Shown here in pieces: positions 1 through 63,116 of a stretch of 63,116 nt of DNA (position 1 is the first letter of the stretch; each line of letters opens with the position of its first letter). The stretch spans positions 1 through 63,116 of the forward strand of contig JAEUPB010000024.1 of the NCBI GenBank assembly GCA_016789955.1. The letters are read 5' to 3'. Under the pieces are notes generated by a model that was not told where the DNA came from, did no database searches, and saw only the letters and a program-made list of their open reading frames with translations. The translations under genes were made by a program, and so were the position numbers. The stretch comes from Rubrivivax sp. Its GTDB lineage: Bacteria; Pseudomonadota; Gammaproteobacteria; Burkholderiales; Burkholderiaceae_C.

Positions 1-843
<843 letters not shown>

Positions 844-852
844 CGGCCGGCG

Positions 853-1689
853 ATGGGTGCCTCCGTTCCCATCAGCTTCGAGTTCTTCCCGCCGAACACC
901 CCGGCGGGCAGCGAGAAGCTCAAGGCCGTCGTCGCCGACCTCGCCGCCGTGCGGCCGGAGTTCTACAGCGTCACCTACGGCGCCGGCGGCTCCACACGCG
1001 AGAAGACGCTGGCCACGGTGCGCGACATCGCCGCGGCCGGCCACGAGGCCGCCCCGCACCTCTCGTGCGTGGGCAGCACGCGCGAGGGCATCGCGGAGAT
1101 CCTGTCGACCTACCGCGCGCAGGGCATCCGCCGCCTGGTGGCGCTGCGCGGCGACCTGCCCAGCGGCATGGCCACCGCCGGCGAGTTCCGCTTTGCCGAC
1201 GAACTGGTGCGCTTCATCCGCGAGAACCAGGGCGAGGACTGGCACATCGAGGTGGCGGCCTATCCCGAGTACCACCCGCAGCAGCGCTACGCGCGGCGCG
1301 ACCTCGAGCACTTCGCTGCCAAGGTCAAGGCCGGCGCGGACGCGGCGATCACGCAGTTCTTCTACAACCCCGACGCCTACTTCCACTTCGTCGACGAGGT
1401 GCGGCGGCTGGGCGTGGAGGCGCCGATCGTGGCCGGCATCATGCCGATCCACAACTACGCGAAGATCGCGCAGTTCGCGGCCCGCGACGGCATCGAGATC
1501 CCGCGCTGGGTGGCGTTGAAGATGGAAGGCTACCTCGACGACGCGGCGTCGATCCGGGCCTTCGGCATCGAGGTCGTGGCACGGCTGTGCGAGCGGCTGG
1601 CGGCCGGCGGCGCACCGGGCATCCACTTCTACACGCTCAACCAGAGCGCGCTGACGCTGGACATCTGCAGGCGCCTCGGTTGGCTGTAG
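853..1689 (+). CDS. metF: 5,10-methylenetetrahydrofolate reductase
   Basis: Reduces 5,10-methylene-THF to 5-methyl-THF with an FAD cofactor, supplying the methyl group for methionine synthesis. The 278-residue product has the usual length of the short bacterial MetF and a TIM-barrel pattern. It opens with SFEFFPP, whose glutamate (residue 10) is the expected catalytic acid, and shows the AITQFFYN and AGIMPI signatures. It starts 9 bases after ahcY, so the two are probably cotranscribed; SAH recycling and methyl-THF formation are adjacent steps of the methionine cycle. A hairpin downstream (1718-1752) may end the unit. Confidence 0.97.
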   Translation: MGASVPISFEFFPPNTPAGSEKLKAVVADLAAVRPEFYSVTYGAGGSTREKTLATVRDIAAAGHEAAPHLSCVGSTREGIAEILSTYRAQGIRRLVALRGDLPSGMATAGEFRFADELVRFIRENQGEDWHIEVAAYPEYHPQQRYARRDLEHFAAKVKAGADAAITQFFYNPDAYFHFVDEVRRLGVEAPIVAGIMPIHNYAKIAQFAARDGIEIPRWVALKMEGYLDDAASIRAFGIEVVARLCERLAAGGAPGIHFYTLNQSALTLDICRRLGWL

Positions 1690-1717
1690 CGGAAAGGCCA
1701 CACTGACGTCAGGGGCA

Positions 1718-1752
1718 CGCGCCGGGTTTGCTGCAACGCAACATCCGGCGCG
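1718..1752 (+). terminator. Hairpin after metF, possible terminator
   Basis: Perfect 8-bp arms CGCGCCGG (1718-1725) and CCGGCGCG (1745-1752) enclose a 19-nt loop, which itself contains a short TTGC/GCAA pairing. It lies 28 bases past the metF stop and 63 bases before the ompW start. No T-run follows, so it is not a classical intrinsic terminator. Between it and ompW lies a second small inverted repeat, GGTCA-TG-TGACC (1778-1789), which could be an operator. Confidence 0.4.
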
Positions 1753-1814
1753 ACCCGCCCGGTTCAATGGGTCTTGCGGTCATGTGACCGTACCCGTCTG
1801 AATCGAGGATCGTC

Positions 1815-2423
1815 ATGAAGAGTCACTGGATCGCCGTCGCCCTGCTGGCCGCCACGGTGCCGCCCGCGTTCGCCCAGGCGGCCGACCAGGGTGCGTGGCT
1901 GGTGCGCGGACGTGCGCTGTACCTGGACTCCGCCAACAAGGACAGCACGCCGCTCGGCCTGAGCGTCAACAACAAGCTGTTCCCCGAGGTCGACATCAGC
2001 TACTTCGTGACGCCCAACGTCGCGCTGGAACTGATCCTCACCTACCCGCAGAAGCACGACATCCGCTCCAACGGCGCCAACATCGGCACGTTGAAGCACC
2101 TGCCGCCGGTGCTCTCGGTGCAGTACCACTTCACCGGCCTGCCGGCGCGGCCGTACCTCGGCGCGGGGCTGAACTACACGCACTTCTCCAGCGTGTCGTT
2201 CGCGCCGGCGGTGGTCACGGCGCTGCACCCGACGATCGAGAAGAACAGTGTCGGCCTCGCGCTGCAGGCCGGCGTGGACGTGCCGATGGGCGGCGGCTGG
2301 CTGTTCAACGTCGACGTGAAGAAGGTCAAGCTCGAGACCGATGTGAAGTCGTCGGGCACGAAGGTCGGCACCTTCAAGGTCGACCCGCTGCTGTTCAGCG
2401 TCGGCGTCGGCAAGCGGTTCTGA
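1815..2423 (+). CDS. ompW: OmpW-family outer membrane protein
   Basis: Predicted eight-stranded beta-barrel porin of the OmpW family, thought to let small hydrophobic compounds cross the outer membrane. The 202-residue product has a signal peptide (hydrophobic LLAATVPPAFA, cleavage near residue 21) and alternating hydrophobic strands. It contains the family's typical YLGAGLNYTHF stretch and ends in phenylalanine, as outer-membrane barrels do for BAM recognition. It is transcribed alone, with metF upstream and the opposite-strand folate gene downstream. The start is preceded by GAGGA 9 bases upstream. No substrate can be read from the sequence. Confidence 0.9.
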   Translation: MKSHWIAVALLAATVPPAFAQAADQGAWLVRGRALYLDSANKDSTPLGLSVNNKLFPEVDISYFVTPNVALELILTYPQKHDIRSNGANIGTLKHLPPVLSVQYHFTGLPARPYLGAGLNYTHFSSVSFAPAVVTALHPTIEKNSVGLALQAGVDVPMGGGWLFNVDVKKVKLETDVKSSGTKVGTFKVDPLLFSVGVGKRF

Positions 2424-2460
2424 CGGACCCCGGGGCCGGGCGCTGCCCGGCCTCAACCGA

Positions 2461-3054
2461 CTACAGCCCGGGTGCCTGCCAGGCCAGCCCTTCGTCGGTG
2501 AGGATGGCGTCCAGCGGCACGTCGTGCGGCTCGGGCTTGAGCCACGGCACGTAGCCGTGCGAGTAGCCCACGCCGATGGTGATGGGCCTGGGCCGCAGCG
2601 CGGCCAGCGTGCGGTCGTAGAAGCCGCCGCCGTAGCCCAGGCGCAGGCCGCCCGGGCCGTAGCCCACGCAGGGCACCAGCAGCAGCAGCGGCTCGAAGGC
2701 CTCGGTGTCCTTGGGTTTGGGGATGCCGTAGGCATCCTCCTCCATCGGGCAGCCGGGGTACCAGACGTGGAAGCGCAGCTGCTTCGACTCACGGTCGATC
2801 ACGGGCAGGCCGATGCGGCGACGGTCCTCGGCCTCGCTCCAGCGGTACAGCGCCGGCAGCGCGTCGAACTCGCCCTTGATCGGCCAGTAGGCGCCGATCG
2901 TGTGCTCCGGCCGGCCTACCAGCCACACGCGCAGCACCTCCTGCAGGTGCACCGAGCGCTGGTGGCGGTCGACCATCGCCTGCCGCTCCGCCTGCAACTG
3001 GCGGCGCAGCGTCTTCTTGTCCTCGGTGGGCAGCAAGGGGAAGGGCAGCGTCAT
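2461..3054 (-). CDS. 5-formyltetrahydrofolate cyclo-ligase
   Basis: ATP-dependent conversion of 5-formyl-THF to 5,10-methenyl-THF, returning a storage folate to the one-carbon pool. The 197-residue protein has the usual family length, an early basic segment (KKTLRRQLQAER) that contributes to ATP binding, and the hallmark GYGGGFYDRTLA loop near residues 150-160 that binds phosphate and folate. The bacterial family is variously named YgfA, Fau or MTHFS. It lies convergent to ompW and could be cotranscribed with the DUF2917 gene upstream on the same strand (57-base gap). metF, another folate gene, is nearby. Confidence 0.93.
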   Translation of the reverse strand: MTLPFPLLPTEDKKTLRRQLQAERQAMVDRHQRSVHLQEVLRVWLVGRPEHTIGAYWPIKGEFDALPALYRWSEAEDRRRIGLPVIDRESKQLRFHVWYPGCPMEEDAYGIPKPKDTEAFEPLLLLVPCVGYGPGGLRLGYGGGFYDRTLAALRPRPITIGVGYSHGYVPWLKPEPHDVPLDAILTDEGLAWQAPGL

Positions 3055-3111
3055 GGCGCGCGATTGTCGGGCCTGCGCGCGGCCCGCCCAGTCGCCGCCA
3101 CGGCGCAGTGC

Positions 3112-3465
3112 TCATGCCAGGCGCCAGGCGGGCATCCAGGCCAGCACCGAAGACCAGAAGCCGGGCCGAATGGTGGGCCTTGCGGGCGGTTCCTCGAGCA
3201 GTTGCGCCTGCGCGCGCGGCCAGGCCTCGACCCACCAGCGGCTGCCGGGCGGCAGGCGCAGTTCATCGCCGGCCTCGAGCCAGATGTCGCGTGCGTCGTC
3301 GGCGCTGGCGGCGTCGGGCGTCACCCACAGGCGCCCCTGCTGCACGGTCAGCCAGCGCGCGACGGGCATCGCCGGCAGCTGTCGCACGTCGTCGGGGCCG
3401 AGTTGCCAGCGCCCATGGAGCGAGCCGGGGGATTGATTCGCATCGTGCATGACCGCGTGATTCAT
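3112..3465 (-). CDS. DUF2917 domain protein
   Basis: A 117-residue cytosolic protein of unknown function carrying the DUF2917 pattern: a short beta-rich domain with WLTVQQGRLWVTPD followed by DIWLEAGDELRLPPGSRWWVEAWP, reminiscent of a small cupin-like fold. I chose the ATG at 3465 because GGAATGGAG lies directly upstream at SD distance. An in-frame upstream ATG at 3525 would give 137 residues but reaches into the promoter region of the divergent lysR. DUF2917 genes beside a GcvA-like LysR gene are, from memory, a recurrent Burkholderiales arrangement, so the LysR may control it. Biochemical role unknown. Confidence 0.75.
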   Translation of the reverse strand: MNHAVMHDANQSPGSLHGRWQLGPDDVRQLPAMPVARWLTVQQGRLWVTPDAASADDARDIWLEAGDELRLPPGSRWWVEAWPRAQAQLLEEPPARPTIRPGFWSSVLAWMPAWRLA

Positions 3466-3559
3466 CGTCGAACTCCATTCCTGCAATGAGGCGGCATCTT
3501 GCTGGGGGATGACAGCCGCGTCCAATCAGTCCGAACCACCGCATTGATAATCTCCCGTC

Positions 3560-4522
3560 ATGAATCGCTTGCCATCGCGGCCCCTCTCGCTGCAACCCCT
3601 GCGGGCCTTCGACGCGGTGGCCCGACGGCTGAACTTCCGCGCTGCGGCCGAAGATCTGCACCTGACGCAGCCAGCCATCAGCCGCCAGATCCGCGGGCTG
3701 GAGGACGAGCTGGGCATGCCGCTGTTCGTGCGCGGCACGCGGCACGTGGAGCTGACCGGCGCCGGGCAGGCACTGCTGCAGGTGGTGGTGCCATGGCTGG
3801 CACAACTCGACGCGCAGGTCCGCCAGCTGCGCGTGACGCGGCACCGCCAGCCGGTGGCGTTGACCACCTTCGCGTCGTTCGCGTCGCTGTGGTTGCTGCC
3901 GCGGCTTCAGTCCTTCCAGCAGCAGCACCCGCAGATCGACATCCGCATCTCCGCCAGCGACGCGCTGGCCGACCTCGACGACCCGGAGATCGACCTCGCG
4001 CTTCGCTACACCGACGCGGCGCCGCCCGGTGCCGAGCACCTGTTCGACGAGGTCGTCACGCCCGTGGCCAGCCCCTCGTTCGTGGCCCGTGAAGGGCTGC
4101 GAACCCCGGCCGACCTGGCCCGGTGCACGCTGCTGGAGGAGGATGACGACCGCTCCAGCGCGCGCTGGCTGCGCTGGCGCCACTTTCTCGACACCCACGC
4201 CCCGCCGGGGCTGGATCCTCGCGGCTGGCTCTACATGAACTTCACCTACCAGCAGGTGCAGGCGGCACTGGCCGGGCAGGGCGTGGCGCTGGCGCGCCTG
4301 CCGCTGGTGCGCGAGTCGCTGGAGCGTGGCGACCTGGTGGAGCCCTTCGGCATCGAACGGCGCGTGGCCTCGCCGTTCCGCTACTGGCTGGTGCGCTGGC
4401 CGGCGCGCCGCGAGCGGCCGGCGCTGGCCGCCTTCGAACGCTGGCTCGTGGATGAAGCCCGACAGACACAGTTGTCGTTGACCTCCGCCTGCGGCCCCGC
4501 CCGGCACAATTCGGCCCCATGA
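3560..4522 (+). CDS. LysR-family regulator, GcvA-like
   Basis: DNA-binding regulator of 320 residues. The N-terminal winged helix-turn-helix is clear (LRAFDAVARRLNFRAAAEDLHLTQPAISRQIRGLEDELG, about residues 13-48), followed by the effector-binding domain with the GcvA-like ISASDALADLDDPEIDLALRY segment. It is divergent from the DUF2917 gene, the classic position for a LysR regulator and its target, with a 94-bp gap. A GATAAT hexamer ends 8 bases before the ATG, so a leaderless transcript is possible, but no good -35 was found. Its stop overlaps the slt start by 4 bases (ATGA). The co-inducer is unknown. Confidence 0.9.
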   Translation: MNRLPSRPLSLQPLRAFDAVARRLNFRAAAEDLHLTQPAISRQIRGLEDELGMPLFVRGTRHVELTGAGQALLQVVVPWLAQLDAQVRQLRVTRHRQPVALTTFASFASLWLLPRLQSFQQQHPQIDIRISASDALADLDDPEIDLALRYTDAAPPGAEHLFDEVVTPVASPSFVAREGLRTPADLARCTLLEEDDDRSSARWLRWRHFLDTHAPPGLDPRGWLYMNFTYQQVQAALAGQGVALARLPLVRESLERGDLVEPFGIERRVASPFRYWLVRWPARRERPALAAFERWLVDEARQTQLSLTSACGPARHNSAP

Positions 4523-6561
4523 AGGTGATGCTGATCCGTCTGCCGATCGCGTGGTGTGCTGCGGGCCTGTTGCTCGCCGGCGGGCCGGTGGGCATGGTCG
4601 CCACAGCCCGTGCGGCCCCCGCTGCGACCGTCTCGCAGGACCGCGTGATCGTCGATGCGCGCGAGGCGCTGAAGAAGAAGGACAAGGCACGGCTGGCCGC
4701 GTTCAGGCAGGCGGCGGCCGGGCATCCGCTGGCGCAGTGGGTCGAATACTGGGAGCTGAGCAACCGCCTGGCCGACGCGCAGCAGGGCGAGCTCGACGCG
4801 TTCTACGCGCGCTGGAGCGGCACCTACGTGGAAGACCGCCTGCGCAACGACTGGCTGCTCGAACTCGGCCGCCGCCGCGACTTCGAGAACTTCGCCAAGG
4901 ACCACCCCGCGTACCGCATGAACGACGACCGCGAGGTCGCCTGCTACCACCTGCTGGTGCGTCACGGCGCCGGTGACGACGTGGCCGACGCGGCGCGCGA
5001 GGCCTGGCACGCCCAGCGCGATGCCGACGACGGCTGCACGCTGCTGGCCAGCACGCTCGTGCAGGCCGGCAAGCTGCGGCCCGAGCACGTGTGGACCGAA
5101 GCGCGGCTGTCGATCGACGCCAACCGGCCGCGTGCGGCGCGTCTGGCCGCCGCGATGATCGGCAACGAGGCGGCGCAGGCCGTGAACGAGCTGATCGAGC
5201 AGCCGCTGCGCGTGCTGAAGCGGCATGAGGCCGGCGCGCTCGCGGGCGACCGTGCCGAGATCGCGGTGCTCGCGCTCATGCGCGCCGCGGCCAACGACCC
5301 CGAGTACGCCGCCGGGCAGCTGTCATCGTCGTTCTCGCGCCGGCTGCCGCCGCTGCTGGCGGCCCAGGCCTGGGCCACCGCCGGCAAGCTGGCCGCGATG
5401 AAGCAGCAACCCGAGGCCGTGGCGCACTATGCGCAGGCCTTCAAACTGCTGGGCAGCAAGGCGCCGGGGTGGAGCGACGACACGCTGGCCTGGGCCGTGC
5501 GCGCGGTGCTGCGCTCGGCTCCGCCCGTCGGCCTGGCCGGTGACCGCTGGGCCATGGTGCAGCGCGCGATCGAGGCGATGAGCGCCACCGAGCGGCGCGA
5601 GCCGGCGTGGACCTACTGGAAGGCGCGTGCGCTGCTGGCGCGCGCCAAGCCCGGCCCGGCCGGCGAGGCCGACCGGCTGAATGCCCAGTTGCTGCTCGAA
5701 GGGCTGGCCGATCACCTGGGCTTCTACGGCCAGCTCGCCGCCGAGGATCTCGGCCGCACGATCGGCCTGCCGGAGACGGCCCAGCCGCCGACCGACGCCG
5801 AGCGCACCGCCGTGCGTGCGCTGCCCGGCTTCGCGCGCGCGCTGCAGCTCATCGGGCTGAACCTGCGCAACGAAGGCGTGCGCGAGTGGAACTACACGCT
5901 GCGCGGCATGAACGACCGCGAGCTGCTCGCGTCGGCGCAACTGGCCTGCGAGCGCGAGGTGTGGGACCGCTGCATCAACACCAGCGAGCGCAGCCGCCGC
6001 GAGGTCGACATCGCGCAGCGCTACCCGACGCCGATGCGCGACGACGTGGTGGCGCGCGCGAAGGACGCCGGGCTGGACCCGGCCTACGTGTTCGGGCTGA
6101 TCCGCCAGGAATCGCGCTTCGTGCCCGACCTGCGCTCGCATGTCGGCGCTTCCGGGCTGATGCAGCTGATGCCTGCCACCGCCAAGTGGACGGCCAAGCG
6201 CATCGGCGTGCCGTTCGCGCCCGATCAGATCAACGACCGCGACGTCAACCTGCAGCTCGGCACCGCCTACCTGCGCCATGTGCTCGACGACCTCGGCGGC
6301 TCGCAGGCGCTGGCCGCGGCGGCCTACAACGCCGGGCCCAGCCGGCCCAAGCGCTGGCGCGAAGGCCAGCCGCTGGAAGCCGCGGCCTGGGCCGAGGCCA
6401 TCCCGTTCAACGAGACGCGCGACTACGTGAAGAAGGTGCTGGCCAACGCCACCACCTACGCGCTGATCCTGGGCACCGGCGCGCCGTCGCTGAAGGCCCG
6501 GCTGGGCGGCCTGATCGGACCCGCCGCGACGTCGCGTGACGGCGCCACCGCCACGCCGTGA
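4519..6561 (+). CDS. slt: Soluble lytic murein transglycosylase
   Basis: Periplasmic peptidoglycan lyase that cleaves the MurNAc-GlcNAc bond to form 1,6-anhydromuropeptides. The 680-residue product has an N-terminal signal peptide, a long alpha-helical superhelix (about residues 40-480) as in Slt70, and a C-terminal GH23 domain. The catalytic glutamate sits in LIRQESRF, followed by GASGLMQLMPATA, AAYNAGPSR and IPFNETRDYVKKV, all diagnostic. It overlaps lysR by 4 bases (ATGA) and the downstream SDR gene by 4 bases (GTGA), so the three genes are probably translationally coupled. Confidence 0.95.
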   Translation: MKVMLIRLPIAWCAAGLLLAGGPVGMVATARAAPAATVSQDRVIVDAREALKKKDKARLAAFRQAAAGHPLAQWVEYWELSNRLADAQQGELDAFYARWSGTYVEDRLRNDWLLELGRRRDFENFAKDHPAYRMNDDREVACYHLLVRHGAGDDVADAAREAWHAQRDADDGCTLLASTLVQAGKLRPEHVWTEARLSIDANRPRAARLAAAMIGNEAAQAVNELIEQPLRVLKRHEAGALAGDRAEIAVLALMRAAANDPEYAAGQLSSSFSRRLPPLLAAQAWATAGKLAAMKQQPEAVAHYAQAFKLLGSKAPGWSDDTLAWAVRAVLRSAPPVGLAGDRWAMVQRAIEAMSATERREPAWTYWKARALLARAKPGPAGEADRLNAQLLLEGLADHLGFYGQLAAEDLGRTIGLPETAQPPTDAERTAVRALPGFARALQLIGLNLRNEGVREWNYTLRGMNDRELLASAQLACEREVWDRCINTSERSRREVDIAQRYPTPMRDDVVARAKDAGLDPAYVFGLIRQESRFVPDLRSHVGASGLMQLMPATAKWTAKRIGVPFAPDQINDRDVNLQLGTAYLRHVLDDLGGSQALAAAAYNAGPSRPKRWREGQPLEAAAWAEAIPFNETRDYVKKVLANATTYALILGTGAPSLKARLGGLIGPAATSRDGATATP

Positions 6562-7520
6562 GCATGACGATGCGACGCATCCTGGTGCTCGGCGGCACCG
6601 GCTTCGTGGGCCGCGCGCTGGCCGAGCGGGCCACGCGGGCCGGCGGTGACCTCCGGCTCACGGTGCCCACGCGCCGGCTGGCCCACGCGCAGCGGCTGCA
6701 GCACCTGCCGCCGGTGACCATCCTGCGCGCCGACGTGAATGACGAGCGCGCGCTCGCGCAGCTGCTGCCCGGGCACGACGCGGTGGTGAACCTGGTGGCC
6801 ATCCTGCACGGCAGCGCGGCCGACTTCGACCATGTGCACGTGGCGCTGCCGCGCAAGCTGGCCGCGGCGTGCCACACGGCCGGCGTGAAGCGGCTCGTGC
6901 ACGTCAGCGCGATCGGCGTGGCGACCGACGCGCCGTCGCTCTACCTGCGCAGCAAGGCCGCCGGCGAGGTGGCGCTGCAGGCCGCGGGGCTGGCGCTGAC
7001 GCTGCTGCGGCCGTCGGTGATATTCGGCGCCGAAGACCGCTTCATGAACCTCTTCGCGTCGCTGCAGTCGGTGTCGCCGGTGACGCCGCTGGCCGGCGGC
7101 GACGCGCAGCTGCAACCGGTGTGGGTCGACGACGTGGCCGAGGCGATCCTGCGCTGCCTCGACGAGCCGCGCACCCTCGGCCGCACGTACGAGCTGGCCG
7201 GTCCGCGCCCGTATGCGCTGGCCGAGCTGGTGCGGCTGGCCGGGCGCTGGGCCGGGCACGAGCGGCCGGTCGTGCCGCTGCCGATGGCGGTCGGCCGGCT
7301 GCAGGCGATGGCGCTCGAATGCCTGCCCGGGCAGCCGCTGATGTCGCGCGACAACCTGCGTTCGCTGGCGGTGCCCAACGTGAAGTCGCCCGACCTGCCG
7401 GGCCTGGCCGACCTCGGCATCGAGGCGGCCGCGCTCGAGGCCATCGCGCCGGGCTACCTCGCGCCCGACGCTGGCCGCGCGCGCTTCAACCCGCTGCGGG
7501 CCCGCGCGCGGCGCGATTGA
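6558..7520 (+). CDS. NAD(P)-binding SDR protein, NDUFA9-like
   Basis: A 320-residue atypical short-chain dehydrogenase of the complex I NDUFA9 type. A Rossmann fold begins at once (ILVLGGTGFVGRAL), with HDAVVNLVAIL, HVSAIGV and a YLRSKAAGE segment holding the Tyr-x3-Lys pair. Proteins of this kind bind NAD(P)H and a quinone or lipid, but bacterial members are largely uncharacterised. GTG at 6558 overlaps the slt stop by 4 bases; ATG codons 2 and 4 codons further on are alternatives. Downstream lies a 14-bp palindrome GACGCCGCGGCGTC (7535-7548) before the next gene. The reaction is not deducible. Confidence 0.85.
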   Translation: MSMTMRRILVLGGTGFVGRALAERATRAGGDLRLTVPTRRLAHAQRLQHLPPVTILRADVNDERALAQLLPGHDAVVNLVAILHGSAADFDHVHVALPRKLAAACHTAGVKRLVHVSAIGVATDAPSLYLRSKAAGEVALQAAGLALTLLRPSVIFGAEDRFMNLFASLQSVSPVTPLAGGDAQLQPVWVDDVAEAILRCLDEPRTLGRTYELAGPRPYALAELVRLAGRWAGHERPVVPLPMAVGRLQAMALECLPGQPLMSRDNLRSLAVPNVKSPDLPGLADLGIEAAALEAIAPGYLAPDAGRARFNPLRARARRD

Positions 7521-7648
7521 CCTCGGCGGCGCCCGACGCCGCGGCGTCACGCTCGCCCTCGCGGTCGTCATCGCAGCGATGACGCATCTGCATCGCCGGC
7601 GCCCGCGCCCGCCCGTAGCATCGCGCCTCGTCCTCCCGCGGAGCCGGC

Positions 7649-8332
7649 ATGTCGCTGCAACTGATCATCGGCAACAAGAACTACTCGTCCTGGTCCATGC
7701 GGGCCTGGGTGTTGATGACGCAGCTGCGAATGCGCTTCGAGGAGGTGTACGTGCGGCTGGACCTCGCGCCCGACTCGGCCTTTCGCCGCGAGGTGGCGCG
7801 CCACTCGCCGGCGGGCCGCGTGCCGGTACTGGTCGACGAAGGTTTCGCCGTGTGGGACACGCTGGCCATCGCCGAGTACCTGCACGACAAGTTCCCGCAG
7901 GCCGGCGTGTGGCCACGCGACTCCAAGGCCCGCGCCCGCGCGCGCAGCATCGTCGCCGAGATGCACAGCGGCTTCGGGGCGCTGCGCAGCCACTGCCCGA
8001 TGAACATCGAGGCCTCGCTCCCTGAGGTCGGCGCGCGCATCCTCGCCGAGCAGCCCGCCGTCGGTGCCGACCTGACCCGCATCGACGCGATGTGGTGCGA
8101 CGCGCTCACCGCGAGCGGCGGCCCGTTCCTGTTCGGCGATTTCTGCGCGGCCGATGCCTTCTACGCGCCGGTGGCGATGCGCATCCGCAGCTACCGGCTG
8201 CCGATGTCGCCGCAGGCCGCGGCCTACGTCGAGCGGCTCGCGACGGCACCGGCCGTGGCGCGCTGGATCGCCGATGCGCTCGCCGAGGCCGACTTCATCC
8301 CAGAGGACGAGCCCTACCGCACCGCGCGGTGA
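7649..8332 (+). CDS. Glutathione S-transferase family protein
   Basis: A 227-residue cytosolic GST. The thioredoxin-like N-terminal domain includes the NYSSWSMRAW motif, whose serine is the likely glutathione-activating residue as in zeta/beta-like GSTs, and the conserved GRVPVLVDEGFAVWDTLAIAEYL segment that positions glutathione. The alpha-helical C-terminal domain follows (FLFGDFCAADAFYAPV). It starts 128 bases after the SDR gene and is followed after 17 bases by cca. Substrate unknown; GSTs of this type are usually general detoxification or isomerase enzymes. Confidence 0.9.
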   Translation: MSLQLIIGNKNYSSWSMRAWVLMTQLRMRFEEVYVRLDLAPDSAFRREVARHSPAGRVPVLVDEGFAVWDTLAIAEYLHDKFPQAGVWPRDSKARARARSIVAEMHSGFGALRSHCPMNIEASLPEVGARILAEQPAVGADLTRIDAMWCDALTASGGPFLFGDFCAADAFYAPVAMRIRSYRLPMSPQAAAYVERLATAPAVARWIADALAEADFIPEDEPYRTAR

Positions 8333-8349
8333 GCGGGCAGGCGCCGGCG

Positions 8350-9435
8350 ATGCAGCTCTACGTCGTCGGCGGTGCGGTGCGCGACGAGCTGCTCGGCCGG
8401 CCGGCGGCCGACCGCGACTGGGTGGCCGTGGGCGCCACGCCCGAGGAGTTGCTGGCGCTGGGCTACAAGCCCGTCGGCCGCGACTTCCCGGTGTTCCTGC
8501 ACCCGCAGACCGGCGAGGAGGTGGCGCTGGCGCGCACCGAACGCAAGAGCGCGCGCGGCTACCACGGCTTCACGTTCCACGCGTCGCCCGACGTGACGCT
8601 GGAGCAGGACCTGCAGCGGCGCGACCTGACCATCAACGCGATGGCGCGCGACGCGCAGGGCCGGCTCATCGATCCCTGCGGCGGCGAGCGTGACCTGCGC
8701 GCGCGCGTGCTGCGCCACGTGTCGCCGGCCTTCGCCGAGGACCCGGTGCGGCTGCTGCGCGTGGCGCGCTTCGCCGCGCGCTGGCCCGATTTCACGGTGG
8801 CGCCGGAGACGATGGCGCTGCTGCGCCAGCTGGTGGACGACGGCGAGGTCGATGCGCTGGTGGCCGAGCGCGTGTGGCAGGAGTGCTCGCGCGGGCTGAT
8901 GGAGGTGCGGCCCAGCCGCATGCTGGAGCTGCTGGCTGCCTGCGGTGCGCTCCCGCGGCTGGCGCCGGGGCTGGACGCCGGCCCCGAAAGGCTGGCGCGC
9001 ATCGACCGCGCCGCCGCTGCGGGCCTGTCGCTGCCGCAGCGCTATGCGCTGATGCTGCTGGGCGGGGCCGACGTGGAGGCGATCAGCGAGCGGTGGCGCG
9101 TGGACACCGCGTGCCGCGAGATGGCCGCGCTGCTCGCCCGCCTGCACGAGCGCCTGGGCCGGGCCGAGTCGTTCGATGCGGCCGCACTCGTGGCCTTGCT
9201 CGACGAGGGCGACGCGTGGCGCCGTGGCGGGCGTTTCGAAGCGCTGCTGGCAGCCACGCAATGCCTGGACCCGGCGCCGCCGCTGGAGCGGCTGCGCGCG
9301 GTTTGGCGGGCGGCCGCAGCGATCGACACCGCCGCCGTCGCGGCCGCGGCGGCGGCTCGCGGGGCCCGCGGCCCGGCGGTCGGCGAGGCCATCGTGCAGG
9401 CGCGCATCGCAGCGGTCGACGCCGCACGGCGCTGA
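8350..9435 (+). CDS. cca: CCA tRNA nucleotidyltransferase (no HD domain)
   Basis: Adds or repairs the 3' CCA tail of tRNA without a template. The 361-residue protein starts with YVVGGAVRDELLGRP and has the DxD metal motif in ADRDWV, the RRDLTINAMA signature and the EDPVRLLRVARFAARW neck helix, identifying a class II enzyme. The E. coli enzyme is about 412 residues with a C-terminal HD phosphohydrolase domain. Here no HD motif is visible, so the protein probably lacks the 2',3'-cyclic phosphodiesterase activity. The start at 8350 fits the motif position; the open frame extends upstream into the GST gene and is not used. Confidence 0.94.
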   Translation: MQLYVVGGAVRDELLGRPAADRDWVAVGATPEELLALGYKPVGRDFPVFLHPQTGEEVALARTERKSARGYHGFTFHASPDVTLEQDLQRRDLTINAMARDAQGRLIDPCGGERDLRARVLRHVSPAFAEDPVRLLRVARFAARWPDFTVAPETMALLRQLVDDGEVDALVAERVWQECSRGLMEVRPSRMLELLAACGALPRLAPGLDAGPERLARIDRAAAAGLSLPQRYALMLLGGADVEAISERWRVDTACREMAALLARLHERLGRAESFDAAALVALLDEGDAWRRGGRFEALLAATQCLDPAPPLERLRAVWRAAAAIDTAAVAAAAAARGARGPAVGEAIVQARIAAVDAARR

Positions 9436-9458
9436 GGAGCTATGCCAATATTGCGGCG

Positions 9459-9836
9459 ATGAGACTCGCCGAGGGCATCCAGAAGCACGGATTCCGCAAG
9501 TGGTACGAGCGCCAGCTGCTGCGCAGCCACGCCTGCATGGCGCTCACCTTCCTCTGCGGCATCGGCGTGGTCGCTGCCTTCGAAGGCATGACCCGCTTCC
9601 GCGACTGGACCGACCAGGCCAACAACATCATCGCGGTGCTGATCTGCGCGGGCATCGGCATCTGGTCGCTGCGCCGCTACCTGTACCTGCTGAACCATGC
9701 CGAGATGGTCGCCAACCAGGCCGAGTGCGCGTCCTGCGGCACGTACGGCCGGCTGCGACTGGTGCATGCCCCCACGCGCGAAGGCGTGCACGTCTGCTGC
9801 GCCCAGTGCGACCACCGCTGGCGCATCGACGACTGA
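9459..9836 (+). CDS. Small membrane protein with C-terminal zinc ribbon
   Basis: A 125-residue protein with two predicted transmembrane helices (about residues 21-42 and 54-70), then a cytosolic tail with two CxxC pairs (CASC and CAQC near residues 88-91 and 116-119) that look like a zinc ribbon. It starts 23 bases after cca and may be cotranscribed with it. I do not recognise a named family. Codon use matches its neighbours and the reading frame is not needed by any other gene, which supports it being real. Confidence 0.75.
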   Translation: MRLAEGIQKHGFRKWYERQLLRSHACMALTFLCGIGVVAAFEGMTRFRDWTDQANNIIAVLICAGIGIWSLRRYLYLLNHAEMVANQAECASCGTYGRLRLVHAPTREGVHVCCAQCDHRWRIDD

Positions 9837-9994
9837 ACGCGGCCGCCCGAGCGGGGTCGAGCGCGGTCCCGATCGCCCCGCCCGGCTGTCGTTTCGCACC
9901 GCGTCGCTGCGGTTCGTCACATGCGGCTCGCGGCGGGCGGCGCGCGACCGCACCATCACGCCATCGACAACTTCCACTCCCCAGGAGTGCCGCG

Positions 9995-10354
9995 ATGAAC
10001 CCGATCAAGGATGTGGTCCAGGCCGTCACGATGCCGTTCAAGGCCCTGTTCGTGATCGGCATCTGCTGGGCGGTGAACGCGATGACCTACAACGGCCGCT
10101 GGTGGGTGTGGTGGGTGGTGCTGGGCATGGGCATCGCCACGCTGGTGGCGCTGGGCCGCGGGCTGCGCACGCTGCTGCTGGGCTTCGTGCTGTGGTGGGT
10201 GGGCCGAAAGCTCTACGCGCGCTACGGCGACGCGGTGCGCGAGCGCTACGACGCCTGGGTGCGCCGCGCGAATCCCGGCTGGGCGCAGTTCGGCGACGTG
10301 GTCGGCACGATGCGCCCTGAGGGCCCGATCGTCGGCGGCACGCGCGCCCACTGA
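9995..10354 (+). CDS. 2TM-domain membrane protein
   Basis: A 119-residue inner-membrane protein of the small 2TM type. Two hydrophobic helices (about residues 14-30 and 36-65) contain a tryptophan-rich hinge (NGRWWVWWVVLGMG), and the C-terminal third is charged and presumably cytosolic. CCAGGAG stands 9 bases before the ATG as a ribosome binding site. The 158-bp gap upstream suggests its own promoter. Function unknown; similar short two-helix segments occur alone or fused to signalling modules. Confidence 0.78.
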   Translation: MNPIKDVVQAVTMPFKALFVIGICWAVNAMTYNGRWWVWWVVLGMGIATLVALGRGLRTLLLGFVLWWVGRKLYARYGDAVRERYDAWVRRANPGWAQFGDVVGTMRPEGPIVGGTRAH

Positions 10355-10395
10355 TCCCCTGGCGGCGCGAGCCCTCGCGTCGCCGCCGCGGTGCC

Positions 10396-10647
10396 TCAGC
10401 GGCCCTGCCGGCGTTCGTCGCGCGCCCGCACCCACACCCGGTGGCCGGCCGAGTACAGCCCGGACAACAGCATCAGCGGCCACAGCGCACTGCACGACAG
10501 TACCCACAGCAGCCGCGCGGCGGGGCCGTCGTCGCGGCCCGGGGTGCCCGGGCGGGTATGGCCCTCGCTGAACAGGTGCCGGTGCGACCAGCTCGCCAGG
10601 CCGAAGCAGGCGCCGAAGCCGAAGAAGGCGAGGAAGACGATGGTCAT
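10396..10647 (-). CDS. Hypothetical small membrane protein
   Basis: An 83-residue protein with two hydrophobic stretches (IVFLAFFGFGACFGLASW near the N-terminus and LLWVLSCSALWPLMLLSGLYSAG near residues 46-68) flanking a polar loop, ending in an Arg-rich tail. It lies 82 bases downstream of the cyclase gene on the same strand and converges on the 2TM gene. GGGAGCC precedes the ATG. I do not recognise a family. Confidence 0.6.
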   Translation of the reverse strand: MTIVFLAFFGFGACFGLASWSHRHLFSEGHTRPGTPGRDDGPAARLLWVLSCSALWPLMLLSGLYSAGHRVWVRARDERRQGR

Positions 10648-10729
10648 GCGTGGCTCCCGGGGACGGACAGCCCCCGGAGCAGTATCGCGCCGCGCCGGGC
10701 TCCTGTGGGCGACCTTTGTGCTGACGTGG

Positions 10730-13700
10730 TCAGCGCATCGCGTGCACCGCGCGCCAATGCGGCACCGCCGTGACCAGCACCTGCCGGTCCGCCACGTCGG
10801 GCAGCGAGGCGAGCTGCTCGTCCAGCCGCGCGAGCAGCGCCTTGCGCAGCACCGTGGCGCGGGCGTCGCCGATGGCCTCGCAGGCGCGGTGGCATTCGAG
10901 CAGATCCGCGGGGGCCATCGCGCGGACGTGGGGCCGAGCGTCCTGCGAGGCGGCCTCCGCCAGCATGGCGTCGATGGCAGCCCGCGCCTCCTGGTCCATG
11001 CCGGTGGTGGCGTCCAGCGCGGCCCGCATCGCGCGCGGTCCCCAGGACTCGGCGGTCCGCCCCTGGGCGGCGTACTGATCGGCGGCCTCGGTCCATCGGG
11101 CCTGCGCGCCGGCCTTGTCGCCGCGCCGGTGCGCCAGCCGGCCCTGGATCTCGCGCACCGCGGGCAGGTCCGATGGCAGATGGGCCGTCACCATCGCATC
11201 CACGTCGTCGAGCAGCGCCTGGGCGTCGTCGAGCCGGCCGTCGTCGATCGCGATCAGCGCCAGCAGCCGCTGCGGTCCGGACCGCAGGCGCGGCATGCCG
11301 GCCTGAGCGGCCAGCACGAGCGTGCGCTCGGCGCCGTCGTGGGCCTCCTCGACACGCCCGAGCAGCCACGCGGACCGGGCCCGCTGCAAGACCAGGTTGA
11401 ACCGATCGCGCAGCTGCAGGCCCGGCTCGGTCAGGCCTTGCTCCACGGCCGCCAGAACGTCCGCATGGCGGTCTTGCTGCGACAGCGCCTCCATCTGCAC
11501 CACGCGCAGCTGGTGCTGGTAGCCGTCGTAGCCCATCGCCCGCCGCGGCTGGCGTGCAGCCGCCCGGGCCGCGGCGAGTCCGTCCGCGATCGACGCATCG
11601 ACGGTCGCCCAATCCCGCCGCATCGTGGCCAGCCAGGCCCGCTCGCCGTGCGCCAGTGCCAGGGCGGCGGCTCCTGCCGCGTCGCACCGCGAGGCCAGCG
11701 TGATCGCATGGCGCGCCAGCCGCTCGGCCTCGTCCGGCCTGCCCTCGTGGTCGGCCACCAGCATGCGCAGCACGAGCTGGTCGGCGCGCATCGCGTCGTC
11801 GTCGCAGGTCTCGGCCCAGGCGGCCATCGCATCGGCCACGCGGCGAGCGTCCTCGGCGCGGCCCATGCGGTCGAGCAGCTCGTGCCGGTTGGCCATCAGC
11901 GCGTAGCGCCAGCGGGGGTCGGTCAGCGCGGGCTGGGCCAGCGCCCGCTCCACCGTGCGCAGCCCGTCCTCGTTGGCGTAGCGGCGATAGGCCACGAGAT
12001 GCGCACGGTCCCAGCAGTCGAGCGCCTGCGCGCTGTCGCCGGCCCGCTCGTGGTGTTCGGCCGTGAGCGCGAGGAACTCGTCGGCACGCGCACCCGTGCG
12101 GCCGGCCAGCCAGCGCGCCGCGGCCGCGTGCCCGGCCAGCCGATCGGCCTTCAGCACCGTGCCGTAGGTCACCTCGTGCAGCAGCGCGTGGGCGAACTGG
12201 TGCTCGTCGGTGCCGGCGAAGGCGCTGCCAGCGCGCGGGCGCACCAGCTCGCGCCGATGCAGCGCGGGCAGGGCCGACGGTGCCGCCGAGTCCAGGGCCG
12301 CCAGCGCCTCGCTCCAGAACACCGGGCCGACGACGCTGGCCCGCTGCAGCGCCGCCAGCTCGCGCGACGGCAGCGCGTCCAGCCGCGCCTGCAGCACTGC
12401 GACCAGCGTCTCGGGCACGCGCAGCGCGGCCAGCCGCGAAGCGTCGAGCCGCCAGGGGTCGGCAGTGGCGTCGATCACGCCGTCGTCCACCAGCATGCGC
12501 ACCAGCGCCTCGAGGTAGTAGGGGTTTCCCGCCGAGCGCGCGAGCAGCGGCCGCGCGAGCGCGTCGGGCACTTCCGGCAACCGGGCGAGCAGCGCATGCA
12601 GCAGCCGCTCGCCGTGCTCGGTGCCCAGCGGCGACAGCCGCAGCGACACGCTGTCGATGCCCTCGGCAGCGCGCAGCTCGTGGCCTTGTTCGATCAGCGC
12701 CGGCCGCGCCAGCGCGAGCAGCATCAGGGGCACCGCCCCGTCGTCGAGCAGCGTGCGCGCGAAGTCCAGCGAGCCGGCGTCGGCCCAATGCAGGTCGTCG
12801 AGCACGACGAGCAGCGGCTGGCGCGCCGCCATCGCGTGCAACGCGCGCTTCAGCGCGGCGTAGGCTTGCGCGCGCAGCGCCGAGGCGGGCAGGGCCTGCA
12901 CGGCCGGGTCGGCGCCGAAGTCCATGCCGACGAGCTGGCCGATGCGCGGCCCGTCCTGCGCGGCCGTCTCGCCGAGCCAGGGCGCCAGGCCCTGGAGCAG
13001 GCGCTGCCGCGCCTCGGCGGCGTCGAGGTCGTCGTGGATCGCGAGCCGGCGAGCCAGGAGCTGGTGCAACAGCCCGTACGGCTGCAGCGCGAGCGACGGG
13101 TGGGCGCGCGCCTGCAGCAGCCCCGCGGCGCCTTCGTGCAGCCCGAGCGACTGCAGCAGTTCCTGGCGCAGCCGCGTCTTGCCGACTCCCGCGTCGGCGA
13201 TCACCACGGCGAGCACCGGCCGGCCTTCGGCGCAACAGCGCGCATGCAGCTCGCGCAGCACACGCAATTCGTCGTCGCGGCCCACCAGCGGTGTGCGCAC
13301 CCCGTCGACGCCGCGCAGCGCGGCCGGCTCCGGCCCCGTCACCACGCCCTGCACGAGCCACGTGCGCAACGGTTCGTCGACGCCCTTCACCGTGAGCGGC
13401 GGCTGCTCTTCGGCGACGAACAGCCCGCGCACCAGCGCCCAGGTGGCGTCGGACACCCGCAGCCGCCCCGCCGGGGCGCTCTGCTCCATGCGCGCCGCGA
13501 CGTGCACCGCGTGGCCCATCGCCGTGCGCTCCGCTTCCACGCCGCCGCCCAGCAGCACGGCGCCGGTGTGGATCCCGACGCGCACGCGGAAGTCGGCCAC
13601 GCCCAGCTCGTCGCGCACCTGCTGCGCATGGCGCGCCGCTTCGTCGAGCATCTGCAGCCCGGCGCGCACCGCCTGCTCGGCCTCGTGCTCGCGCAGCCCG

Positions 13701-14041
13701 CGCATGCCGAACGCGGCCTTCAGCCCGTCACCGGTGTAGCGCAGCACCTGGCCGCCCCACTGCTGCACGGCGTCTGCGAAGCCCTGCAATGCGCGGCCCA
13801 GCACCTCCATCGCCTCATCGGGCGCCACGCGGCCGAGCATGGCGGTGGAGTCGGCCACGTCGGCAAAGAGGATGCTGACCTGGCGCAGCCGCTGCGGCGC
13901 GGCGGCCGTGGACGGTTCGGCAACGGCGTGTCGGCGCAGCGCGGCCACGGCGGCGTCGATGGCCGCGTCGCCGAGTGCGGCGCGGTGGCCTTCCAGCTGC
14001 GCGATCGCGCGCTCGAGCGGCGTCTCGTCCGGGCTCGGCAT
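10730..14041 (-). CDS. Class III nucleotide cyclase fused to AAA ATPase and TPR-like repeats
   Basis: A 1103-residue cytosolic regulator. The cyclase homology domain (about residues 50-225) starts with VSILFADVADSTAM (first metal Asp) and continues with RYTGDGLKAAFG (second metal Asp). Next comes an NTPase of the STAND/AAA type with Walker A ADAGVGKTRL (about residue 285) and Walker B LLVVLDDLHWAD, then a long alpha-helical TPR-like C-terminus. Family knowledge: such proteins make cAMP in response to signals sensed through the TPR/ATPase part, or are degenerate. In the place of the usual Asn-x2-Ala-Arg motif the sequence reads HVAARME, so the ribose-orienting Asn is a His. Activity is therefore uncertain. 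Confidence 0.88.
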   Translation of the reverse strand: MPSPDETPLERAIAQLEGHRAALGDAAIDAAVAALRRHAVAEPSTAAAPQRLRQVSILFADVADSTAMLGRVAPDEAMEVLGRALQGFADAVQQWGGQVLRYTGDGLKAAFGMRGLREHEAEQAVRAGLQMLDEAARHAQQVRDELGVADFRVRVGIHTGAVLLGGGVEAERTAMGHAVHVAARMEQSAPAGRLRVSDATWALVRGLFVAEEQPPLTVKGVDEPLRTWLVQGVVTGPEPAALRGVDGVRTPLVGRDDELRVLRELHARCCAEGRPVLAVVIADAGVGKTRLRQELLQSLGLHEGAAGLLQARAHPSLALQPYGLLHQLLARRLAIHDDLDAAEARQRLLQGLAPWLGETAAQDGPRIGQLVGMDFGADPAVQALPASALRAQAYAALKRALHAMAARQPLLVVLDDLHWADAGSLDFARTLLDDGAVPLMLLALARPALIEQGHELRAAEGIDSVSLRLSPLGTEHGERLLHALLARLPEVPDALARPLLARSAGNPYYLEALVRMLVDDGVIDATADPWRLDASRLAALRVPETLVAVLQARLDALPSRELAALQRASVVGPVFWSEALAALDSAAPSALPALHRRELVRPRAGSAFAGTDEHQFAHALLHEVTYGTVLKADRLAGHAAAARWLAGRTGARADEFLALTAEHHERAGDSAQALDCWDRAHLVAYRRYANEDGLRTVERALAQPALTDPRWRYALMANRHELLDRMGRAEDARRVADAMAAWAETCDDDAMRADQLVLRMLVADHEGRPDEAERLARHAITLASRCDAAGAAALALAHGERAWLATMRRDWATVDASIADGLAAARAAARQPRRAMGYDGYQHQLRVVQMEALSQQDRHADVLAAVEQGLTEPGLQLRDRFNLVLQRARSAWLLGRVEEAHDGAERTLVLAAQAGMPRLRSGPQRLLALIAIDDGRLDDAQALLDDVDAMVTAHLPSDLPAVREIQGRLAHRRGDKAGAQARWTEAADQYAAQGRTAESWGPRAMRAALDATTGMDQEARAAIDAMLAEAASQDARPHVRAMAPADLLECHRACEAIGDARATVLRKALLARLDEQLASLPDVADRQVLVTAVPHWRAVHAMR

Positions 14042-14069
14042 CGGCCTCGTGATGGCGCGGCGGTCGCGG

Positions 14070-16124
<2,055 letters not shown>

Positions 16125-16190
16125 GACGTGCTCCAGCGTGTGCCGGAGCGATTGTCGATGCCCGCGCGGGGGATCATGGCCGCGGCCGGT

Positions 16191-16340
16191 TCAGGCGCGA
16201 TCGGCGGGCACCGACTGCTGGGCCAGCGTGGCCGTTTCCGGGGCCGACGTGGCCAGCGTGTCGATGCTGCCGAGCATGGCCAGCGTCAGCACGAAGGACA
16301 GGGCGATCGAGGCGAGGCGCGGGGCGAGCGGGGTGTGCAT
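16191..16340 (-). CDS. Small exported or membrane-anchored peptide (49 aa)
   Basis: A 49-residue product with a short basic N-terminus (HTPLAPR), a hydrophobic core LASIALSFVLTLAMLGSID (residues 9-27) and a polar tail rich in Ala, Thr and Gln. AGGGAC lies 6-11 bases before the ATG. It looks like a signal peptide or single membrane anchor with a mini-domain. It sits 66 bases upstream of paaZ on the same strand and is divergent from the lipoprotein gene. Such short hydrophobic proteins are common but unnamed in Burkholderiales; the call rests on ribosome site and composition only. Confidence 0.55.
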   Translation of the reverse strand: MHTPLAPRLASIALSFVLTLAMLGSIDTLATSAPETATLAQQSVPADRA

Positions 16341-16652
16341 GGTGGGGTCCCTGGGGCGAGTGGCACGGTGTGCGATGGATGCACTGTGCCTGTCGGCGAA
16401 GGCCGGCGCACGGCGGTTGCGACGAGCCGCGGCCCAACGCGGATGGATCGCGTATCGCGGCGATGAACCTGCGCGGGTCTCCCGTCTTCGCAGTGCCGCG
16501 ACCGGCCGGCGCCGGTGTTTCGCAGCGCTGCGAGGCGCGGCCCCGGCCACCGCGGCGTACGCCTGCGCGCACAGCCGGTTCGGTTCGCTGGCACGGCATT
16601 CGCGTAGAGGCCTGGGAGCCCGTCGGGGCAAGACGGGTGATCGGGGAACGGG
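16341..16652. other. 312-bp divergent intergenic region with palindromes
   Basis: No convincing gene. It separates two divergent exported-protein genes and should hold their promoters, though no clean -10/-35 pair stands out. Visible structure: arms ACCGGC/GCCGGT at 16501-16516, a perfect 14-bp palindrome TCGCAGCGCTGCGA at 16520-16533, and a hairpin CCCGTC (16619-16624) with GACGGG (16632-16637) just upstream of the lipoprotein start. Confidence 0.5.
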
Positions 16653-19508
16653 ATGGCGTCGAACGCAGGTCTGCGAGGTGGTGTGCTGGTGACAGCGATG
16701 TTGCTGGGCGCCTGCGGCGGGGGCGGAGGCGGCGGCCTCGGCGGTGACGCGGCGGCCGAGGCCGCCGAGGTGGTGATCAGCGGGCCGGCGGAGCTGCTGC
16801 GCGGGCGGCGCATCGAGTGGACCGTACACATGCCCGCGCAGCCGGCCGACGATCCGCCGACCGGCTACGCGATCACGCTGCCCGAGGCGACGTCGCGCAT
16901 CCGCATCGACACCACCCCGTGCGCGCCGCCGGCCACCACCGGCTGCCAGCGCTGGTCGATCGAGGCCGCGCGCGACGCCGTGCCGGGCGACCACAGCTTC
17001 TTCGTGCGACCGATCGGCGTGCGGGCGCGGCTGAGCGACAAGGCGGCCACGCTGGTCGTGGTGGCGCCGGCCGAACACCACGGCCGCGCCGAGCGGGTGG
17101 CCGACGACGGCGAAACCGTGATCGTCGCGGCGCGCGCGCCGGACGGCTCCGTGCGGCTGTTCGGGCGCGGCGACAACAGCCGCGGTCAGCTCGCTTCGGG
17201 CTACGCCGCGCCCGAGTCGATCGGCTCGTCGCGCATGGCCGTGGGTCCGCGCCGCGCGCCGGACTTCATCGCGCTCCAGCATGCGGCAGCAGGGGGTGGC
17301 CCGGGGGGCTGGGAGCAGATCGTGATGTCGGCCAGCGCGGTGGTCGCGCGTCACGCCGGGCAGGTGCTGGTGTGGGGCGATGCCAGCGCGCCGTGGCTCG
17401 GCTACGCCGGCGACAGCGGTGACGCGCAGATCGTGCCGCGCGTGCTGCCTGCGTTCGATGGCGCGACGTCCATGGCCGAGCGCAGCTCCCGCGCGGCGGT
17501 GGTCAGCCCCGATGGGCACGTGATGCTTCGCGTGATCGCGGACGGGGCGCCAGCGACGAAGCGAGTGGCCACGCTCGTCGACGAACGGGAGGTGCCACTG
17601 GTGGGCTTCACGGAGGCGCTGGACACCGGAGAGGTGCTGCTGATGCGGCAGGCCTCCGGCGCCGTCTGGCGCGTGGACGCGAGGACGGGATTGCCGGCCG
17701 AACGCGTCGCCGGACTGCCGGGCGACATCGCCGCGCTTGCCGGCGCCGGCGCGCACGTCGTCGCCCGCGACGCGATCGGGCGCCTGTGGCAATGGAGCCA
17801 GCGAGGGCTTGCCACCGCTCCCGCCCCGGTCCCGGGCCTCGACGGGGTGGTCAGCCACTCGGTCGGCGACGACGGCCGCGGCTACGCGGTGCGCGTCGAC
17901 GGCAGCGTCTGGTCGTGGCCGCTCGGCGGCACGCCGGTGCGTGTCCGCACGCTGGAGCATGCCCGCAGCGTCAGCGGCAACGGCTGGGTCATCACGGGCC
18001 ACTGCTCGGAGGGTGACGGCGGGCTGTGGCGGATCGACGTGGCGGCCGAGCCGCAGGTCCAGCGGCAAGCGGGCTTCGGTGACGACTGCGCAGGCGCGCC
18101 CGATCCGACCACCGACCTGATCGTGCGCATCAGCGGCACGGGCAGCGTGACCAGCACGCCGGCCGGCCTGGCCTGCGGCCTCGGCGTGGCGTCGTGCGGC
18201 GCGTCGTTCCCCGCGCTCAGCACGGTGGAACTGCGGGCCTTCGGTGCCGAGGGGCGGCTGGTGCGGGCGTGGGGAGGCGACTGCGTGCCGTCGCCCACGA
18301 CCCCCGGCAGCGCGACGGTCGTGATGCCGGCCGCCGATGCCGGCCGCCGCGCCGTGTGCGACGTGAGCTTCGCCGACGATCCGCCGCCGCGGCTGCGCGT
18401 GTCGATCTCCGGGCCGGGCAGCGTGCGCCTGGAGACTCCCGGCAACACCACCGTGTGCCTGCGCGGGTCCTCGGGCTCGCTCGGCGAGTGCGACCGCGGC
18501 ACGAGCCCGGTGACACTGATCGCGCTGCCCGAACCCGGCGCCGTGTTCAACGCCTGGAGCGGTGCCTGCACCGGCTCGGCCGCGACGCTGGTGCATGCGG
18601 TCATCGGCGCCCAGAGCTGCACCGCGACCTTCGCGTTGGAGCCGCGGACGACGCTCGCCGTGCGCGTGGAAGGTGCCGGCAGCGTGAGCAGCGTGCCCGC
18701 GGGCATCGCCTGTGGTGCGGCCTGCACGATCACGCTGCCGGTGTCGACGCGCGTCACGCTGACCGCCGCGCCGGCCGCGGGCCAGCGTTTCGCCGGCTGG
18801 GCGGGCGACTGCAGCGGAAGCGCGCCGTCGACCGACGTGCTGCTGGCGGCCGCGCGCCTGTGCACCGCGCGCTTCGAAGCAGACGCCGCACCGCCGCCAC
18901 CACCGCCCCCGAGCCTGTTGCCGGCCGGCAACCTCGTGCTGAACCCTGGCTTCGAGGGGACGGTCGGGGCCGGTGGTCTGCCCACGGTGGCCGGCGCGTG
19001 GACCGGCGACGCCACCAGCGCGTCGGCCGGCGAAGGCGGCGTGCGGCCGCGCGGCGGCGCCCGCATGCTCAAGTTCGTCGCCACCGGCCCCGACGCGAGC
19101 GCGGCGTTGGTGTCCAGCCAGCTTTGGCAGGTCGTCGACCTGTCGGCCTGGTCGGCCGAGATCGCGCGTGGCGACGTGCAGGCCGATGCCAGCGCCTGGT
19201 TCCACCGCGTGCCCGGCGGCCCCGGCACCGACCGCCGCTTCGACCTGCGCGTGCTGGCCTTCGACGGCCCGCTGTCCGAGGTGCCCGCGCGCTATGCCGC
19301 CAACGCCGCGCTGGCGGTGCAGGCGGCGGTGGTGGACACCACCGGGGCGGCGTGGCAGCAGGCGGCGCTGACGCTGCGGCTGCCGCCGGGCACGCGCCAC
19401 GTGCTGGTGGAGATCTACGCGTACGAGGACGTGCGCAACGACGCGGTGCTGCCCGAGTTCGACGGGCACTACGCCGACGACGTGGCGCTGGTGCTGCGCC
19501 GTCCCTGA
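16653..19508 (+). CDS. Lipoprotein with RCC1-like region and Cys-containing repeat domains
   Basis: A 951-residue secreted protein. The start shows a lipobox LLGAC (Cys 21) followed by a poly-Gly linker, so it should be lipid-anchored after export. Residues about 140-480 hold RCC1/propeller-like blades (VRLFGRGDNSRGQL, VLVWGDASAPWLG, GRLWQWSQRG, SVWSWPLGG). Then come three similar modules of about 75-90 residues, each starting VRxxGxGSVxS/RxxPxG and ending in CTAxF-like strands with paired cysteines (bacterial repeat type). After a PPPPPPP linker, a C-terminal jelly-roll-like domain (NLVLNPGFEG) resembles carbohydrate-binding modules. No catalytic site is seen. Probably a cell-surface adhesion or binding protein. 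Confidence 0.82.
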   Translation: MASNAGLRGGVLVTAMLLGACGGGGGGGLGGDAAAEAAEVVISGPAELLRGRRIEWTVHMPAQPADDPPTGYAITLPEATSRIRIDTTPCAPPATTGCQRWSIEAARDAVPGDHSFFVRPIGVRARLSDKAATLVVVAPAEHHGRAERVADDGETVIVAARAPDGSVRLFGRGDNSRGQLASGYAAPESIGSSRMAVGPRRAPDFIALQHAAAGGGPGGWEQIVMSASAVVARHAGQVLVWGDASAPWLGYAGDSGDAQIVPRVLPAFDGATSMAERSSRAAVVSPDGHVMLRVIADGAPATKRVATLVDEREVPLVGFTEALDTGEVLLMRQASGAVWRVDARTGLPAERVAGLPGDIAALAGAGAHVVARDAIGRLWQWSQRGLATAPAPVPGLDGVVSHSVGDDGRGYAVRVDGSVWSWPLGGTPVRVRTLEHARSVSGNGWVITGHCSEGDGGLWRIDVAAEPQVQRQAGFGDDCAGAPDPTTDLIVRISGTGSVTSTPAGLACGLGVASCGASFPALSTVELRAFGAEGRLVRAWGGDCVPSPTTPGSATVVMPAADAGRRAVCDVSFADDPPPRLRVSISGPGSVRLETPGNTTVCLRGSSGSLGECDRGTSPVTLIALPEPGAVFNAWSGACTGSAATLVHAVIGAQSCTATFALEPRTTLAVRVEGAGSVSSVPAGIACGAACTITLPVSTRVTLTAAPAAGQRFAGWAGDCSGSAPSTDVLLAAARLCTARFEADAAPPPPPPPSLLPAGNLVLNPGFEGTVGAGGLPTVAGAWTGDATSASAGEGGVRPRGGARMLKFVATGPDASAALVSSQLWQVVDLSAWSAEIARGDVQADASAWFHRVPGGPGTDRRFDLRVLAFDGPLSEVPARYAANAALAVQAAVVDTTGAAWQQAALTLRLPPGTRHVLVEIYAYEDVRNDAVLPEFDGHYADDVALVLRRP

Positions 19509-19541
19509 CCCGACCCCCGCTCACACGAAGGAGGACCTGCG

Positions 19542-19790
19542 ATGACGAACCCGTCTGCCCTTGGCTCGCCCCCACCCCCGCCCCCGTGTCGCGACCTGCG
19601 GCGGCGCGCCTGGCTCGTGCTGGCCTTGACCTCGCTGGCGGCCGGCGCCGCCGATGCTCGGCCGGGCCGCTACGGCCCCTACGCCACCGCGCGCCGCGCG
19701 CAGGAGGTGGCCGACCAGTTCCGCCGCGCCGGCTGGCGCGCGGTGTTCTTCCACGACGGCGACGGCTGGTACGTCGACGTTCGCCGTTGA
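19542..19790 (+). CDS. Small exported SPOR-like protein
   Basis: An 82-residue protein behind a very strong ribosome site (GAAGGAGG, 7 bases before the ATG). A membrane or signal segment (AWLVLALTSLAAGAADA) ends near residue 40. The remaining 40 residues, YGPYATARRAQEVADQFRRAGW and GDGWYVDVR, match the core of a SPOR domain, which binds denuded peptidoglycan glycans at division sites. A full SPOR domain is about 70 residues, so this would be a minimal form. It is followed 26 bases later by another exported protein and preceded by the lipoprotein gene; the three may form one unit. Confidence 0.65.
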   Translation: MTNPSALGSPPPPPPCRDLRRRAWLVLALTSLAAGAADARPGRYGPYATARRAQEVADQFRRAGWRAVFFHDGDGWYVDVRR

Positions 19791-19816
19791 CCCGGCGGTA
19801 CCCGGAGCCCCGAAAC

Positions 19817-21364
19817 ATGAAGCCTTCCTTGCTCACCTTCGTCGTGCTGACTGCCAGTGTGCTGCCGGCAGCGGCACAGCTCCTTGCCGTCGTGCGCATC
19901 GTCGAAGACCCGCAGCCGGCCCGCGTCGGCGCCGGGGACGACGTGATGTTCCGCGTGCGCGCCGAGATCGCCGCGCCGCATGCCATCACCCGCTACGAAT
20001 GGCGCCGCAACGGCGTCGCGATCGCCGGTGCGCCGAGTGCGCCGGAGCTGACGCTGCGCGGGGTGGCCGGCGGCGACGCCGGCACGATCAGCGTGATGGT
20101 CTACAGCACGGCCATCGGCCGCCCGTCGCGCGGCGCGCGGCTGGACGTGGTGCAGAACGGGTGGGCGCTGCTGTCGGGGCGCGAGCTGTCCACGCGGGCG
20201 GCCACGCAGGCGCCGTCGCTGGTGCGCTGCGACGGTCGATGGCTCGTGGCGTGGGCGGAGAACAGCAGCGCCGTGCCGGCGGTGCCGCAGCTGCGCGTCT
20301 CGGCGCTCGAGGCCGGCGCCTGGCAGCCGATGTCCACGGCCACGCTGCCCGGCGCGGCAGGTGCCTGGGCCACCGATCCGTCGCTGCATTGCGCGTCGTT
20401 CCAGTCGCGGGAACAGGCCGCGGTGGTGTGGACCGAGGCCGCTGGTTCGGTGGCACCCAAGACGCTGCACGTCAAGCGTTTCGACGGCGCGACCTGGCAG
20501 CCTGTCGGCGCGCCGCTGGCCAGCGGACCGACAGTGGCCATCAGCCGTCCCACGCTGCGCCTGGCCGGCGAGGAGTCCGACAACGCCGGCGGCACGGCGA
20601 TCGCCACGCTGTCGCTGCGCACCTACGCCAACGCCGCGCGGCTGCGCCACGAGCGCTGGGACGGCGCGCAATGGGTGTTGCTGGGTGATGCTCCCGCGCA
20701 CACCGGCACGGCGCCGATGGTGCTGCCGGACACCGCCTCGCGGCCGGCGGCGCTGATGGGCCGGCGTGCGCTGGCTCCACTGCAGCTGGCCAACGTGGTG
20801 GTCGCCCCGGGCCAGAGCCGGCTGGCGGTGGTCAGCAGCCAGACCGGCTGGGCGCCGCTGGGCGACTGGCTGCGTCCGGCGTCGTCGTCGCCGGTGCAGC
20901 TCGTCGGCCTGGGCTTCGGCGCCGAGCGCAGCCTGCCCCGCGCGGTGGCGATGTGGCGCGAGGGCGGCACGACGCCGTCGCTGGTCTCGTCCACGCTGTC
21001 CGGGGCCGACTACCAGCAGGCCTTCGAGTCCGGCGGCCTGCGCTCCTGGCCGGTGTACGCCGACCCGCTGCCGCTGCCGGTGGGCTCGCTGCTGTTCGCA
21101 CACGATGGCGACGCGCACCGCACCGACTGCGACTTCGGCGGGCGTTCGGGTTTCGGCGTGGCCGTCGCCGACAGCACGCAGACGCAGGTCTGGTTCCCCA
21201 ACTGTCCCGGTGCGGGCAGCGGCACCGCCCGCTGGTTTCCGGTGGGCGATCCGCTGCCGCTGCGGCCGGCGGCGATGACGTTGAAGATGCAGGACCGCGA
21301 GCGGCCGCTCGTCGCGCTCGTGCAGAACGGGCGGCTCGAGGTGTGGAGGTGGGTGCTGCCGTAG
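19817..21364 (+). CDS. Exported protein with Ig-like N-terminus, function unknown
   Basis: A 515-residue secreted protein. The signal peptide is clear (LLTFVVLTASVLPAAAQ). Residues about 25-110 look like an immunoglobulin-type beta-sandwich (YEWRRNGVAIAGAPSAPELTLRGV). The rest has repeated W-containing segments (WAENSS, AWQPMST, TWQPVGAPL, QWVLLGDAP, RWFPVGDPL) suggesting propeller blades or a sialidase-like fold without catalytic residues. The start at 19817 is the only one that yields a signal peptide; the open frame extends upstream over the preceding genes but is noise. It ends 34 bases before the kinase ATG. No specific function can be given. Confidence 0.75.
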   Translation: MKPSLLTFVVLTASVLPAAAQLLAVVRIVEDPQPARVGAGDDVMFRVRAEIAAPHAITRYEWRRNGVAIAGAPSAPELTLRGVAGGDAGTISVMVYSTAIGRPSRGARLDVVQNGWALLSGRELSTRAATQAPSLVRCDGRWLVAWAENSSAVPAVPQLRVSALEAGAWQPMSTATLPGAAGAWATDPSLHCASFQSREQAAVVWTEAAGSVAPKTLHVKRFDGATWQPVGAPLASGPTVAISRPTLRLAGEESDNAGGTAIATLSLRTYANAARLRHERWDGAQWVLLGDAPAHTGTAPMVLPDTASRPAALMGRRALAPLQLANVVVAPGQSRLAVVSSQTGWAPLGDWLRPASSSPVQLVGLGFGAERSLPRAVAMWREGGTTPSLVSSTLSGADYQQAFESGGLRSWPVYADPLPLPVGSLLFAHDGDAHRTDCDFGGRSGFGVAVADSTQTQVWFPNCPGAGSGTARWFPVGDPLPLRPAAMTLKMQDRERPLVALVQNGRLEVWRWVLP

Positions 21365-21398
21365 GGGATTGGCCGATACTCGCCAGCCAGGCCGCGCC

Positions 21399-23672
21399 AT
21401 GCCCGCCCCAGCACTTCACCGCGCCGCTCCCGGCTACCACGGCTCCGACGACGAGCTGGCGCGGCAGGCCGATGCCATTGACCCGGTCGACCGCATCGAG
21501 CGCGCGTGGATGCTGCGCCAGCGCGACACGCCTGCCGCGCTGGCGCTGATCGCCGAACTGCCGGCCGACCTCGACGACAGGGCCTGCGGCAGGGCCGCGC
21601 TGGTGCGGGCCGAGGCGGCCTGGCTGGCGCACCGGCTGGACGACTCGGCGCGCGAGATCGATGCCGCTCAGGCCGCGTTCGAATCCGCGATCGACCCCGT
21701 CGGCCTGGGCGATGCGGAGATGATGCGCGCCACCGTGCTCGACGCCCGCGGCGACCCGGGGCGCGACGCGGCGTTGCGCTGCGCCATGGCGCACTACAAG
21801 AGGGCCGGCGACGACCAGCGCCGCCGCCTGGCGGGCTTGTGGATGGCCTGCGGCAACGCGCCGGGCGGCGAAGACGTGATCCTGCAGGAGGCCGGCCGGA
21901 CCGCGCTGCGCGAGGCGGCAGCGAGTGCGGATCCGGGGCTCGAGGCGTTCCGCTTCAGCTATGAAGGCTCGCTGGCGTGGAGCCGTGGCGACAGCTCGGC
22001 GGCATTGGGGCTGTGGCTGCGCGCGCACGATGCGGCGCTGGCCAGCGGCCAGATCGTCAGCGCGTTGACGCTCGCCGAGAACCTGGGCGTGGCGCTGTCG
22101 ATCCTCGGCGACCACGAGGGGGCGATCGAGTGGGCGGAGCGGGCGCTGAAGCTCGTGGCGCCGACCGGCTGGCCGTACCGGCAGGCCTGGTGCCGCGCGC
22201 AGGCCGCCTCGGTGCTGCTGGGAGCCGGCCGCGCCGCGCCGGCGCGCGAGCTGCTGCGCGAGGCGTGGCCGGTGGTGCAGCGCGAAGGAGCCTCGCGCAA
22301 CGCGCTGCTCGCGCGCATGGCGATGGCCGAGGCCTGCCTCGAGCTAGGCGAGCCCGCCGAGGCGCTGCGGCAGTGCGACGAGGCGCTGGACGAGACCGCT
22401 GGCGACGATCCGGCCGATGTCGTCTGCGGCCTGCTGCGCTTCCGCGCACTGGCGCTGTCGGCGCTCGACCTCGTCGAGCCGGCGCTGGGGGGCGCCGCGC
22501 GCGCGCTGGCGATCGCGCAACGGGCCGGCCTGGCTGATCGCGCGGTGAGCATCCGGCACGCGCTCGCCCGCATCGCGCTGCGCCACGCGCTGCCGGCGCC
22601 GCCGGGCTCGCCGCACGCCAGCGCCGCCGTGCACCACCTGCACGACGCGCTCGCCGCCGCGGCCCGCATCGAGGGCTATGCGGTGCCGCCGGCCTGGTGG
22701 ACCGAGCTGTCGCAGGCGCACGAGGCGGCCGGCGAGCTGGCGCAGGCGCTGGCCGCGCAGCGCGAGGCCGCCGCCGCCACCGAGCGCATGCACACGCGCC
22801 GCGCCGAGGCGATGGCCAGCCTGATGCTGGTGCGCCAGCAGACCGAGCGCGCGCTGGCCGAGGCGGCGCACCAGCGCATGCGCGCCGAGCTGCTGCAGGC
22901 GCAGGCCGAGCGCGACCAGGCGCGGGCCGAGGCGATGCTGGTGCACGCCGGCAAGATGGTCGCGCTGGGCCGCATCGCCAGCGGCGCGGCGCACGAGATG
23001 GCGCACCCGGTGGGCGCGATCGGGCTGCTGGCCGAGACGCTGGCGGCCACGCTGGACCGCGCGGCGGAGGGGCCGGCGCACGCGGCGCTGCCGGGCCACG
23101 CGCGCGAGGCGGCGCACACGCTGGTGGCCGAATCGCAGCGGCTGCACCGTTTCGTCGCGCGGCTGCGCGACGTGGCGCGCGCCGAGCCGCCGCGGCTGGC
23201 GCTGCACGCGCTGGACGATGCGCTGGCCGCCGCGCAGGTGCTGCATGCACCGTGCCTGGCGGCCGAGCGCGTGCGGCTGGAACGCTCGGTGCCGGCGGGT
23301 GTGTGGGTGCAGGCCGACGTGCAGCGGCTGGCGCTGGCGCTGGCCAACCTGGTGATCAACGCCGCCGAGGCGATGGCCGGGTTGCCCGACGAGCGGCGCG
23401 TGGTCACGTTGAGCGGCGAGGCCGATGCGACCACGGTGCGGCTGCATGTCGACGACCTCGGTCCCGGCATCCCCGAGGCGCTGCGCCCGCACCTGTTCGA
23501 GCCGTTCCGCACCACCAAGCCCGCCGGGCTGGGCCTGGGGCTGGCGCTGTCGGCCGAATCGCTGCGCGCGATGCACGGGCTGCTGGAGGCCGGCACCCGC
23601 CAAGGCGGCGGCGCCCGCTTCACGATCACGCTGCCGCGCCAGGATCCTCCCGCCGCAGCCCGTGCTGCTTGA
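21399..23672 (+). CDS. Soluble histidine kinase with N-terminal TPR-like sensor
   Basis: A 757-residue kinase without transmembrane segments, so it senses a cytosolic signal. Residues about 30-440 are helical repeats of TPR type. A coiled coil follows (MHTRRAEAMASLMLVRQQTERALAEA), then an NtrB/DctB-like core: H-box GAAHEMAHPVGAI, N-box NLVINAAEAM, G1 DDLGPGIP, and F/G2 FEPFRTTKPAGLGLGLAL. I take the ATG at 21399; a TTG 30 bases upstream is possible. Its 3' end overlaps by 47 bases the end of the sigma-54 response regulator on the other strand, its probable partner since DctB/NtrB-type kinases pair with such regulators. Confidence 0.88.
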   Translation: MPAPALHRAAPGYHGSDDELARQADAIDPVDRIERAWMLRQRDTPAALALIAELPADLDDRACGRAALVRAEAAWLAHRLDDSAREIDAAQAAFESAIDPVGLGDAEMMRATVLDARGDPGRDAALRCAMAHYKRAGDDQRRRLAGLWMACGNAPGGEDVILQEAGRTALREAAASADPGLEAFRFSYEGSLAWSRGDSSAALGLWLRAHDAALASGQIVSALTLAENLGVALSILGDHEGAIEWAERALKLVAPTGWPYRQAWCRAQAASVLLGAGRAAPARELLREAWPVVQREGASRNALLARMAMAEACLELGEPAEALRQCDEALDETAGDDPADVVCGLLRFRALALSALDLVEPALGGAARALAIAQRAGLADRAVSIRHALARIALRHALPAPPGSPHASAAVHHLHDALAAAARIEGYAVPPAWWTELSQAHEAAGELAQALAAQREAAAATERMHTRRAEAMASLMLVRQQTERALAEAAHQRMRAELLQAQAERDQARAEAMLVHAGKMVALGRIASGAAHEMAHPVGAIGLLAETLAATLDRAAEGPAHAALPGHAREAAHTLVAESQRLHRFVARLRDVARAEPPRLALHALDDALAAAQVLHAPCLAAERVRLERSVPAGVWVQADVQRLALALANLVINAAEAMAGLPDERRVVTLSGEADATTVRLHVDDLGPGIPEALRPHLFEPFRTTKPAGLGLGLALSAESLRAMHGLLEAGTRQGGGARFTITLPRQDPPAAARAA

Positions 23673-24984
23673 GCTTGCGGTAGAGCGTGGCCACCGACAG
23701 GCCCAGTTCGGCGGCCGCTGCGTCGACGCGGCCGTCGTGCCGGCCCAGCGCGTCGCCCACGAGCACCGCCTCCACGGCATCCAGGCTCTGCTGCAGCGTG
23801 CGCGGCGTGTCGCTGCCGGCGCCGGGCAGCGCCGGCAGCCCGAGCACGTGGCGCTCGGCGGCAACCTTCAGCTCGCGCACGTTGCCCGGCCACGGATGGG
23901 CCAGCAGCCGCTCGAGGAGCCCGCCGTCGGCCGCCGGTGCCTCGCGCCCGAAGCGCAGCACGGCCGCGGCGCGGAAGTGCTCGAACAGCAGCGGCACGTC
24001 GGCCGGCCGCTCGCGCAGCGGCGGCAGCGAGAGCACCACCGTGGCCAGCCGCCAGTAGAGATCGCTGCGGAAGCCGCCACGGGTCGGCGTGCCGGGCGCG
24101 GCGCCAGACTCGCGCAGGTCGGCATGCGTGGCCGCCACCACGCGCACGTCCACCGCCCGCGGCGTGTTCGAGCCGACGCGCGTGACCTCGCGCTGCTGCA
24201 GCACGCGCAGCAGCTTGGGCTGCTGCGACGGCGGCAGCGCGTCGATCTCGTCGAGGAACAGCGTGCCGCCGTCGGCGTGCTCGATCTGCCCGACGCGCGT
24301 GCGCGCGGCCCCGGTGTAGGCCCCCGCCTCGTGGCCGAACAGTTCGCTCTCGAACAGGGCCTCGGGCACGGCCGCGCAGTTCAGCGCGACGAACGGGCCG
24401 CGCCGGCCGCTGAAGTCGTGCAGCGCGCGCGCCGCCAGTTCCTTGCCGGTGCCGGTCTCGCCGACGAGCATCACGTCCACCGGCGTCGGCGCGATGCGCA
24501 GCAGCGTCTCGCGCAGCGTGCGCATCGCTTCGCTCTGCCCGGCCAGCACCGAGGCCAGCCCGGCACTGGCGGAGAGCCCTGCGCGCAGCCGCGCGTAGTC
24601 GCGCGCGAGGCGCCGCTGCTGCACTGCGCGCCGCACCAGCGTGAGCAGCCGCTCGCGGGCGAAGGGCTTCTCCAGGAAGTCGTATGCACCCTGCCGGATC
24701 GCCTGCACGGCCGTCGCGATGTCCGCCAGGCCGCTGATCAGCACCACGGGCAACTCGGGATCGGCACGGCGCACGTGGTCGAGCACGGCGAGGCCGTCGA
24801 GGTCCGGCAAGCGCAGGTCGACCAGCACCACGTCGGGGTCGGTGGCCGCCAGCGCGGCGATCGCCGGGCGCGCCGCGGCGTGCTCGCGAACCTCGTGGCC
24901 ATCGGACTCCAGCGCCAGCCGCACGCCCACGCGGAAGCCGTCGTCGTCGTCGACCAGCAGCACACGCGCGGCGGTGGGGTCCAT
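23626..24984 (-). CDS. Sigma-54-dependent response regulator, DctD/NtrC-like
   Basis: A 452-residue activator. The receiver domain has the acidic pocket VDDDD and phospho-acceptor Asp56 in [11 protein letters not shown]. The central AAA+ domain has Walker A GETGTGKE, a sigma-54 contact loop GAYTGA (canonical GAFTGA with a conservative F to Y change), Walker [10 protein letters not shown] and the R-finger region. The C-terminal Fis-type HTH is [23 protein letters not shown]. It should drive transcription from -24/-12 promoters once phosphorylated by the adjoining kinase. No target promoter of TGGCAC-N5-TTGC type was recognised nearby. Confidence 0.94.
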
Positions 24985-25038
24985 GGGGGCATCGTCGCAC
25001 AGCGCAGGCGCCGCCTCACCCCCGACGATCGCATCAGG

Positions 25039-25704
25039 TCACCGGCGCCGCCTGATCCACGTCAGGCCCAGCAGAGCCGTCCCCAGCAGGGCCGGCGTGG
25101 CCGGCAGAGGGATCGGCGCGAGATCGACGATGCCGATGCCGCTGGTCAGGCCGAACGGGAAGAAGAACTCCTCCTCGAAGGCGCAGGAGACCTCCGGCCG
25201 CACCGCGATGTACTCGCAGTGGTTCGCAGGCACCCGCAGCATCGATTGGGCGATCGGAAACTCGTCGAACAGGCCCTGATCAAACCCCTCGGCGAACGGC
25301 CGGGAGTAGTAGGCGAGGCTGAAGTCGATGCTGACGCTGCCGTCGTCGTTGATCGTCCGATTGCCGCCCCAGTCGACCGTGATGAAGTCGCTGGTGACGT
25401 CGCCGGACTGAGTCAGGACCAGGGCGTACTTGCCCTCGAAGAAGTCGCAGTGGATGGTGCCCCACGTGGTGCACCGGCCAGAGACTTCGGCAGTTGTGGG
25501 CGTGTAGGCCGACCGCAGCACGTCGAGGGTGAAGTTGGGGAACCCCGTGCCGACCTGACCGAGCACGTGGAACTCGACATCACGGCCGCCGCCCGGTTCG
25601 ACGAAGACCGGCAGGATCTCCGTCGCCTGTGCGCCCTGGGTGAGGGCGACCAGCATCAGGGCACACCCATGACGCAGGAAGGAACGCAAGCATCGCGCGA
25701 GCAT
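25039..25704 (-). CDS. VPLPA/PEP-CTERM sorting-signal protein
   Basis: A 221-residue exported protein. I chose ATG 25704, which has GGGAGA 7-12 bases upstream and directly gives a signal peptide (FLRHGCALMLVALTQGAQA). The C-terminus has IPLPATPALLGTALLGLTWIRRRR, a PLPA motif, a hydrophobic helix and an Arg cluster: the sorting signal recognised by exosortase (EpsH) in biofilm-forming Gram-negatives. The middle has paired cysteines (RCTTWGTIHCDF, NHCEY, SCAFEEE) and no known domain. No exosortase gene is in the window. Likely processed and placed in the extracellular matrix. Confidence 0.8.
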   Translation of the reverse strand: MLARCLRSFLRHGCALMLVALTQGAQATEILPVFVEPGGGRDVEFHVLGQVGTGFPNFTLDVLRSAYTPTTAEVSGRCTTWGTIHCDFFEGKYALVLTQSGDVTSDFITVDWGGNRTINDDGSVSIDFSLAYYSRPFAEGFDQGLFDEFPIAQSMLRVPANHCEYIAVRPEVSCAFEEEFFFPFGLTSGIGIVDLAPIPLPATPALLGTALLGLTWIRRRR

Positions 25705-25847
25705 CTCGGTCTCCCGGTGGCCGAAACCTGCCGCTCGCGCCTTCGCGGGCGACGCACGCCCCGGCTGCAACCAGTGGAGCACCTTCGGCCGGACCCGGCA
25801 ATCTCGTCCGCGGGCCGATGTTGATCCGCGTCAAGATCCTCCGACGA

Positions 25848-26630
25848 TCAACCTCCCGTTGCCTGCAGCGGGTCTGGCCCGCTGCGGCAGCGCAGTTCGA
25901 CGAACGTGCGCATCCATCCGGCTTGCGCCGCCACCCGCTGCGCCAGGTCGGCGCGGCCCGGCGTCTCCACGCAGGCCGCCACGGCCGCGCCCTGCGCCGA
26001 TAGCCACGACTCCAGCGAACCATCGTGGTGGTTGAGCACGACACCGTCGTGCACAGCCTGCCCGTCGACGACACCGTCGGGGTGCACCCTGAAGTGGCGC
26101 GCACCGGCGGCCACCAGCGCGCGGCTGAACGGGCCCGGCGCGGCACCGGGCTCGAACGCGTAGACGTAGCAGAACGAGCGCGTCAGGTCCTCGTGGCAGG
26201 CCAGGGCGCCGTCGCGCGATGCGGCGATCAAAAGCGCCTCGTGCGCCAGCAGCACGCGCCCTTCGGCCGAGGGCGCGTGCTCGCCGGCATGCGGGCCGTA
26301 GCCGCGGTTCGGGTTCTCGCCGAGCGAGTTCAGCCGCGTGTCGGCCGCGAAGCCGGTGGCGTTGACCATCGGCAGCAGCGCGAGGTGCGCACGGTCGAGC
26401 AATGCCTCGTCGGCATCGCGCAGGAAGGCCAGCAGCCCCCAGGGGCCGGCGATCTCGTTGCCGTGCAGCGCGGTGGCGATCAGCAGCCGCGGCGCGTCGG
26501 CGTGCGCGGCATTGCGCTGCAGCAGTTCCAGCGGTTCGCCCAGCGGCGCGCCGAGTGTCGTGCGTCGCCAGCCGCCGGCCTCGACGAGCACCTGCAGCCG
26601 TCGGCGCCAGTCGTGCAGGTCGTTGGCCAT
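25848..26630 (-). CDS. M14-family zinc carboxypeptidase / deacylase-like protein
   Basis: A 260-residue cytosolic member of the M14 superfamily. It shows the zinc motif HGNE (His56, Glu59), a third ligand His146 in ACHEDL, and the catalytic Glu222 in VETPGR, all at succinylglutamate desuccinylase/aspartoacylase-like positions. It would hydrolyse an amide or peptide bond at a small acidic or peptide substrate; the exact substrate is not deducible. It is the last gene of a four-gene minus-strand unit (Bug protein, GST, aldo/keto reductase, M14), starting 11 bases after the reductase stop. The open frame upstream of 26630 overlaps that gene and is not used. Confidence 0.85.
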   Translation of the reverse strand: MANDLHDWRRRLQVLVEAGGWRRTTLGAPLGEPLELLQRNAAHADAPRLLIATALHGNEIAGPWGLLAFLRDADEALLDRAHLALLPMVNATGFAADTRLNSLGENPNRGYGPHAGEHAPSAEGRVLLAHEALLIAASRDGALACHEDLTRSFCYVYAFEPGAAPGPFSRALVAAGARHFRVHPDGVVDGQAVHDGVVLNHHDGSLESWLSAQGAAVAACVETPGRADLAQRVAAQAGWMRTFVELRCRSGPDPLQATGG

Positions 26631-26641
26631 GCGCCGCCCTG

Positions 26642-27652
26642 TCAGCCGCGCCGCGACTCCAGCGGGTAGGCCGGATCGGAGTAGCCCGGCGTGGACGGAT
26701 GCCCGCGCGCGACCAGGCTGTCGACCAGCGCCTCGTCGGCATCGTCGTAGTCGAACGACACCGCTCCCGCGTAGCCCTGCCACTGCGCCAGCGTGCGCGG
26801 GCCGGCGATGACCGAGCTCACCGCGCGGTGCGCCAGCACCCAGGCGGTGGCGAACTGCGCGAGCGTGACGCCGCGCTTCTCGGCGTGCGCCTGCAGCGTC
26901 TGCGCGATGGCGAGCGACTCGGGCCGGAACTCGGTCTGCATCATGCGCTTGTCGTTGCGGCCGGCGCGGGTGTCGGCCGGCGGTGCCTCGCCGGGCCGGT
27001 ACTTGCCGGTGAGCACGCCACGCGCGATCGGGCTGTACGGCACCACGCCGATGCCGTGGTGGCGGCAGGCCGGCAGGATCTCGACCTCGGGCATGCGGTT
27101 CAGCAGGTTGTAGTACGGCTGACAGGCCACCGGCTGCGGCATGCCGAGCTGCCGCGCCGCGTGCACCACCTCGGCGATGCGCCAGCCGCGGAAGTTCGAC
27201 AGCGCCCAGTAGCGGATCTTGCCGTCGCGCAGCATCTGCTCGATGGCGCGCAGCGGCTCCTCGAGGTCCATGCCGTCCACGTCGCGGTGCAGGTAGTACA
27301 GGTCGACATGGTCGGTCTCCAGGCGCTGCAGGCTGGCCTCGATCGCGCGCAGCATCCACTTGCGCGAGTAGTGGCGCTCGTTGCGCTCGCTGCTCATCGC
27401 ATTGCCCATCTTGGTGGCCAGCACCCAGCGGTGGCGGTCGCCGCGGATCAGCGGCGCGAGCATGCGTTCCGACTCGCCGTTCGTGTACACGTCGGCGGTG
27501 TCGATGAAGTTGGCCCCTGCGGCGCGAGCGTCGTCGACGATCCGCGCGGCTTCGGCGGCATCGGTCTGGTCGGCGAACATCATCGTGCCCAGGCACAGCC
27601 GCGAGACCTCGAGCGGGCTGCGGCCCAGCGGCGCGTAGCGCATCGTCGTCAT
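26642..27652 (-). CDS. Aldo/keto reductase
   Basis: A 336-residue NADPH-dependent oxidoreductase. The catalytic tetrad is visible: Asp51 and Tyr56 in FIDTADVYTNG, Lys81 in LATKMGN, and the His of YYLHRDVDG. The RAIEQML and ALSNFRGW segments are typical of the YajO/Tas-like branch. The ATG at 27652 shares one base with the GST stop (TGATG), so translation is probably coupled; a second ATG lies 3 codons on. Physiological substrate unknown; it lies in a unit headed by a solute-binding protein and may act on an imported compound. Confidence 0.92.
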   Translation of the reverse strand: MTTMRYAPLGRSPLEVSRLCLGTMMFADQTDAAEAARIVDDARAAGANFIDTADVYTNGESERMLAPLIRGDRHRWVLATKMGNAMSSERNERHYSRKWMLRAIEASLQRLETDHVDLYYLHRDVDGMDLEEPLRAIEQMLRDGKIRYWALSNFRGWRIAEVVHAARQLGMPQPVACQPYYNLLNRMPEVEILPACRHHGIGVVPYSPIARGVLTGKYRPGEAPPADTRAGRNDKRMMQTEFRPESLAIAQTLQAHAEKRGVTLAQFATAWVLAHRAVSSVIAGPRTLAQWQGYAGAVSFDYDDADEALVDSLVARGHPSTPGYSDPAYPLESRRG

Positions 27653-28275
27653 CACGCCACCCCCGCGCTCGGCCGTGCGGCCATGCGGTCGCGCCAGGCC
27701 GCGAGGTGCGCGTACCCGGCCTCGGCGAGCTTGAACTTCATCAGGCCGCGCGCGAACTCGACGGCGCAGAACGCGGTGATGTCGGCGATCGTGAACCGCT
27801 CGCCGGCCATCCACGGCTGGCGCGACAGGCGCTCGTCGAAGATCGCGGCCATCTCGCGCGCCAGCACGCGCTGCTTCTCCGCAAACGCCGGCACCTGCTC
27901 GCCTTCGAGCACCGCCAGCCCCGGATGGCCGTGGCGGATCCACATCGCCAGCGGGCTCATCAGGTAGTGCTCGCACTGGCGGTCGGCCATCTCGATGAAG
28001 GCGCGCTCGGTGGCGTCGGTGCCCATCAGGTTGGGCTCGGGGTGCAGGCCCTCGAGGTAGGTGCAGATCGCGCGTGTCTCCGAGAGCCAGCGGCCGTCGT
28101 CGAGCTCCAGCACCGGCACGCGGGCGAACGGGCTGCGTGCCAGCGCCTCGGGCGTACGGTGCTGCTGTTCGTTGAGCACCAGGTTCTCGATGGCGATGCC
28201 GCCGATGCCCTTCTCGGCCATGAACATCAGCACGCGGCGGGGGTTGGGGGCGCGGTGCGCGGAGAGCAGTTTCAT
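27652..28275 (-). CDS. Glutathione S-transferase family protein
   Basis: A 207-residue GST. The thioredoxin fold includes SAHRAPNPRRVLMFMAEKG at the glutathione-activating position, the cis-proline segment ARVPVLELDDGRWLSETRAICTYLEGL, and the helical domain with FTIADITAFCAVEFAR. It lies between the Bug protein gene (40-base gap) and the aldo/keto reductase (one-base overlap), pointing to a joint role in processing an imported molecule. Substrate unknown. Confidence 0.92.
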   Translation of the reverse strand: MKLLSAHRAPNPRRVLMFMAEKGIGGIAIENLVLNEQQHRTPEALARSPFARVPVLELDDGRWLSETRAICTYLEGLHPEPNLMGTDATERAFIEMADRQCEHYLMSPLAMWIRHGHPGLAVLEGEQVPAFAEKQRVLAREMAAIFDERLSRQPWMAGERFTIADITAFCAVEFARGLMKFKLAEAGYAHLAAWRDRMAARPSAGVA

Positions 28276-28315
28276 CGTCGGATGCGGTGGCAGGAGGTGA
28301 TGCGGGGCGAGGAGG

Positions 28316-29290
28316 CTACTCGGCCTTCGCGCCGGAGTCCTTGACGACCTTGGCCCACTTGACGATCTCGGCCGCCTGGTACTTCGCCAGTTCCTCCGGA
28401 CTCGAGATCCAGGGCTCCAGGCCCAGCGTCTTCAACTTCTCGGCCACGTCGGGAAGCTTGAAGATGCGCTGGATCTCGCCGTTGATCTTCAGGGCGATGT
28501 CGCGCGGCGTGTTCGCGGGCGCGAACACCGCGAACCACGTGGTGGCCTCGAAGCCGGGTACGGTCTCGGCGACGGTGGGGATCTCGGGCGCGCTGGACGA
28601 ACGCTTCGCGGTGGTCACGGCGATCGCGCGGATCTTGCCTTCGCGCGCCATCGGCAGCGCCGACGGCATGTTGTCGAACATCAGTTGGATCTGCCCGCCG
28701 ACGATGTCGGGGATCGCGAACTGCCGGCCCTTGTACGGCACGTGCGTCATCTGCGTGCCGGTCAGCGACTTGAACAGTTCGCCCGACACGTGCACCGAGG
28801 TGCCGATGCCCGGCGAGCCGAACGACAGCTTGTTCGGGTTGGCCTTCATGTACGCGATCAGCTCGGCCACGTTCTTCGCCGGCACGTCGTTGTTGACGAC
28901 GAGCAGGTTCGGCGCATTGGCGATGTGCGCCACCGGCGTGAAGTCGCGCACCATGTCGTACGGCATGCGGCTGTACAGCGCGCCATTGATCGAATGCGTG
29001 CCCACGGTGGCCATCACCAGCGTGTAGCCGTCGGGCGCGCTCTTGGCCACGAAGTCGGCGCCGATGTTGCCGCCGGCACCGGGCTTGTTGTCCACGACCA
29101 CGGTCTGGCCGAGGCCCCATTTGTCGCTGATCAGCCGCGCCAGGATGTCGGGCGCGCCCCCGCTGGGGAAGGTCACCACCAGCCGCACCGGCTTGCTGGG
29201 GTAGTTCTGCGCCTGGGCCTGCACCGGCCCGGCAAGCAGGAACGACAGCGAGATCGACAGCGCAAGCGCTGCCCGCAGACGGTGCCACAT
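28316..29290 (-). CDS. Tripartite tricarboxylate transporter (Bug) binding protein
   Basis: A 324-residue periplasmic solute-binding protein of the Bug (TctC) family, greatly expanded in Burkholderiales. The signal peptide is LALSISLSFLLAGPVQAQA; the mature protein begins NYPSKPVRLVVTFPSGG, with NKPGAGGNIGADFVAKSAPDGYT and PYKGRQFAIPDIVGGQIQLMFDN being diagnostic. Ligands are usually carboxylates. No TctA/TctB membrane subunits are present here, the usual orphan state. It heads a four-gene unit with GST, aldo/keto reductase and an M14 enzyme. CAAGGAGACT precedes the ATG as ribosome site. Confidence 0.94.
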   Translation of the reverse strand: MWHRLRAALALSISLSFLLAGPVQAQAQNYPSKPVRLVVTFPSGGAPDILARLISDKWGLGQTVVVDNKPGAGGNIGADFVAKSAPDGYTLVMATVGTHSINGALYSRMPYDMVRDFTPVAHIANAPNLLVVNNDVPAKNVAELIAYMKANPNKLSFGSPGIGTSVHVSGELFKSLTGTQMTHVPYKGRQFAIPDIVGGQIQLMFDNMPSALPMAREGKIRAIAVTTAKRSSSAPEIPTVAETVPGFEATTWFAVFAPANTPRDIALKINGEIQRIFKLPDVAEKLKTLGLEPWISSPEELAKYQAAEIVKWAKVVKDSGAKAE

Positions 29291-29428
29291 CGATCAGTCT
29301 CCTTGGGGATGTCGTGCCCCGAATGTTGCCGCAACGCCCGGGCCCCGAGGCCGCCGTGCGGGCATGGCTTACCCGCGGCCCGGCGGCCGGGCCATGACGT
29401 CCCAATGGCATCTGTCTAGACTGGCGCG

Positions 29429-31078
29429 ATGCTCCTGCGCCACCTGTTCGTGCCGCTGGCGGCCGCGCTGCTGCTGGCCTGTGCCTGGCCGCCCGCGACG
29501 GACATGCGCCCCGTGCCGGCCACCCACCCGCCCAGTGCGCTGCCCGAAGGCTGGCACCACGGCGTGTTCATGGAGATCTTCGTCCGCGGCTACCAGGACG
29601 GCGACGGCGACGGCATCGGCGACCTGCGCGGCCTGATCTCGCGGCTCGACTACCTGAAGGATCTCGGCGTGCGCGGCCTTTGGCTGATGCCCGTGCACGC
29701 CAGCGCCGACCACGACCACGGCTACGCGACCGTCGACTACCGCGCCATCGAGCCGGCCTACGGCACGCAGGCCGACTTCGACGAGCTGCTGAAGCAGGCG
29801 CACGCGCGCGGCATCGGCGTGATCGTCGACTACGTGATCAACCATGCGTCGTGGCAGCACCCGCTGTTCCAGGACGCGCTGCGCTCGTCGTCCAGCCCCT
29901 GGCGCGACTGGTTCGTGTGGCAGCCTCCGGGCGAGCCGCTGGCGGCGACCTGGGATATCTGGGGCAAGTTCCCCTGGTACGACGCCGCCACGCAACCGTG
30001 GACGCACACCGGTGAACCGAAGGACCTGCCGCGGCCCGCCGCCGGCGCGCGCGACGTCTACTTCGGCACCTTCGGCCCGCACATGCCGGACTTCAACTTC
30101 CGCAACCCGGCCGTGTGGGCCTGGCATGCCGACAACCTGCGTCACGGCCTGGAGCGCGGGCTCGACGGCTACCGGCTCGATGCGGTGCCGCACCTCGTCG
30201 AGAACGGCCCGGTGAACTGGAACGACCAGCCCGAGAGCCGCCGGCTGACCAAGCGCATGCAGGACCTGATCACCGCCTACCCGAACCGCTGGGTGGTGTG
30301 CGAGGCCACCGCCGAGCCGGCCGCGTACGCGTCATCCGAGGTGTGCGGCGCCAGCTTCGCGTTCGCCCAGGCGCGGCACTACGTGGACGCCGCGCTCGGC
30401 AACGCCGAGTCGGTGCAGCGGGTGGCGGAGCATTTCCTCACGGCACCGCACACGCTGGCCACCTTCGTCTCCAACCACGACCTGTTCGCCGGCCGGCGGC
30501 TGTGGGACCAGGTCGGTGGCGACACCGTGCGCTACAAGCTCGCCGCGGCCGGCTACCTGCTGCAGCCGGGCACGCCGTTCGTCTACTACGGCGAGGAGGT
30601 CGGCCAGCCGCAGTTGCCCGGGCTGCCCGGTGACCAGCCGCTGCGCGGCCCGATGAGCTGGACGCCCGATGCGCAGCGCGCCGGCTTCACCGCCGGGCGA
30701 CCGTTCCGGCCGGTCGCGCCGCAGGTCGCCACCAACAACGCCGCCACGCAGGCCGCGGATCCGCAGTCGATCCACGCCTTCTACAAGGCGATGATCGGGT
30801 TGCGCAACCGGCACGCGTCGATCGCGCGCGGCAGCTACGAGGCCGCGCATGCGCAGGGGCTGGTGGCCACCTGGCAGCGCCGACATGGCGGCGACCACAC
30901 GCTCACCGCCATCCACTACGGGACCGAACGCGCGCCGGTGCTGGTGCAGTTGCCGGCCGGCGCGCGGCTGGTGCCGCTGTATCCGGCCGGTGGCGGCGTG
31001 CTGGGTGCCGGGCCCCAGGGCCGGCTGCAGATCGACCTGCCGCCGCAGTCGGTGCACGTGTGGGCGGTGCAGCCCTGA
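29429..31078 (+). CDS. GH13 alpha-amylase-family lipoprotein
   Basis: A 549-residue exported glycoside hydrolase of family 13 that acts on alpha-glucosidic bonds. The lipobox LLLAC places the lipid-anchored cysteine at residue 18. The catalytic barrel shows DYVINHAS (region I), [13 protein letters not shown] with nucleophile Asp251, VVCEATAE with acid/base Glu292, and FVSNHDLF with Asp351. The first region normally ends NH(T/S)S, here NHAS. After the barrel a beta domain closes the protein. Surface anchoring suggests use of external oligosaccharides. It is monocistronic and faces the histidine kinase gene tail to tail (9-base gap). Confidence 0.92.
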
Positions 31079-31087
31079 GCCGATGCC

Positions 31088-32593
31088 TCAGCCCCGAGGC
31101 AGCCGCAGGTGCACGGTGGTGCCTGCGCCGAGCCTGCTCGTCACGTCGATCGTTCCGCCGTGCAGCTCGGCGATGCGCTTGACGATCGCCAGGCCCAGGC
31201 CCTTGCCGCCGTCGCTGCCGGCCGGCGCGGTGGTCGTGCGGGCCTGGTAGTAGCGGTCGAAGAGGCGCGGCAGTTCGGCCTCGGCGATGCCGCAGCCGGT
31301 GTCGGCCACGTCGACACGCGCCACGTCGCCATCGGCGCCGCTGCTCACCGTGATGCGGCCGCCGGGCGGCGTGAAGGCCAGCGCGTTGTCCAGCAGGTTG
31401 GCCACCGCGCGCTCGAACAGCTCGACATCGATGGACGCCATCGGCCGCAGCGTGCCCAGGGGCTCGTGCGCCAGCGCCACGCCTTGCCGCGCGGCGCGCT
31501 CGGCGAAGCGCAGCACGATGTCGTCGAGCACCTCGCCCACGTCCATCGTCATCGCGTCGAGCCGGAAGCCGGGTTCGTCGAGCAGCGCCAGGTCGCCGAG
31601 CGAGCGCACGAGGCCGGCCGCCTGCCGCGTGTTGCGCAAGGCCACGTCGACGAGCTTGCGCTCGGCCTCGCCGTCGACGCGCTGCCGCAGCGTCTCCAGC
31701 GCAGCGGCGGTGGCGGTCAGCGGCGAGCGCAGGTCGTGCGAGAGGTTGCTCACGCCTTCACGGCGGAAGCGGTCGAGCTCGAGCAGCCGGGTCCACTGTT
31801 GCCGCAGCGTGTCCATCAGCATGCGGAATCCCTGCTGCAGGCGGCCGAACTCGTCGTTCGAGGGCGCAGCGGCCGGGAGCGGCGCGTCGAAGCCGCCGCG
31901 CGCGGCAGCCGCCACTTCGTCGCTGATCACCGCCAGCGGCCGCGTGATCGTCACCACCAGCCACAGCGCCGCCAGCGTGGCCAACGCCACCACGCCGAGC
32001 ATCGCGGCCAGCGCCGGGCCGGCCAATGCCGAGCGGAACAGCTCGCCGCCGCCGAGGCCGCCGAGGCCGCCGAGACCACCGTAGGGCTGCGGCTGCACCA
32101 CCACGTACAGGTAGCCGGCCACGCGCTCGTCGCGGCGGATCACCGGGCGGGTGAGCGCGCGCGCCGCCACCACGGTGTCGGCGTTCATGTGCTCCGGGTC
32201 GTCGCCCATCACGTAGGGCGCGCGCCGCCGCTGCGCGGCGGCCTCGGCCGCCTGCACCACCGGGCCGAGCTTCACCGCGAAGCCGGGCGGCAGCGTCATG
32301 CGGCCGCTGGTGGCGAGCACCCGGCCGTCTGCGTCGAGCAGGTAGAGCTGCGTGTCGGGCTCGAACAGCAGCAGGCTGCGCAGCCAGGGCACGAAGGTCT
32401 CGCGGTTCGCGGCGTAGAGGTCGAGGATGTCGGCGTGGTTGGCCACCACGCGCTCGAGGAAGGTGTTGGCGCGGTCGTAGCAGCGTTCGTGCTCGAGCCG
32501 CTGGAACGCCACGCCCACGGTGGCGATGACGCCGATCGCCGTGAGCAGGCCGGTGAGGAAGACGACCAGCGCCAAGCGAGCACGTACCGTCAT
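31088..32593 (-). CDS. Membrane sensor histidine kinase
   Basis: A 501-residue two-component kinase. TM1 lies at about residues 8-29, a periplasmic sensor domain follows (to about 185), then TM2 (LAAMLGVVALATLAALWLVV), a HAMP linker, HisKA with NLSHDLRSPLTA (phospho-His), and HATPase with N-box NLLDNALAF, DTGCGI and GKGLGLAIVKRI. Just before TM2 a triple GGL repeat occurs, encoded by a 9-bp tandem repeat near 32043-32070. The gene starts 30 bases after the OmpR-type regulator on the same strand, a standard operon pair. The signal is unknown. Confidence 0.95.
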   Translation of the reverse strand: MTVRARLALVVFLTGLLTAIGVIATVGVAFQRLEHERCYDRANTFLERVVANHADILDLYAANRETFVPWLRSLLLFEPDTQLYLLDADGRVLATSGRMTLPPGFAVKLGPVVQAAEAAAQRRRAPYVMGDDPEHMNADTVVAARALTRPVIRRDERVAGYLYVVVQPQPYGGLGGLGGLGGGELFRSALAGPALAAMLGVVALATLAALWLVVTITRPLAVISDEVAAAARGGFDAPLPAAAPSNDEFGRLQQGFRMLMDTLRQQWTRLLELDRFRREGVSNLSHDLRSPLTATAAALETLRQRVDGEAERKLVDVALRNTRQAAGLVRSLGDLALLDEPGFRLDAMTMDVGEVLDDIVLRFAERAARQGVALAHEPLGTLRPMASIDVELFERAVANLLDNALAFTPPGGRITVSSGADGDVARVDVADTGCGIAEAELPRLFDRYYQARTTTAPAGSDGGKGLGLAIVKRIAELHGGTIDVTSRLGAGTTVHLRLPRG

Positions 32594-32623
32594 CGTCTGC
32601 GTCGACAGGTCGATACGGGGGGG

Positions 32624-33325
32624 TCATGAATCCCGCATCTTGTAGCCCGCCCCGCGTACCGTCAGGATCACGCGCGGCGCCATCGGGTCGGCCTCGACCT
32701 TCGCGCGCAGCCGGTTGATGTGCGTGGTGACGGTGTGCTCGTAGCCTTCGTGGTGGTACCCCCACACGGCGTCGAGCAGCTGCCCGCGCGAGAACACGCG
32801 GCCGGGGTGTTTGGCGAAGTGCAGCAGCAACTCGAACTCCAGCGCCGTGAACTCCAGCGCGCGGCCGCCGATGCGCACCTCGCGCCGCGCCGGCAGGATC
32901 TCGATGTCGCCGTTGCGGATCACCACGGCCGGCGAGCCCTGCGGCGCAGCGCGCTGCAGCTCGGCGCGGCGCAGCAGTGCCTTCACGCGCGCCAGCAGCT
33001 CGGCCATCGAGAACGGCTTGGTGAGGTAGTCGTCTGCGCCGAGCTCGAGGCCGAGCACGCGGTCGAGCTCGGTGGACTTGGCGGTGAGCATCAGGATCGG
33101 CACGTGGCGGCCCTGCGCGCGCAGCGACTTGCACACCTCCAGCCCGTCGAGCAGCGGCATCATCAGGTCGAGCACCAGCACGTCGCTGGGCCGCGCGGCC
33201 TCGGCGGCCAGCGCCTCTGCACCGTCGGCCACCGCGTGCACGTCGTGGCCCGCCGCCTGCAGGTTCATGACGATCAGCTCGCGGATGTCGGCCTGGTCTT
33301 CGGCCACGAGGACGCGGTGGGGCAT
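32624..33325 (-). CDS. OmpR/PhoB-type response regulator
   Basis: A 233-residue regulator. The receiver domain has acidic residues at VAEDQ, phospho-acceptor Asp53 in LVLDLMMPLLDG and Lys in YLTKPFS; the C-terminal winged-helix DNA-binding domain ends with HITRLR-like THINRLRAKVEADPMAPRVILTVRGAGYKM. I use ATG 33325 where homology begins; the open frame extends 155 codons further upstream without similarity. It pairs with the membrane kinase downstream and is divergent from an ECF sigma factor gene (113-bp gap). Confidence 0.95.
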   Translation of the reverse strand: MPHRVLVAEDQADIRELIVMNLQAAGHDVHAVADGAEALAAEAARPSDVLVLDLMMPLLDGLEVCKSLRAQGRHVPILMLTAKSTELDRVLGLELGADDYLTKPFSMAELLARVKALLRRAELQRAAPQGSPAVVIRNGDIEILPARREVRIGGRALEFTALEFELLLHFAKHPGRVFSRGQLLDAVWGYHHEGYEHTVTTHINRLRAKVEADPMAPRVILTVRGAGYKMRDS

Positions 33326-33438
33326 CGCGGTGGGTCGGCCGGCGGGTGCGGTTCTGACAGCAGGATGTCGCGACGATGTTATCCGGCTGTGATCTTCGGT
33401 GAGGTCGCTGCGAGGCTCGCTGCGCACGATGCGCTGCC

Positions 33439-33996
33439 ATGCACACCGCCCTTCCGACCTCTCCCGCCCGCCCCTACGTCGCCCCGGCGCCCGAAGGCGC
33501 GCCAGGCTGGCTCGACCTCGCACCGCACCGGGAGCACCTCGTGCGCTACGCCGAGCGCCGCCTGCTCGACCCGGCGCTGGCCGAGGACCTGGTGCACGAC
33601 GTCTTCGAGGCCGTGATGACCGGCCGCGCCCGCTACGCCGGCCGCTCGGCGCTGCGCAGCTGGCTGGTGGGCATCCTGAAGCACAAGATCGTCGACCTGA
33701 TCCGCGAACGCGTGCAGGTGACGAGCCTCGATGCCGACCGCGACGACGACGGCGAGACGGTGTCGAGCTGGGAGCCTGAGTGCCCGGCACCCGGGCCGCA
33801 CGATCTGGCCGAGCTGCGCCAGCGGCTGGCGCGGGCGCTGGCGGGCATCGCCGCGCTGCCCGAGCCGCTGAAGCGCGTGATGGAGCTGCGCGTGCTGGAC
33901 GACGCCGATGCGGCGCACGTGTGCCGCGAGCTGGCCATCAGCCCCGAGAACCTCTACGTGCGGCTGCATCGGGCGCGCGTGCAGCTCGCGCATTGA
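33439..33996 (+). CDS. ECF-type sigma factor
   Basis: A 185-residue sigma-70-family factor with regions 2 and 4 only. Region 2 is at LVRYAERRLLDPALAEDLVHDVFEAVMTG and SALRSWLVGILKHKIVDLIRER; region 4 at LPEPLKRVMELRVLDDADAAHVCRELAISPENLYVRLHRARVQLAH. ECF factors of this kind are normally followed by a small zinc-binding anti-sigma gene. Here the next gene is an FAD dehydrogenase with its own promoter, so the anti-sigma partner is missing or elsewhere. Divergent from the response regulator. Confidence 0.92.
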   Translation: MHTALPTSPARPYVAPAPEGAPGWLDLAPHREHLVRYAERRLLDPALAEDLVHDVFEAVMTGRARYAGRSALRSWLVGILKHKIVDLIRERVQVTSLDADRDDDGETVSSWEPECPAPGPHDLAELRQRLARALAGIAALPEPLKRVMELRVLDDADAAHVCRELAISPENLYVRLHRARVQLAH

Positions 33997-34019
33997 TTGG
34001 ACATCAATCGCAATACAAT
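33993..34019 (+). promoter_or_regulatory. Predicted promoter of the FAD dehydrogenase/ABC cluster, with inverted repeat
   Basis: AT-rich island in GC-rich DNA. A -10 TACAAT (34014-34019) stands 15 bases after a -35-like TTGATT (33993-33998). An inverted repeat GATTG-N5-CAATC (33995-34009) overlaps the -35 and spacer, a good place for the IclR-family regulator encoded at the end of the cluster. Only one copy was seen. Confidence 0.5.
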
Positions 34020-34074
34020 TAGTCTGGATCGTATGCAGGACACTTGCAATTTGAAAGCACTCATTTGATGATGC

Positions 34075-34100
34075 GCCCCTCCGCGTGCTGACCGAGGGGC
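34075..34100 (+). promoter_or_regulatory. Hairpin covering the start region of the FAD dehydrogenase gene
   Basis: Arms GCCCCTC (34075-34081) and GAGGGGC (34094-34100) with a 12-nt loop end one base before the ATG at 34102. The GAGGGG that would serve as ribosome site is inside the 3' arm, so folding would hide it. It may be a translational control element or a remnant terminator of the sigma factor gene. Confidence 0.4.
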
Positions 34101-34101
34101 C

Positions 34102-35535
<1,434 letters not shown>

Positions 35536-35556
35536 GCGCACCCACCTGGAGCCACC

Positions 35557-36639
35557 ATGTCCGTCGACCGTCCGATCCTTCCTTCGCGCCGCCGCCTCCT
35601 GCAGTCGGCCGCTGCCCTCGGCACGCTGGCCGCGCCGGCGGTGCTGCGCCATGCCCGCGCGCAGTCCAAGCGCATCGTCGTGCGCGACGACGGCGGCGTC
35701 TACACCAAGGCCTACGGCGAGTGCTTCTACAAGCCCTTCACGCAGAAGACCGGCATCGAGGTCATCGGCGTGCAGGCCAATGCCGAGCCGGTGGCGCAGA
35801 TCAAGTCGATGGTCGACACCAAGAGCTACACCTGGGACATGGCCAAGATCAGCCAGCCGGCGATCCTGCTGCTCACCGAGGGCGGCAAGGTGTACCTCGA
35901 GAAGCATGGCCTGGAGAACGACCCGAACGTGCGCACGATCCCGGCGCAGTTCATGTCGCCGTACGGCGTGGGCACCAACGTCTACGCCACCGTGCTGGCC
36001 TACCGCACCGACGCGTTCAAGAACCGCAAGGCCCCGGCGTCGTGGGCCGACCTGTGGAACCCGAAGGACTTCCCCGGCCGCCGGGCGATCCGCAAGCACC
36101 CGTTCGACACGCTGGAGGAATCGCTGATGGGCTCCGGCGTGGCACCCGCGCAGCTCTACCCGCTGAACCTCGACCGTGCGTTCCAGGCGCTGGACCGCAT
36201 CAAGCCCAGCGTCGACGTGTGGTGGAACTCCGGCGCGCAAGCCACGCAACTGTTGAGCACCGGCGAAGTGGACATGATCGCCACATGGGTGTCGCGCCCG
36301 CAGCAGGCCATCATGGAAGGCGCGCCGGTGGCGATCTCGTGGGGACAGAACCTGTGGGGCGTGGACAACTGGGCCATCCTCGCCGGCACGCCCAACGCCG
36401 AGGCCTGCCGCGAGTTCATCAAGTTTGCCTCCGACGTGAAGCGCATGGCGCAGCAGGGCGACTTCTATCCGGCCGGCGTCACGCAGCCCGAGGCCTTCAA
36501 GTACATGAAGCCGGAGATCGCGCGCCACTCGCCCACGCACCCCGACAACATCAAGACCGGCGTGCAGATCAACGCGAAGTACTGGCTCGAGAACCAGGCC
36601 GCGGTGACCGAGCGCTTCAATGCGTGGGTCCTGAAGTAG
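35557..36639 (+). CDS. ABC importer substrate-binding protein (PotD-like), Tat-exported
   Basis: A 360-residue periplasmic binding protein of the spermidine/putrescine class (type 2 fold). The N-terminus has a twin-arginine motif (SRRRLLQSAAALGTLAAPAVL), suggesting folded export by Tat, with cleavage near HARAQ. The mature part shows IVVRDDGGVYTKAYGECF and WWNSGAQATQLLSTGEVDMIATW, typical of the family. GGAGCC precedes the ATG. It lies between the FAD dehydrogenase (21-base gap) and the ATPase gene (20-base gap). Ligands of this class include polyamines, amino-acid derivatives and small aromatics, so the name PotD is only structural. Confidence 0.92.
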   Translation: MSVDRPILPSRRRLLQSAAALGTLAAPAVLRHARAQSKRIVVRDDGGVYTKAYGECFYKPFTQKTGIEVIGVQANAEPVAQIKSMVDTKSYTWDMAKISQPAILLLTEGGKVYLEKHGLENDPNVRTIPAQFMSPYGVGTNVYATVLAYRTDAFKNRKAPASWADLWNPKDFPGRRAIRKHPFDTLEESLMGSGVAPAQLYPLNLDRAFQALDRIKPSVDVWWNSGAQATQLLSTGEVDMIATWVSRPQQAIMEGAPVAISWGQNLWGVDNWAILAGTPNAEACREFIKFASDVKRMAQQGDFYPAGVTQPEAFKYMKPEIARHSPTHPDNIKTGVQINAKYWLENQAAVTERFNAWVLK

Positions 36640-36659
36640 GGCGCCGGGCGGCCGCCGAG

Positions 36660-37757
36660 ATGACCCCGGCCATCCTGACCATTGCCGGGCTCGGCAAGCG
36701 CTACGGCGACGTCGTCGCGCTCGCGCCCACCGATCTCGAGGTGGCGCGCGGCGAGTTCCTCACGCTGCTCGGGCCTTCGGGCTCGGGCAAGACGACGCTG
36801 CTGAGCCTGATCGCCGGGCTCTCGGCGCCCGACAGCGGCCGCCTGCTGATCGACGGCCGCGACCTGACCGACGGCGCGCCCTACGAGCGCGACCTCGGCA
36901 TGGTGTTCCAGAACTACGCGCTGTTCCCGCACATGACGGTGGCCGAGAACATCGCGTTTCCGCTGAAGATGCGCAAGGTCGACGCGGCGGAAGCGAAGCG
37001 CCAGGCGCAGGCGGCACTCGACCTGGTGCGGCTGCCGCAGGTGGCGCAGCGCTACCCGAAGGAGCTCTCGGGCGGGCAGCAGCAGCGCATCGCGCTGGCA
37101 CGCTGCCTCGTCTACCGGCCGTCCATCGTGCTGATGGACGAGCCGCTGGGCGCGCTGGACAAGAAGCTGCGCGACCAGATGCAGCTGGAGATCCGGCGCA
37201 TACACCGCGAGCTGGGCACGACCATCGTCTACGTCACGCACGACCAGGAAGAGGCGATGACGATGTCCGACCGCATCTGCCTGATGAACCACGGCCGCAT
37301 CGAGCAGCTGGGCACGCCGGCCGACCTGTACTTCCGGCCGCGCAACCTGTTCGTGGCCGACTTCCTGGGCGAATCCAACCTGCTCGAGGGCATCGTGGAG
37401 CGGCTGGACGGTGACGAGGCCGAGGTGCGGCTGGCGCATGGCGCGGGCCTCGCCCGTGCGCGCTGGCACGAGCCGGTGGCCGCCGGTGCGCGTGTGCGTC
37501 TGATGGTGCGGCCGCAGAACGTGGCCGTCGCCGGACAAGCTGCGGGCGAGGCGGTCAACACGCTGGCGGGCACGGTGCTCGACAGCACGATCACCGGCAG
37601 CCTGACGCGCCTGTACGTGGCCTGCACCGCGGCTGGCGCGGTGCCGGTGGTGGCCTGCCACGCCACCTCGGGCCGCGCCGCCGATCACCCCCGCGGCGCC
37701 ACCGTGGCGCTGCAGTGGCACAGCCGCGACGCCGTGGTGCTGCCGGAGGGCGCGTGA
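36660..37757 (+). CDS. ABC importer ATPase (PotA-like)
   Basis: A 365-residue ATPase energising the neighbouring importer. Walker A GPSGSGKT (residues 38-45), Q-loop FQNYALFPHMTV, signature LSGGQQQR, Walker B VLMDEPLGALD and the switch His in THDQEEAM are all present, followed by a C-terminal TOBE-type regulatory domain (about residues 285-360). The start at 36660 fits the family N-terminus; the frame is open upstream but overlaps the previous genes. Its last bases overlap the permease gene (GTGA). Confidence 0.95.
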   Translation: MTPAILTIAGLGKRYGDVVALAPTDLEVARGEFLTLLGPSGSGKTTLLSLIAGLSAPDSGRLLIDGRDLTDGAPYERDLGMVFQNYALFPHMTVAENIAFPLKMRKVDAAEAKRQAQAALDLVRLPQVAQRYPKELSGGQQQRIALARCLVYRPSIVLMDEPLGALDKKLRDQMQLEIRRIHRELGTTIVYVTHDQEEAMTMSDRICLMNHGRIEQLGTPADLYFRPRNLFVADFLGESNLLEGIVERLDGDEAEVRLAHGAGLARARWHEPVAAGARVRLMVRPQNVAVAGQAAGEAVNTLAGTVLDSTITGSLTRLYVACTAAGAVPVVACHATSGRAADHPRGATVALQWHSRDAVVLPEGA

Positions 37758-39523
37758 CCGTGCGCGCGGCGACCAGCCGCCGCTGGCCCGAGGGCATGCG
37801 CGCCGCGCTGATGGGCGCGCCGCTGGTGCTGCTGCTCGTGGTGCTGCTGGTCATCCCGGTGGGCCAGCTGCTGCTGCTGTCGGTGTGGGTCGACGGCAGC
37901 TTCACGCTGGCCAAGTACCGGCAGCTGTTCGACTCGTCGGTGTACGTCAGCGTCATGCTGATCACGCTGAAGGTGTCGCTGTGGACCACGCTGCTGGCGG
38001 TGCTGGCGGGCTACCCGGTGGCGTATCTCATCGCCTCGCTGCAGCGCGACCGCCAGGCGCGCTGGCTGTTCTGGGTGCTGCTGGCGTTCTGGACCAGCTT
38101 CCTGGTGCGCGCGTTCGCGTGGATCGTCATGCTGGGGCGCAACGGAGTCGTCAACCAGCTGCTGCTTGCGCTGGGGCTGCAGGAGACGCCGTCGAACCTG
38201 ATGTACAGCCTGGGCGCGGTGCTGGTGGGCATGGTGCACGCGCTGATGCCGCTGGCGGTGATGACGATGCTCTCGGTGATGGAGAACATCGACCGCAACC
38301 TGCCGCGCGCCGCGCTGACGCTGGGTGCGCGGCCGGGCACGGCGTTCTGGCGCGTGTACTTCCCGCTCTCGATGCCGGGCGTGGCGGCGGCCGCGATCAT
38401 GGTGTTCACCACGGCGCTGGGCTTCTTCATCGTGCCCCAGCTGCTGGGCGGGCGCAAGGAAGTGATGATCACGCAGCTCATCATCGAGCAGGTGCAGCAG
38501 CTGATGAACTGGGGCTTCGCCGGCTCGATCTCGGTGCTGCTGCTGGTCGTGGTGCTGGCGGTGTTCTGGCTGTACGACCGCGTGCTCGGCCTGTCGTCGC
38601 TGATCGGCGAGTCGGCACGCGACCGCCAGCGGCGCGGCGCCGACGGCCTGCTGCCCCGCGGCGGCGATGCGCTGCTGGGCCTGCTCGGCACGGTGAGCGA
38701 TGCGCTGCTGGCGCTGTGGCCGCGCCGGCGGCGCGCCGCGGCCGGCGAGGGCACGCCGCTGCCGCTGCGCGCGGTGGTGGTGGCGGTGCTGGTGTTCCTG
38801 GCCGTGCCGGCGCTGCTGATGATCCCGCTGTCGTTCGGCCGCACGGGCCTGCGCTGGCCACCGAGCGGCTTCACGTTGCAGCACTACGAGGCGCTGGTGG
38901 CCTCGCCGCTGTGGGTGTCGGCGGCGCTGCGCTCGCTCGGCATCGGCGTCGGCGCGGCGCTGCTCGCGATGCTGATCGGCACGCCGGCGGCGTTCCTGCT
39001 GGCGCGCAGCCGCATGCGCGGCAAGGGGCTGCTGCTGGCCTTCGTGCTGTCACCGGTGATCGTGCCGCGCATGATCATCGCCGTGGGCCTGTTCTACCTG
39101 TTCGCGCGCGTCGGCCTCGTCGGCACGCCGCTCGGGCTGATGATCGGCCACACGGTGATCGCCGTGCCCTACGTGGTGATGACGATGGTGGCCGTGCTGC
39201 GCCACTACGACACGCGGCTCGATCTGGCCGCGCAGAGCCTGGGTGCCACGCCGTGGCAGACGTTGCGCCACGTGACCTTCCCGATCCTCGGCGCGGGGCT
39301 GCTGTCGTCGTTCCTGTTCGCCTTCGCGACCTCGTTCGACGAGCTGACGATCTCGCTGTTCGCCTCGGGCGGCCTCACGTCCACGCTGCCCAAGCAGTTC
39401 TGGGACGAGGTCACGCTGCAGATCTCCCCGGTGATCGCCGCGGTGTCCACCGCGCTGTTCGCCTTCGCCGCGCTGCTGATCACGCTGGCCGAGTGGCTGC
39501 GCCGGCGCAGCGCCGCGGCCTGA
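37754..39523 (+). CDS. ABC importer permease, two subunits fused (PotB-PotC-like)
   Basis: A 589-residue inner-membrane protein made of two permease halves in one chain. The first half (to about residue 290) has the EAA-like loop AALTLGARPGTAFWRVYFPLSMPG; the second has LAAQSLGATPWQTLRHVTFPILG. A charged linker with RRRRAAAGE separates them (about residues 295-345). Normally PotB and PotC are separate proteins of about 280 residues. I chose GTG 37754, which overlaps the ATPase stop by 4 bases and has GGAGGG upstream; ATG 37796 is an alternative. With the preceding two genes it completes an importer. Confidence 0.92.
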   Translation: MTVRAATSRRWPEGMRAALMGAPLVLLLVVLLVIPVGQLLLLSVWVDGSFTLAKYRQLFDSSVYVSVMLITLKVSLWTTLLAVLAGYPVAYLIASLQRDRQARWLFWVLLAFWTSFLVRAFAWIVMLGRNGVVNQLLLALGLQETPSNLMYSLGAVLVGMVHALMPLAVMTMLSVMENIDRNLPRAALTLGARPGTAFWRVYFPLSMPGVAAAAIMVFTTALGFFIVPQLLGGRKEVMITQLIIEQVQQLMNWGFAGSISVLLLVVVLAVFWLYDRVLGLSSLIGESARDRQRRGADGLLPRGGDALLGLLGTVSDALLALWPRRRRAAAGEGTPLPLRAVVVAVLVFLAVPALLMIPLSFGRTGLRWPPSGFTLQHYEALVASPLWVSAALRSLGIGVGAALLAMLIGTPAAFLLARSRMRGKGLLLAFVLSPVIVPRMIIAVGLFYLFARVGLVGTPLGLMIGHTVIAVPYVVMTMVAVLRHYDTRLDLAAQSLGATPWQTLRHVTFPILGAGLLSSFLFAFATSFDELTISLFASGGLTSTLPKQFWDEVTLQISPVIAAVSTALFAFAALLITLAEWLRRRSAAA

Positions 39524-39550
39524 ACGCCCGCAACCCCTGGAAGCCGCTCC

Positions 39551-40471
39551 ATGACCCCGCGACTCACCGCCGAGCACCTGCGCGGCATCTATCCCGCGCT
39601 GCCCACCCCCGTGCGCGCCGACGACGAGGTGGACACCGACGCGGCCCGCGCGCTGGTGCGCCACGTGCTGGCCAGCGGCGTGGCCGGCGTGGTGCCGGTG
39701 GGCGGCACCGGCGAGTACGGCGCGCTGGCGCGCGAGCAGCGCGTGCGCATGGTGGCCGCGTGCGCGGAGGCCGCCGCGGGCCGGCTACCGGTGATCCCCG
39801 GCGTGCTCGATCCCGGCTACCACGACGCGCTGGCCGCCGGCCGCGCCTTCGCCGATGCCGGCGCCGATGCGCTGATGGTGCTCACGCCCTACTACACCAC
39901 GCCCACGCAGCAGGGCATCCGCGACTACTTCCTGCGCTACGCCGACGCGTCGCCGCGGCCGCTGCTGATCTACGAGATCCCGTACCGCACGCGCATCGCC
40001 ATCGCGCCCGAAGTGCTGCACGAACTCTCGCGCCACCCGAACATCATCGGCATGAAGGCCTGCAACACCGACCTCTACCACTTTCTGAAGGTGGTGGCCG
40101 GCGTCGACGCGGGCTTCGCGGTGCTGAGCGGAGAGGACACGCTGTTCCCGGTGCAGATGGCCGCCGGCGCGCGCGGCGGCATCGTCGTCACCGCCACCGT
40201 GCTGCCGCGCACGTGGCAGCGGCTGTACGCGCTGCTGCGCGACCGCCGCCTCGACGACGCGCTCGCGCTGCACCGCGAGCTGATCCCGCTGCTCGACCTG
40301 GCGTTCGCCGAGACGAACCCGGGCCCGCTGAAGTCGGTGCTCGACCTCATCGGCATCCCCTCGCCGCAGCTGCTCGCGCCGCTGCGCGTCGCCGCACCCG
40401 AGCTGCAGCAGCGGCTGCGCGCCGAGCTGCAGGCGCGGCTGGCGATCGAAGCGGGGCTGGCGCTGTCGTGA
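39551..40471 (+). CDS. DapA-family (DHDPS/NAL) aldolase or dehydratase
   Basis: A 306-residue class I aldolase-fold enzyme that works through a Schiff base. Key residues: GGTGEYGAL (substrate carboxylate loop, canonical GTTGE), Tyr141 in YEIPYRT and the Schiff-base Lys169 in GMKAC. The family includes dihydrodipicolinate synthase, N-acetylneuraminate lyase, 5-keto-4-deoxyglucarate dehydratase and hydroxy-oxo-acid aldolases. The YEIP motif in place of YNVP and the catabolic setting with an importer, a hydroxyacid dehydrogenase and an IclR regulator argue against lysine synthesis. Its stop overlaps the regulator start by 4 bases. Confidence 0.88.
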   Translation: MTPRLTAEHLRGIYPALPTPVRADDEVDTDAARALVRHVLASGVAGVVPVGGTGEYGALAREQRVRMVAACAEAAAGRLPVIPGVLDPGYHDALAAGRAFADAGADALMVLTPYYTTPTQQGIRDYFLRYADASPRPLLIYEIPYRTRIAIAPEVLHELSRHPNIIGMKACNTDLYHFLKVVAGVDAGFAVLSGEDTLFPVQMAAGARGGIVVTATVLPRTWQRLYALLRDRRLDDALALHRELIPLLDLAFAETNPGPLKSVLDLIGIPSPQLLAPLRVAAPELQQRLRAELQARLAIEAGLALS

Positions 40472-41316
40472 GCGCCGACAAGGCCGGCCACGCCCGCACG
40501 GCGCGCATCGCGCGCCAGCGTGCCCAGCAGCCGCTGCGGCTGCAGCCGGACCGCTCGACGCTGTTCGTCGGCTCGGTGGAGAAGGCGTTCCAGGTGCTGG
40601 AGGCGTTCCGAGACGCGCACCGCGTGATGTCGATGGCCGAGATCGCGCGTGCCGCGGGGCTGGACCGGAGCGCCACGCAGCGCCTGGTGCACACGCTCGA
40701 GCAGCTCGGCTACCTGCGCCGGCTGCCCGACTCGACGAACTACGGCCTCGCGTCGCGGGTGTTGCGGCTCTCGTACAACTACCTGCGCTCGCGCGAGATC
40801 ATCGACCGCGCCACGCCCTACCTGCTGGAGATGACGCACGCGCTCGGCGAGACCTCCAACCTGCACGAACTCGACGGCCACGAGATCGTGTTCCTCGCGC
40901 GATTCGTCGGGCGGCACCTCGTCAACGTCGACTTCGCGGTCGGCTCGCGGCTGCCGGCCGTGTACACCGCCTCGGGCCGCGCGATGCTGTCGCGGCTGGA
41001 CGTGGCCGTTCAGCAGGAGATCATCCGCGCCACGCCGCGGCTGGCGGTGACGCCGCACACCGAGATCGACCCGGCGCTGCTGCTGAGCCGCATCGCCGAG
41101 GCGGCCGAGCAGGGCTACGCCATCGCGCAGAGCCAGACGGTGATCGGCGACATCTCGGTCGCCGCCGCCATCACCGATCCGCACGGCGCGCCGATCGGCG
41201 CCATCAACATCTCGGTGCCGGCCACGCGCTGGACCGTCGAGCGCGTGCGGGAGCAGCTGCTGCCGCACGTGCTGCTGGCGGCCACGTCGATCTCGCGGGC
41301 GCGGTTCGGCAGCTGA
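40468..41316 (+). CDS. IclR-family transcriptional regulator
   Basis: A 282-residue regulator. The N-terminal winged HTH (SVEKAFQVLEAF, MAEIARAAGLDRSATQRLVHTLEQLGYLRR) is followed by the IclR effector domain (YTASGRAMLSRL, GYAIAQSQTVIGDISVAAAI, GAINISVPATRW). The GTG start overlaps the lyase stop (GTGA), so it is translated with the catabolic operon and probably autoregulates it. The best operator candidate is GATTG-N5-CAATC at 33995-34009. It ends 4 bases before the stop of the convergent nicB. Confidence 0.92.
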   Translation: MSADKAGHARTARIARQRAQQPLRLQPDRSTLFVGSVEKAFQVLEAFRDAHRVMSMAEIARAAGLDRSATQRLVHTLEQLGYLRRLPDSTNYGLASRVLRLSYNYLRSREIIDRATPYLLEMTHALGETSNLHELDGHEIVFLARFVGRHLVNVDFAVGSRLPAVYTASGRAMLSRLDVAVQQEIIRATPRLAVTPHTEIDPALLLSRIAEAAEQGYAIAQSQTVIGDISVAAAITDPHGAPIGAINISVPATRWTVERVREQLLPHVLLAATSISRARFGS

Positions 41317-41320
41317 TGCG

Positions 41321-44300
41321 CTACCGCGCCGCGGCCACCGCGGCGGCGAGATCGGGCCATGCGGGCAGGTCGGGCGCGTAACGGCGCCGCAGCCACGCCG
41401 CGAGGTCGGCGGCCTGCCGGTCGTCCACGCTGTGGCGGAACGCCGGCATGAAGCCGAGCTCGCGCGTGGCCGGCTCGCGGATGCCGTCCATCAGCAGGCG
41501 CAGCAGGTTGTCGGGCGTGTCGGCGCGCAGCTTGCTGCTGAGCGCCAGTGGGATGTTCTGCCCCAGTTCCACCGGCGCGCGGCCTTCGGCGTGGCAGGCG
41601 CCGCAGGCGCTCTGGAAGAAGCGCTGCGTCGCGTCGGGTGGCGGCGCGGCGGCCAGGGCCCGGGCGCGGCGGGCGTCGGCTTGCGCCTGCACGGGCGCGT
41701 CGGTGGCGGCGGGCTGGAACGATGCGAGGTAGTGCGCCATCGCGCGCAGGTCGTCGTCGGGCGCGCCCTGCAGCGAGGCCACCACCTCGGCCATCGGCCC
41801 CGCCGCGGCGCCGTGGTGCGGGCTCCAGCCGCGGCGCAGGTAGGCGTACAGCGACGCTTCGGTCCACGGCAGGCCGCGCGCACCCACGGTGGTCAGCGAC
41901 GGCGCCCACCAGCCTTCGATGGGCGCGCCCGACAGCTGCTCGGTGCCGCGGCGCTCCGCGCCCAGCGCGTCGCGCGGCGTGTGACAGGCGCCGCAATGGC
42001 CGGGGCCGTTGACGAGGAACTCGCCGCGCTGCCACAGCGCCGGCTTCGTCGGCTCCTCGCTATGCGGCCCGGGCTCGAGGTGCAGCGCGTTCCACAGCGC
42101 CAGCAGCGGCCGCATGCCGAACGGGAACGGCAGCCGGCTCGCCGGCACCTCGTTCTTGGCGGCCGGCTGCGCCATCAGGTGCGCGTAGAGCGCCATCAGG
42201 TCGTCGTCGCCGATGCGCGTGAACGCGGTGTACGGGAACACCGGGTACAGCCGATGGCCGTCGCGCGAGATGCCTTCGCGCATCGCGCGCTGGAACGCGC
42301 TGAACGACCACGCGCCGATACCGGTGGCGACATCGGGCGTGAGGTTGGTGCTGAGCACGGTGCCGAACGGCGTCTCGAAGGCGCGGCCGCCGGCGTTCGG
42401 CGTGCCGCCGGGCGCCGTGTGACAGGCCGTGCAGTTGCCCAGCGCCGCGAGTTGCCGCCCGCGTTCGAGCGTGGCGGCGGTGTAGATCGACGCATCGGGC
42501 CGGCTGACCGGCGCGATCGCCGGCCGCCAGCCCAGCAGCCCGGCCACGCAGGCCAAGGCGCCCGCGACGAGCGCAGCGGCGCGGCGCCACCACGACTTCG
42601 GTCGCGGCCAAAGGGCGCCCGCAGGAGGCGGTGCATCGGCGGCGACCACCTCGGCCGCCGGCGCGGGCGCTGCCGGTGGCGGCGGCAGCGGGTTCAGCGA
42701 CGCGCGGATCACCTCCGGCGTGAACGGCGGCTCGCGAAAGCGCACGCCGGTGGCATCGAAGATGGCATTGCCGATGGCCGCGGTGCCCGGCACCGACGAC
42801 GACTCGCCCGCCCCCAGCGGTGGCTCGCCGGGCCGCGGCATCAGCACCACGTCGATCACCGGCACCTCGCGGAAGCTGAGCAGCGGGTAGCTGCCCCACT
42901 CGCGGCCGGCCACGGTGCCGCGCCCGGGGTCGAGCTGCACGACTTCCTTCAACGCACGGCTGGTGGTCTGCACCACGTTGCCGTGCACCTGGTGCTGCAC
43001 GCCGGCGGGGTTGACCATCGCCCCGGCATCGTGGCCGACGACGAGGCGCTGCACGTGCACCTCGCCGGTGACACGGTGCACCTGCACGTCGGCCACCCAG
43101 GCCGACCACGCGGCGCCGAAGCCGGGGAACTTGCTGTGGATGTAGCGCGCCCACGCCACGCCCTGGCCCTGCAGCCAGTCGCCCTGCGGGGTGCGCTGCT
43201 GCGGGGCCGTGCGCGGCACCCAGCCGGCGCGATCGGCGGTGGCCTGCAGCAGTTCCCGTGCGCGCGGGTCGTCGAGGTGGCGCAGCCGGAACGCCAGCGG
43301 GTCCTCGCCGCGCGCATGGGCCAGTTCGTCGACGAAGGTCTCGTGCGCAAAACTGTTGGGCAGCGCCGAGACCCCGCGCAGCCACGACGCGCGCAGGATC
43401 GGCGCCATGTCGTGCACCGTCACCTTCAGGTTCGGCACGCGGTACGGCGGCACCGAGGTGCGGTCGCCCATCGCGTAGGCCTGCGCGTCGGCGCGCTGCT
43501 TGCCGGTGAGCAGCAGCGCCAGCGTCGGCGACGCGTTGGACGGATAGCAGGTGTGGAAGTCCCAGCCCTGCAGCGTGCCATCGGCTGCCAGCGACCCGTC
43601 GACCTCCATCAGCTGCGCCGCGCCCTTGGGCTCCCACAGGTGCTCCTGCTCGCGCGTGAGCTGCACGCGCACCGGGCGGCCCACCGCGCGCGACAGCAGC
43701 GCGGCATCGGCGGCCACGTCGTCGGCGCCGTTGCGGCCATAGCAGCCGGCGGCCTCGACACGGATCACGTCGACGGCTGCATCGGGCAGGTCGAGCAGCT
43801 TCGCCAGGTCGGCGCGCAGCACGTGCGGGTTCTGCGTGCCGGCCCACACGGTGATCGCCGGCAAGGCTTGCGGGCCGTGCCACTGCGCCACCGCGCACGA
43901 CGGCCCGATCGACGCGTGCAGCTGGTAGGGCCACAGGTAGCGCCGCTGCAGCCGCAGGGGGGCGGCGCCATTGGCGGCGGCGGCATCGCCCGCCTCGGCC
44001 ACCACGCGAGGCGTGGCCGGGTTGTCGCGCAGGGCCTGTGCGAGCTCCTCGTTCGAGCCCATCGGCGGCATGCCGGGCCAGTCGCCCCAGGTCAGGCGCA
44101 GCGCGTGCATGGCCTGCTCCGCGTGTTCCTCGCGTTCGGTGACCACGCCGACGAAGTCGCCGCTGCGCACCACCGCGACCAGCCCGGGCACGTGGGCCAC
44201 CGACGATTCGTCCACCGCCTGGAGCGTGCAGCCGATGTGGTCGCCGTGGTCGGCACCGGCATACGGCGGGCGCACCACGCGACCATGCAGCATGCCGTCC

Positions 44301-44863
44301 AGCCGCACGTCGTGCACGAAGCTCGGCTCGCCGGTCGCCTTGGCCGGAATGTCCACGCGCGGCAGCGGTTGCCCGGCCACGCGCCACTGGTCGGAAGGTT
44401 TCAGCGTGACGGTGGGGTCGAGCGCGAGTTCGACGTGGCGCCCAGCGAGGGGGCCACCATCGGCCTGCAGCCAGGCACGCGCCTGTGCCGCCGCCTGCCG
44501 CAGGGGCACCGAGGCGATCTGCAGCGTGGCGCTGGCGATCGTCGGGCCCTGGTTGGGCACGCGCGCGGTGTCGCCGAGCAGCATCACCACGCGCTCCGGG
44601 TCGACCTCCAGTTCCTCCGCGACCAACTGGCCCAGCGCGGTACGCACGCCGGTGCCCAGGTCGACCTTGCCGCACAGGCCGTTGACACTGCCGTCGTCCC
44701 ACACCGCGAGCAGGATCTCCACGCCCTCGGCCGGGTCGCCCGGCACCATCGGCGGTTGCCCCGGGGCCGGTGGTGGTGGCGGCGGCGGGTCGCGCACGAC
44801 CAGCAGCACGCCTGGCGCGGCGTGGAAGCCGGCGCGCGTGGCGGGCGCGTTGGCGGCGCGCAT
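41321..44863 (-). CDS. nicB: Nicotinate dehydrogenase large subunit: molybdenum domain fused to tri-heme cytochrome c
   Basis: A 1180-residue protein matching P. putida NicB in plan and length. The molybdopterin part of the xanthine-oxidase family spans residues 1-725, with DLGTGVRTAL (about 69-77), EAAGCYGRNGADDV (370-383), RASWLRGVSA (491-500) and GAGESSS with catalytic Glu687. A Pro/Ala linker leads to a single transmembrane helix (about 760-778), then three CxxCH heme sites (811-815, 957-961, 1087-1091). It hydroxylates nicotinate to 6-hydroxynicotinate with electrons leaving through NicA and the hemes to the respiratory chain. The ATG shares one base with the nicA stop (TGATG). Other isoquinoline-oxidoreductase-like substrates cannot be excluded. 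Confidence 0.85.
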   Translation of the reverse strand: MRAANAPATRAGFHAAPGVLLVVRDPPPPPPPAPGQPPMVPGDPAEGVEILLAVWDDGSVNGLCGKVDLGTGVRTALGQLVAEELEVDPERVVMLLGDTARVPNQGPTIASATLQIASVPLRQAAAQARAWLQADGGPLAGRHVELALDPTVTLKPSDQWRVAGQPLPRVDIPAKATGEPSFVHDVRLDGMLHGRVVRPPYAGADHGDHIGCTLQAVDESSVAHVPGLVAVVRSGDFVGVVTEREEHAEQAMHALRLTWGDWPGMPPMGSNEELAQALRDNPATPRVVAEAGDAAAANGAAPLRLQRRYLWPYQLHASIGPSCAVAQWHGPQALPAITVWAGTQNPHVLRADLAKLLDLPDAAVDVIRVEAAGCYGRNGADDVAADAALLSRAVGRPVRVQLTREQEHLWEPKGAAQLMEVDGSLAADGTLQGWDFHTCYPSNASPTLALLLTGKQRADAQAYAMGDRTSVPPYRVPNLKVTVHDMAPILRASWLRGVSALPNSFAHETFVDELAHARGEDPLAFRLRHLDDPRARELLQATADRAGWVPRTAPQQRTPQGDWLQGQGVAWARYIHSKFPGFGAAWSAWVADVQVHRVTGEVHVQRLVVGHDAGAMVNPAGVQHQVHGNVVQTTSRALKEVVQLDPGRGTVAGREWGSYPLLSFREVPVIDVVLMPRPGEPPLGAGESSSVPGTAAIGNAIFDATGVRFREPPFTPEVIRASLNPLPPPPAAPAPAAEVVAADAPPPAGALWPRPKSWWRRAAALVAGALACVAGLLGWRPAIAPVSRPDASIYTAATLERGRQLAALGNCTACHTAPGGTPNAGGRAFETPFGTVLSTNLTPDVATGIGAWSFSAFQRAMREGISRDGHRLYPVFPYTAFTRIGDDDLMALYAHLMAQPAAKNEVPASRLPFPFGMRPLLALWNALHLEPGPHSEEPTKPALWQRGEFLVNGPGHCGACHTPRDALGAERRGTEQLSGAPIEGWWAPSLTTVGARGLPWTEASLYAYLRRGWSPHHGAAAGPMAEVVASLQGAPDDDLRAMAHYLASFQPAATDAPVQAQADARRARALAAAPPPDATQRFFQSACGACHAEGRAPVELGQNIPLALSSKLRADTPDNLLRLLMDGIREPATRELGFMPAFRHSVDDRQAADLAAWLRRRYAPDLPAWPDLAAAVAAAR

Positions 44864-45363
44864 CACGCGGCGCCGGTCGATGCGGCGGCCTGCATCGCGC
44901 GGGCCGCGCGGCGCACGGCGTCCAGGATCTCCACGTGCGCGCCGCAGCGGCACAGGTTGTGCGAGAGCGCCTCGCGCACCTGGTCGTCGGTGGGCGCGGG
45001 CACGCGCCGCAGCAGCGCCACCGTGGCCATCACCATGCCGTTGAGGCAATAGCCGCATTGCGCGGCCTGTGCGTCGATGAACGCCTGCTGCACCGGGTGG
45101 GGCGCGTCGCGCGTGCCCAGGCCTTCGAGCGTGGTGATCGCGCGGCCGGCCACGCCATGCGCGGGCACCAGACAGGCGCGCGCGACGAGCCCGTCGACGA
45201 GCACCGTGCACGCCCCGCACTGGCCCAGGCCGCAGCCGTACTTCGGCCCGTTCAGGCCGCAATCGTTGCGCAGCACGTGCAGCAGCGTGGCCTCGCGCGC
45301 CACCGGGGCGGCGAACGGCGCGCCGTTCACCGTCAGTTCGAGCAGCGGCACCGCGGGCGGCAT
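44863..45363 (-). CDS. nicA: Nicotinate dehydrogenase small subunit, two [2Fe-2S] clusters
   Basis: A 166-residue electron-transfer subunit of the xanthine-oxidase family. The plant-type cluster is bound by Cys44, 49, 52 and 64 (GCGLGQCGACTVLVDG...C), the second by Cys103, 106, 138 and 140 (CGYC ... CRC). It passes electrons from the molybdenum centre to the hemes of NicB. As in other two-subunit enzymes of this type there is no FAD subunit gene. It lies 28 bases after the cytosolic nicotinamidase gene and is coupled to nicB, so substrate supply and oxidation are cotranscribed. Confidence 0.92.
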   Translation of the reverse strand: MPPAVPLLELTVNGAPFAAPVAREATLLHVLRNDCGLNGPKYGCGLGQCGACTVLVDGLVARACLVPAHGVAGRAITTLEGLGTRDAPHPVQQAFIDAQAAQCGYCLNGMVMATVALLRRVPAPTDDQVREALSHNLCRCGAHVEILDAVRRAARAMQAAASTGAA

Positions 45364-45391
45364 GTCTGGGACCCGATCTGCGTGCCCCCGG

Positions 45392-46045
45392 TCAGCGGCG
45401 CGCCACCGCCGACGAGTCGATGCGCTGCACCCCCGTCGCGGCCATCGCCTGCCAGGCGGCCGCCAGCGAGCCGTTGAGATCGATCGCCCGACAGGCGTCC
45501 TCGATCACCCAGGTCTCGAAGCCGGCGCTGCGCGCGTCCTGCGCGGTGTAGGCCACGCAGAAGTCGGTGGCCAGGCCCGTGACCGCGATGCGCGTGATGC
45601 CGTGCGCACGCAGCCAGGCGGCCAGCCCGGTGGTGGTGCGGCCGTCGGCCTCGACGAAGGCCGAGTAGCTGTCGACGCCCGCGTGCCAGCCCTTGCGCAC
45701 GATGAGCTGCGCGGTGGGCAGCTGCAACCCATCGTGCAGCGCGGCGCCGCGCGTGCCCTGCACGCAGTGGTCGGGCCACAGCACCTGTGGACCGTAGGGC
45801 ATCGTGGTCGTCTCGAAAGGGCTGCGGCCCGCATGGCTGCTGGCGAACGACGCGTGGCCCGCGGGGTGCCAGTCCTGCGTGATGACGATCAGCCCGAAGG
45901 CGCCCGCCAGCGCGTTGATCACCGGCACCACGGCCTCGCCCTCCGGCACGGCGAGGGCGCCGCCGCTGCAGAAGTCGTTCTGCACGTCGACGACGATCAT
46001 CGCCGTGTCGGCGCCCGGGGTCAGCGCGGGTGTCAGCCCTGTCAT
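45392..46045 (-). CDS. pncA: Nicotinamidase (cytosolic)
   Basis: A 217-residue isochorismatase-superfamily amidase that hydrolyses nicotinamide to nicotinate and ammonia. The catalytic triad is visible: Asp20 in VVDVQNDFC, Lys in IVRKGWHAG, and Cys in GLATDFCVAYTAQDA. The metal site is DWHPAGHASFASSH and the substrate loop WPDHCVQGT is nicotinamidase-specific. No signal peptide. It precedes nicA on the same strand, giving nicotinate next to nicotinate dehydrogenase. It may also serve NAD salvage. It is clearly a paralogue of the gene at 46222-46971. Confidence 0.93.
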   Translation of the reverse strand: MTGLTPALTPGADTAMIVVDVQNDFCSGGALAVPEGEAVVPVINALAGAFGLIVITQDWHPAGHASFASSHAGRSPFETTTMPYGPQVLWPDHCVQGTRGAALHDGLQLPTAQLIVRKGWHAGVDSYSAFVEADGRTTTGLAAWLRAHGITRIAVTGLATDFCVAYTAQDARSAGFETWVIEDACRAIDLNGSLAAAWQAMAATGVQRIDSSAVARR

Positions 46046-46221
46046 CGCGAAACCCGATCCGTCTCCATGATGCAGAAGCGGCGCTCACGACGCATGCAAC
46101 AAGTGCCACGCACCGGCGCGGATCCGGCTCGGCCGGTCCGCCGCCGAGCGCCCCCAGGGCCACGAAGGGGCCCATGACTGGGCTCGGGGGCAGCGACCGG
46201 TAGCAAGCTTGGGGGCTTCAT

Positions 46222-46971
46222 TCAGGCGGTGGCGAGGTCGCCCGACTGGATGCGCTTGCAGCCGGCCTTCTCCATCGCCTTCCACGCCGCGGCCAGCGAG
46301 CCGTTGAGGTCGATCGCGCGGCAGGCGTCCTCGATCACGTAGACGCCGAAGCCGGCCTTGCGGGCGTCCTGCGCCGTCCAGCTGACGCAGAAGTCGGTGG
46401 CCAGACCGGTGACGAACACCGTCTTGATGCCGCGCGCCTTCAGGTAGCCGGCCAGGCCCGTGACGGTCTTGCCGTCGGCTTCCATGAACGCCGAGTAGCT
46501 GTCGACGCCCTTGTTGTAGCCCTTGCGGATGACGAGCTGCGCGGTGGGCAGCTTCAGGTCCTTGTGCAGCGAGGCGTCGTCGGTGCCCTGCACGCAGTGG
46601 TCGGGCCACAGCACCTGGTTGCCGTACTTCAGCATGATCGAGTCGAAGGGCTTCTTGCCGGCATGTGCGCTGGCGAACGACGCGTGCCCGGGCGTGTGCC
46701 AGTCCTGCGTGACGACGATGCTGGCGAAGGCCGGCGCGATGCGGTTGATGACCGGCACGACCTGCTCGCCGTCCTTCACCGGCAGCGTGCCGCCGGTGAC
46801 GAAGCAGTTCTGCACGTCGACGACGATCAGCGCCGCATCCGCTCCCGGCTTGACCTTGCCGCCGCCCCCGCCGTGGCTGGCGGCGTGGGCGCCCCAGATC
46901 CAGCCGGCACCGGTGCCGGCGGTGGCCGTGGCGGCCAGCGTGGTGACGAACTGACGACGGGTGCTGCTCAT
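46222..46971 (-). CDS. Nicotinamidase with Tat signal peptide (predicted periplasmic)
   Basis: A 249-residue paralogue of the cytosolic enzyme, carrying a twin-arginine leader: STRRQFV, hydrophobic AATATAGTGAGWIWG, cleavage after AHA (residue 30), then a Gly-rich spacer. The mature part retains Asp52 (VDVQNCF), Asp90-His92-His96 as metal ligands, Lys150 and Cys195 (ATDFCV), so it should be active. Known nicotinamidases of NAD salvage are usually cytosolic; export would let nicotinamide be cut outside the inner membrane. Its neighbours are the second pncA (176-bp gap) and livF upstream. The gap carries no recognisable gene. Confidence 0.88.
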   Translation of the reverse strand: MSSTRRQFVTTLAATATAGTGAGWIWGAHAASHGGGGGKVKPGADAALIVVDVQNCFVTGGTLPVKDGEQVVPVINRIAPAFASIVVTQDWHTPGHASFASAHAGKKPFDSIMLKYGNQVLWPDHCVQGTDDASLHKDLKLPTAQLVIRKGYNKGVDSYSAFMEADGKTVTGLAGYLKARGIKTVFVTGLATDFCVSWTAQDARKAGFGVYVIEDACRAIDLNGSLAAAWKAMEKAGCKRIQSGDLATA

Positions 46972-47008
46972 GGTCGGATCCTCCGGGTGGGTGAACGGGA
47001 CGAGGGGC

Positions 47009-47746
47009 TCACATCGACAGGTAGGCTCGCCGCACCTCGTCGTCTGCGGCCAGCTCGGACATCGTGCCCTGGTAGCGGATCTGCCCCTTCTCGAGCACGT
47101 AGGCGCGGTCGGAGACGAGTTCGGCGAAGTGCAGGTTCTGCTCGGACAGCAGGATGCTGACGCCTGCCGCCTTGAGCTCCAGGATCATGTGCGCCATGCC
47201 TTCGACGATGACCGGCGCCACGCCTTCGCTGGGTTCGTCGAGCAGCACGAGCGTGGGGTTGCCCATCAGCGTGCGCGCGACGGTGAGCATCTGCTGCTCG
47301 CCGCCGCTCATGCGGCCGCCGGGGCGGTTGCGCATCTCGCCGAGGTTGGGGAAGAGCTGGAACAGCCGCTCGGGCGTCCATGGCGGAATCATTCGACCGT
47401 CCGGGCCCTTTCGCGGCGGCTGCTTGCCGACTTCCAGGTTCTCCATCACCGTGAGGTCGGTGAAGATGCGCCGGTCCTCCGGCACGTAGCCCAGGCCCAT
47501 CGCCGCGATGCGATGCGGCTCGCCGCGCGAGATGTCCTGCCCGAGGAAGGCGACGCTGCCGCTGCGGCGCGCGACCATGCCCATGATCGACTTCAGCGTG
47601 GTCGACTTGCCGGCGCCGTTGCGGCCCATCAGCGCGACGACCTCGCCGCGTTTCACCTGCAGCGTGATGTCGAACAGGATGTGCGCGGCGCCGTACCAGG
47701 CCTGCAGGGTGCGGACGTCGAGGAGGATGTCGGCTGCCGAACTCAT
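47009..47746 (-). CDS. livF: Branched-chain-type ABC importer ATPase LivF
   Basis: A 245-residue ATPase. Walker A GRNGAGKST (41-49), signature MSGGEQQM, Walker B LVLLDEPSEGVAP and the family-specific LGYVPEDRRIF are present; EGVAP marks LivF rather than LivG. ATG 47746 fits the family start; the open frame extends upstream into repeat-rich DNA. Unlike usual liv operons it is separated from livG by 541 bp of non-coding DNA, and it sits 37 bases upstream of the Tat nicotinamidase gene. In this context the importer probably carries a pyridine carboxylate or similar ring acid. Confidence 0.92.
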   Translation of the reverse strand: MSSAADILLDVRTLQAWYGAAHILFDITLQVKRGEVVALMGRNGAGKSTTLKSIMGMVARRSGSVAFLGQDISRGEPHRIAAMGLGYVPEDRRIFTDLTVMENLEVGKQPPRKGPDGRMIPPWTPERLFQLFPNLGEMRNRPGGRMSGGEQQMLTVARTLMGNPTLVLLDEPSEGVAPVIVEGMAHMILELKAAGVSILLSEQNLHFAELVSDRAYVLEKGQIRYQGTMSELAADDEVRRAYLSM

Positions 47747-48287
47747 CGTTCTCGCTGGCCGTCGTTCAGGGCCGCTGGCGCGTGCGCGGGGCTCCGCTGC
47801 AGGGCGGGCGGACCGGGGGGTCGTTCTCCGGGCCATCTCCGGGGCGACGACTTCTGTTCGCCGAGGGTTCCTCCTGAACACCGGTCCAGCGCGGGCTGCG
47901 ACTTCTCAGTCCGGAATGGGCCCTGCGCCCGACCCCCCGATCCACCCACCCGAGTGGCGGCGAGGCGCGTCGTTCGCGGGAACTGAGGGGTTGGCCGGCA
48001 GGCCCGAGTGGCGCATGCGGCGAGGGGCGCCCCGCGCGAGCGGCAGTCTGCTTCCGCAGCCGCAGGGCGGCGGTGGACCCTGCAGGCGCAGGGCCCATTC
48101 CAGGTGCCAACGATGGGTGGCACCGACCGGCGGTGTTGATGGAGAGCCTGGTGGAGCCTCGAAACCGGTCGACCTGGAGCGTGGCCCGGAGATCGCAGGG
48201 TCCGCCGTCGACCTGCCGCCGAGGCGGTGGCGCATGCGCCATCCCACGGAGAGTCGACATACCAAGCCAGCGGATGAACGAGGCCGC
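47747..48287. repeat. 541-bp repeat-rich non-coding region between livG and livF
   Basis: No credible gene: the open frames on both strands have no domain and no ribosome site. Structure seen: a perfect 17-bp inverted repeat (GGAATGGGCCCTGCGCC at 47913-47929 and its complement at 48085-48101); CCCGAGTGGCG twice (47950-47960 and 48003-48013); GTGGCGCATGCG twice (48008-48019, 48227-48238), the second inside a perfect 14-bp palindrome TGGCGCATGCGCCA (48228-48241); GTCGACCTG twice (about 48168 and 48207). It resembles mosaic intergenic repeats of Burkholderiales genomes, which I recall but could not check. Confidence 0.6.
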
Positions 48288-49088
48288 TCACGCCGCCCCC
48301 ACCGCCGCGGAAGCAACCGCCCCCGGCCCCCGCCGCTCGAACGTCTTGCCGCTGCCGAAGTAGACCTCCTGCACCTTCGGGTGGTCGCGGATCTCGGCCG
48401 CGGTGCCGCCGGCGATCAGGCGGCCGCGCGCCAGCACGATGAGCCGGTCGGCGTGCGCGAACACCACGTCCATGCTGTGCTCGGTGAACAGCACCGCGGT
48501 GCCGCGTTCCTTCACGATGCGGCGCGTCAGCTCCATCAGCTCGTTGCGCTCCTTGGGTGCCATGCCGGCGGTGGGCTCGTCCATCAAGAGCAGCTTCGGG
48601 TCGTTGGCCAGCGCGATGGCGAGTTCCACGCGCTTCACGTCGCCGTAGGCCAGCACGCTGCAAGGGCGCTGCGCCTGCTCGGCCATGCCCACCTGTGCCA
48701 GCAGCGCCAGCGCCTGCTCGCGCTTGTGGGCGCCGGTGCGGCGCCATGGGGCGTAGATCAGGTGGTCGTGCGACAGCAGAGCCATCTGCACGTTCTCGAT
48801 CACCGTCAGCGACGAGAACGTCTCTGCGATCTGGAAGGTGCGGCCCACGCCGAGGCGGCAGATCTGGCGCGGCTTCAGGCCGACCAGCTCGCGGCCGGCG
48901 AGCGTGATCGAGCCGGCATCGGCCGGCAGCTGGCCGTTGACCATGTTGAAGGTCGTCGACTTGCCGGCGCCGTTGGGCCCGATCAGCGCCAGCAGTTCGC
49001 CGGCGCCGACCTCGAAGTCGATGCCGTCGACGGCCTTCACGCCGCCGAAGAACTTCGTCAGCCCGCGCACCTGCAGCAGCGTCGTCAC
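48288..49088 (-). CDS. livG: Branched-chain-type ABC importer ATPase LivG
   Basis: A 266-residue ATPase. It shows FFGGVKAVDGIDFEV, Walker A GPNGAGKST, the GRTFQIAETFSSLTVIENV segment typical of LivG, Walker B LLLMDEPTAGM and switch His TEHSMDVVF. The signature motif is VLAYGDVKRVELA, a usual LivG variant of LSGGQ. The GTG start overlaps the stop of the fused permease by 4 bases (GTGA). The C-terminal extension after FGSGKTF is Ala-rich and not conserved. Confidence 0.92.
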   Translation of the reverse strand: MTTLLQVRGLTKFFGGVKAVDGIDFEVGAGELLALIGPNGAGKSTTFNMVNGQLPADAGSITLAGRELVGLKPRQICRLGVGRTFQIAETFSSLTVIENVQMALLSHDHLIYAPWRRTGAHKREQALALLAQVGMAEQAQRPCSVLAYGDVKRVELAIALANDPKLLLMDEPTAGMAPKERNELMELTRRIVKERGTAVLFTEHSMDVVFAHADRLIVLARGRLIAGGTAAEIRDHPKVQEVYFGSGKTFERRGPGAVASAAVGAA

Positions 49089-50968
49089 GCCGCGCGCCCC
49101 CGGTAGAGCCAGCGCTGCGCGTAGCCCGCGATGCCCTGCGGGAACAGCAGCACCAGCACGAGGATGATGCCGCCCAGCATCGCGCGCCAGTACTCGGTGT
49201 TGCGCGCCACGGTGTCGTGCAGCCACGTGAAGCTCACCGCGCCGACGATCGGGCCGGCCAGCGTCTGCACCCCGCCCAGCAGCACCATCACGAGGCCGTC
49301 GATGCTCTTGCCCACGTGCAGGCCTTCCGGCGAAATGCTGCCCTTGGAGAACGCGAACAGCGCGCCGGCCAGCCCCGCCACGGCGCCGGCGAACACGAAG
49401 GCGGCCCACTGCACGCGTTTCACGTCGATGCCGATCGCATCGGCACGCAGCGGCGAGTCGCGCCCGGCGCGCATCGCGTAGCCGAACGGCGAGAACAACA
49501 CGCGGCGCAGCGCCCACGCGCCCACCACCACGAATGCCAGCGCGAAGTAGTAGTACGCGCGCTTGTCGGCGAGCCACGGCGCCGGCCACACGCCGGTGAT
49601 GCCGTTGCTGCCGCCGGTCACGCTGTCCCACTGGTAGACGATGGCCCAGGCGATCTGCGAGAACGCCAGCGTCAACATCGCCAGGTACACGCCCGACAGC
49701 CGCACGCTGAACCAGCCGAACAGCGTGGCGAAGGCCGCGGCCACGAGCGGCGCCAGCACCAGCGCCAGCTCCATCGGCGCGCCGGCCTTGCGCACCAGCA
49801 GCGCGGCGCCGTAGGCCGCGAGGCCGAAGTAGGCCGCGTGCCCGAACGAGTGCATGCCGCCCGGCCCCATGATGAAGTGGAGGCTGGCGGCGAACAGCGC
49901 GGCCACCAGCAGGTCGATGGCCAGCACCGTCACGTACGGTGAGCCGGCAGTCAGCAGCGGCAGCAGCACCAGCACGGCGAGCAGCGCGCCGCCGGCCAGC
50001 AGCTCGCGCCGGCCCGCCAGGTGCAGCGGCGCCTCGGCCGCCGACGCATGCCGGCTCGGCGCCTGGGCCTTGCCCAGCAGGCCCCAGGGCCGGACGATCA
50101 GCACCGCGGCCATCACGAGGAACTCGACGACCAGCGTCAGCTTCGAGAACGAGACCTCGATGCCGAACACCTGCACGAGACCGATCCACACGCACACCGC
50201 CTTCAGCTCGGCCACCAGCAGCGCCGCGACGAAGGCGCCGGGGATCGAGCCCATGCCGCCGACGACGACGATGACGAACGCGGCGCCGATGGTGTGCAGG
50301 TCGAGATCGAGGTTGGCTGGCTCGCGCGGCAGCTGCAATGCGCCGCCGAGGCCGGCGAGGAAGGCGCCGAGCGCGAACACCGACGTGAACAGCCACGCCT
50401 GGTTCACGCCGAGCGCGGCGACCATGTCGCGGTCTTGCGTGGCGGCCCGCACCAGCGTGCCCCAGCGGGTGCGCGTCAGCAGCAGCCACAGCAGCCCCAG
50501 CACCACCGGGCCGATGACGATCAGCAGCAGGTCATAGCTCGGGAAGCGCCGGCCGAGGATCTCCACCGAGCCGGCGAAGCCCGCGGCGCGGGGGCCCAGC
50601 AATTCCTCAGGGCCCCACAGGCGCAGCACCACGTCCTTGATGACCAGCGCCAGCGCGAAGGTGGCCAGCAGCTGGAACAGCTCGGGCGCGTGGTAGATGC
50701 GCCGCAGCAGCAGCACTTCCACCACCGCGCCCACCAGGCCCACCGCGATCGCACCGACCAGCAGCGCGGGCCAGAAGCCGATCGTCCCGGCCAGGCGATC
50801 CACCGCCGTGTAGGCGATGTAGATGCCCAGCATGTAGAACGACCCGTGCGCGAAGTTGACGATGCGCGTGACGCCGAAGATCAGCGACAGCCCCGCCGCG
50901 ACGAGGAACAGCGTGGACGCACCGGCCAGCCCGTTGAGCAGCTGGACCAGGAGACCGGAAAGCGACAT
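49085..50968 (-). CDS. Branched-chain-type ABC importer permease, LivH-LivM fusion
   Basis: A 627-residue membrane protein made of both permeases of the importer. Residues 1-300 are LivH-like (GLSLIFGVTRIVNFAHGSFYMLG, GVNQAWLFTSVFALGAFLAGLGGAL, VVGGMGSIPGAFVAALL). A short linker (LLGKAQAPSRHASAAEAP) leads to a LivM-like half (MGPGGMHSFGHAAYFGLAAYG, FGYAMRAGRDSPLRADAIGID, LGGVQTLAGPIVGA). The two are normally separate proteins of about 290 and 330 residues. It is coupled to livG by a 4-base overlap and separated from the binding-protein gene by a strong palindromic repeat. Confidence 0.93.
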   Translation of the reverse strand: MSLSGLLVQLLNGLAGASTLFLVAAGLSLIFGVTRIVNFAHGSFYMLGIYIAYTAVDRLAGTIGFWPALLVGAIAVGLVGAVVEVLLLRRIYHAPELFQLLATFALALVIKDVVLRLWGPEELLGPRAAGFAGSVEILGRRFPSYDLLLIVIGPVVLGLLWLLLTRTRWGTLVRAATQDRDMVAALGVNQAWLFTSVFALGAFLAGLGGALQLPREPANLDLDLHTIGAAFVIVVVGGMGSIPGAFVAALLVAELKAVCVWIGLVQVFGIEVSFSKLTLVVEFLVMAAVLIVRPWGLLGKAQAPSRHASAAEAPLHLAGRRELLAGGALLAVLVLLPLLTAGSPYVTVLAIDLLVAALFAASLHFIMGPGGMHSFGHAAYFGLAAYGAALLVRKAGAPMELALVLAPLVAAAFATLFGWFSVRLSGVYLAMLTLAFSQIAWAIVYQWDSVTGGSNGITGVWPAPWLADKRAYYYFALAFVVVGAWALRRVLFSPFGYAMRAGRDSPLRADAIGIDVKRVQWAAFVFAGAVAGLAGALFAFSKGSISPEGLHVGKSIDGLVMVLLGGVQTLAGPIVGAVSFTWLHDTVARNTEYWRAMLGGIILVLVLLFPQGIAGYAQRWLYRGRAA

Positions 50969-51024
50969 CGCGATGTGTCCCGACAGCCCCGATCAAGCGG
51001 CCGCCGCGGAACCGGCTGCGCCGG

Positions 51025-51076
51025 GCCGCTGGCGGCGCCCCCTCGAGGGGGAGGCGCCGTCGGCGCCTCGGGGGTG
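51025..51076 (-). repeat. REP-like palindromic element between livJ and permease gene
   Basis: Two adjacent inverted repeats: a perfect 14-bp palindrome CCCCCTCGAGGGGG (51038-51051) and a hairpin with 8-bp arms GAGGCGCC (51051-51058) and GGCGCCTC (51062-51069) around a 3-nt loop. It begins 12 bases past the livJ stop on the transcribed strand. I recall this sequence type as a dispersed intergenic repeat in Burkholderiales. As in E. coli malE-malF, such an element after a binding-protein gene could protect its mRNA and give it higher expression than the permease. Confidence 0.7.
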
Positions 51077-51081
51077 GTCCA

Positions 51082-52278
51082 TCAGTTCGCCGCGCGCAGC
51101 TTCTTCACCTCGTCGGCCGAGGGCAGGTACTTCGCGCCGTCGAGGTAGCGGTAGTCGACCATCACGCCCTTGCCGCCCTCGTTCTTCGTGCGGCCGACGA
51201 AGGCGCCCATCGTCGACTGGTTGTCCTCGGGGCGGTAGGTGATGCGGCCGAACGGCGTGTCGACGGCCAGCCCGCGGAAGGCCGCGACCATCTTCTCGCT
51301 GTCGGTGCTGCCGGCCTTGGCCACGCCGGCGGCCACCGACTTGATCAGCGCGTAGCCCACCACCGAGCCCAGGCGCGGGTAGTCGTTGAACTTCTTCTGG
51401 TACGCCGCGAGGAAGGCCTTGTGCTCGTTGGTGTTGATGCCGTTCCACGGGTATCCGGTGACGATCCAGCCGTTGGGCGTCTCGTCCTTCAGCGGGTCGA
51501 GGTACTCGGGCTCGCCGGTCAGCAGGCTCACCACCTCGCGCCCGGTGAACAGGCCCCGCGTGTTGCCCTCGCGCACGAACTTCGACAGGTCGGCGCCGAA
51601 CAGCACGTTGAACACGGCGTCGGGCTTGGCGTCGATCAGCGCCTGCACCACGGGCCCGGCTTCCAGCTTGCCCAGCGGCGGCGCCTGCTCGCCGACGAAC
51701 TCCACGTCGGGCTGTGCCTTCTTCAGCAGCTCCTTGAAGCTCGCCGCGGCCGACTGTCCGTACTCGTAGTTCGGGTAGACGACGGCCCAGCGCTTCTTCT
51801 TCAGCTTGGCCGCCTCGGGCACCAGCATCGCCACCTGCATGTAGGTGGAGGGGCGCAGCCGGTAGGTGTAGGCGTTGCCGTTGGTCCAGACGATCTTGTC
51901 GGTGAGCGGCTCGCCGGCGAGGAAGAAGGTCTTCTTCTGCTTGGCGAAGTCGGTCAGCGCCAGGCCGATGTGCGACAGGAAGGTGCCGGTCAGCACGTCG
52001 ATCTTCTCGCGCGACAGCAGCTCCTCGGCCACGCGCACGGCGTCGCCGGGGTTGGCGTTGTCGTCGCGGGTGATCAGCTCGAGCTTGCGCCCGCCGAGCA
52101 GGCCGCCGGCGGCGTTGACCTCGTCGACCGCGAGCTCCATGCCCTTCTTGTAGGGCTCGAGGAACGCGGGCTGCGCCTTGTAGCTGTTGACTTCGCCGAT
52201 CTTGATCGGGGCCTGGGCCTGTGCGGCCAGCGCCACGGCGCCCAGGGCGGCGGCGAAGAGTCGGGTCGTGATCGTCAC
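51082..52278 (-). CDS. livJ: Branched-chain-type ABC importer substrate-binding protein
   Basis: A 398-residue periplasmic type 1 binding protein. The signal peptide is LFAAALGAVALAAQAQA; the mature part begins PIKIGEVNSYKAQPAFLEPYKKGMELAVDEVNAAGGLLGGRKLELITRDD, typical of the LivJ/AmiC-like family. Relatives bind amino acids, amides, urea or aromatic acids. Here the gene sits between AA_synth genes and the permease in a pyridine-degradation cluster, so a pyridine carboxylate or breakdown product is a plausible ligand, by inference only. GGAGAT precedes the start. Confidence 0.92.
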   Translation of the reverse strand: MTITTRLFAAALGAVALAAQAQAPIKIGEVNSYKAQPAFLEPYKKGMELAVDEVNAAGGLLGGRKLELITRDDNANPGDAVRVAEELLSREKIDVLTGTFLSHIGLALTDFAKQKKTFFLAGEPLTDKIVWTNGNAYTYRLRPSTYMQVAMLVPEAAKLKKKRWAVVYPNYEYGQSAAASFKELLKKAQPDVEFVGEQAPPLGKLEAGPVVQALIDAKPDAVFNVLFGADLSKFVREGNTRGLFTGREVVSLLTGEPEYLDPLKDETPNGWIVTGYPWNGINTNEHKAFLAAYQKKFNDYPRLGSVVGYALIKSVAAGVAKAGSTDSEKMVAAFRGLAVDTPFGRITYRPEDNQSTMGAFVGRTKNEGGKGVMVDYRYLDGAKYLPSADEVKKLRAAN

Positions 52279-52337
52279 GGGTGCATCTCCTTCACGGTGC
52301 GTTCGGTGGTGGGTTCATGCTGATCCGCGAGGGCGGG

Positions 52338-52916
52338 TCAGCGCAATCCGTCCTGTCCCTTGATCTCGGCGACCTGCAGGCCGCCGATGCGCGGCAAGGG
52401 GCGGCCGCTGTCGGTCACGACCACGGCCACGACGATCTCGCGGGCACGGGGCGCGTCGGCGATGCGGGCTTCCATCGCGTCGAAGTGGCTGCGCACGAAG
52501 GCGGCATCCTTGTGGCCCAGCGGCACGTCCACCGCGGTGCCCACGCCGCCCTGCTTCTTGGCCGAAGGCACCAGGGCCGCGCCCTTGCTGACGGCCGCGC
52601 GCAGCGGCGCGCCGAGCTTGGGGTGCAGGATCGCCGCGGCGTGCTCGAGCTCGCCGGCCTCGCCGACGATCGCCGCCTTGCCGTAGCTGTGCGCCTGTTC
52701 CGGCGCGATGCCCAGCGCCTGCACGCAGCGCTGGCCGAGCAGCCCGCCGAGTTCCTCGCCGATGGCGATCAGCTCGTCGAGGTTCTCGACGTAGCGGCCT
52801 GCGCAGGGGTTCTCGATCACCGCCATCGCCAGCGCCTTGCGGGTCGGGGGCTCGACGGCCTTGTCCATCTCAAGGTGGATCTCGTCGATCTGGACGACGA
52901 GCTTGCGGATCTTCAT
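52338..52916 (-). CDS. AA_synth (amino acid synthesis) family protein, copy 1
   Basis: A 192-residue cytosolic protein of the AA_synth family (PF06684), no established enzymatic activity. It begins MKIRKLVVQIDEIHLEMDK and has the family segments ENPCAGRYVENL, AHSYGKAAIVGEAGELEHAAAIL and a C-terminal SHFDAMEARI-DAPRAREIVVAV stretch. It is a paralogue of the next gene upstream (52948-53592). I use ATG 52916, where homology to the paralogue starts; upstream codons overlap that gene. The conserved place next to nicotinate genes suggests a role in pyridine-ring catabolism, not amino-acid synthesis. Confidence 0.82.
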   Translation of the reverse strand: MKIRKLVVQIDEIHLEMDKAVEPPTRKALAMAVIENPCAGRYVENLDELIAIGEELGGLLGQRCVQALGIAPEQAHSYGKAAIVGEAGELEHAAAILHPKLGAPLRAAVSKGAALVPSAKKQGGVGTAVDVPLGHKDAAFVRSHFDAMEARIADAPRAREIVVAVVVTDSGRPLPRIGGLQVAEIKGQDGLR

Positions 52917-52947
52917 GGTCAACCCTGTCCTTCGATGCGAGCGGCGT

Positions 52948-53592
52948 TCAACGCTGCCCATCCCACACGGCGATGTCGGCCGCCTTGAGCCCGCCCACGC
53001 GGGCATGGATGCGCGAACCGGTGCTCATGGCGAGCACGACCACCATCTCGTGCGAGCGCGGGGCATCGGGGATGCGGAACTCGAAGGCGTCGAAGTGGCT
53101 GCGGACGTACGACGCGTTGATGTTCGTCAGCGGCACGTCGAGCGTGGCGCCCGGGCCGCCGACCTTCTTCGTCGAGGGCACGATGGCCAGCGCGTTGCCG
53201 CTCTGGGCCTTCTTCCCCTCTGGCGCCTGGCCCTTGGCGTAGGCCGCCCGGTCGCCCTTCCAGCCCAGCAGTTCGCGCATCGCGTAGCCGCCGGGCACGT
53301 GCCACAGCGCGCCATGCTCGAGTTCCCCGGCCTCGCCGATGATCGCGCCCTTGCCGTAGCCCTGGATCGCGTCGGCCGGCACCGCCATCGCGGCGAGCAA
53401 CTGCTGGGCCAGGCGCAGGCCCAGTGGCTGCAGTGCATCCATCATCGGCATCAGATCCTCGACGTAGCGACCGGCGTACGGGTTCTTCAGCACCGCGCCG
53501 ATCGCCCCGCGCTTGAGCGGCTGCGCGGCCACCGGGCCACCCTCGTGGAAGATGTCTTCGAGCTGCGTGACGATGCGGCGGATCTCGATCAT
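52948..53592 (-). CDS. AA_synth family protein, copy 2
   Basis: A 214-residue paralogue of the previous gene, slightly longer by an insertion around residues 95-125 (YAMRELLGWKGDRAAYAKGQ). It shares IEIRRIVTQLEDIFHEGG, KNPYAGRYVEDL, YGKGAIIGEAGELEHGALWH and NASYVRSHFDAFEFRIPDAPRSHEMVVVLA. The conserved Glu-Leu-Glu-His in both copies could be a metal or catalytic site, but that is inference. Tandem copies suggest a heteromer. It begins 30 bases after the UPF0280 gene on the same strand, within one operon. GTACCCCCC precedes ATG; no strong ribosome site. Confidence 0.85.
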   Translation of the reverse strand: MIEIRRIVTQLEDIFHEGGPVAAQPLKRGAIGAVLKNPYAGRYVEDLMPMMDALQPLGLRLAQQLLAAMAVPADAIQGYGKGAIIGEAGELEHGALWHVPGGYAMRELLGWKGDRAAYAKGQAPEGKKAQSGNALAIVPSTKKVGGPGATLDVPLTNINASYVRSHFDAFEFRIPDAPRSHEMVVVLAMSTGSRIHARVGGLKAADIAVWDGQR

Positions 53593-53622
53593 GGGGGGTA
53601 CCTCGGTGCGGGAGCGCGTGGG

Positions 53623-54483
53623 TCAGGCGGCGAGGGGAAGGTGGGCGGAGTCGCCGGCGAGCGTGAGGCACCGGCCCTGGCAGACCAGTGCCGCGTCGTG
53701 CACGAGCCCGAGCGCGTGCAACTCGCGTGCCACGCGCAGGCCCCGCGCCAGCGCCTGCTCCACTTGCGCGGCGGGCAGCGTCGGCACGTCGACGGTGACG
53801 AGCCGATCGCCGAGGTCGGAGTCGTCCTTCAGGGTCGATGCCGGCGCGCGGCGGATGCGCACGTCGTCGACGTTCACGGCGTTGGCGATCACCGTTGCGG
53901 CGGCGTCGGCCCTGCTCGCTGTGGCGGCCAGCACCGTGACGCAGTCGGCGATGCCCAGCGAATGGCTGCGGCCGCGCCAGCCGCTGGTGGCGACGCCGCG
54001 CACCGGATCGGTGTGCTGCACCGCGAAGCGGCCGTCGAGCGCGGTGCGGCGGCGCGCGATGTCGGCCACGAGCCCGACGCGCACCGACTCGCCCTCGGCC
54101 AGGTGCAGCGCGATGTCGCCGCCGTTGTTGATCCAGGCGCGGCGGACGCCGGCTGCGCGGTAGCAGCCGACCAGCTCCTCGGCCACCGATCCGGCCACGG
54201 CGGCCATCGGCGTGATGAAGTCGGCGGGCATCGCGGCGCAGGCGTGCCACATGCGGCGGGCCATCGGGCCCCGCAGCGGGCACGGGTCACCGGCGGCCAC
54301 GGGGCGCTTCAGCTGCGGCAGCTCGGCGACCAGCTCCTGCAGGATCGTCGAGTAGCGCCGCCAGGCGCGCTCGTGCGCGGCGTCGACGGCCTGCTCGTCG
54401 CCGTCGGCGCCGATGACGAGCTCGATCGGGCCGTGCACCCAGTGCCAGCGGCGGCCATCGAGCGGCGTGCGTTGCGGACCCAT
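53623..54483 (-). CDS. UPF0280 family protein (ApbE-like fold)
   Basis: A 286-residue protein of the UPF0280 family, which I recall as structurally related to the FAD:protein FMN transferase ApbE. It shows MPADFITPMAAVAGSVAEELV, RRAWINNGGDIALHL and the segment SGWRGRSHSLGIADCVTVLAATASRADAAATVIANAVN, the last resembling the ApbE motif in which Asp and Thr hold metal and flavin. It starts 20 bases after the Fe-S reductase gene. Since 6-hydroxynicotinate reductase of E. barkeri is reported to carry covalently bound flavin, this protein might attach it; that is a hypothesis. Confidence 0.82.
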   Translation of the reverse strand: MGPQRTPLDGRRWHWVHGPIELVIGADGDEQAVDAAHERAWRRYSTILQELVAELPQLKRPVAAGDPCPLRGPMARRMWHACAAMPADFITPMAAVAGSVAEELVGCYRAAGVRRAWINNGGDIALHLAEGESVRVGLVADIARRRTALDGRFAVQHTDPVRGVATSGWRGRSHSLGIADCVTVLAATASRADAAATVIANAVNVDDVRIRRAPASTLKDDSDLGDRLVTVDVPTLPAAQVEQALARGLRVARELHALGLVHDAALVCQGRCLTLAGDSAHLPLAA

Positions 54484-54502
54484 CGCGCCGTTCACCGAAT
54501 CG

Positions 54503-56104
54503 TCAGCCGAGCATCGGCGGTGCGCCGATCGGCCAGGGGTTGGGATCGGGGTGCTGGCCCCAGCGTCGCGCGGTGGGGGCGCCGTCGTGATGCCAGGCGC
54601 CGCTGGCCAGCACCTGCTGCAGCGTGCGCACGTGGTCCATGTGGCCGCCGAGCGCTCGGTAGTCGTCGGCGCGCATCGTGAACTCGATGGGCGCAACGAT
54701 GGCCGGCGTGGGCACGGTGCCGAAGCTGCGGTCGGGCATGCGCAGCACGTCGGACATCATCGTGATGCCGCCGCCCGGCCACACGTAGGCCGGCGCGCCG
54801 CCGCAGGTGACGTTGACGAGCAGCCGCTTGATCATGCGGGTGAGCAGCACCGGGTTCTCGGTGACGCCCGCGCGCAGGCTGCCGCCGGCACCACCGAGGA
54901 ACAGCACCGAGGTCAGCGACGGTTCGCAGTTCTCGCCGATGCGCGCGACGACCTGCGCCACCTCTGGCGGCATAGGCTGCTCGCGCGGCACGAGCGCGTC
55001 GTCGAGCACGTACCAGGCGGCGTGCTCGCCGGTGGTGGAGGTCATCAGCAGCCGCAGGCCCGGCCGCGCCACGTCGGGATCCCAGCCCTCGATGATCGAC
55101 AGCGGGTCGACGAGGTCGGTGCCGCCCCAGCCGGTGCCCGGGTTGGCCACCTGGAAGTACCGCCCCGGCGTGGACTTGCGGCCACGGATCTTCAGCCCCG
55201 ATGCCGGCATGTCCAGGCAGCGGCCGGCCTGGTGCTCGGTGAGCACGCCGGTGATGTGGTCGTCGACCACCACCACCTCGTCGGCGCGGCCCCAGAGCTG
55301 CTTCGCGAAGATGCCGATGGTGGCCGAGCCGCAGCCGACGCGCATGCGCTGCTCGCGCACGCCGTTGACGATGGGCGCCTGCCCGGCCTGCACGACGAGC
55401 TGCGAGCCGCCGTCGATCGACAGTTCCACCGCTTCCTTGTTGCCGAGCGCGGCCATCATGTCGCAGGTGATGCGGCCTTCCTTCTTGCTGCCGCCGGTGA
55501 GGTGGTGCACGCCGCCCAGCGACAGCATCTGCGAGCCGTACTCGGCGGTGGTGACGTGCCCCACCACCTCGCCGCGGCAGCGCACGTTGGCCTGCTCGGG
55601 GCCGAGCCAGCGGTCGGTGTCGATCTTCAGCTTGAAGCTGCAGTAGCTGAAGATGCCTTCGGTGACGACGGTGATCATGTCGACGCCGTCGTGCTCGGAC
55701 TGCACGATGAACGGCGCCGGCTTGTAGTCAGGGTAGGTCGTGGAGGCGCCGACGCCGGTGACGAACACCTCGTCGCCGCGCAGCAGGCCGCCGGAGGCGT
55801 CGCCGTCGGCCGGGGCCACGGGCTCGTGGGTGTCGGGGGCGATGAACGGCACCACGGCACCGTCGCCGGATTCGAGCGTGCGGCGCAGCAGCAGCACCGG
55901 GTCGAGCCTCACCAGCACCCCCGCGTGATTGGCGTAGCGGTCGCAGGCGCCGGCCTTGCCCGGGCTGATCTGGCACAGAACCGGGCAGGCGTTGCACTCG
56001 ATCTTGCCGGCGGCCATGCGCTCGTTGCGCGGGCGGGCGCGCTCGAGCACCTGCGGCTCGGGCGCCGCCTCGGAAAGGCCGTCGGTCTTGGTGTGCTCGG
56101 TCAT
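54503..56104 (-). CDS. hnr: 6-hydroxynicotinate reductase-like iron-sulfur protein
   Basis: A 533-residue protein with an N-terminal cluster motif CNACPVLC-x9-C (Cys37, 40, 44, 54), followed by a long mixed alpha/beta part with further cysteines (RCRGE, ITCDMM, VGCGSATIG, ENCEPS, VTCGGAP). I assign it to the 6-hydroxynicotinate reductase group, which reduces 6-hydroxynicotinate to 1,4,5,6-tetrahydro-6-oxonicotinate using a low-potential donor. The call rests on remembered similarity plus neighbours: divergent ferredoxin-NADP reductase, enamidase, nicotinate dehydrogenase. ATG 56104 gives a normal start; an upstream ATG at 56158 is possible but closer to the operator. It heads the long minus-strand operon. 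Confidence 0.75.
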   Translation of the reverse strand: MTEHTKTDGLSEAAPEPQVLERARPRNERMAAGKIECNACPVLCQISPGKAGACDRYANHAGVLVRLDPVLLLRRTLESGDGAVVPFIAPDTHEPVAPADGDASGGLLRGDEVFVTGVGASTTYPDYKPAPFIVQSEHDGVDMITVVTEGIFSYCSFKLKIDTDRWLGPEQANVRCRGEVVGHVTTAEYGSQMLSLGGVHHLTGGSKKEGRITCDMMAALGNKEAVELSIDGGSQLVVQAGQAPIVNGVREQRMRVGCGSATIGIFAKQLWGRADEVVVVDDHITGVLTEHQAGRCLDMPASGLKIRGRKSTPGRYFQVANPGTGWGGTDLVDPLSIIEGWDPDVARPGLRLLMTSTTGEHAAWYVLDDALVPREQPMPPEVAQVVARIGENCEPSLTSVLFLGGAGGSLRAGVTENPVLLTRMIKRLLVNVTCGGAPAYVWPGGGITMMSDVLRMPDRSFGTVPTPAIVAPIEFTMRADDYRALGGHMDHVRTLQQVLASGAWHHDGAPTARRWGQHPDPNPWPIGAPPMLG

Positions 56105-56169
56105 GGGGGTGGTGACGACACCGGGAACTTGCTGCTGACGCCGCCGCGGATGTAGCATCCGCTGAACGT

Positions 56170-56191
56170 TGATGTTGTGAACACTACATCA
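56170..56191. promoter_or_regulatory. Likely TetR operator in the divergent hnr/fpr promoter region
   Basis: Arms TGATGTTGTG (56170-56179) and CACTACATCA (56182-56191) flank a central AA; 9 of 10 positions pair, giving a near-perfect 22-bp palindrome in the only AT-rich spot of the 165-bp region between the divergent genes. Size and symmetry fit a TetR-type dimer site, and a tetR gene is the second gene to the right. No second copy was noticed elsewhere in the cluster. Confidence 0.7.
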
Positions 56192-56269
56192 GATGCGATC
56201 CAATCTAGCGCAAAGCCCCGCGTGCCGCAAGGCGGCGTTCCCGCAGGTCTCGCGTGTCGCGGAGGAGCG

Positions 56270-57079
56270 ATGACCACCAAGTCCGCCGCGGCGCCTGCCG
56301 CGCCGTCGTCGAAGTTCCACCACGAGCGGGTTCTCAGCGTCCACCACTGGACCGACCGGCTGTTCAGCTTCACCACCACGCGCGACATGTCGCTGCGCTT
56401 CGCCAACGGCCACTTCACGATGATCGGCCTCGTGGTGGACGGCAAGCCGCTGCTGCGCGCTTACAGCATCGCCAGCGCCAACCACGAGGACCACCTCGAG
56501 TTCCTCAGCATCAAGGTGCACAACGGCCCGCTGACGTCGCGGCTGCAGCACATCCGGCCGGGCGACTCGCTGGTGGTGGGCCGCAAGCCCACCGGTACGC
56601 TGGTCGTCGACTACCTGCGTCCGGGCCGGCGGCTGTACCTGCTGGCCACCGGCACCGGCCTGGCGCCGTTCCTGGCCATCGTGCGGGACCCCGAGGTGTA
56701 CGAGCGCTACGAGCAGATCGTGCTGGTGCACGGCGTGCGGCAGAAGGACGAACTGGCCTACCACGACATGCTCACCGAGCACCTGCCGAGCCACGAGTAC
56801 CTGGGCGAGCTGGTGCGCGAGAAGCTGCGCTACGTGCCCACCGTCACGCGCGAGCCGTACCGCCGCATGATGCGCATCCCGCAGCTCATCCGCAGCGGCG
56901 CGTTGGCCACGGAGCTGCAGCTGCCGGAGATGAATGCCGCCGACGACCGCGTGATGATCTGCGGCAGCCCGGCGATGCTGCGCGAGCTGAAAGACCTGCT
57001 CGAGCAGCGCGGCTTCGTCGAAGGCAGCACCACGGCGCCGGGCGACTACGTCGTCGAACGCGCGTTCGTCGAGCAGTAG
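56270..57079 (+). CDS. fpr: Ferredoxin--NADP reductase (bacterial FPR type)
   Basis: A 269-residue flavoprotein that shuttles electrons between NADPH and ferredoxin or flavodoxin. FAD binding: LRAYSIASAN (RxYS); NADP binding: LLATGTGLAPFLAI and VMICGSPAML; the C-terminus VVERAFVEQ is the subclass signature with the terminal aromatic replaced by a short tail. I chose ATG 56270, where GGAGGAG stands 3-9 bases upstream. The longer frame from 56177 would run over the operator. It is divergent from the reductase and likely supplies it with low-potential electrons through a ferredoxin encoded elsewhere. Confidence 0.93.
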   Translation: MTTKSAAAPAAPSSKFHHERVLSVHHWTDRLFSFTTTRDMSLRFANGHFTMIGLVVDGKPLLRAYSIASANHEDHLEFLSIKVHNGPLTSRLQHIRPGDSLVVGRKPTGTLVVDYLRPGRRLYLLATGTGLAPFLAIVRDPEVYERYEQIVLVHGVRQKDELAYHDMLTEHLPSHEYLGELVREKLRYVPTVTREPYRRMMRIPQLIRSGALATELQLPEMNAADDRVMICGSPAMLRELKDLLEQRGFVEGSTTAPGDYVVERAFVEQ

Positions 57080-57099
57080 GCGGGCCGGGCGCTCCCGCG

Positions 57100-57825
57100 A
57101 TGCCGGCCCGCAAGGCACCCGCCGCGCGCACGGCGCCCCGCACGGCGGCCGGCGGCACCGCGGCGGGCCGGCGCATCGGCGTGCGCGAGCAGTCGGCCAT
57201 CGCCACGCGCGAGAGCATCCTGAAGGCGGCGTACAAGGTGTTCGCCAAGCACGGGTATGCGGGCGGGCGGGTCGAGCAGATCTCGCGCGCGGCGAAGTCG
57301 TACGACCGCATGATCTACTACTACTTCGGCAGCAAGGAAGGACTCTTCGTCGCGGTGATCGAGGAGGCCTACCGGCGCTTCAACGAGGCGGAGTCGGCGT
57401 TGGCGCTGGACCTGTCGCGGCCGGCCGAGGCGCTGCGCGAAGTGATCGGCTTCATCTGGCGCTACTACCAGCGCAACCCCGAGTTCATCACGCTGCTGAA
57501 CAACGAGAACCTGCACGGCGGGCGGCACATCTCGCGCTCGCTGCGGGCCCGGGAGTATTCGTCGCCGGCCATCGGTATCCTTGCGCAGGTGCTTCAAAGC
57601 GGTGCGGCGGCCGGGCTCTTCCGCAAGGACCTCCGCGCCCGCGACCTCTACCTGATGATGGCCGCCCTGGGCTACTTCTACCTTTCCAACCGCCACACGC
57701 TCTCGGCCTTCCTCGGCGAGGACCTCGAGGCGCCCGAGGCGCTGGCGCACTGGGAAGCCTTCATCGTCGACGCCGTGCAACGTACGGTGTCGGCGTCGCC
57801 GGCGGGCCGGGCCGGCGCCCGCTGA
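57100..57825 (+). CDS. TetR-family transcriptional regulator
   Basis: A 241-residue repressor. After a basic Ala-rich leader the HTH is TRESILKAAYKVFAKHGYAGGRVEQISRAAKSYDRMIYYYFGSKEGLF (about residues 36-83), followed by the helical effector domain with RNPEFITLLNNENLHGG, typical of the TetR_C_33-like group. It starts 20 bases after fpr and 26 bases before the enamidase gene, so it is cotranscribed with both and probably autoregulated through the 56170-56191 palindrome. The likely inducer is nicotinate or 6-hydroxynicotinate (inference). Confidence 0.92.
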   Translation: MPARKAPAARTAPRTAAGGTAAGRRIGVREQSAIATRESILKAAYKVFAKHGYAGGRVEQISRAAKSYDRMIYYYFGSKEGLFVAVIEEAYRRFNEAESALALDLSRPAEALREVIGFIWRYYQRNPEFITLLNNENLHGGRHISRSLRAREYSSPAIGILAQVLQSGAAAGLFRKDLRARDLYLMMAALGYFYLSNRHTLSAFLGEDLEAPEALAHWEAFIVDAVQRTVSASPAGRAGAR

Positions 57826-57851
57826 ACGATCGATCCACCAGGAGCACACGC

Positions 57852-59048
57852 ATGGCCGAAGTCGCCGCCACCACCACCGCGGGCAAGGTCGTCCTGAAGA
57901 ACATCGGCCTGCTGCTGTCGGGCGACGTCGACCGGCCGATCCTCGACGCCGACACCATCGTCTGCGACCGCGGCCGCATCGTGGCCGTCGGCCGCGAGGC
58001 CGAATGCGACACCTCGGCGCCCGACACGCTCATCGACGTGCGCGGCACGACCGTCGCGCCGGGCCTGATCGACAGCCACGTGCACCCGGTGTTCGGCGAC
58101 TGGACGCCGCGCCAGAGCCAGCTCAACTGGATCGACTCCACGCTGCACGGCGGCGTGACCACGATGATCTCCGCCGGCGAGGTGCACCTGCCCGGGCGAC
58201 CGAAGGACATCGTCGGGCTGAAGGCGTTGGCGATCACCGCGCAGCGGGCCTTCGATGCGTTCCGGCCCGGCGGCATGAAGGTGCTGGCGGGCGCGCCGGT
58301 GATCGAGAAGGGCATGGTCGAGAGCGACTTCGCCGAGCTCGCCGCGGCCGGCGTGAAGCTGCTGGGCGAGATCGGCCTCGGCTCGGTGAAGGCCGGCGAC
58401 GAGGCGCAGCGCATGGTGGCGTGGGCGCGCAAGCACGGCATCCAGAGCACGATCCACACCGGCGGGCCGTCGATCCCGGGTTCGGGCCTGATCGACAAGG
58501 ACGTGGTGCTCGAGGCCGATGCCGACGTCATCGGCCACATCAACGGCGGGCACACGTCGCTGCCCGAGGCGCACGTGTGCGAGCTGTGCGAGAAGAGCAG
58601 CCGGGCGATCGAGATCGTGCACAACGGCAACGAGCGGGTGGCGATCGCCGCGGCGAAGGTGGCGCTGCAGCTCAAGTGCCCGCACCGCGTGATCCTGGGC
58701 ACCGACGGGCCCGCCGGCTCGGGCGTGCAGCCGCTGGGCATCCTTCGCATGGTGGCGATGCTGTCGAGCCTGGCCGACATCCCGGCCGAGCTGGTGTTCT
58801 GCTTCGCCACCGGCAACACCGCGCGGCTGCGCGACCTGGACTGCGGACTGATCGAGCCCGGCCGCGCCGCCGACTTCGTGTTCATGGACCGCGCGCAGCA
58901 CAGTGCCGGCCGCACGCTGCTCGACAGCGTGCGCCTGGGCGACCTGCCCGGCGTGGGCATGGTGATGATCGACGGCCTCGTGCGCTGCGGCCGCAGCCGC
59001 AACACGCCACCGGCCACCGAGGTGCCGGTGGTCGTGCAGGGTCACTGA
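57852..59048 (+). CDS. ena: Enamidase-like amidohydrolase
   Basis: A 398-residue amidohydrolase-superfamily enzyme. Metal ligands fit a binuclear site: His76 and His78 in DSHVHP, Glu173 in LGEIGLGS, His202 in IHTGG, His229 in GHINGG and Asp285 in GTDGPAGSG. In E. barkeri enamidase opens 1,4,5,6-tetrahydro-6-oxonicotinate to 2-formylglutarate and ammonia with an Fe-Zn site. The whole pattern and the cluster support that call over dihydroorotase- or imidazolonepropionase-like alternatives. CAGGAGC precedes the ATG. Its end overlaps by 7 bases the convergent PIN gene. Confidence 0.85.
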   Translation: MAEVAATTTAGKVVLKNIGLLLSGDVDRPILDADTIVCDRGRIVAVGREAECDTSAPDTLIDVRGTTVAPGLIDSHVHPVFGDWTPRQSQLNWIDSTLHGGVTTMISAGEVHLPGRPKDIVGLKALAITAQRAFDAFRPGGMKVLAGAPVIEKGMVESDFAELAAAGVKLLGEIGLGSVKAGDEAQRMVAWARKHGIQSTIHTGGPSIPGSGLIDKDVVLEADADVIGHINGGHTSLPEAHVCELCEKSSRAIEIVHNGNERVAIAAAKVALQLKCPHRVILGTDGPAGSGVQPLGILRMVAMLSSLADIPAELVFCFATGNTARLRDLDCGLIEPGRAADFVFMDRAQHSAGRTLLDSVRLGDLPGVGMVMIDGLVRCGRSRNTPPATEVPVVVQGH

Positions 59049-59506
59049 CCGACGGGTAAACGCAGCGGGGCTGCGCACGCCTCGGCCGGGCGCACGATCG
59101 CGATGCCCAGCCGGGCGGCCCGGCGCGCGAGGGCGAGCAGGTCGCGATCCGACGTGACGATCGTGGCAGGGCCCAGGTGCAGCGCCAGGTCCAGGTAGAT
59201 CTGGTCGTCGGCGTCGCGGCAGCGCAAGGTCGACGAGGTTGCGACGGCGACCTCGGCCACCATCGAGGCGCGCCTGTCGAACTCTGTCAGTATGCGCTCA
59301 CAGTCGGGCTCGTATCGCGCCAGAGCAGGTCGACCGATCACGTGCTGCAACTCCGTGCGCATCGCAGGGAGGGCGTACCACCGCGCCTGGGCCGCATCGA
59401 GCAGGGCGCGGAGGCCGTCCGCACGGGGGTCGCGGAACAGCAGCAGATCGAGCGCGGCGTTGGTGTCGATGACCAGTCGCCGAGGGCTGTCGCAGGGAGT
59501 GGCCAC
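59042..59506 (-). CDS. PIN-domain protein, solitary
   Basis: A 154-residue PIN nuclease. Acidic active-site residues are visible in [12 protein letters not shown] (Asp14), the central Glu region ([12 protein letters not shown]), [12 protein letters not shown] and VTSDRDLL. Such proteins are usually VapC toxins or rRNA-processing enzymes. I place the start at GTG 59506, just before the domain; the frame stays open to 59641 over the str promoter. No VapB-like antitoxin gene is adjacent. It converges on the enamidase gene with a 7-base overlap, and its 5' end abuts the str promoter. Similar COG1569-type PIN proteins are often orphan. Confidence 0.8.
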
Positions 59507-59514
59507 GGAGTGCG

Positions 59515-59542
59515 TTGCCTCGGGAGCGATCCCGAATATAAT
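59515..59542 (+). promoter_or_regulatory. Sigma-70 promoter of the str operon
   Basis: -35 TTGCCT (59515-59520), 16-base spacer, perfect -10 TATAAT (59537-59542). Transcription should begin near 59549, giving a leader of about 110 nt before rpsL. It is the strongest promoter match in the window, as expected for ribosomal-protein genes. Confidence 0.85.
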
Positions 59543-59550
59543 GGAAGGCT

Positions 59551-59585
59551 TTTCGGCAGCTGGGGGTCTCCCGCGGTGGCCGAAA
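59551..59585 (+). promoter_or_regulatory. Hairpin at the 5' end of the str leader
   Basis: Arms TTTCGGC (59551-59557) and GCCGAAA (59579-59585), 7 bp each, with a GGG/CCC pairing inside the loop. It begins within a few bases of the predicted transcription start, so it could stabilise the mRNA 5' end or act in leader control. Confidence 0.5.
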
Positions 59586-59659
59586 CCGTCCGCAACTGCA
59601 GGCCACTGATTTGGTGCCGCCGCAGACGCGACTGCCTTCAAGAACGGGAACAGTCACCC

Positions 59660-60037
59660 ATGCCCACCATCAACCAGCTCGTGCGCCAAGGGCGCGCGGT
59701 CGAGGCGATCAAGAGCAAGTCGCCCGCGATGCAGAACTGCCCGCAACGCCGCGGTGTCTGTACCCGTGTCTATACCACCACCCCGAAGAAGCCGAACTCG
59801 GCGCTGCGCAAGGTGGCCAAGGTGCGCCTGACCAACGGCTTCGAGATCATCTCCTACATCGGCGGCGAAGGTCACAACCTGCAGGAGCACTCGGTGGTGC
59901 TGGTGCGCGGCGGCCGCGTGAAGGACCTGCCCGGCGTGCGCTACCACATCGTGCGCGGCTCGCTCGACCTGCAAGGGGTCAAGGACCGCAAGCAGTCGCG
60001 CTCGAAGTACGGCGCCAAGCGCCCGAAGAAGGCCTGA
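59660..60037 (+). CDS. rpsL: 30S ribosomal protein S12
   Basis: A 125-residue decoding-centre protein. The conserved [13 protein letters not shown] and [13 protein letters not shown] segments are intact. Both lysines in which substitutions give streptomycin resistance (Lys43 and Lys88 by the E. coli numbering) are wild type, so a streptomycin-sensitive ribosome is expected from this gene. First gene of the str operon behind a perfect TATAAT promoter. The ribosome site is weak (ACGGGAACAG). A hairpin stands between it and rpsG. Confidence 0.98.
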
Positions 60038-60106
60038 GGCCTGCGATCAGCGCGGTTCCGGCCGTCGCGCCGGGCCGCTGAAGGGTTCACGTCGAACCCA
60101 GTAAGT

Positions 60107-60127
60107 GAAGGGCCCCCATGGCCCTTC
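60107..60127 (+). promoter_or_regulatory. Intercistronic hairpin rpsL-rpsG
   Basis: Perfect 8-bp arms GAAGGGCC (60107-60114) and GGCCCTTC (60120-60127) with a 5-nt loop, no T-run. In E. coli ribosomal protein S7 represses the operon by binding the rpsL-rpsG spacer; this could be the local counterpart or a processing site. Confidence 0.5.
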
Positions 60128-60180
60128 GAGGTGCAGGCGAGAGCCGGGCACCAACTGAAACCCAGAGAAGGAAGACTCCC

Positions 60181-60651
60181 ATGCCACGTCGTCGCGAAGT
60201 ACCCAAGCGCGAGATCCTCCCCGACCCGAAGTTCGGTTCGGTCGACCTGTCCAAGTTCATGAACGTCATCATGGAGTCGGGCAAGAAGGCCGTGGCCGAG
60301 CGCATCATCTACGGCGCGCTCGAGCAGGTCGAGAAGAAGGCCGGCAAGGATCCGCTGGAGATCTTCATGATCGCGCTGAACAACATCAAGCCGATGGTCG
60401 AGGTGAAGTCCCGGCGCGTCGGCGGCGCGAACTACCAGGTGCCCGTGGAAGTGCGGCCGGTGCGCCGCCAGGCGCTGGCGATGCGCTGGCTCAAGGAGTC
60501 GGCCCGCAAGCGCGGCGAGAAGTCGATGGCCGCACGTCTGGCCAACGAACTGCTGGAGGCCAGCGAAGGCCGCGGCGGTGCGATGAAGAAGCGCGACGAA
60601 GTGCACCGCATGGCCGAAGCCAACAAGGCGTTCTCGCACTTCCGCTTCTGA
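60181..60651 (+). CDS. rpsG: 30S ribosomal protein S7
   Basis: A 156-residue primary 16S rRNA-binding protein that organises the 30S head. It begins [20 protein letters not shown] and contains [27 protein letters not shown] and the [11 protein letters not shown] end, matching the family over its full length. AAGGAAG lies 6-12 bases before the ATG. In E. coli this protein also represses its own operon. It lies 143 bases after rpsL and 97 bases before fusA, each spacer holding a hairpin. Confidence 0.98.
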
Positions 60652-60687
60652 CCGAAGCCGACCTCCCCGACGCCCCTTCCTTCCTTC

Positions 60688-60725
60688 GGCCGCTCCCCAG
60701 GGTTTACACCAACCCGGGAGCGGCC
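60688..60725 (+). promoter_or_regulatory. Large intercistronic hairpin rpsG-fusA
   Basis: Outer arms GGCCGCTCCC (60688-60697) and GGGAGCGGCC (60716-60725) pair perfectly; inner arms GGGTT (60700-60704) and AACCC (60711-60715) extend the stem after a 2-nt bulge, leaving a 6-nt loop. Fifteen base pairs make it the strongest hairpin in the str operon. There is no T-run, so attenuation, RNA processing or S7 binding are more likely than termination. Confidence 0.6.
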
Positions 60726-60748
60726 CTGTACATCCAAAGGACCTGATC

Positions 60749-62851
<2,103 letters not shown>

Positions 62852-62877
62852 TCGGCACCTGAGCCTTCAATTCAGCC

Positions 62878-62931
62878 GGTCTCGCCGCCCAGAGAAGTCC
62901 GCAGCCAGTGGCGGGCTTGTGTGCCGAGACC
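62878..62931 (+). promoter_or_regulatory. Structured spacer fusA-tuf
   Basis: Arms GGTCTCG (62878-62884) and CGAGACC (62925-62931) pair perfectly; within them CCGCC (62885-62889) can pair with GGCGG (62910-62914), leaving an asymmetric bulge. No T-run. Perhaps an operon-internal control or processing site. Confidence 0.4.
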
Positions 62932-62976
62932 TTAACCCCAGCACTGGCAATGCTCTTTAGATGACGGAGAAGTCCA

Positions 62977-63116
62977 ATGGCAAAAGGCAAGTTTGAGCGT
63001 ACCAAGCCGCACGTGAACGTGGGCACGATTGGTCACGTGGATCATGGCAAGACGACGCTGACGGCGGCGATCACGACGGTGCTGTCGGCCAAGTTTGGCG
63101 GCGAGGCGAAGGCGTA
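62977..63116 (+). CDS. tuf: Elongation factor Tu, N-terminal part (3' end outside window)
   Basis: The first 46 codons of EF-Tu: [20 protein letters not shown] and the G1 motif [14 protein letters not shown] are present, continuing to the window edge at [11 protein letters not shown]-Tu carries aminoacyl-tRNA to the ribosome. GGAGAAG lies 4-12 bases before the ATG. Many Burkholderiales have two tuf copies kept identical by gene conversion; this is the str-operon copy. ACG and GGT/GAT/ATT codons are more frequent than in flanking genes, fitting a highly expressed gene. Confidence 0.97.

Follow-up and report, generated by a model that had tools for sequence, protein, structure and literature searches.

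A probable Azorhizobium-type nicotinamide and nicotinate catabolic island in the betaproteobacterium Rubrivivax sp., with candidate roles for PF06684 and UPF0280 proteins

We analyzed a 63,116-nucleotide stretch of Rubrivivax sp. DNA (hereafter the window; contig C90 of an assembly of 116 contigs that is 79.6% complete) and found that it harbors what is very likely an Azorhizobium-type nicotinamide/nicotinate catabolic island in a betaproteobacterium, in which two PF06684 proteins (AAS1 and AAS2) and a UPF0280 protein would take part. The island is genuine, the original prediction read it mostly correctly, and the route is already known in relatives. All the genes named in that prediction were recovered at or near their expected positions by open reading frame translations and profile searches, but its gene list overlooked three genes at 52338-54483, namely those encoding the PF06684 pair and the UPF0280 protein. 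The island comprises the following features.

41321-44863, minus strand: NicB-type molybdopterin hydroxylase large subunit with a C-terminal multihaem cytochrome c (Pfam MoCoBD_1/2, Cytochrom_C and CBB3; three CXXCH)
44863-45363, minus strand: NicA-type [2Fe-2S] small subunit (Fer2 and Fer2_2, two [2Fe-2S] domains)
45392-46045, minus strand: nicotinamidase, no signal peptide seen (NF008623, 208.3 bits, cut-off 174)
46222-46971, minus strand: nicotinamidase with a Tat-like signal (NF008623, 182.5 bits, cut-off 174; N-terminus MSSTRRQFVTTLAA)
47009-47746, minus strand: LivF-type ATPase of the importer (translation; also in 63 of 80 hnr loci)
48288-49088, minus strand: LivG-type ATPase of the importer (translation, hnr-locus comparison)
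49085-50968, minus strand: fused LivH-LivM permease (translation, hnr-locus comparison)
51082-52278, minus strand: periplasmic substrate-binding protein of the importer (translation, hnr-locus comparison)
52338-52916, minus strand: AAS2, PF06684, candidate 2-formylglutarate decarboxylase (or tautomerase or enamine hydrolase) coupled to enamidase (Pfam AA_synth, 5.8e-71)
52948-53592, minus strand: AAS1, PF06684 paralogue of AAS2 (Pfam AA_synth, 8.4e-70; trees)
53623-54483, minus strand: UPF0280 protein with ApbE fold, candidate Hnr flavin transferase (NF003322, 382 bits, cut-off 290)
54503-56104, minus strand: Hnr, Fe-S protein of the 6-hydroxynicotinate reductase type (CxxCPVxC...GAC plus other invariant Cys; named relatives)
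56173-56188, no strand: putative TetR operator within the divergent promoter of hnr and fnr (TGTAG-N6-CTACA with a single mismatch)
56270-57079, plus strand: ferredoxin-NADP reductase-like flavoprotein (FAD_binding_6/NAD_binding_1; NF008178, 153 bits, below the cut-off of 390)
57100-57825, plus strand: TetR-family regulator (translation; adjoins hnr/ena in 70 of 80 loci)
57852-59048, plus strand: enamidase, predicted to open the ring of tetrahydro-6-oxonicotinate and deaminate it (PDB 2vun, residues 11-390)

The predicted route from nicotinamide through nicotinate, 6-hydroxynicotinate and 1,4,5,6-tetrahydro-6-oxonicotinate to 2-formylglutarate is still the best reading, because of the enamidase membership, the Hnr family membership and the NicAB-type architecture. 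The nicotinamidases would convert nicotinamide to nicotinate, which NicAB would turn into 6-hydroxynicotinate while delivering electrons to respiration through its haems. With NADPH as the source of electrons, passed on via the reductase and a ferredoxin, Hnr would then form 1,4,5,6-tetrahydro-6-oxonicotinate, whose ring the enamidase would open with release of ammonia, leaving 2-formylglutarate. The PF06684 protein(s), chiefly AAS2, would take 2-formylglutarate or its enamine as substrate, most likely yielding glutarate semialdehyde by decarboxylation, and genes elsewhere in the genome would oxidize the latter to glutarate and glutaryl-CoA. UPF0280 would most likely attach the covalent flavin of Hnr, and TetR would regulate the divergent hnr/fnr promoter. 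From the observed gene content, homology, UPF0280 model fold and co-occurrence, we infer every catalytic step in Rubrivivax sp., the substrate of its importer, and what AAS1, AAS2 and UPF0280 do.

In a region of at most 20 kb around hnr, in the best 80 of 587 relatives in genome contigs, we found upf (79/80), aas2 (75/80), aas1 (71/80), tetR (70/80), ena (68/80), nicA (63/80) and nicB (56/80); several of the absences coincide with the end of a contig (e.g. L060, L081). The co-location of the island genes is beyond chance. The joining of an aerobic first step to a reductive ring opening is no oddity: the cluster recurs throughout Burkholderiales, and a description of the same route in Alphaproteobacteria dates from 2012.

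For the first steps, both nicotinamidases exceed the cut-off of NF008623, a curated NCBIfam model for nicotinamidase/pyrazinamidase, and the second is probably periplasmic, as suggested by its twin-arginine-like signal, judged by eye. Domain searches bore out the NicAB-type architecture, a [2Fe-2S] small subunit with a molybdenum large subunit carrying c-type cytochromes, which would make this pair a nicotinate dehydrogenase delivering electrons to the respiratory chain. Residues 193-1172 of NicB are 41% identical to the large subunit of a Pseudomonas putida-type nic cluster in genome G109; in the NicB tree the hnr-linked sequences form one clade (support 0.999), and the G109 sequence is placed with a support of only 0.18-0.24. 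The Liv-type importer and its binding protein together span 47009-52278 on the minus strand.

The start originally assigned to Hnr is right, because its relatives begin at a conserved MTEHTK. Among 26 records of plasmid relatives, 17 are named 6-hydroxynicotinate reductase, three "hypothetical protein", and six lack a feature or annotation; these curated names and synteny support the family membership. The annotated relatives match the window Hnr at 58-76%, and a homologue in strain SG-6C matches Eubacterium barkeri Hnr at 42%, according to a section of PMC3511419, so that the window protein is tied to E. barkeri Hnr indirectly, through these intermediate sequences. The Fe-S cysteines C55, C58, C62, C72, C276 and C411 are invariant in alignments of 13 and of 46 sequences. 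A search of Hnr against PDB sequences gave no credible match (three matches, best E = 0.88), and its AF2 model was dropped as a structure-search query (pLDDT 63.8, too poor). In viral contigs, 32 pattern matches to hnr included zero true relatives. Weak matches in G205, G401, G471, G540 and G594 were excluded from all hnr counts. The neighboring reductase probably supplies electrons to Hnr through a ferredoxin, judging from its domains. The operator in the hnr/fnr promoter is a probable one: upstream of hnr, TGTAG-N6-CTACA is exact in 32 of 64 relatives and has at most one mismatch in 60 of 64, for a motif derived from the same loci and with 16 of the 80 loci omitted for want of a recognised MTE start. 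A variant with N7 spacing and longer arms was rejected (three window matches versus 2.92 expected, none at hnr).

The amidohydrolase groups with the E. barkeri enamidase as predicted (PDB 2vun, E = 2.9e-108; next PDB match, 3.3e-8), and its HVH76-78 (H76/H78), E173, H202, H229 and D285, which we take to be the metal ligands, align to identical 2vun residues. In genomes that carry hnr without an enamidase, a hydantoinase gene, hyuA, may take over: HyuA is encoded near hnr in 26 of 41 such genomes versus 0 of 33 with enamidase, a count that omits four enamidase-positive genomes (G000, G020, G181, G339) and includes three others whose visible flank on one side extends only some 2 kb. Restricting the comparison to genomes with 6 kb or more of visible sequence on each side gives 20/31 versus 0/27. 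HyuA occurs near hnr only in enamidase-less genomes, which therefore suggests a second ring-opening enzyme there; the Rubrivivax sp. window contains no HyuA.

The original prediction saw no gene for using 2-formylglutarate in the island; the overlooked PF06684 pair is the best candidate. The Pfam match exceeds its cut-off, the residues Glu90/His93/Arg176, described as conserved in the cavity of BB2672 in a passage of PMC2954203, are kept, and AAS2 has a solved relative, 2qtp (E = 2.5e-84). The AAS2 clade is present in 37 of 37 hnr genomes with an orthologous enamidase versus 2 of 41 without (among the latter G421 and G542, scored negative despite 41% identical paralogues), across 78 genomes of 32 families and with tests uncorrected for phylogeny. 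In this tree, from which the short match L067 was left out and in which one in six of the Burkholderiales PF06684 sequences was kept, moving the cut one node deeper, to a clade of 60 leaves with support 0.76, raised the enamidase-negative count to 8/41, and two nodes deeper to 9/41. PF06684 is missing altogether from seven of the 41 enamidase-negative genomes (G193, G408, G481, G506, G535, G542, G605) and is therefore not required in every genome that makes tetrahydro-6-oxonicotinate. These absences fit better with coupling to enamidase than with a general step in 2-formylglutarate use, unless in such genomes the decarboxylation is spontaneous or performed by another enzyme. Against the proposed role, PF06684 also occurs in aromatic-degradation contexts (the loci examined away from hnr were 34 chosen ones, a subset of all places listed), and the authors of PMC7913881 saw no effect of HcdD, a relative.

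The AAS proteins could instead be RidA-like enamine/imine hydrolases or keto-enol tautomerases that help to complete deamination, acting on 2-(aminomethylene)glutarate without any decarboxylation of 2-formylglutarate. We consider this rather unlikely, even though AAS2 is strictly coupled to enamidase and not to hnr, and PF06684 genes adjoin enamidase relatives of 37-42% identity in L287, L308, L309 and L310, and others with scores of 306-314 bits in L194 and L197. The E. barkeri enamidase is reported, in a part of PMC9304392, to perform both hydrolysis and deamination alone, and TgnF works at the semialdehyde stage (PMC7913881). AAS2 would act on 2-formylglutarate, probably by decarboxylating it, and would fill the step missing from the original prediction.

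E. barkeri Hnr carries a covalently bound flavin, and UPF0280 is probably the flavinylation partner of Hnr, in view of the ApbE fold of its model and its co-occurrence with hnr. Structure comparison of the predicted model (AF2, pLDDT 91.6) places it in the ApbE fold: the Foldseek and VIA matches are ApbE/Ftp, with modest Foldseek TM-scores (0.37-0.50). A profile search of solved structures returned 2o34 only and no ApbE, Pfam assigned no family, and a search of open-licence papers found nothing on the protein. Among 299 genomes, those above the UPF0280 cut-off are exactly the 26 with full hnr, and the gene adjoins hnr. It is doubtful that the protein is a flavin- or nucleotide-binding subunit or chaperone of Hnr rather than a transferase: homologues below the cut-off exist in archaea and the catalytic histidine has no evident counterpart in the alignment, but the predicted fold matches flavinyl transferases across most of the protein, and the invariant A195-D196..A198-A199 with near-invariant T200 resembles the ADAxAT stretch (both this stretch and the histidine being what we take to be ApbE motifs). 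Flavin attachment at an ApbE-like GSAT stretch of Hnr was ruled out, position T280 being T in 23 of 46 sequences and A in 23.

That the cluster serves another pyridine carboxylate or lactam is highly improbable: its substrates are deduced from homology and PF06684 and enamidase relatives appear in other contexts, but two nicotinamidases exceed curated cut-offs, the enamidase homology is close, and SG-6C, which has the corresponding cluster, can use both nicotinate and 6-hydroxynicotinate for growth (a section of PMC3511419).

The closest known system, as far as sections of PMC3511419 describe it, is the aerobic nicotinate cluster of Azorhizobium caulinodans ORS571, Bradyrhizobium, Rhodopseudomonas palustris HaA2 and Bradyrhizobiaceae SG-6C, for which a glutarate route was proposed; it shares with the island the first three steps, Hnr, the importer, conserved unknown proteins and aerobic hosts, whereas the betaproteobacterial host, the two nicotinamidases and the ferredoxin-NADP reductase distinguish the island from the cluster so described. 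The nicotinate fermentation cluster of E. barkeri shares the Hnr-type reductase and enamidase, while the island has a haem-linked NicAB and no 2-formylglutarate reductase. The E. barkeri pathway reportedly (Alhapel, 2006) starts with a Se-containing four-subunit dehydrogenase and reduces 2-formylglutarate. The P. putida-type nic cluster of G109 shares the NicAB architecture; its NicC/NicX/NicD/NicE/NicF-like genes are absent from the island, in which the predicted absence of NicC, NicX, NicD and NicF holds. The trigonelline (tgn) module, whose hydrolase frees a formyl-acid-type product, likewise has a PF06684 protein beside a hydrolase and an aldehyde dehydrogenase, but it relies on a luciferase-type oxygenase for ring cleavage and its PF06684 protein lies in a separate clade.

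In the open-licence literature searched, no genes were named for the steps that follow ring opening when nicotinate is degraded by the aerobic reductive route. Besides predicting a second enzyme for ring opening, the co-occurrence patterns point to specific small soluble proteins open to direct assay, one of which has a close relative of known structure (2qtp). They would also explain why PF06684 genes adjoin so-called branched-chain amino-acid transporters, as noted in a passage of PMC2954203, since the Liv-type importer of the window sits in a nicotinate island. Taken jointly, we tentatively propose, as a combination that may well not hold in full, that PF06684 proteins are 2-formyl-carboxylic acid decarboxylases (of 2-formylglutarate in nicotinate and 2-formylsuccinate in trigonelline breakdown), that UPF0280 serves Hnr specifically as a cytosolic flavin transferase of the ApbE fold, and that in roughly half of the proteobacteria with hnr the ring is opened by an ATP-dependent HyuAB of the hydantoinase type, not by enamidase. 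If true, two protein families of unknown function would gain jobs, the gap between ring opening and glutarate would be filled, and the HyuAB route would constitute a third form of the pathway.

All the genes named in the original prediction were found in the right-hand part of the window (contig C90, from an assembly with 79.6% completeness), at or near the positions predicted, although that list overlooked three genes between the importer and hnr, namely two PF06684 proteins (AAS1 and AAS2) and one UPF0280 protein. The island is flanked by an IclR-like gene on one side and by rpsL-rpsG-fusA on the other, and its main features are:

41321-44863, reverse strand: NicB-type large subunit of a putative nicotinate dehydrogenase
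46222-46971, reverse strand: second nicotinamidase (pncA2)
52338-52916, reverse strand: AAS2
52948-53592, reverse strand: AAS1
53623-54483, reverse strand: UPF0280 protein
54503-56104, reverse strand: hnr, 6-hydroxynicotinate reductase-type Fe-S protein
56173-56188: TGTTG-N6-CTACA, the window's copy of the hnr-upstream repeat
56270-57079, forward strand: fnr, ferredoxin-NADP reductase-like
57852-59048, forward strand: enamidase-like amidohydrolase

The predicted enamidase-like nature of the amidohydrolase was borne out by a PDB sequence search, which matched it over nearly its full length to the E. barkeri enamidase 2vun (E=2.9e-108), the second-best sequence reaching only 3.3e-8; the enamidase metal-ligand residues are conserved. 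Hnr matched no model in Pfam or NCBIfam; its relatives on 26 plasmid records (e.g. NZ_CP081117.1, AP017627.1) share 58-76% identity, and 17 of them are named 6-hydroxynicotinate reductase. Many of these records come from Sulfitobacter and Rhizobium, and 23 of the 26 plasmids are typed as non-mobilizable. For strain SG-6C, 42% identity is reported between its Hnr and that of E. barkeri (PMC3511419).

Within the window's family, 9 of 60 genomes carry hnr. The gene is also present in 26 of 299 genomes sampled across the phylum (27 matches, less one weak one) and in 57 of 290 sampled from an alphaproteobacterial class (61 matches, less four weak ones). The best 80 of 587 relatives are titled Acidovorax, Variovorax, Polaromonas, Paraburkholderia and similar, a few being only 'uncultured'. 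Gene order around hnr is mostly the same across these 80 loci, and when the remaining neighbours were clustered, no additional enzyme recurred in over 19 of them; the island is therefore of a widespread, known kind. In some loci (e.g. L044, L045), fnr and hnr are separated by a gene for a 7Fe/4Fe-type ferredoxin, whose cluster (including L112:9404-9787) is present in 11/80; the window's fnr-hnr gap is without such a gene. The pncA2 query was the top match in 32/80 loci, and the window's protein carries an N-terminal Tat-like signal, so nicotinamide deamidation may take place in the periplasm.

PF06684 proteins are encoded in 49 of the 299 phylum genomes, 25 of these being among the 26 with hnr. 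The clade holding AAS2 in our tree was found in all 14 hnr genomes with an enamidase (at least 60% identity) and in none of the 12 enamidase-negative ones. Another 52 hnr genomes gave counts for this clade of 23/23 enamidase-positive (at least 67% identity) versus 2/29 enamidase-negative genomes (G403, G480). Pooled, AAS2 accompanies 37/37 versus 2/41, every listed PF06684 place of the 41 enamidase-negative genomes having been assigned, including two late additions (Fisher's P=6e-20 for 37/0 versus 2/39, ignoring relatedness; 78 genomes, 32 families); cutting the clade one node deeper (support 0.76) takes in 8 of the 41. AAS1 (a 56-leaf clade) occurs in 20/37 and 23/41, respectively. Two genomes (G181, G229) carry the enamidase and both PF06684 genes together at a locus separate from hnr, which ties these genes to each other and not to hnr. 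Enamidase relatives (~40% identity or ~300 bits) also adjoin other PF06684 genes in stretches where no hnr was found (L287, L308, L309, L310, L194, L197), probably representing further ring-opening pathways.

Where the enamidase is missing, the ring of tetrahydro-6-oxonicotinate may often be opened by the hydantoinase-type proteins HyuA and HyuB (Pfam Hydantoinase_A and Hydantoinase_B). HyuA, called above 500 bits, lies 0.6-7.6 kb from hnr in 26 of the 41 enamidase-negative genomes, spanning 14 families (e.g. L229:10342-12465, L227:17362-19188), with HyuB in many. It was found near hnr in 0/33 enamidase-positive genomes examined (one weak match of 312 bits, G550) and in none of the 80 Burkholderiales loci, the best of 587 relatives (one weak match, L123). 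When only loci with 6 kb or more of sequence to either side were counted, the figures were 20/31 enamidase-negative versus 0/27 enamidase-positive (P=8e-8, ignoring relatedness).

As to PF06684 function, of 34 selected PF06684 loci away from hnr, 15 contain a luciferase-like gene cluster and 19 an aldehyde dehydrogenase cluster. Locus L189 runs PF06684, alpha/beta hydrolase, flavin reductase, luciferase-like oxygenase, aldehyde dehydrogenase, the layout of trigonelline degradation. The hydrolase product in such a locus would be 2-formylsuccinate; if so, the common PF06684 chemistry would be CO2 loss from a 2-formyl acid. The homologue TgnF of that pathway is described as stimulating succinic semialdehyde oxidation (PMC7913881). 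Charged residues E89, E91, H92, R106, R142, R172 and R176 are common to AAS1, AAS2 and the trigonelline-type clade. AAS2 matches 2qtp (194 aa), presumably SPO0826, at 2.5e-84. The structures of BB2672 and SPO0826 have been solved; the account of them lists Glu90, His93 and Arg176 as conserved cavity residues of BB2672 and places SPO0826 beside Liv-type transport genes (PMC2954203). Against decarboxylation count 7 of the 41 enamidase-negative hnr genomes, which are without any PF06684. The window's own genome holds a third PF06684 gene (contig C33, L192:3475), whose neighbours encode Bug-type receptors and a protein resembling flavoprotein hydroxylases.

Of 64 loci, 32 have an exact inverted repeat TGTAG-N6-CTACA upstream of hnr, and 60 have it with at most one mismatch; exact copies with gaps of 5-9 number 34 in the whole 1.22 Mb of these loci. 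The repeat is probably the operator of the TetR regulator.

NicB combines Mo domains with three haems, and its search in 237 genomes of the window's class gave five matches at E<=1e-80. One of them, in G109, is a large subunit 41% identical to NicB; its cluster also encodes an FAD monooxygenase, an alpha/beta hydrolase, and EutA-like and isochorismatase-like proteins, a composition resembling that of the nic cluster of P. putida. The hnr-linked NicB sequences form one clade (support 0.999), the tree giving no supported attachment point for the G109 sequence. Many alphaproteobacterial hnr loci (L233, L245, L162, L166) have another Mo hydroxylase, with an FAD subunit and a fused [2Fe-2S]-Mo subunit, in place of the haem-linked NicAB.

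The nicotinate route is already known and the host record is new; this work adds three gene assignments that can be tested, together with one proposed pathway variant.
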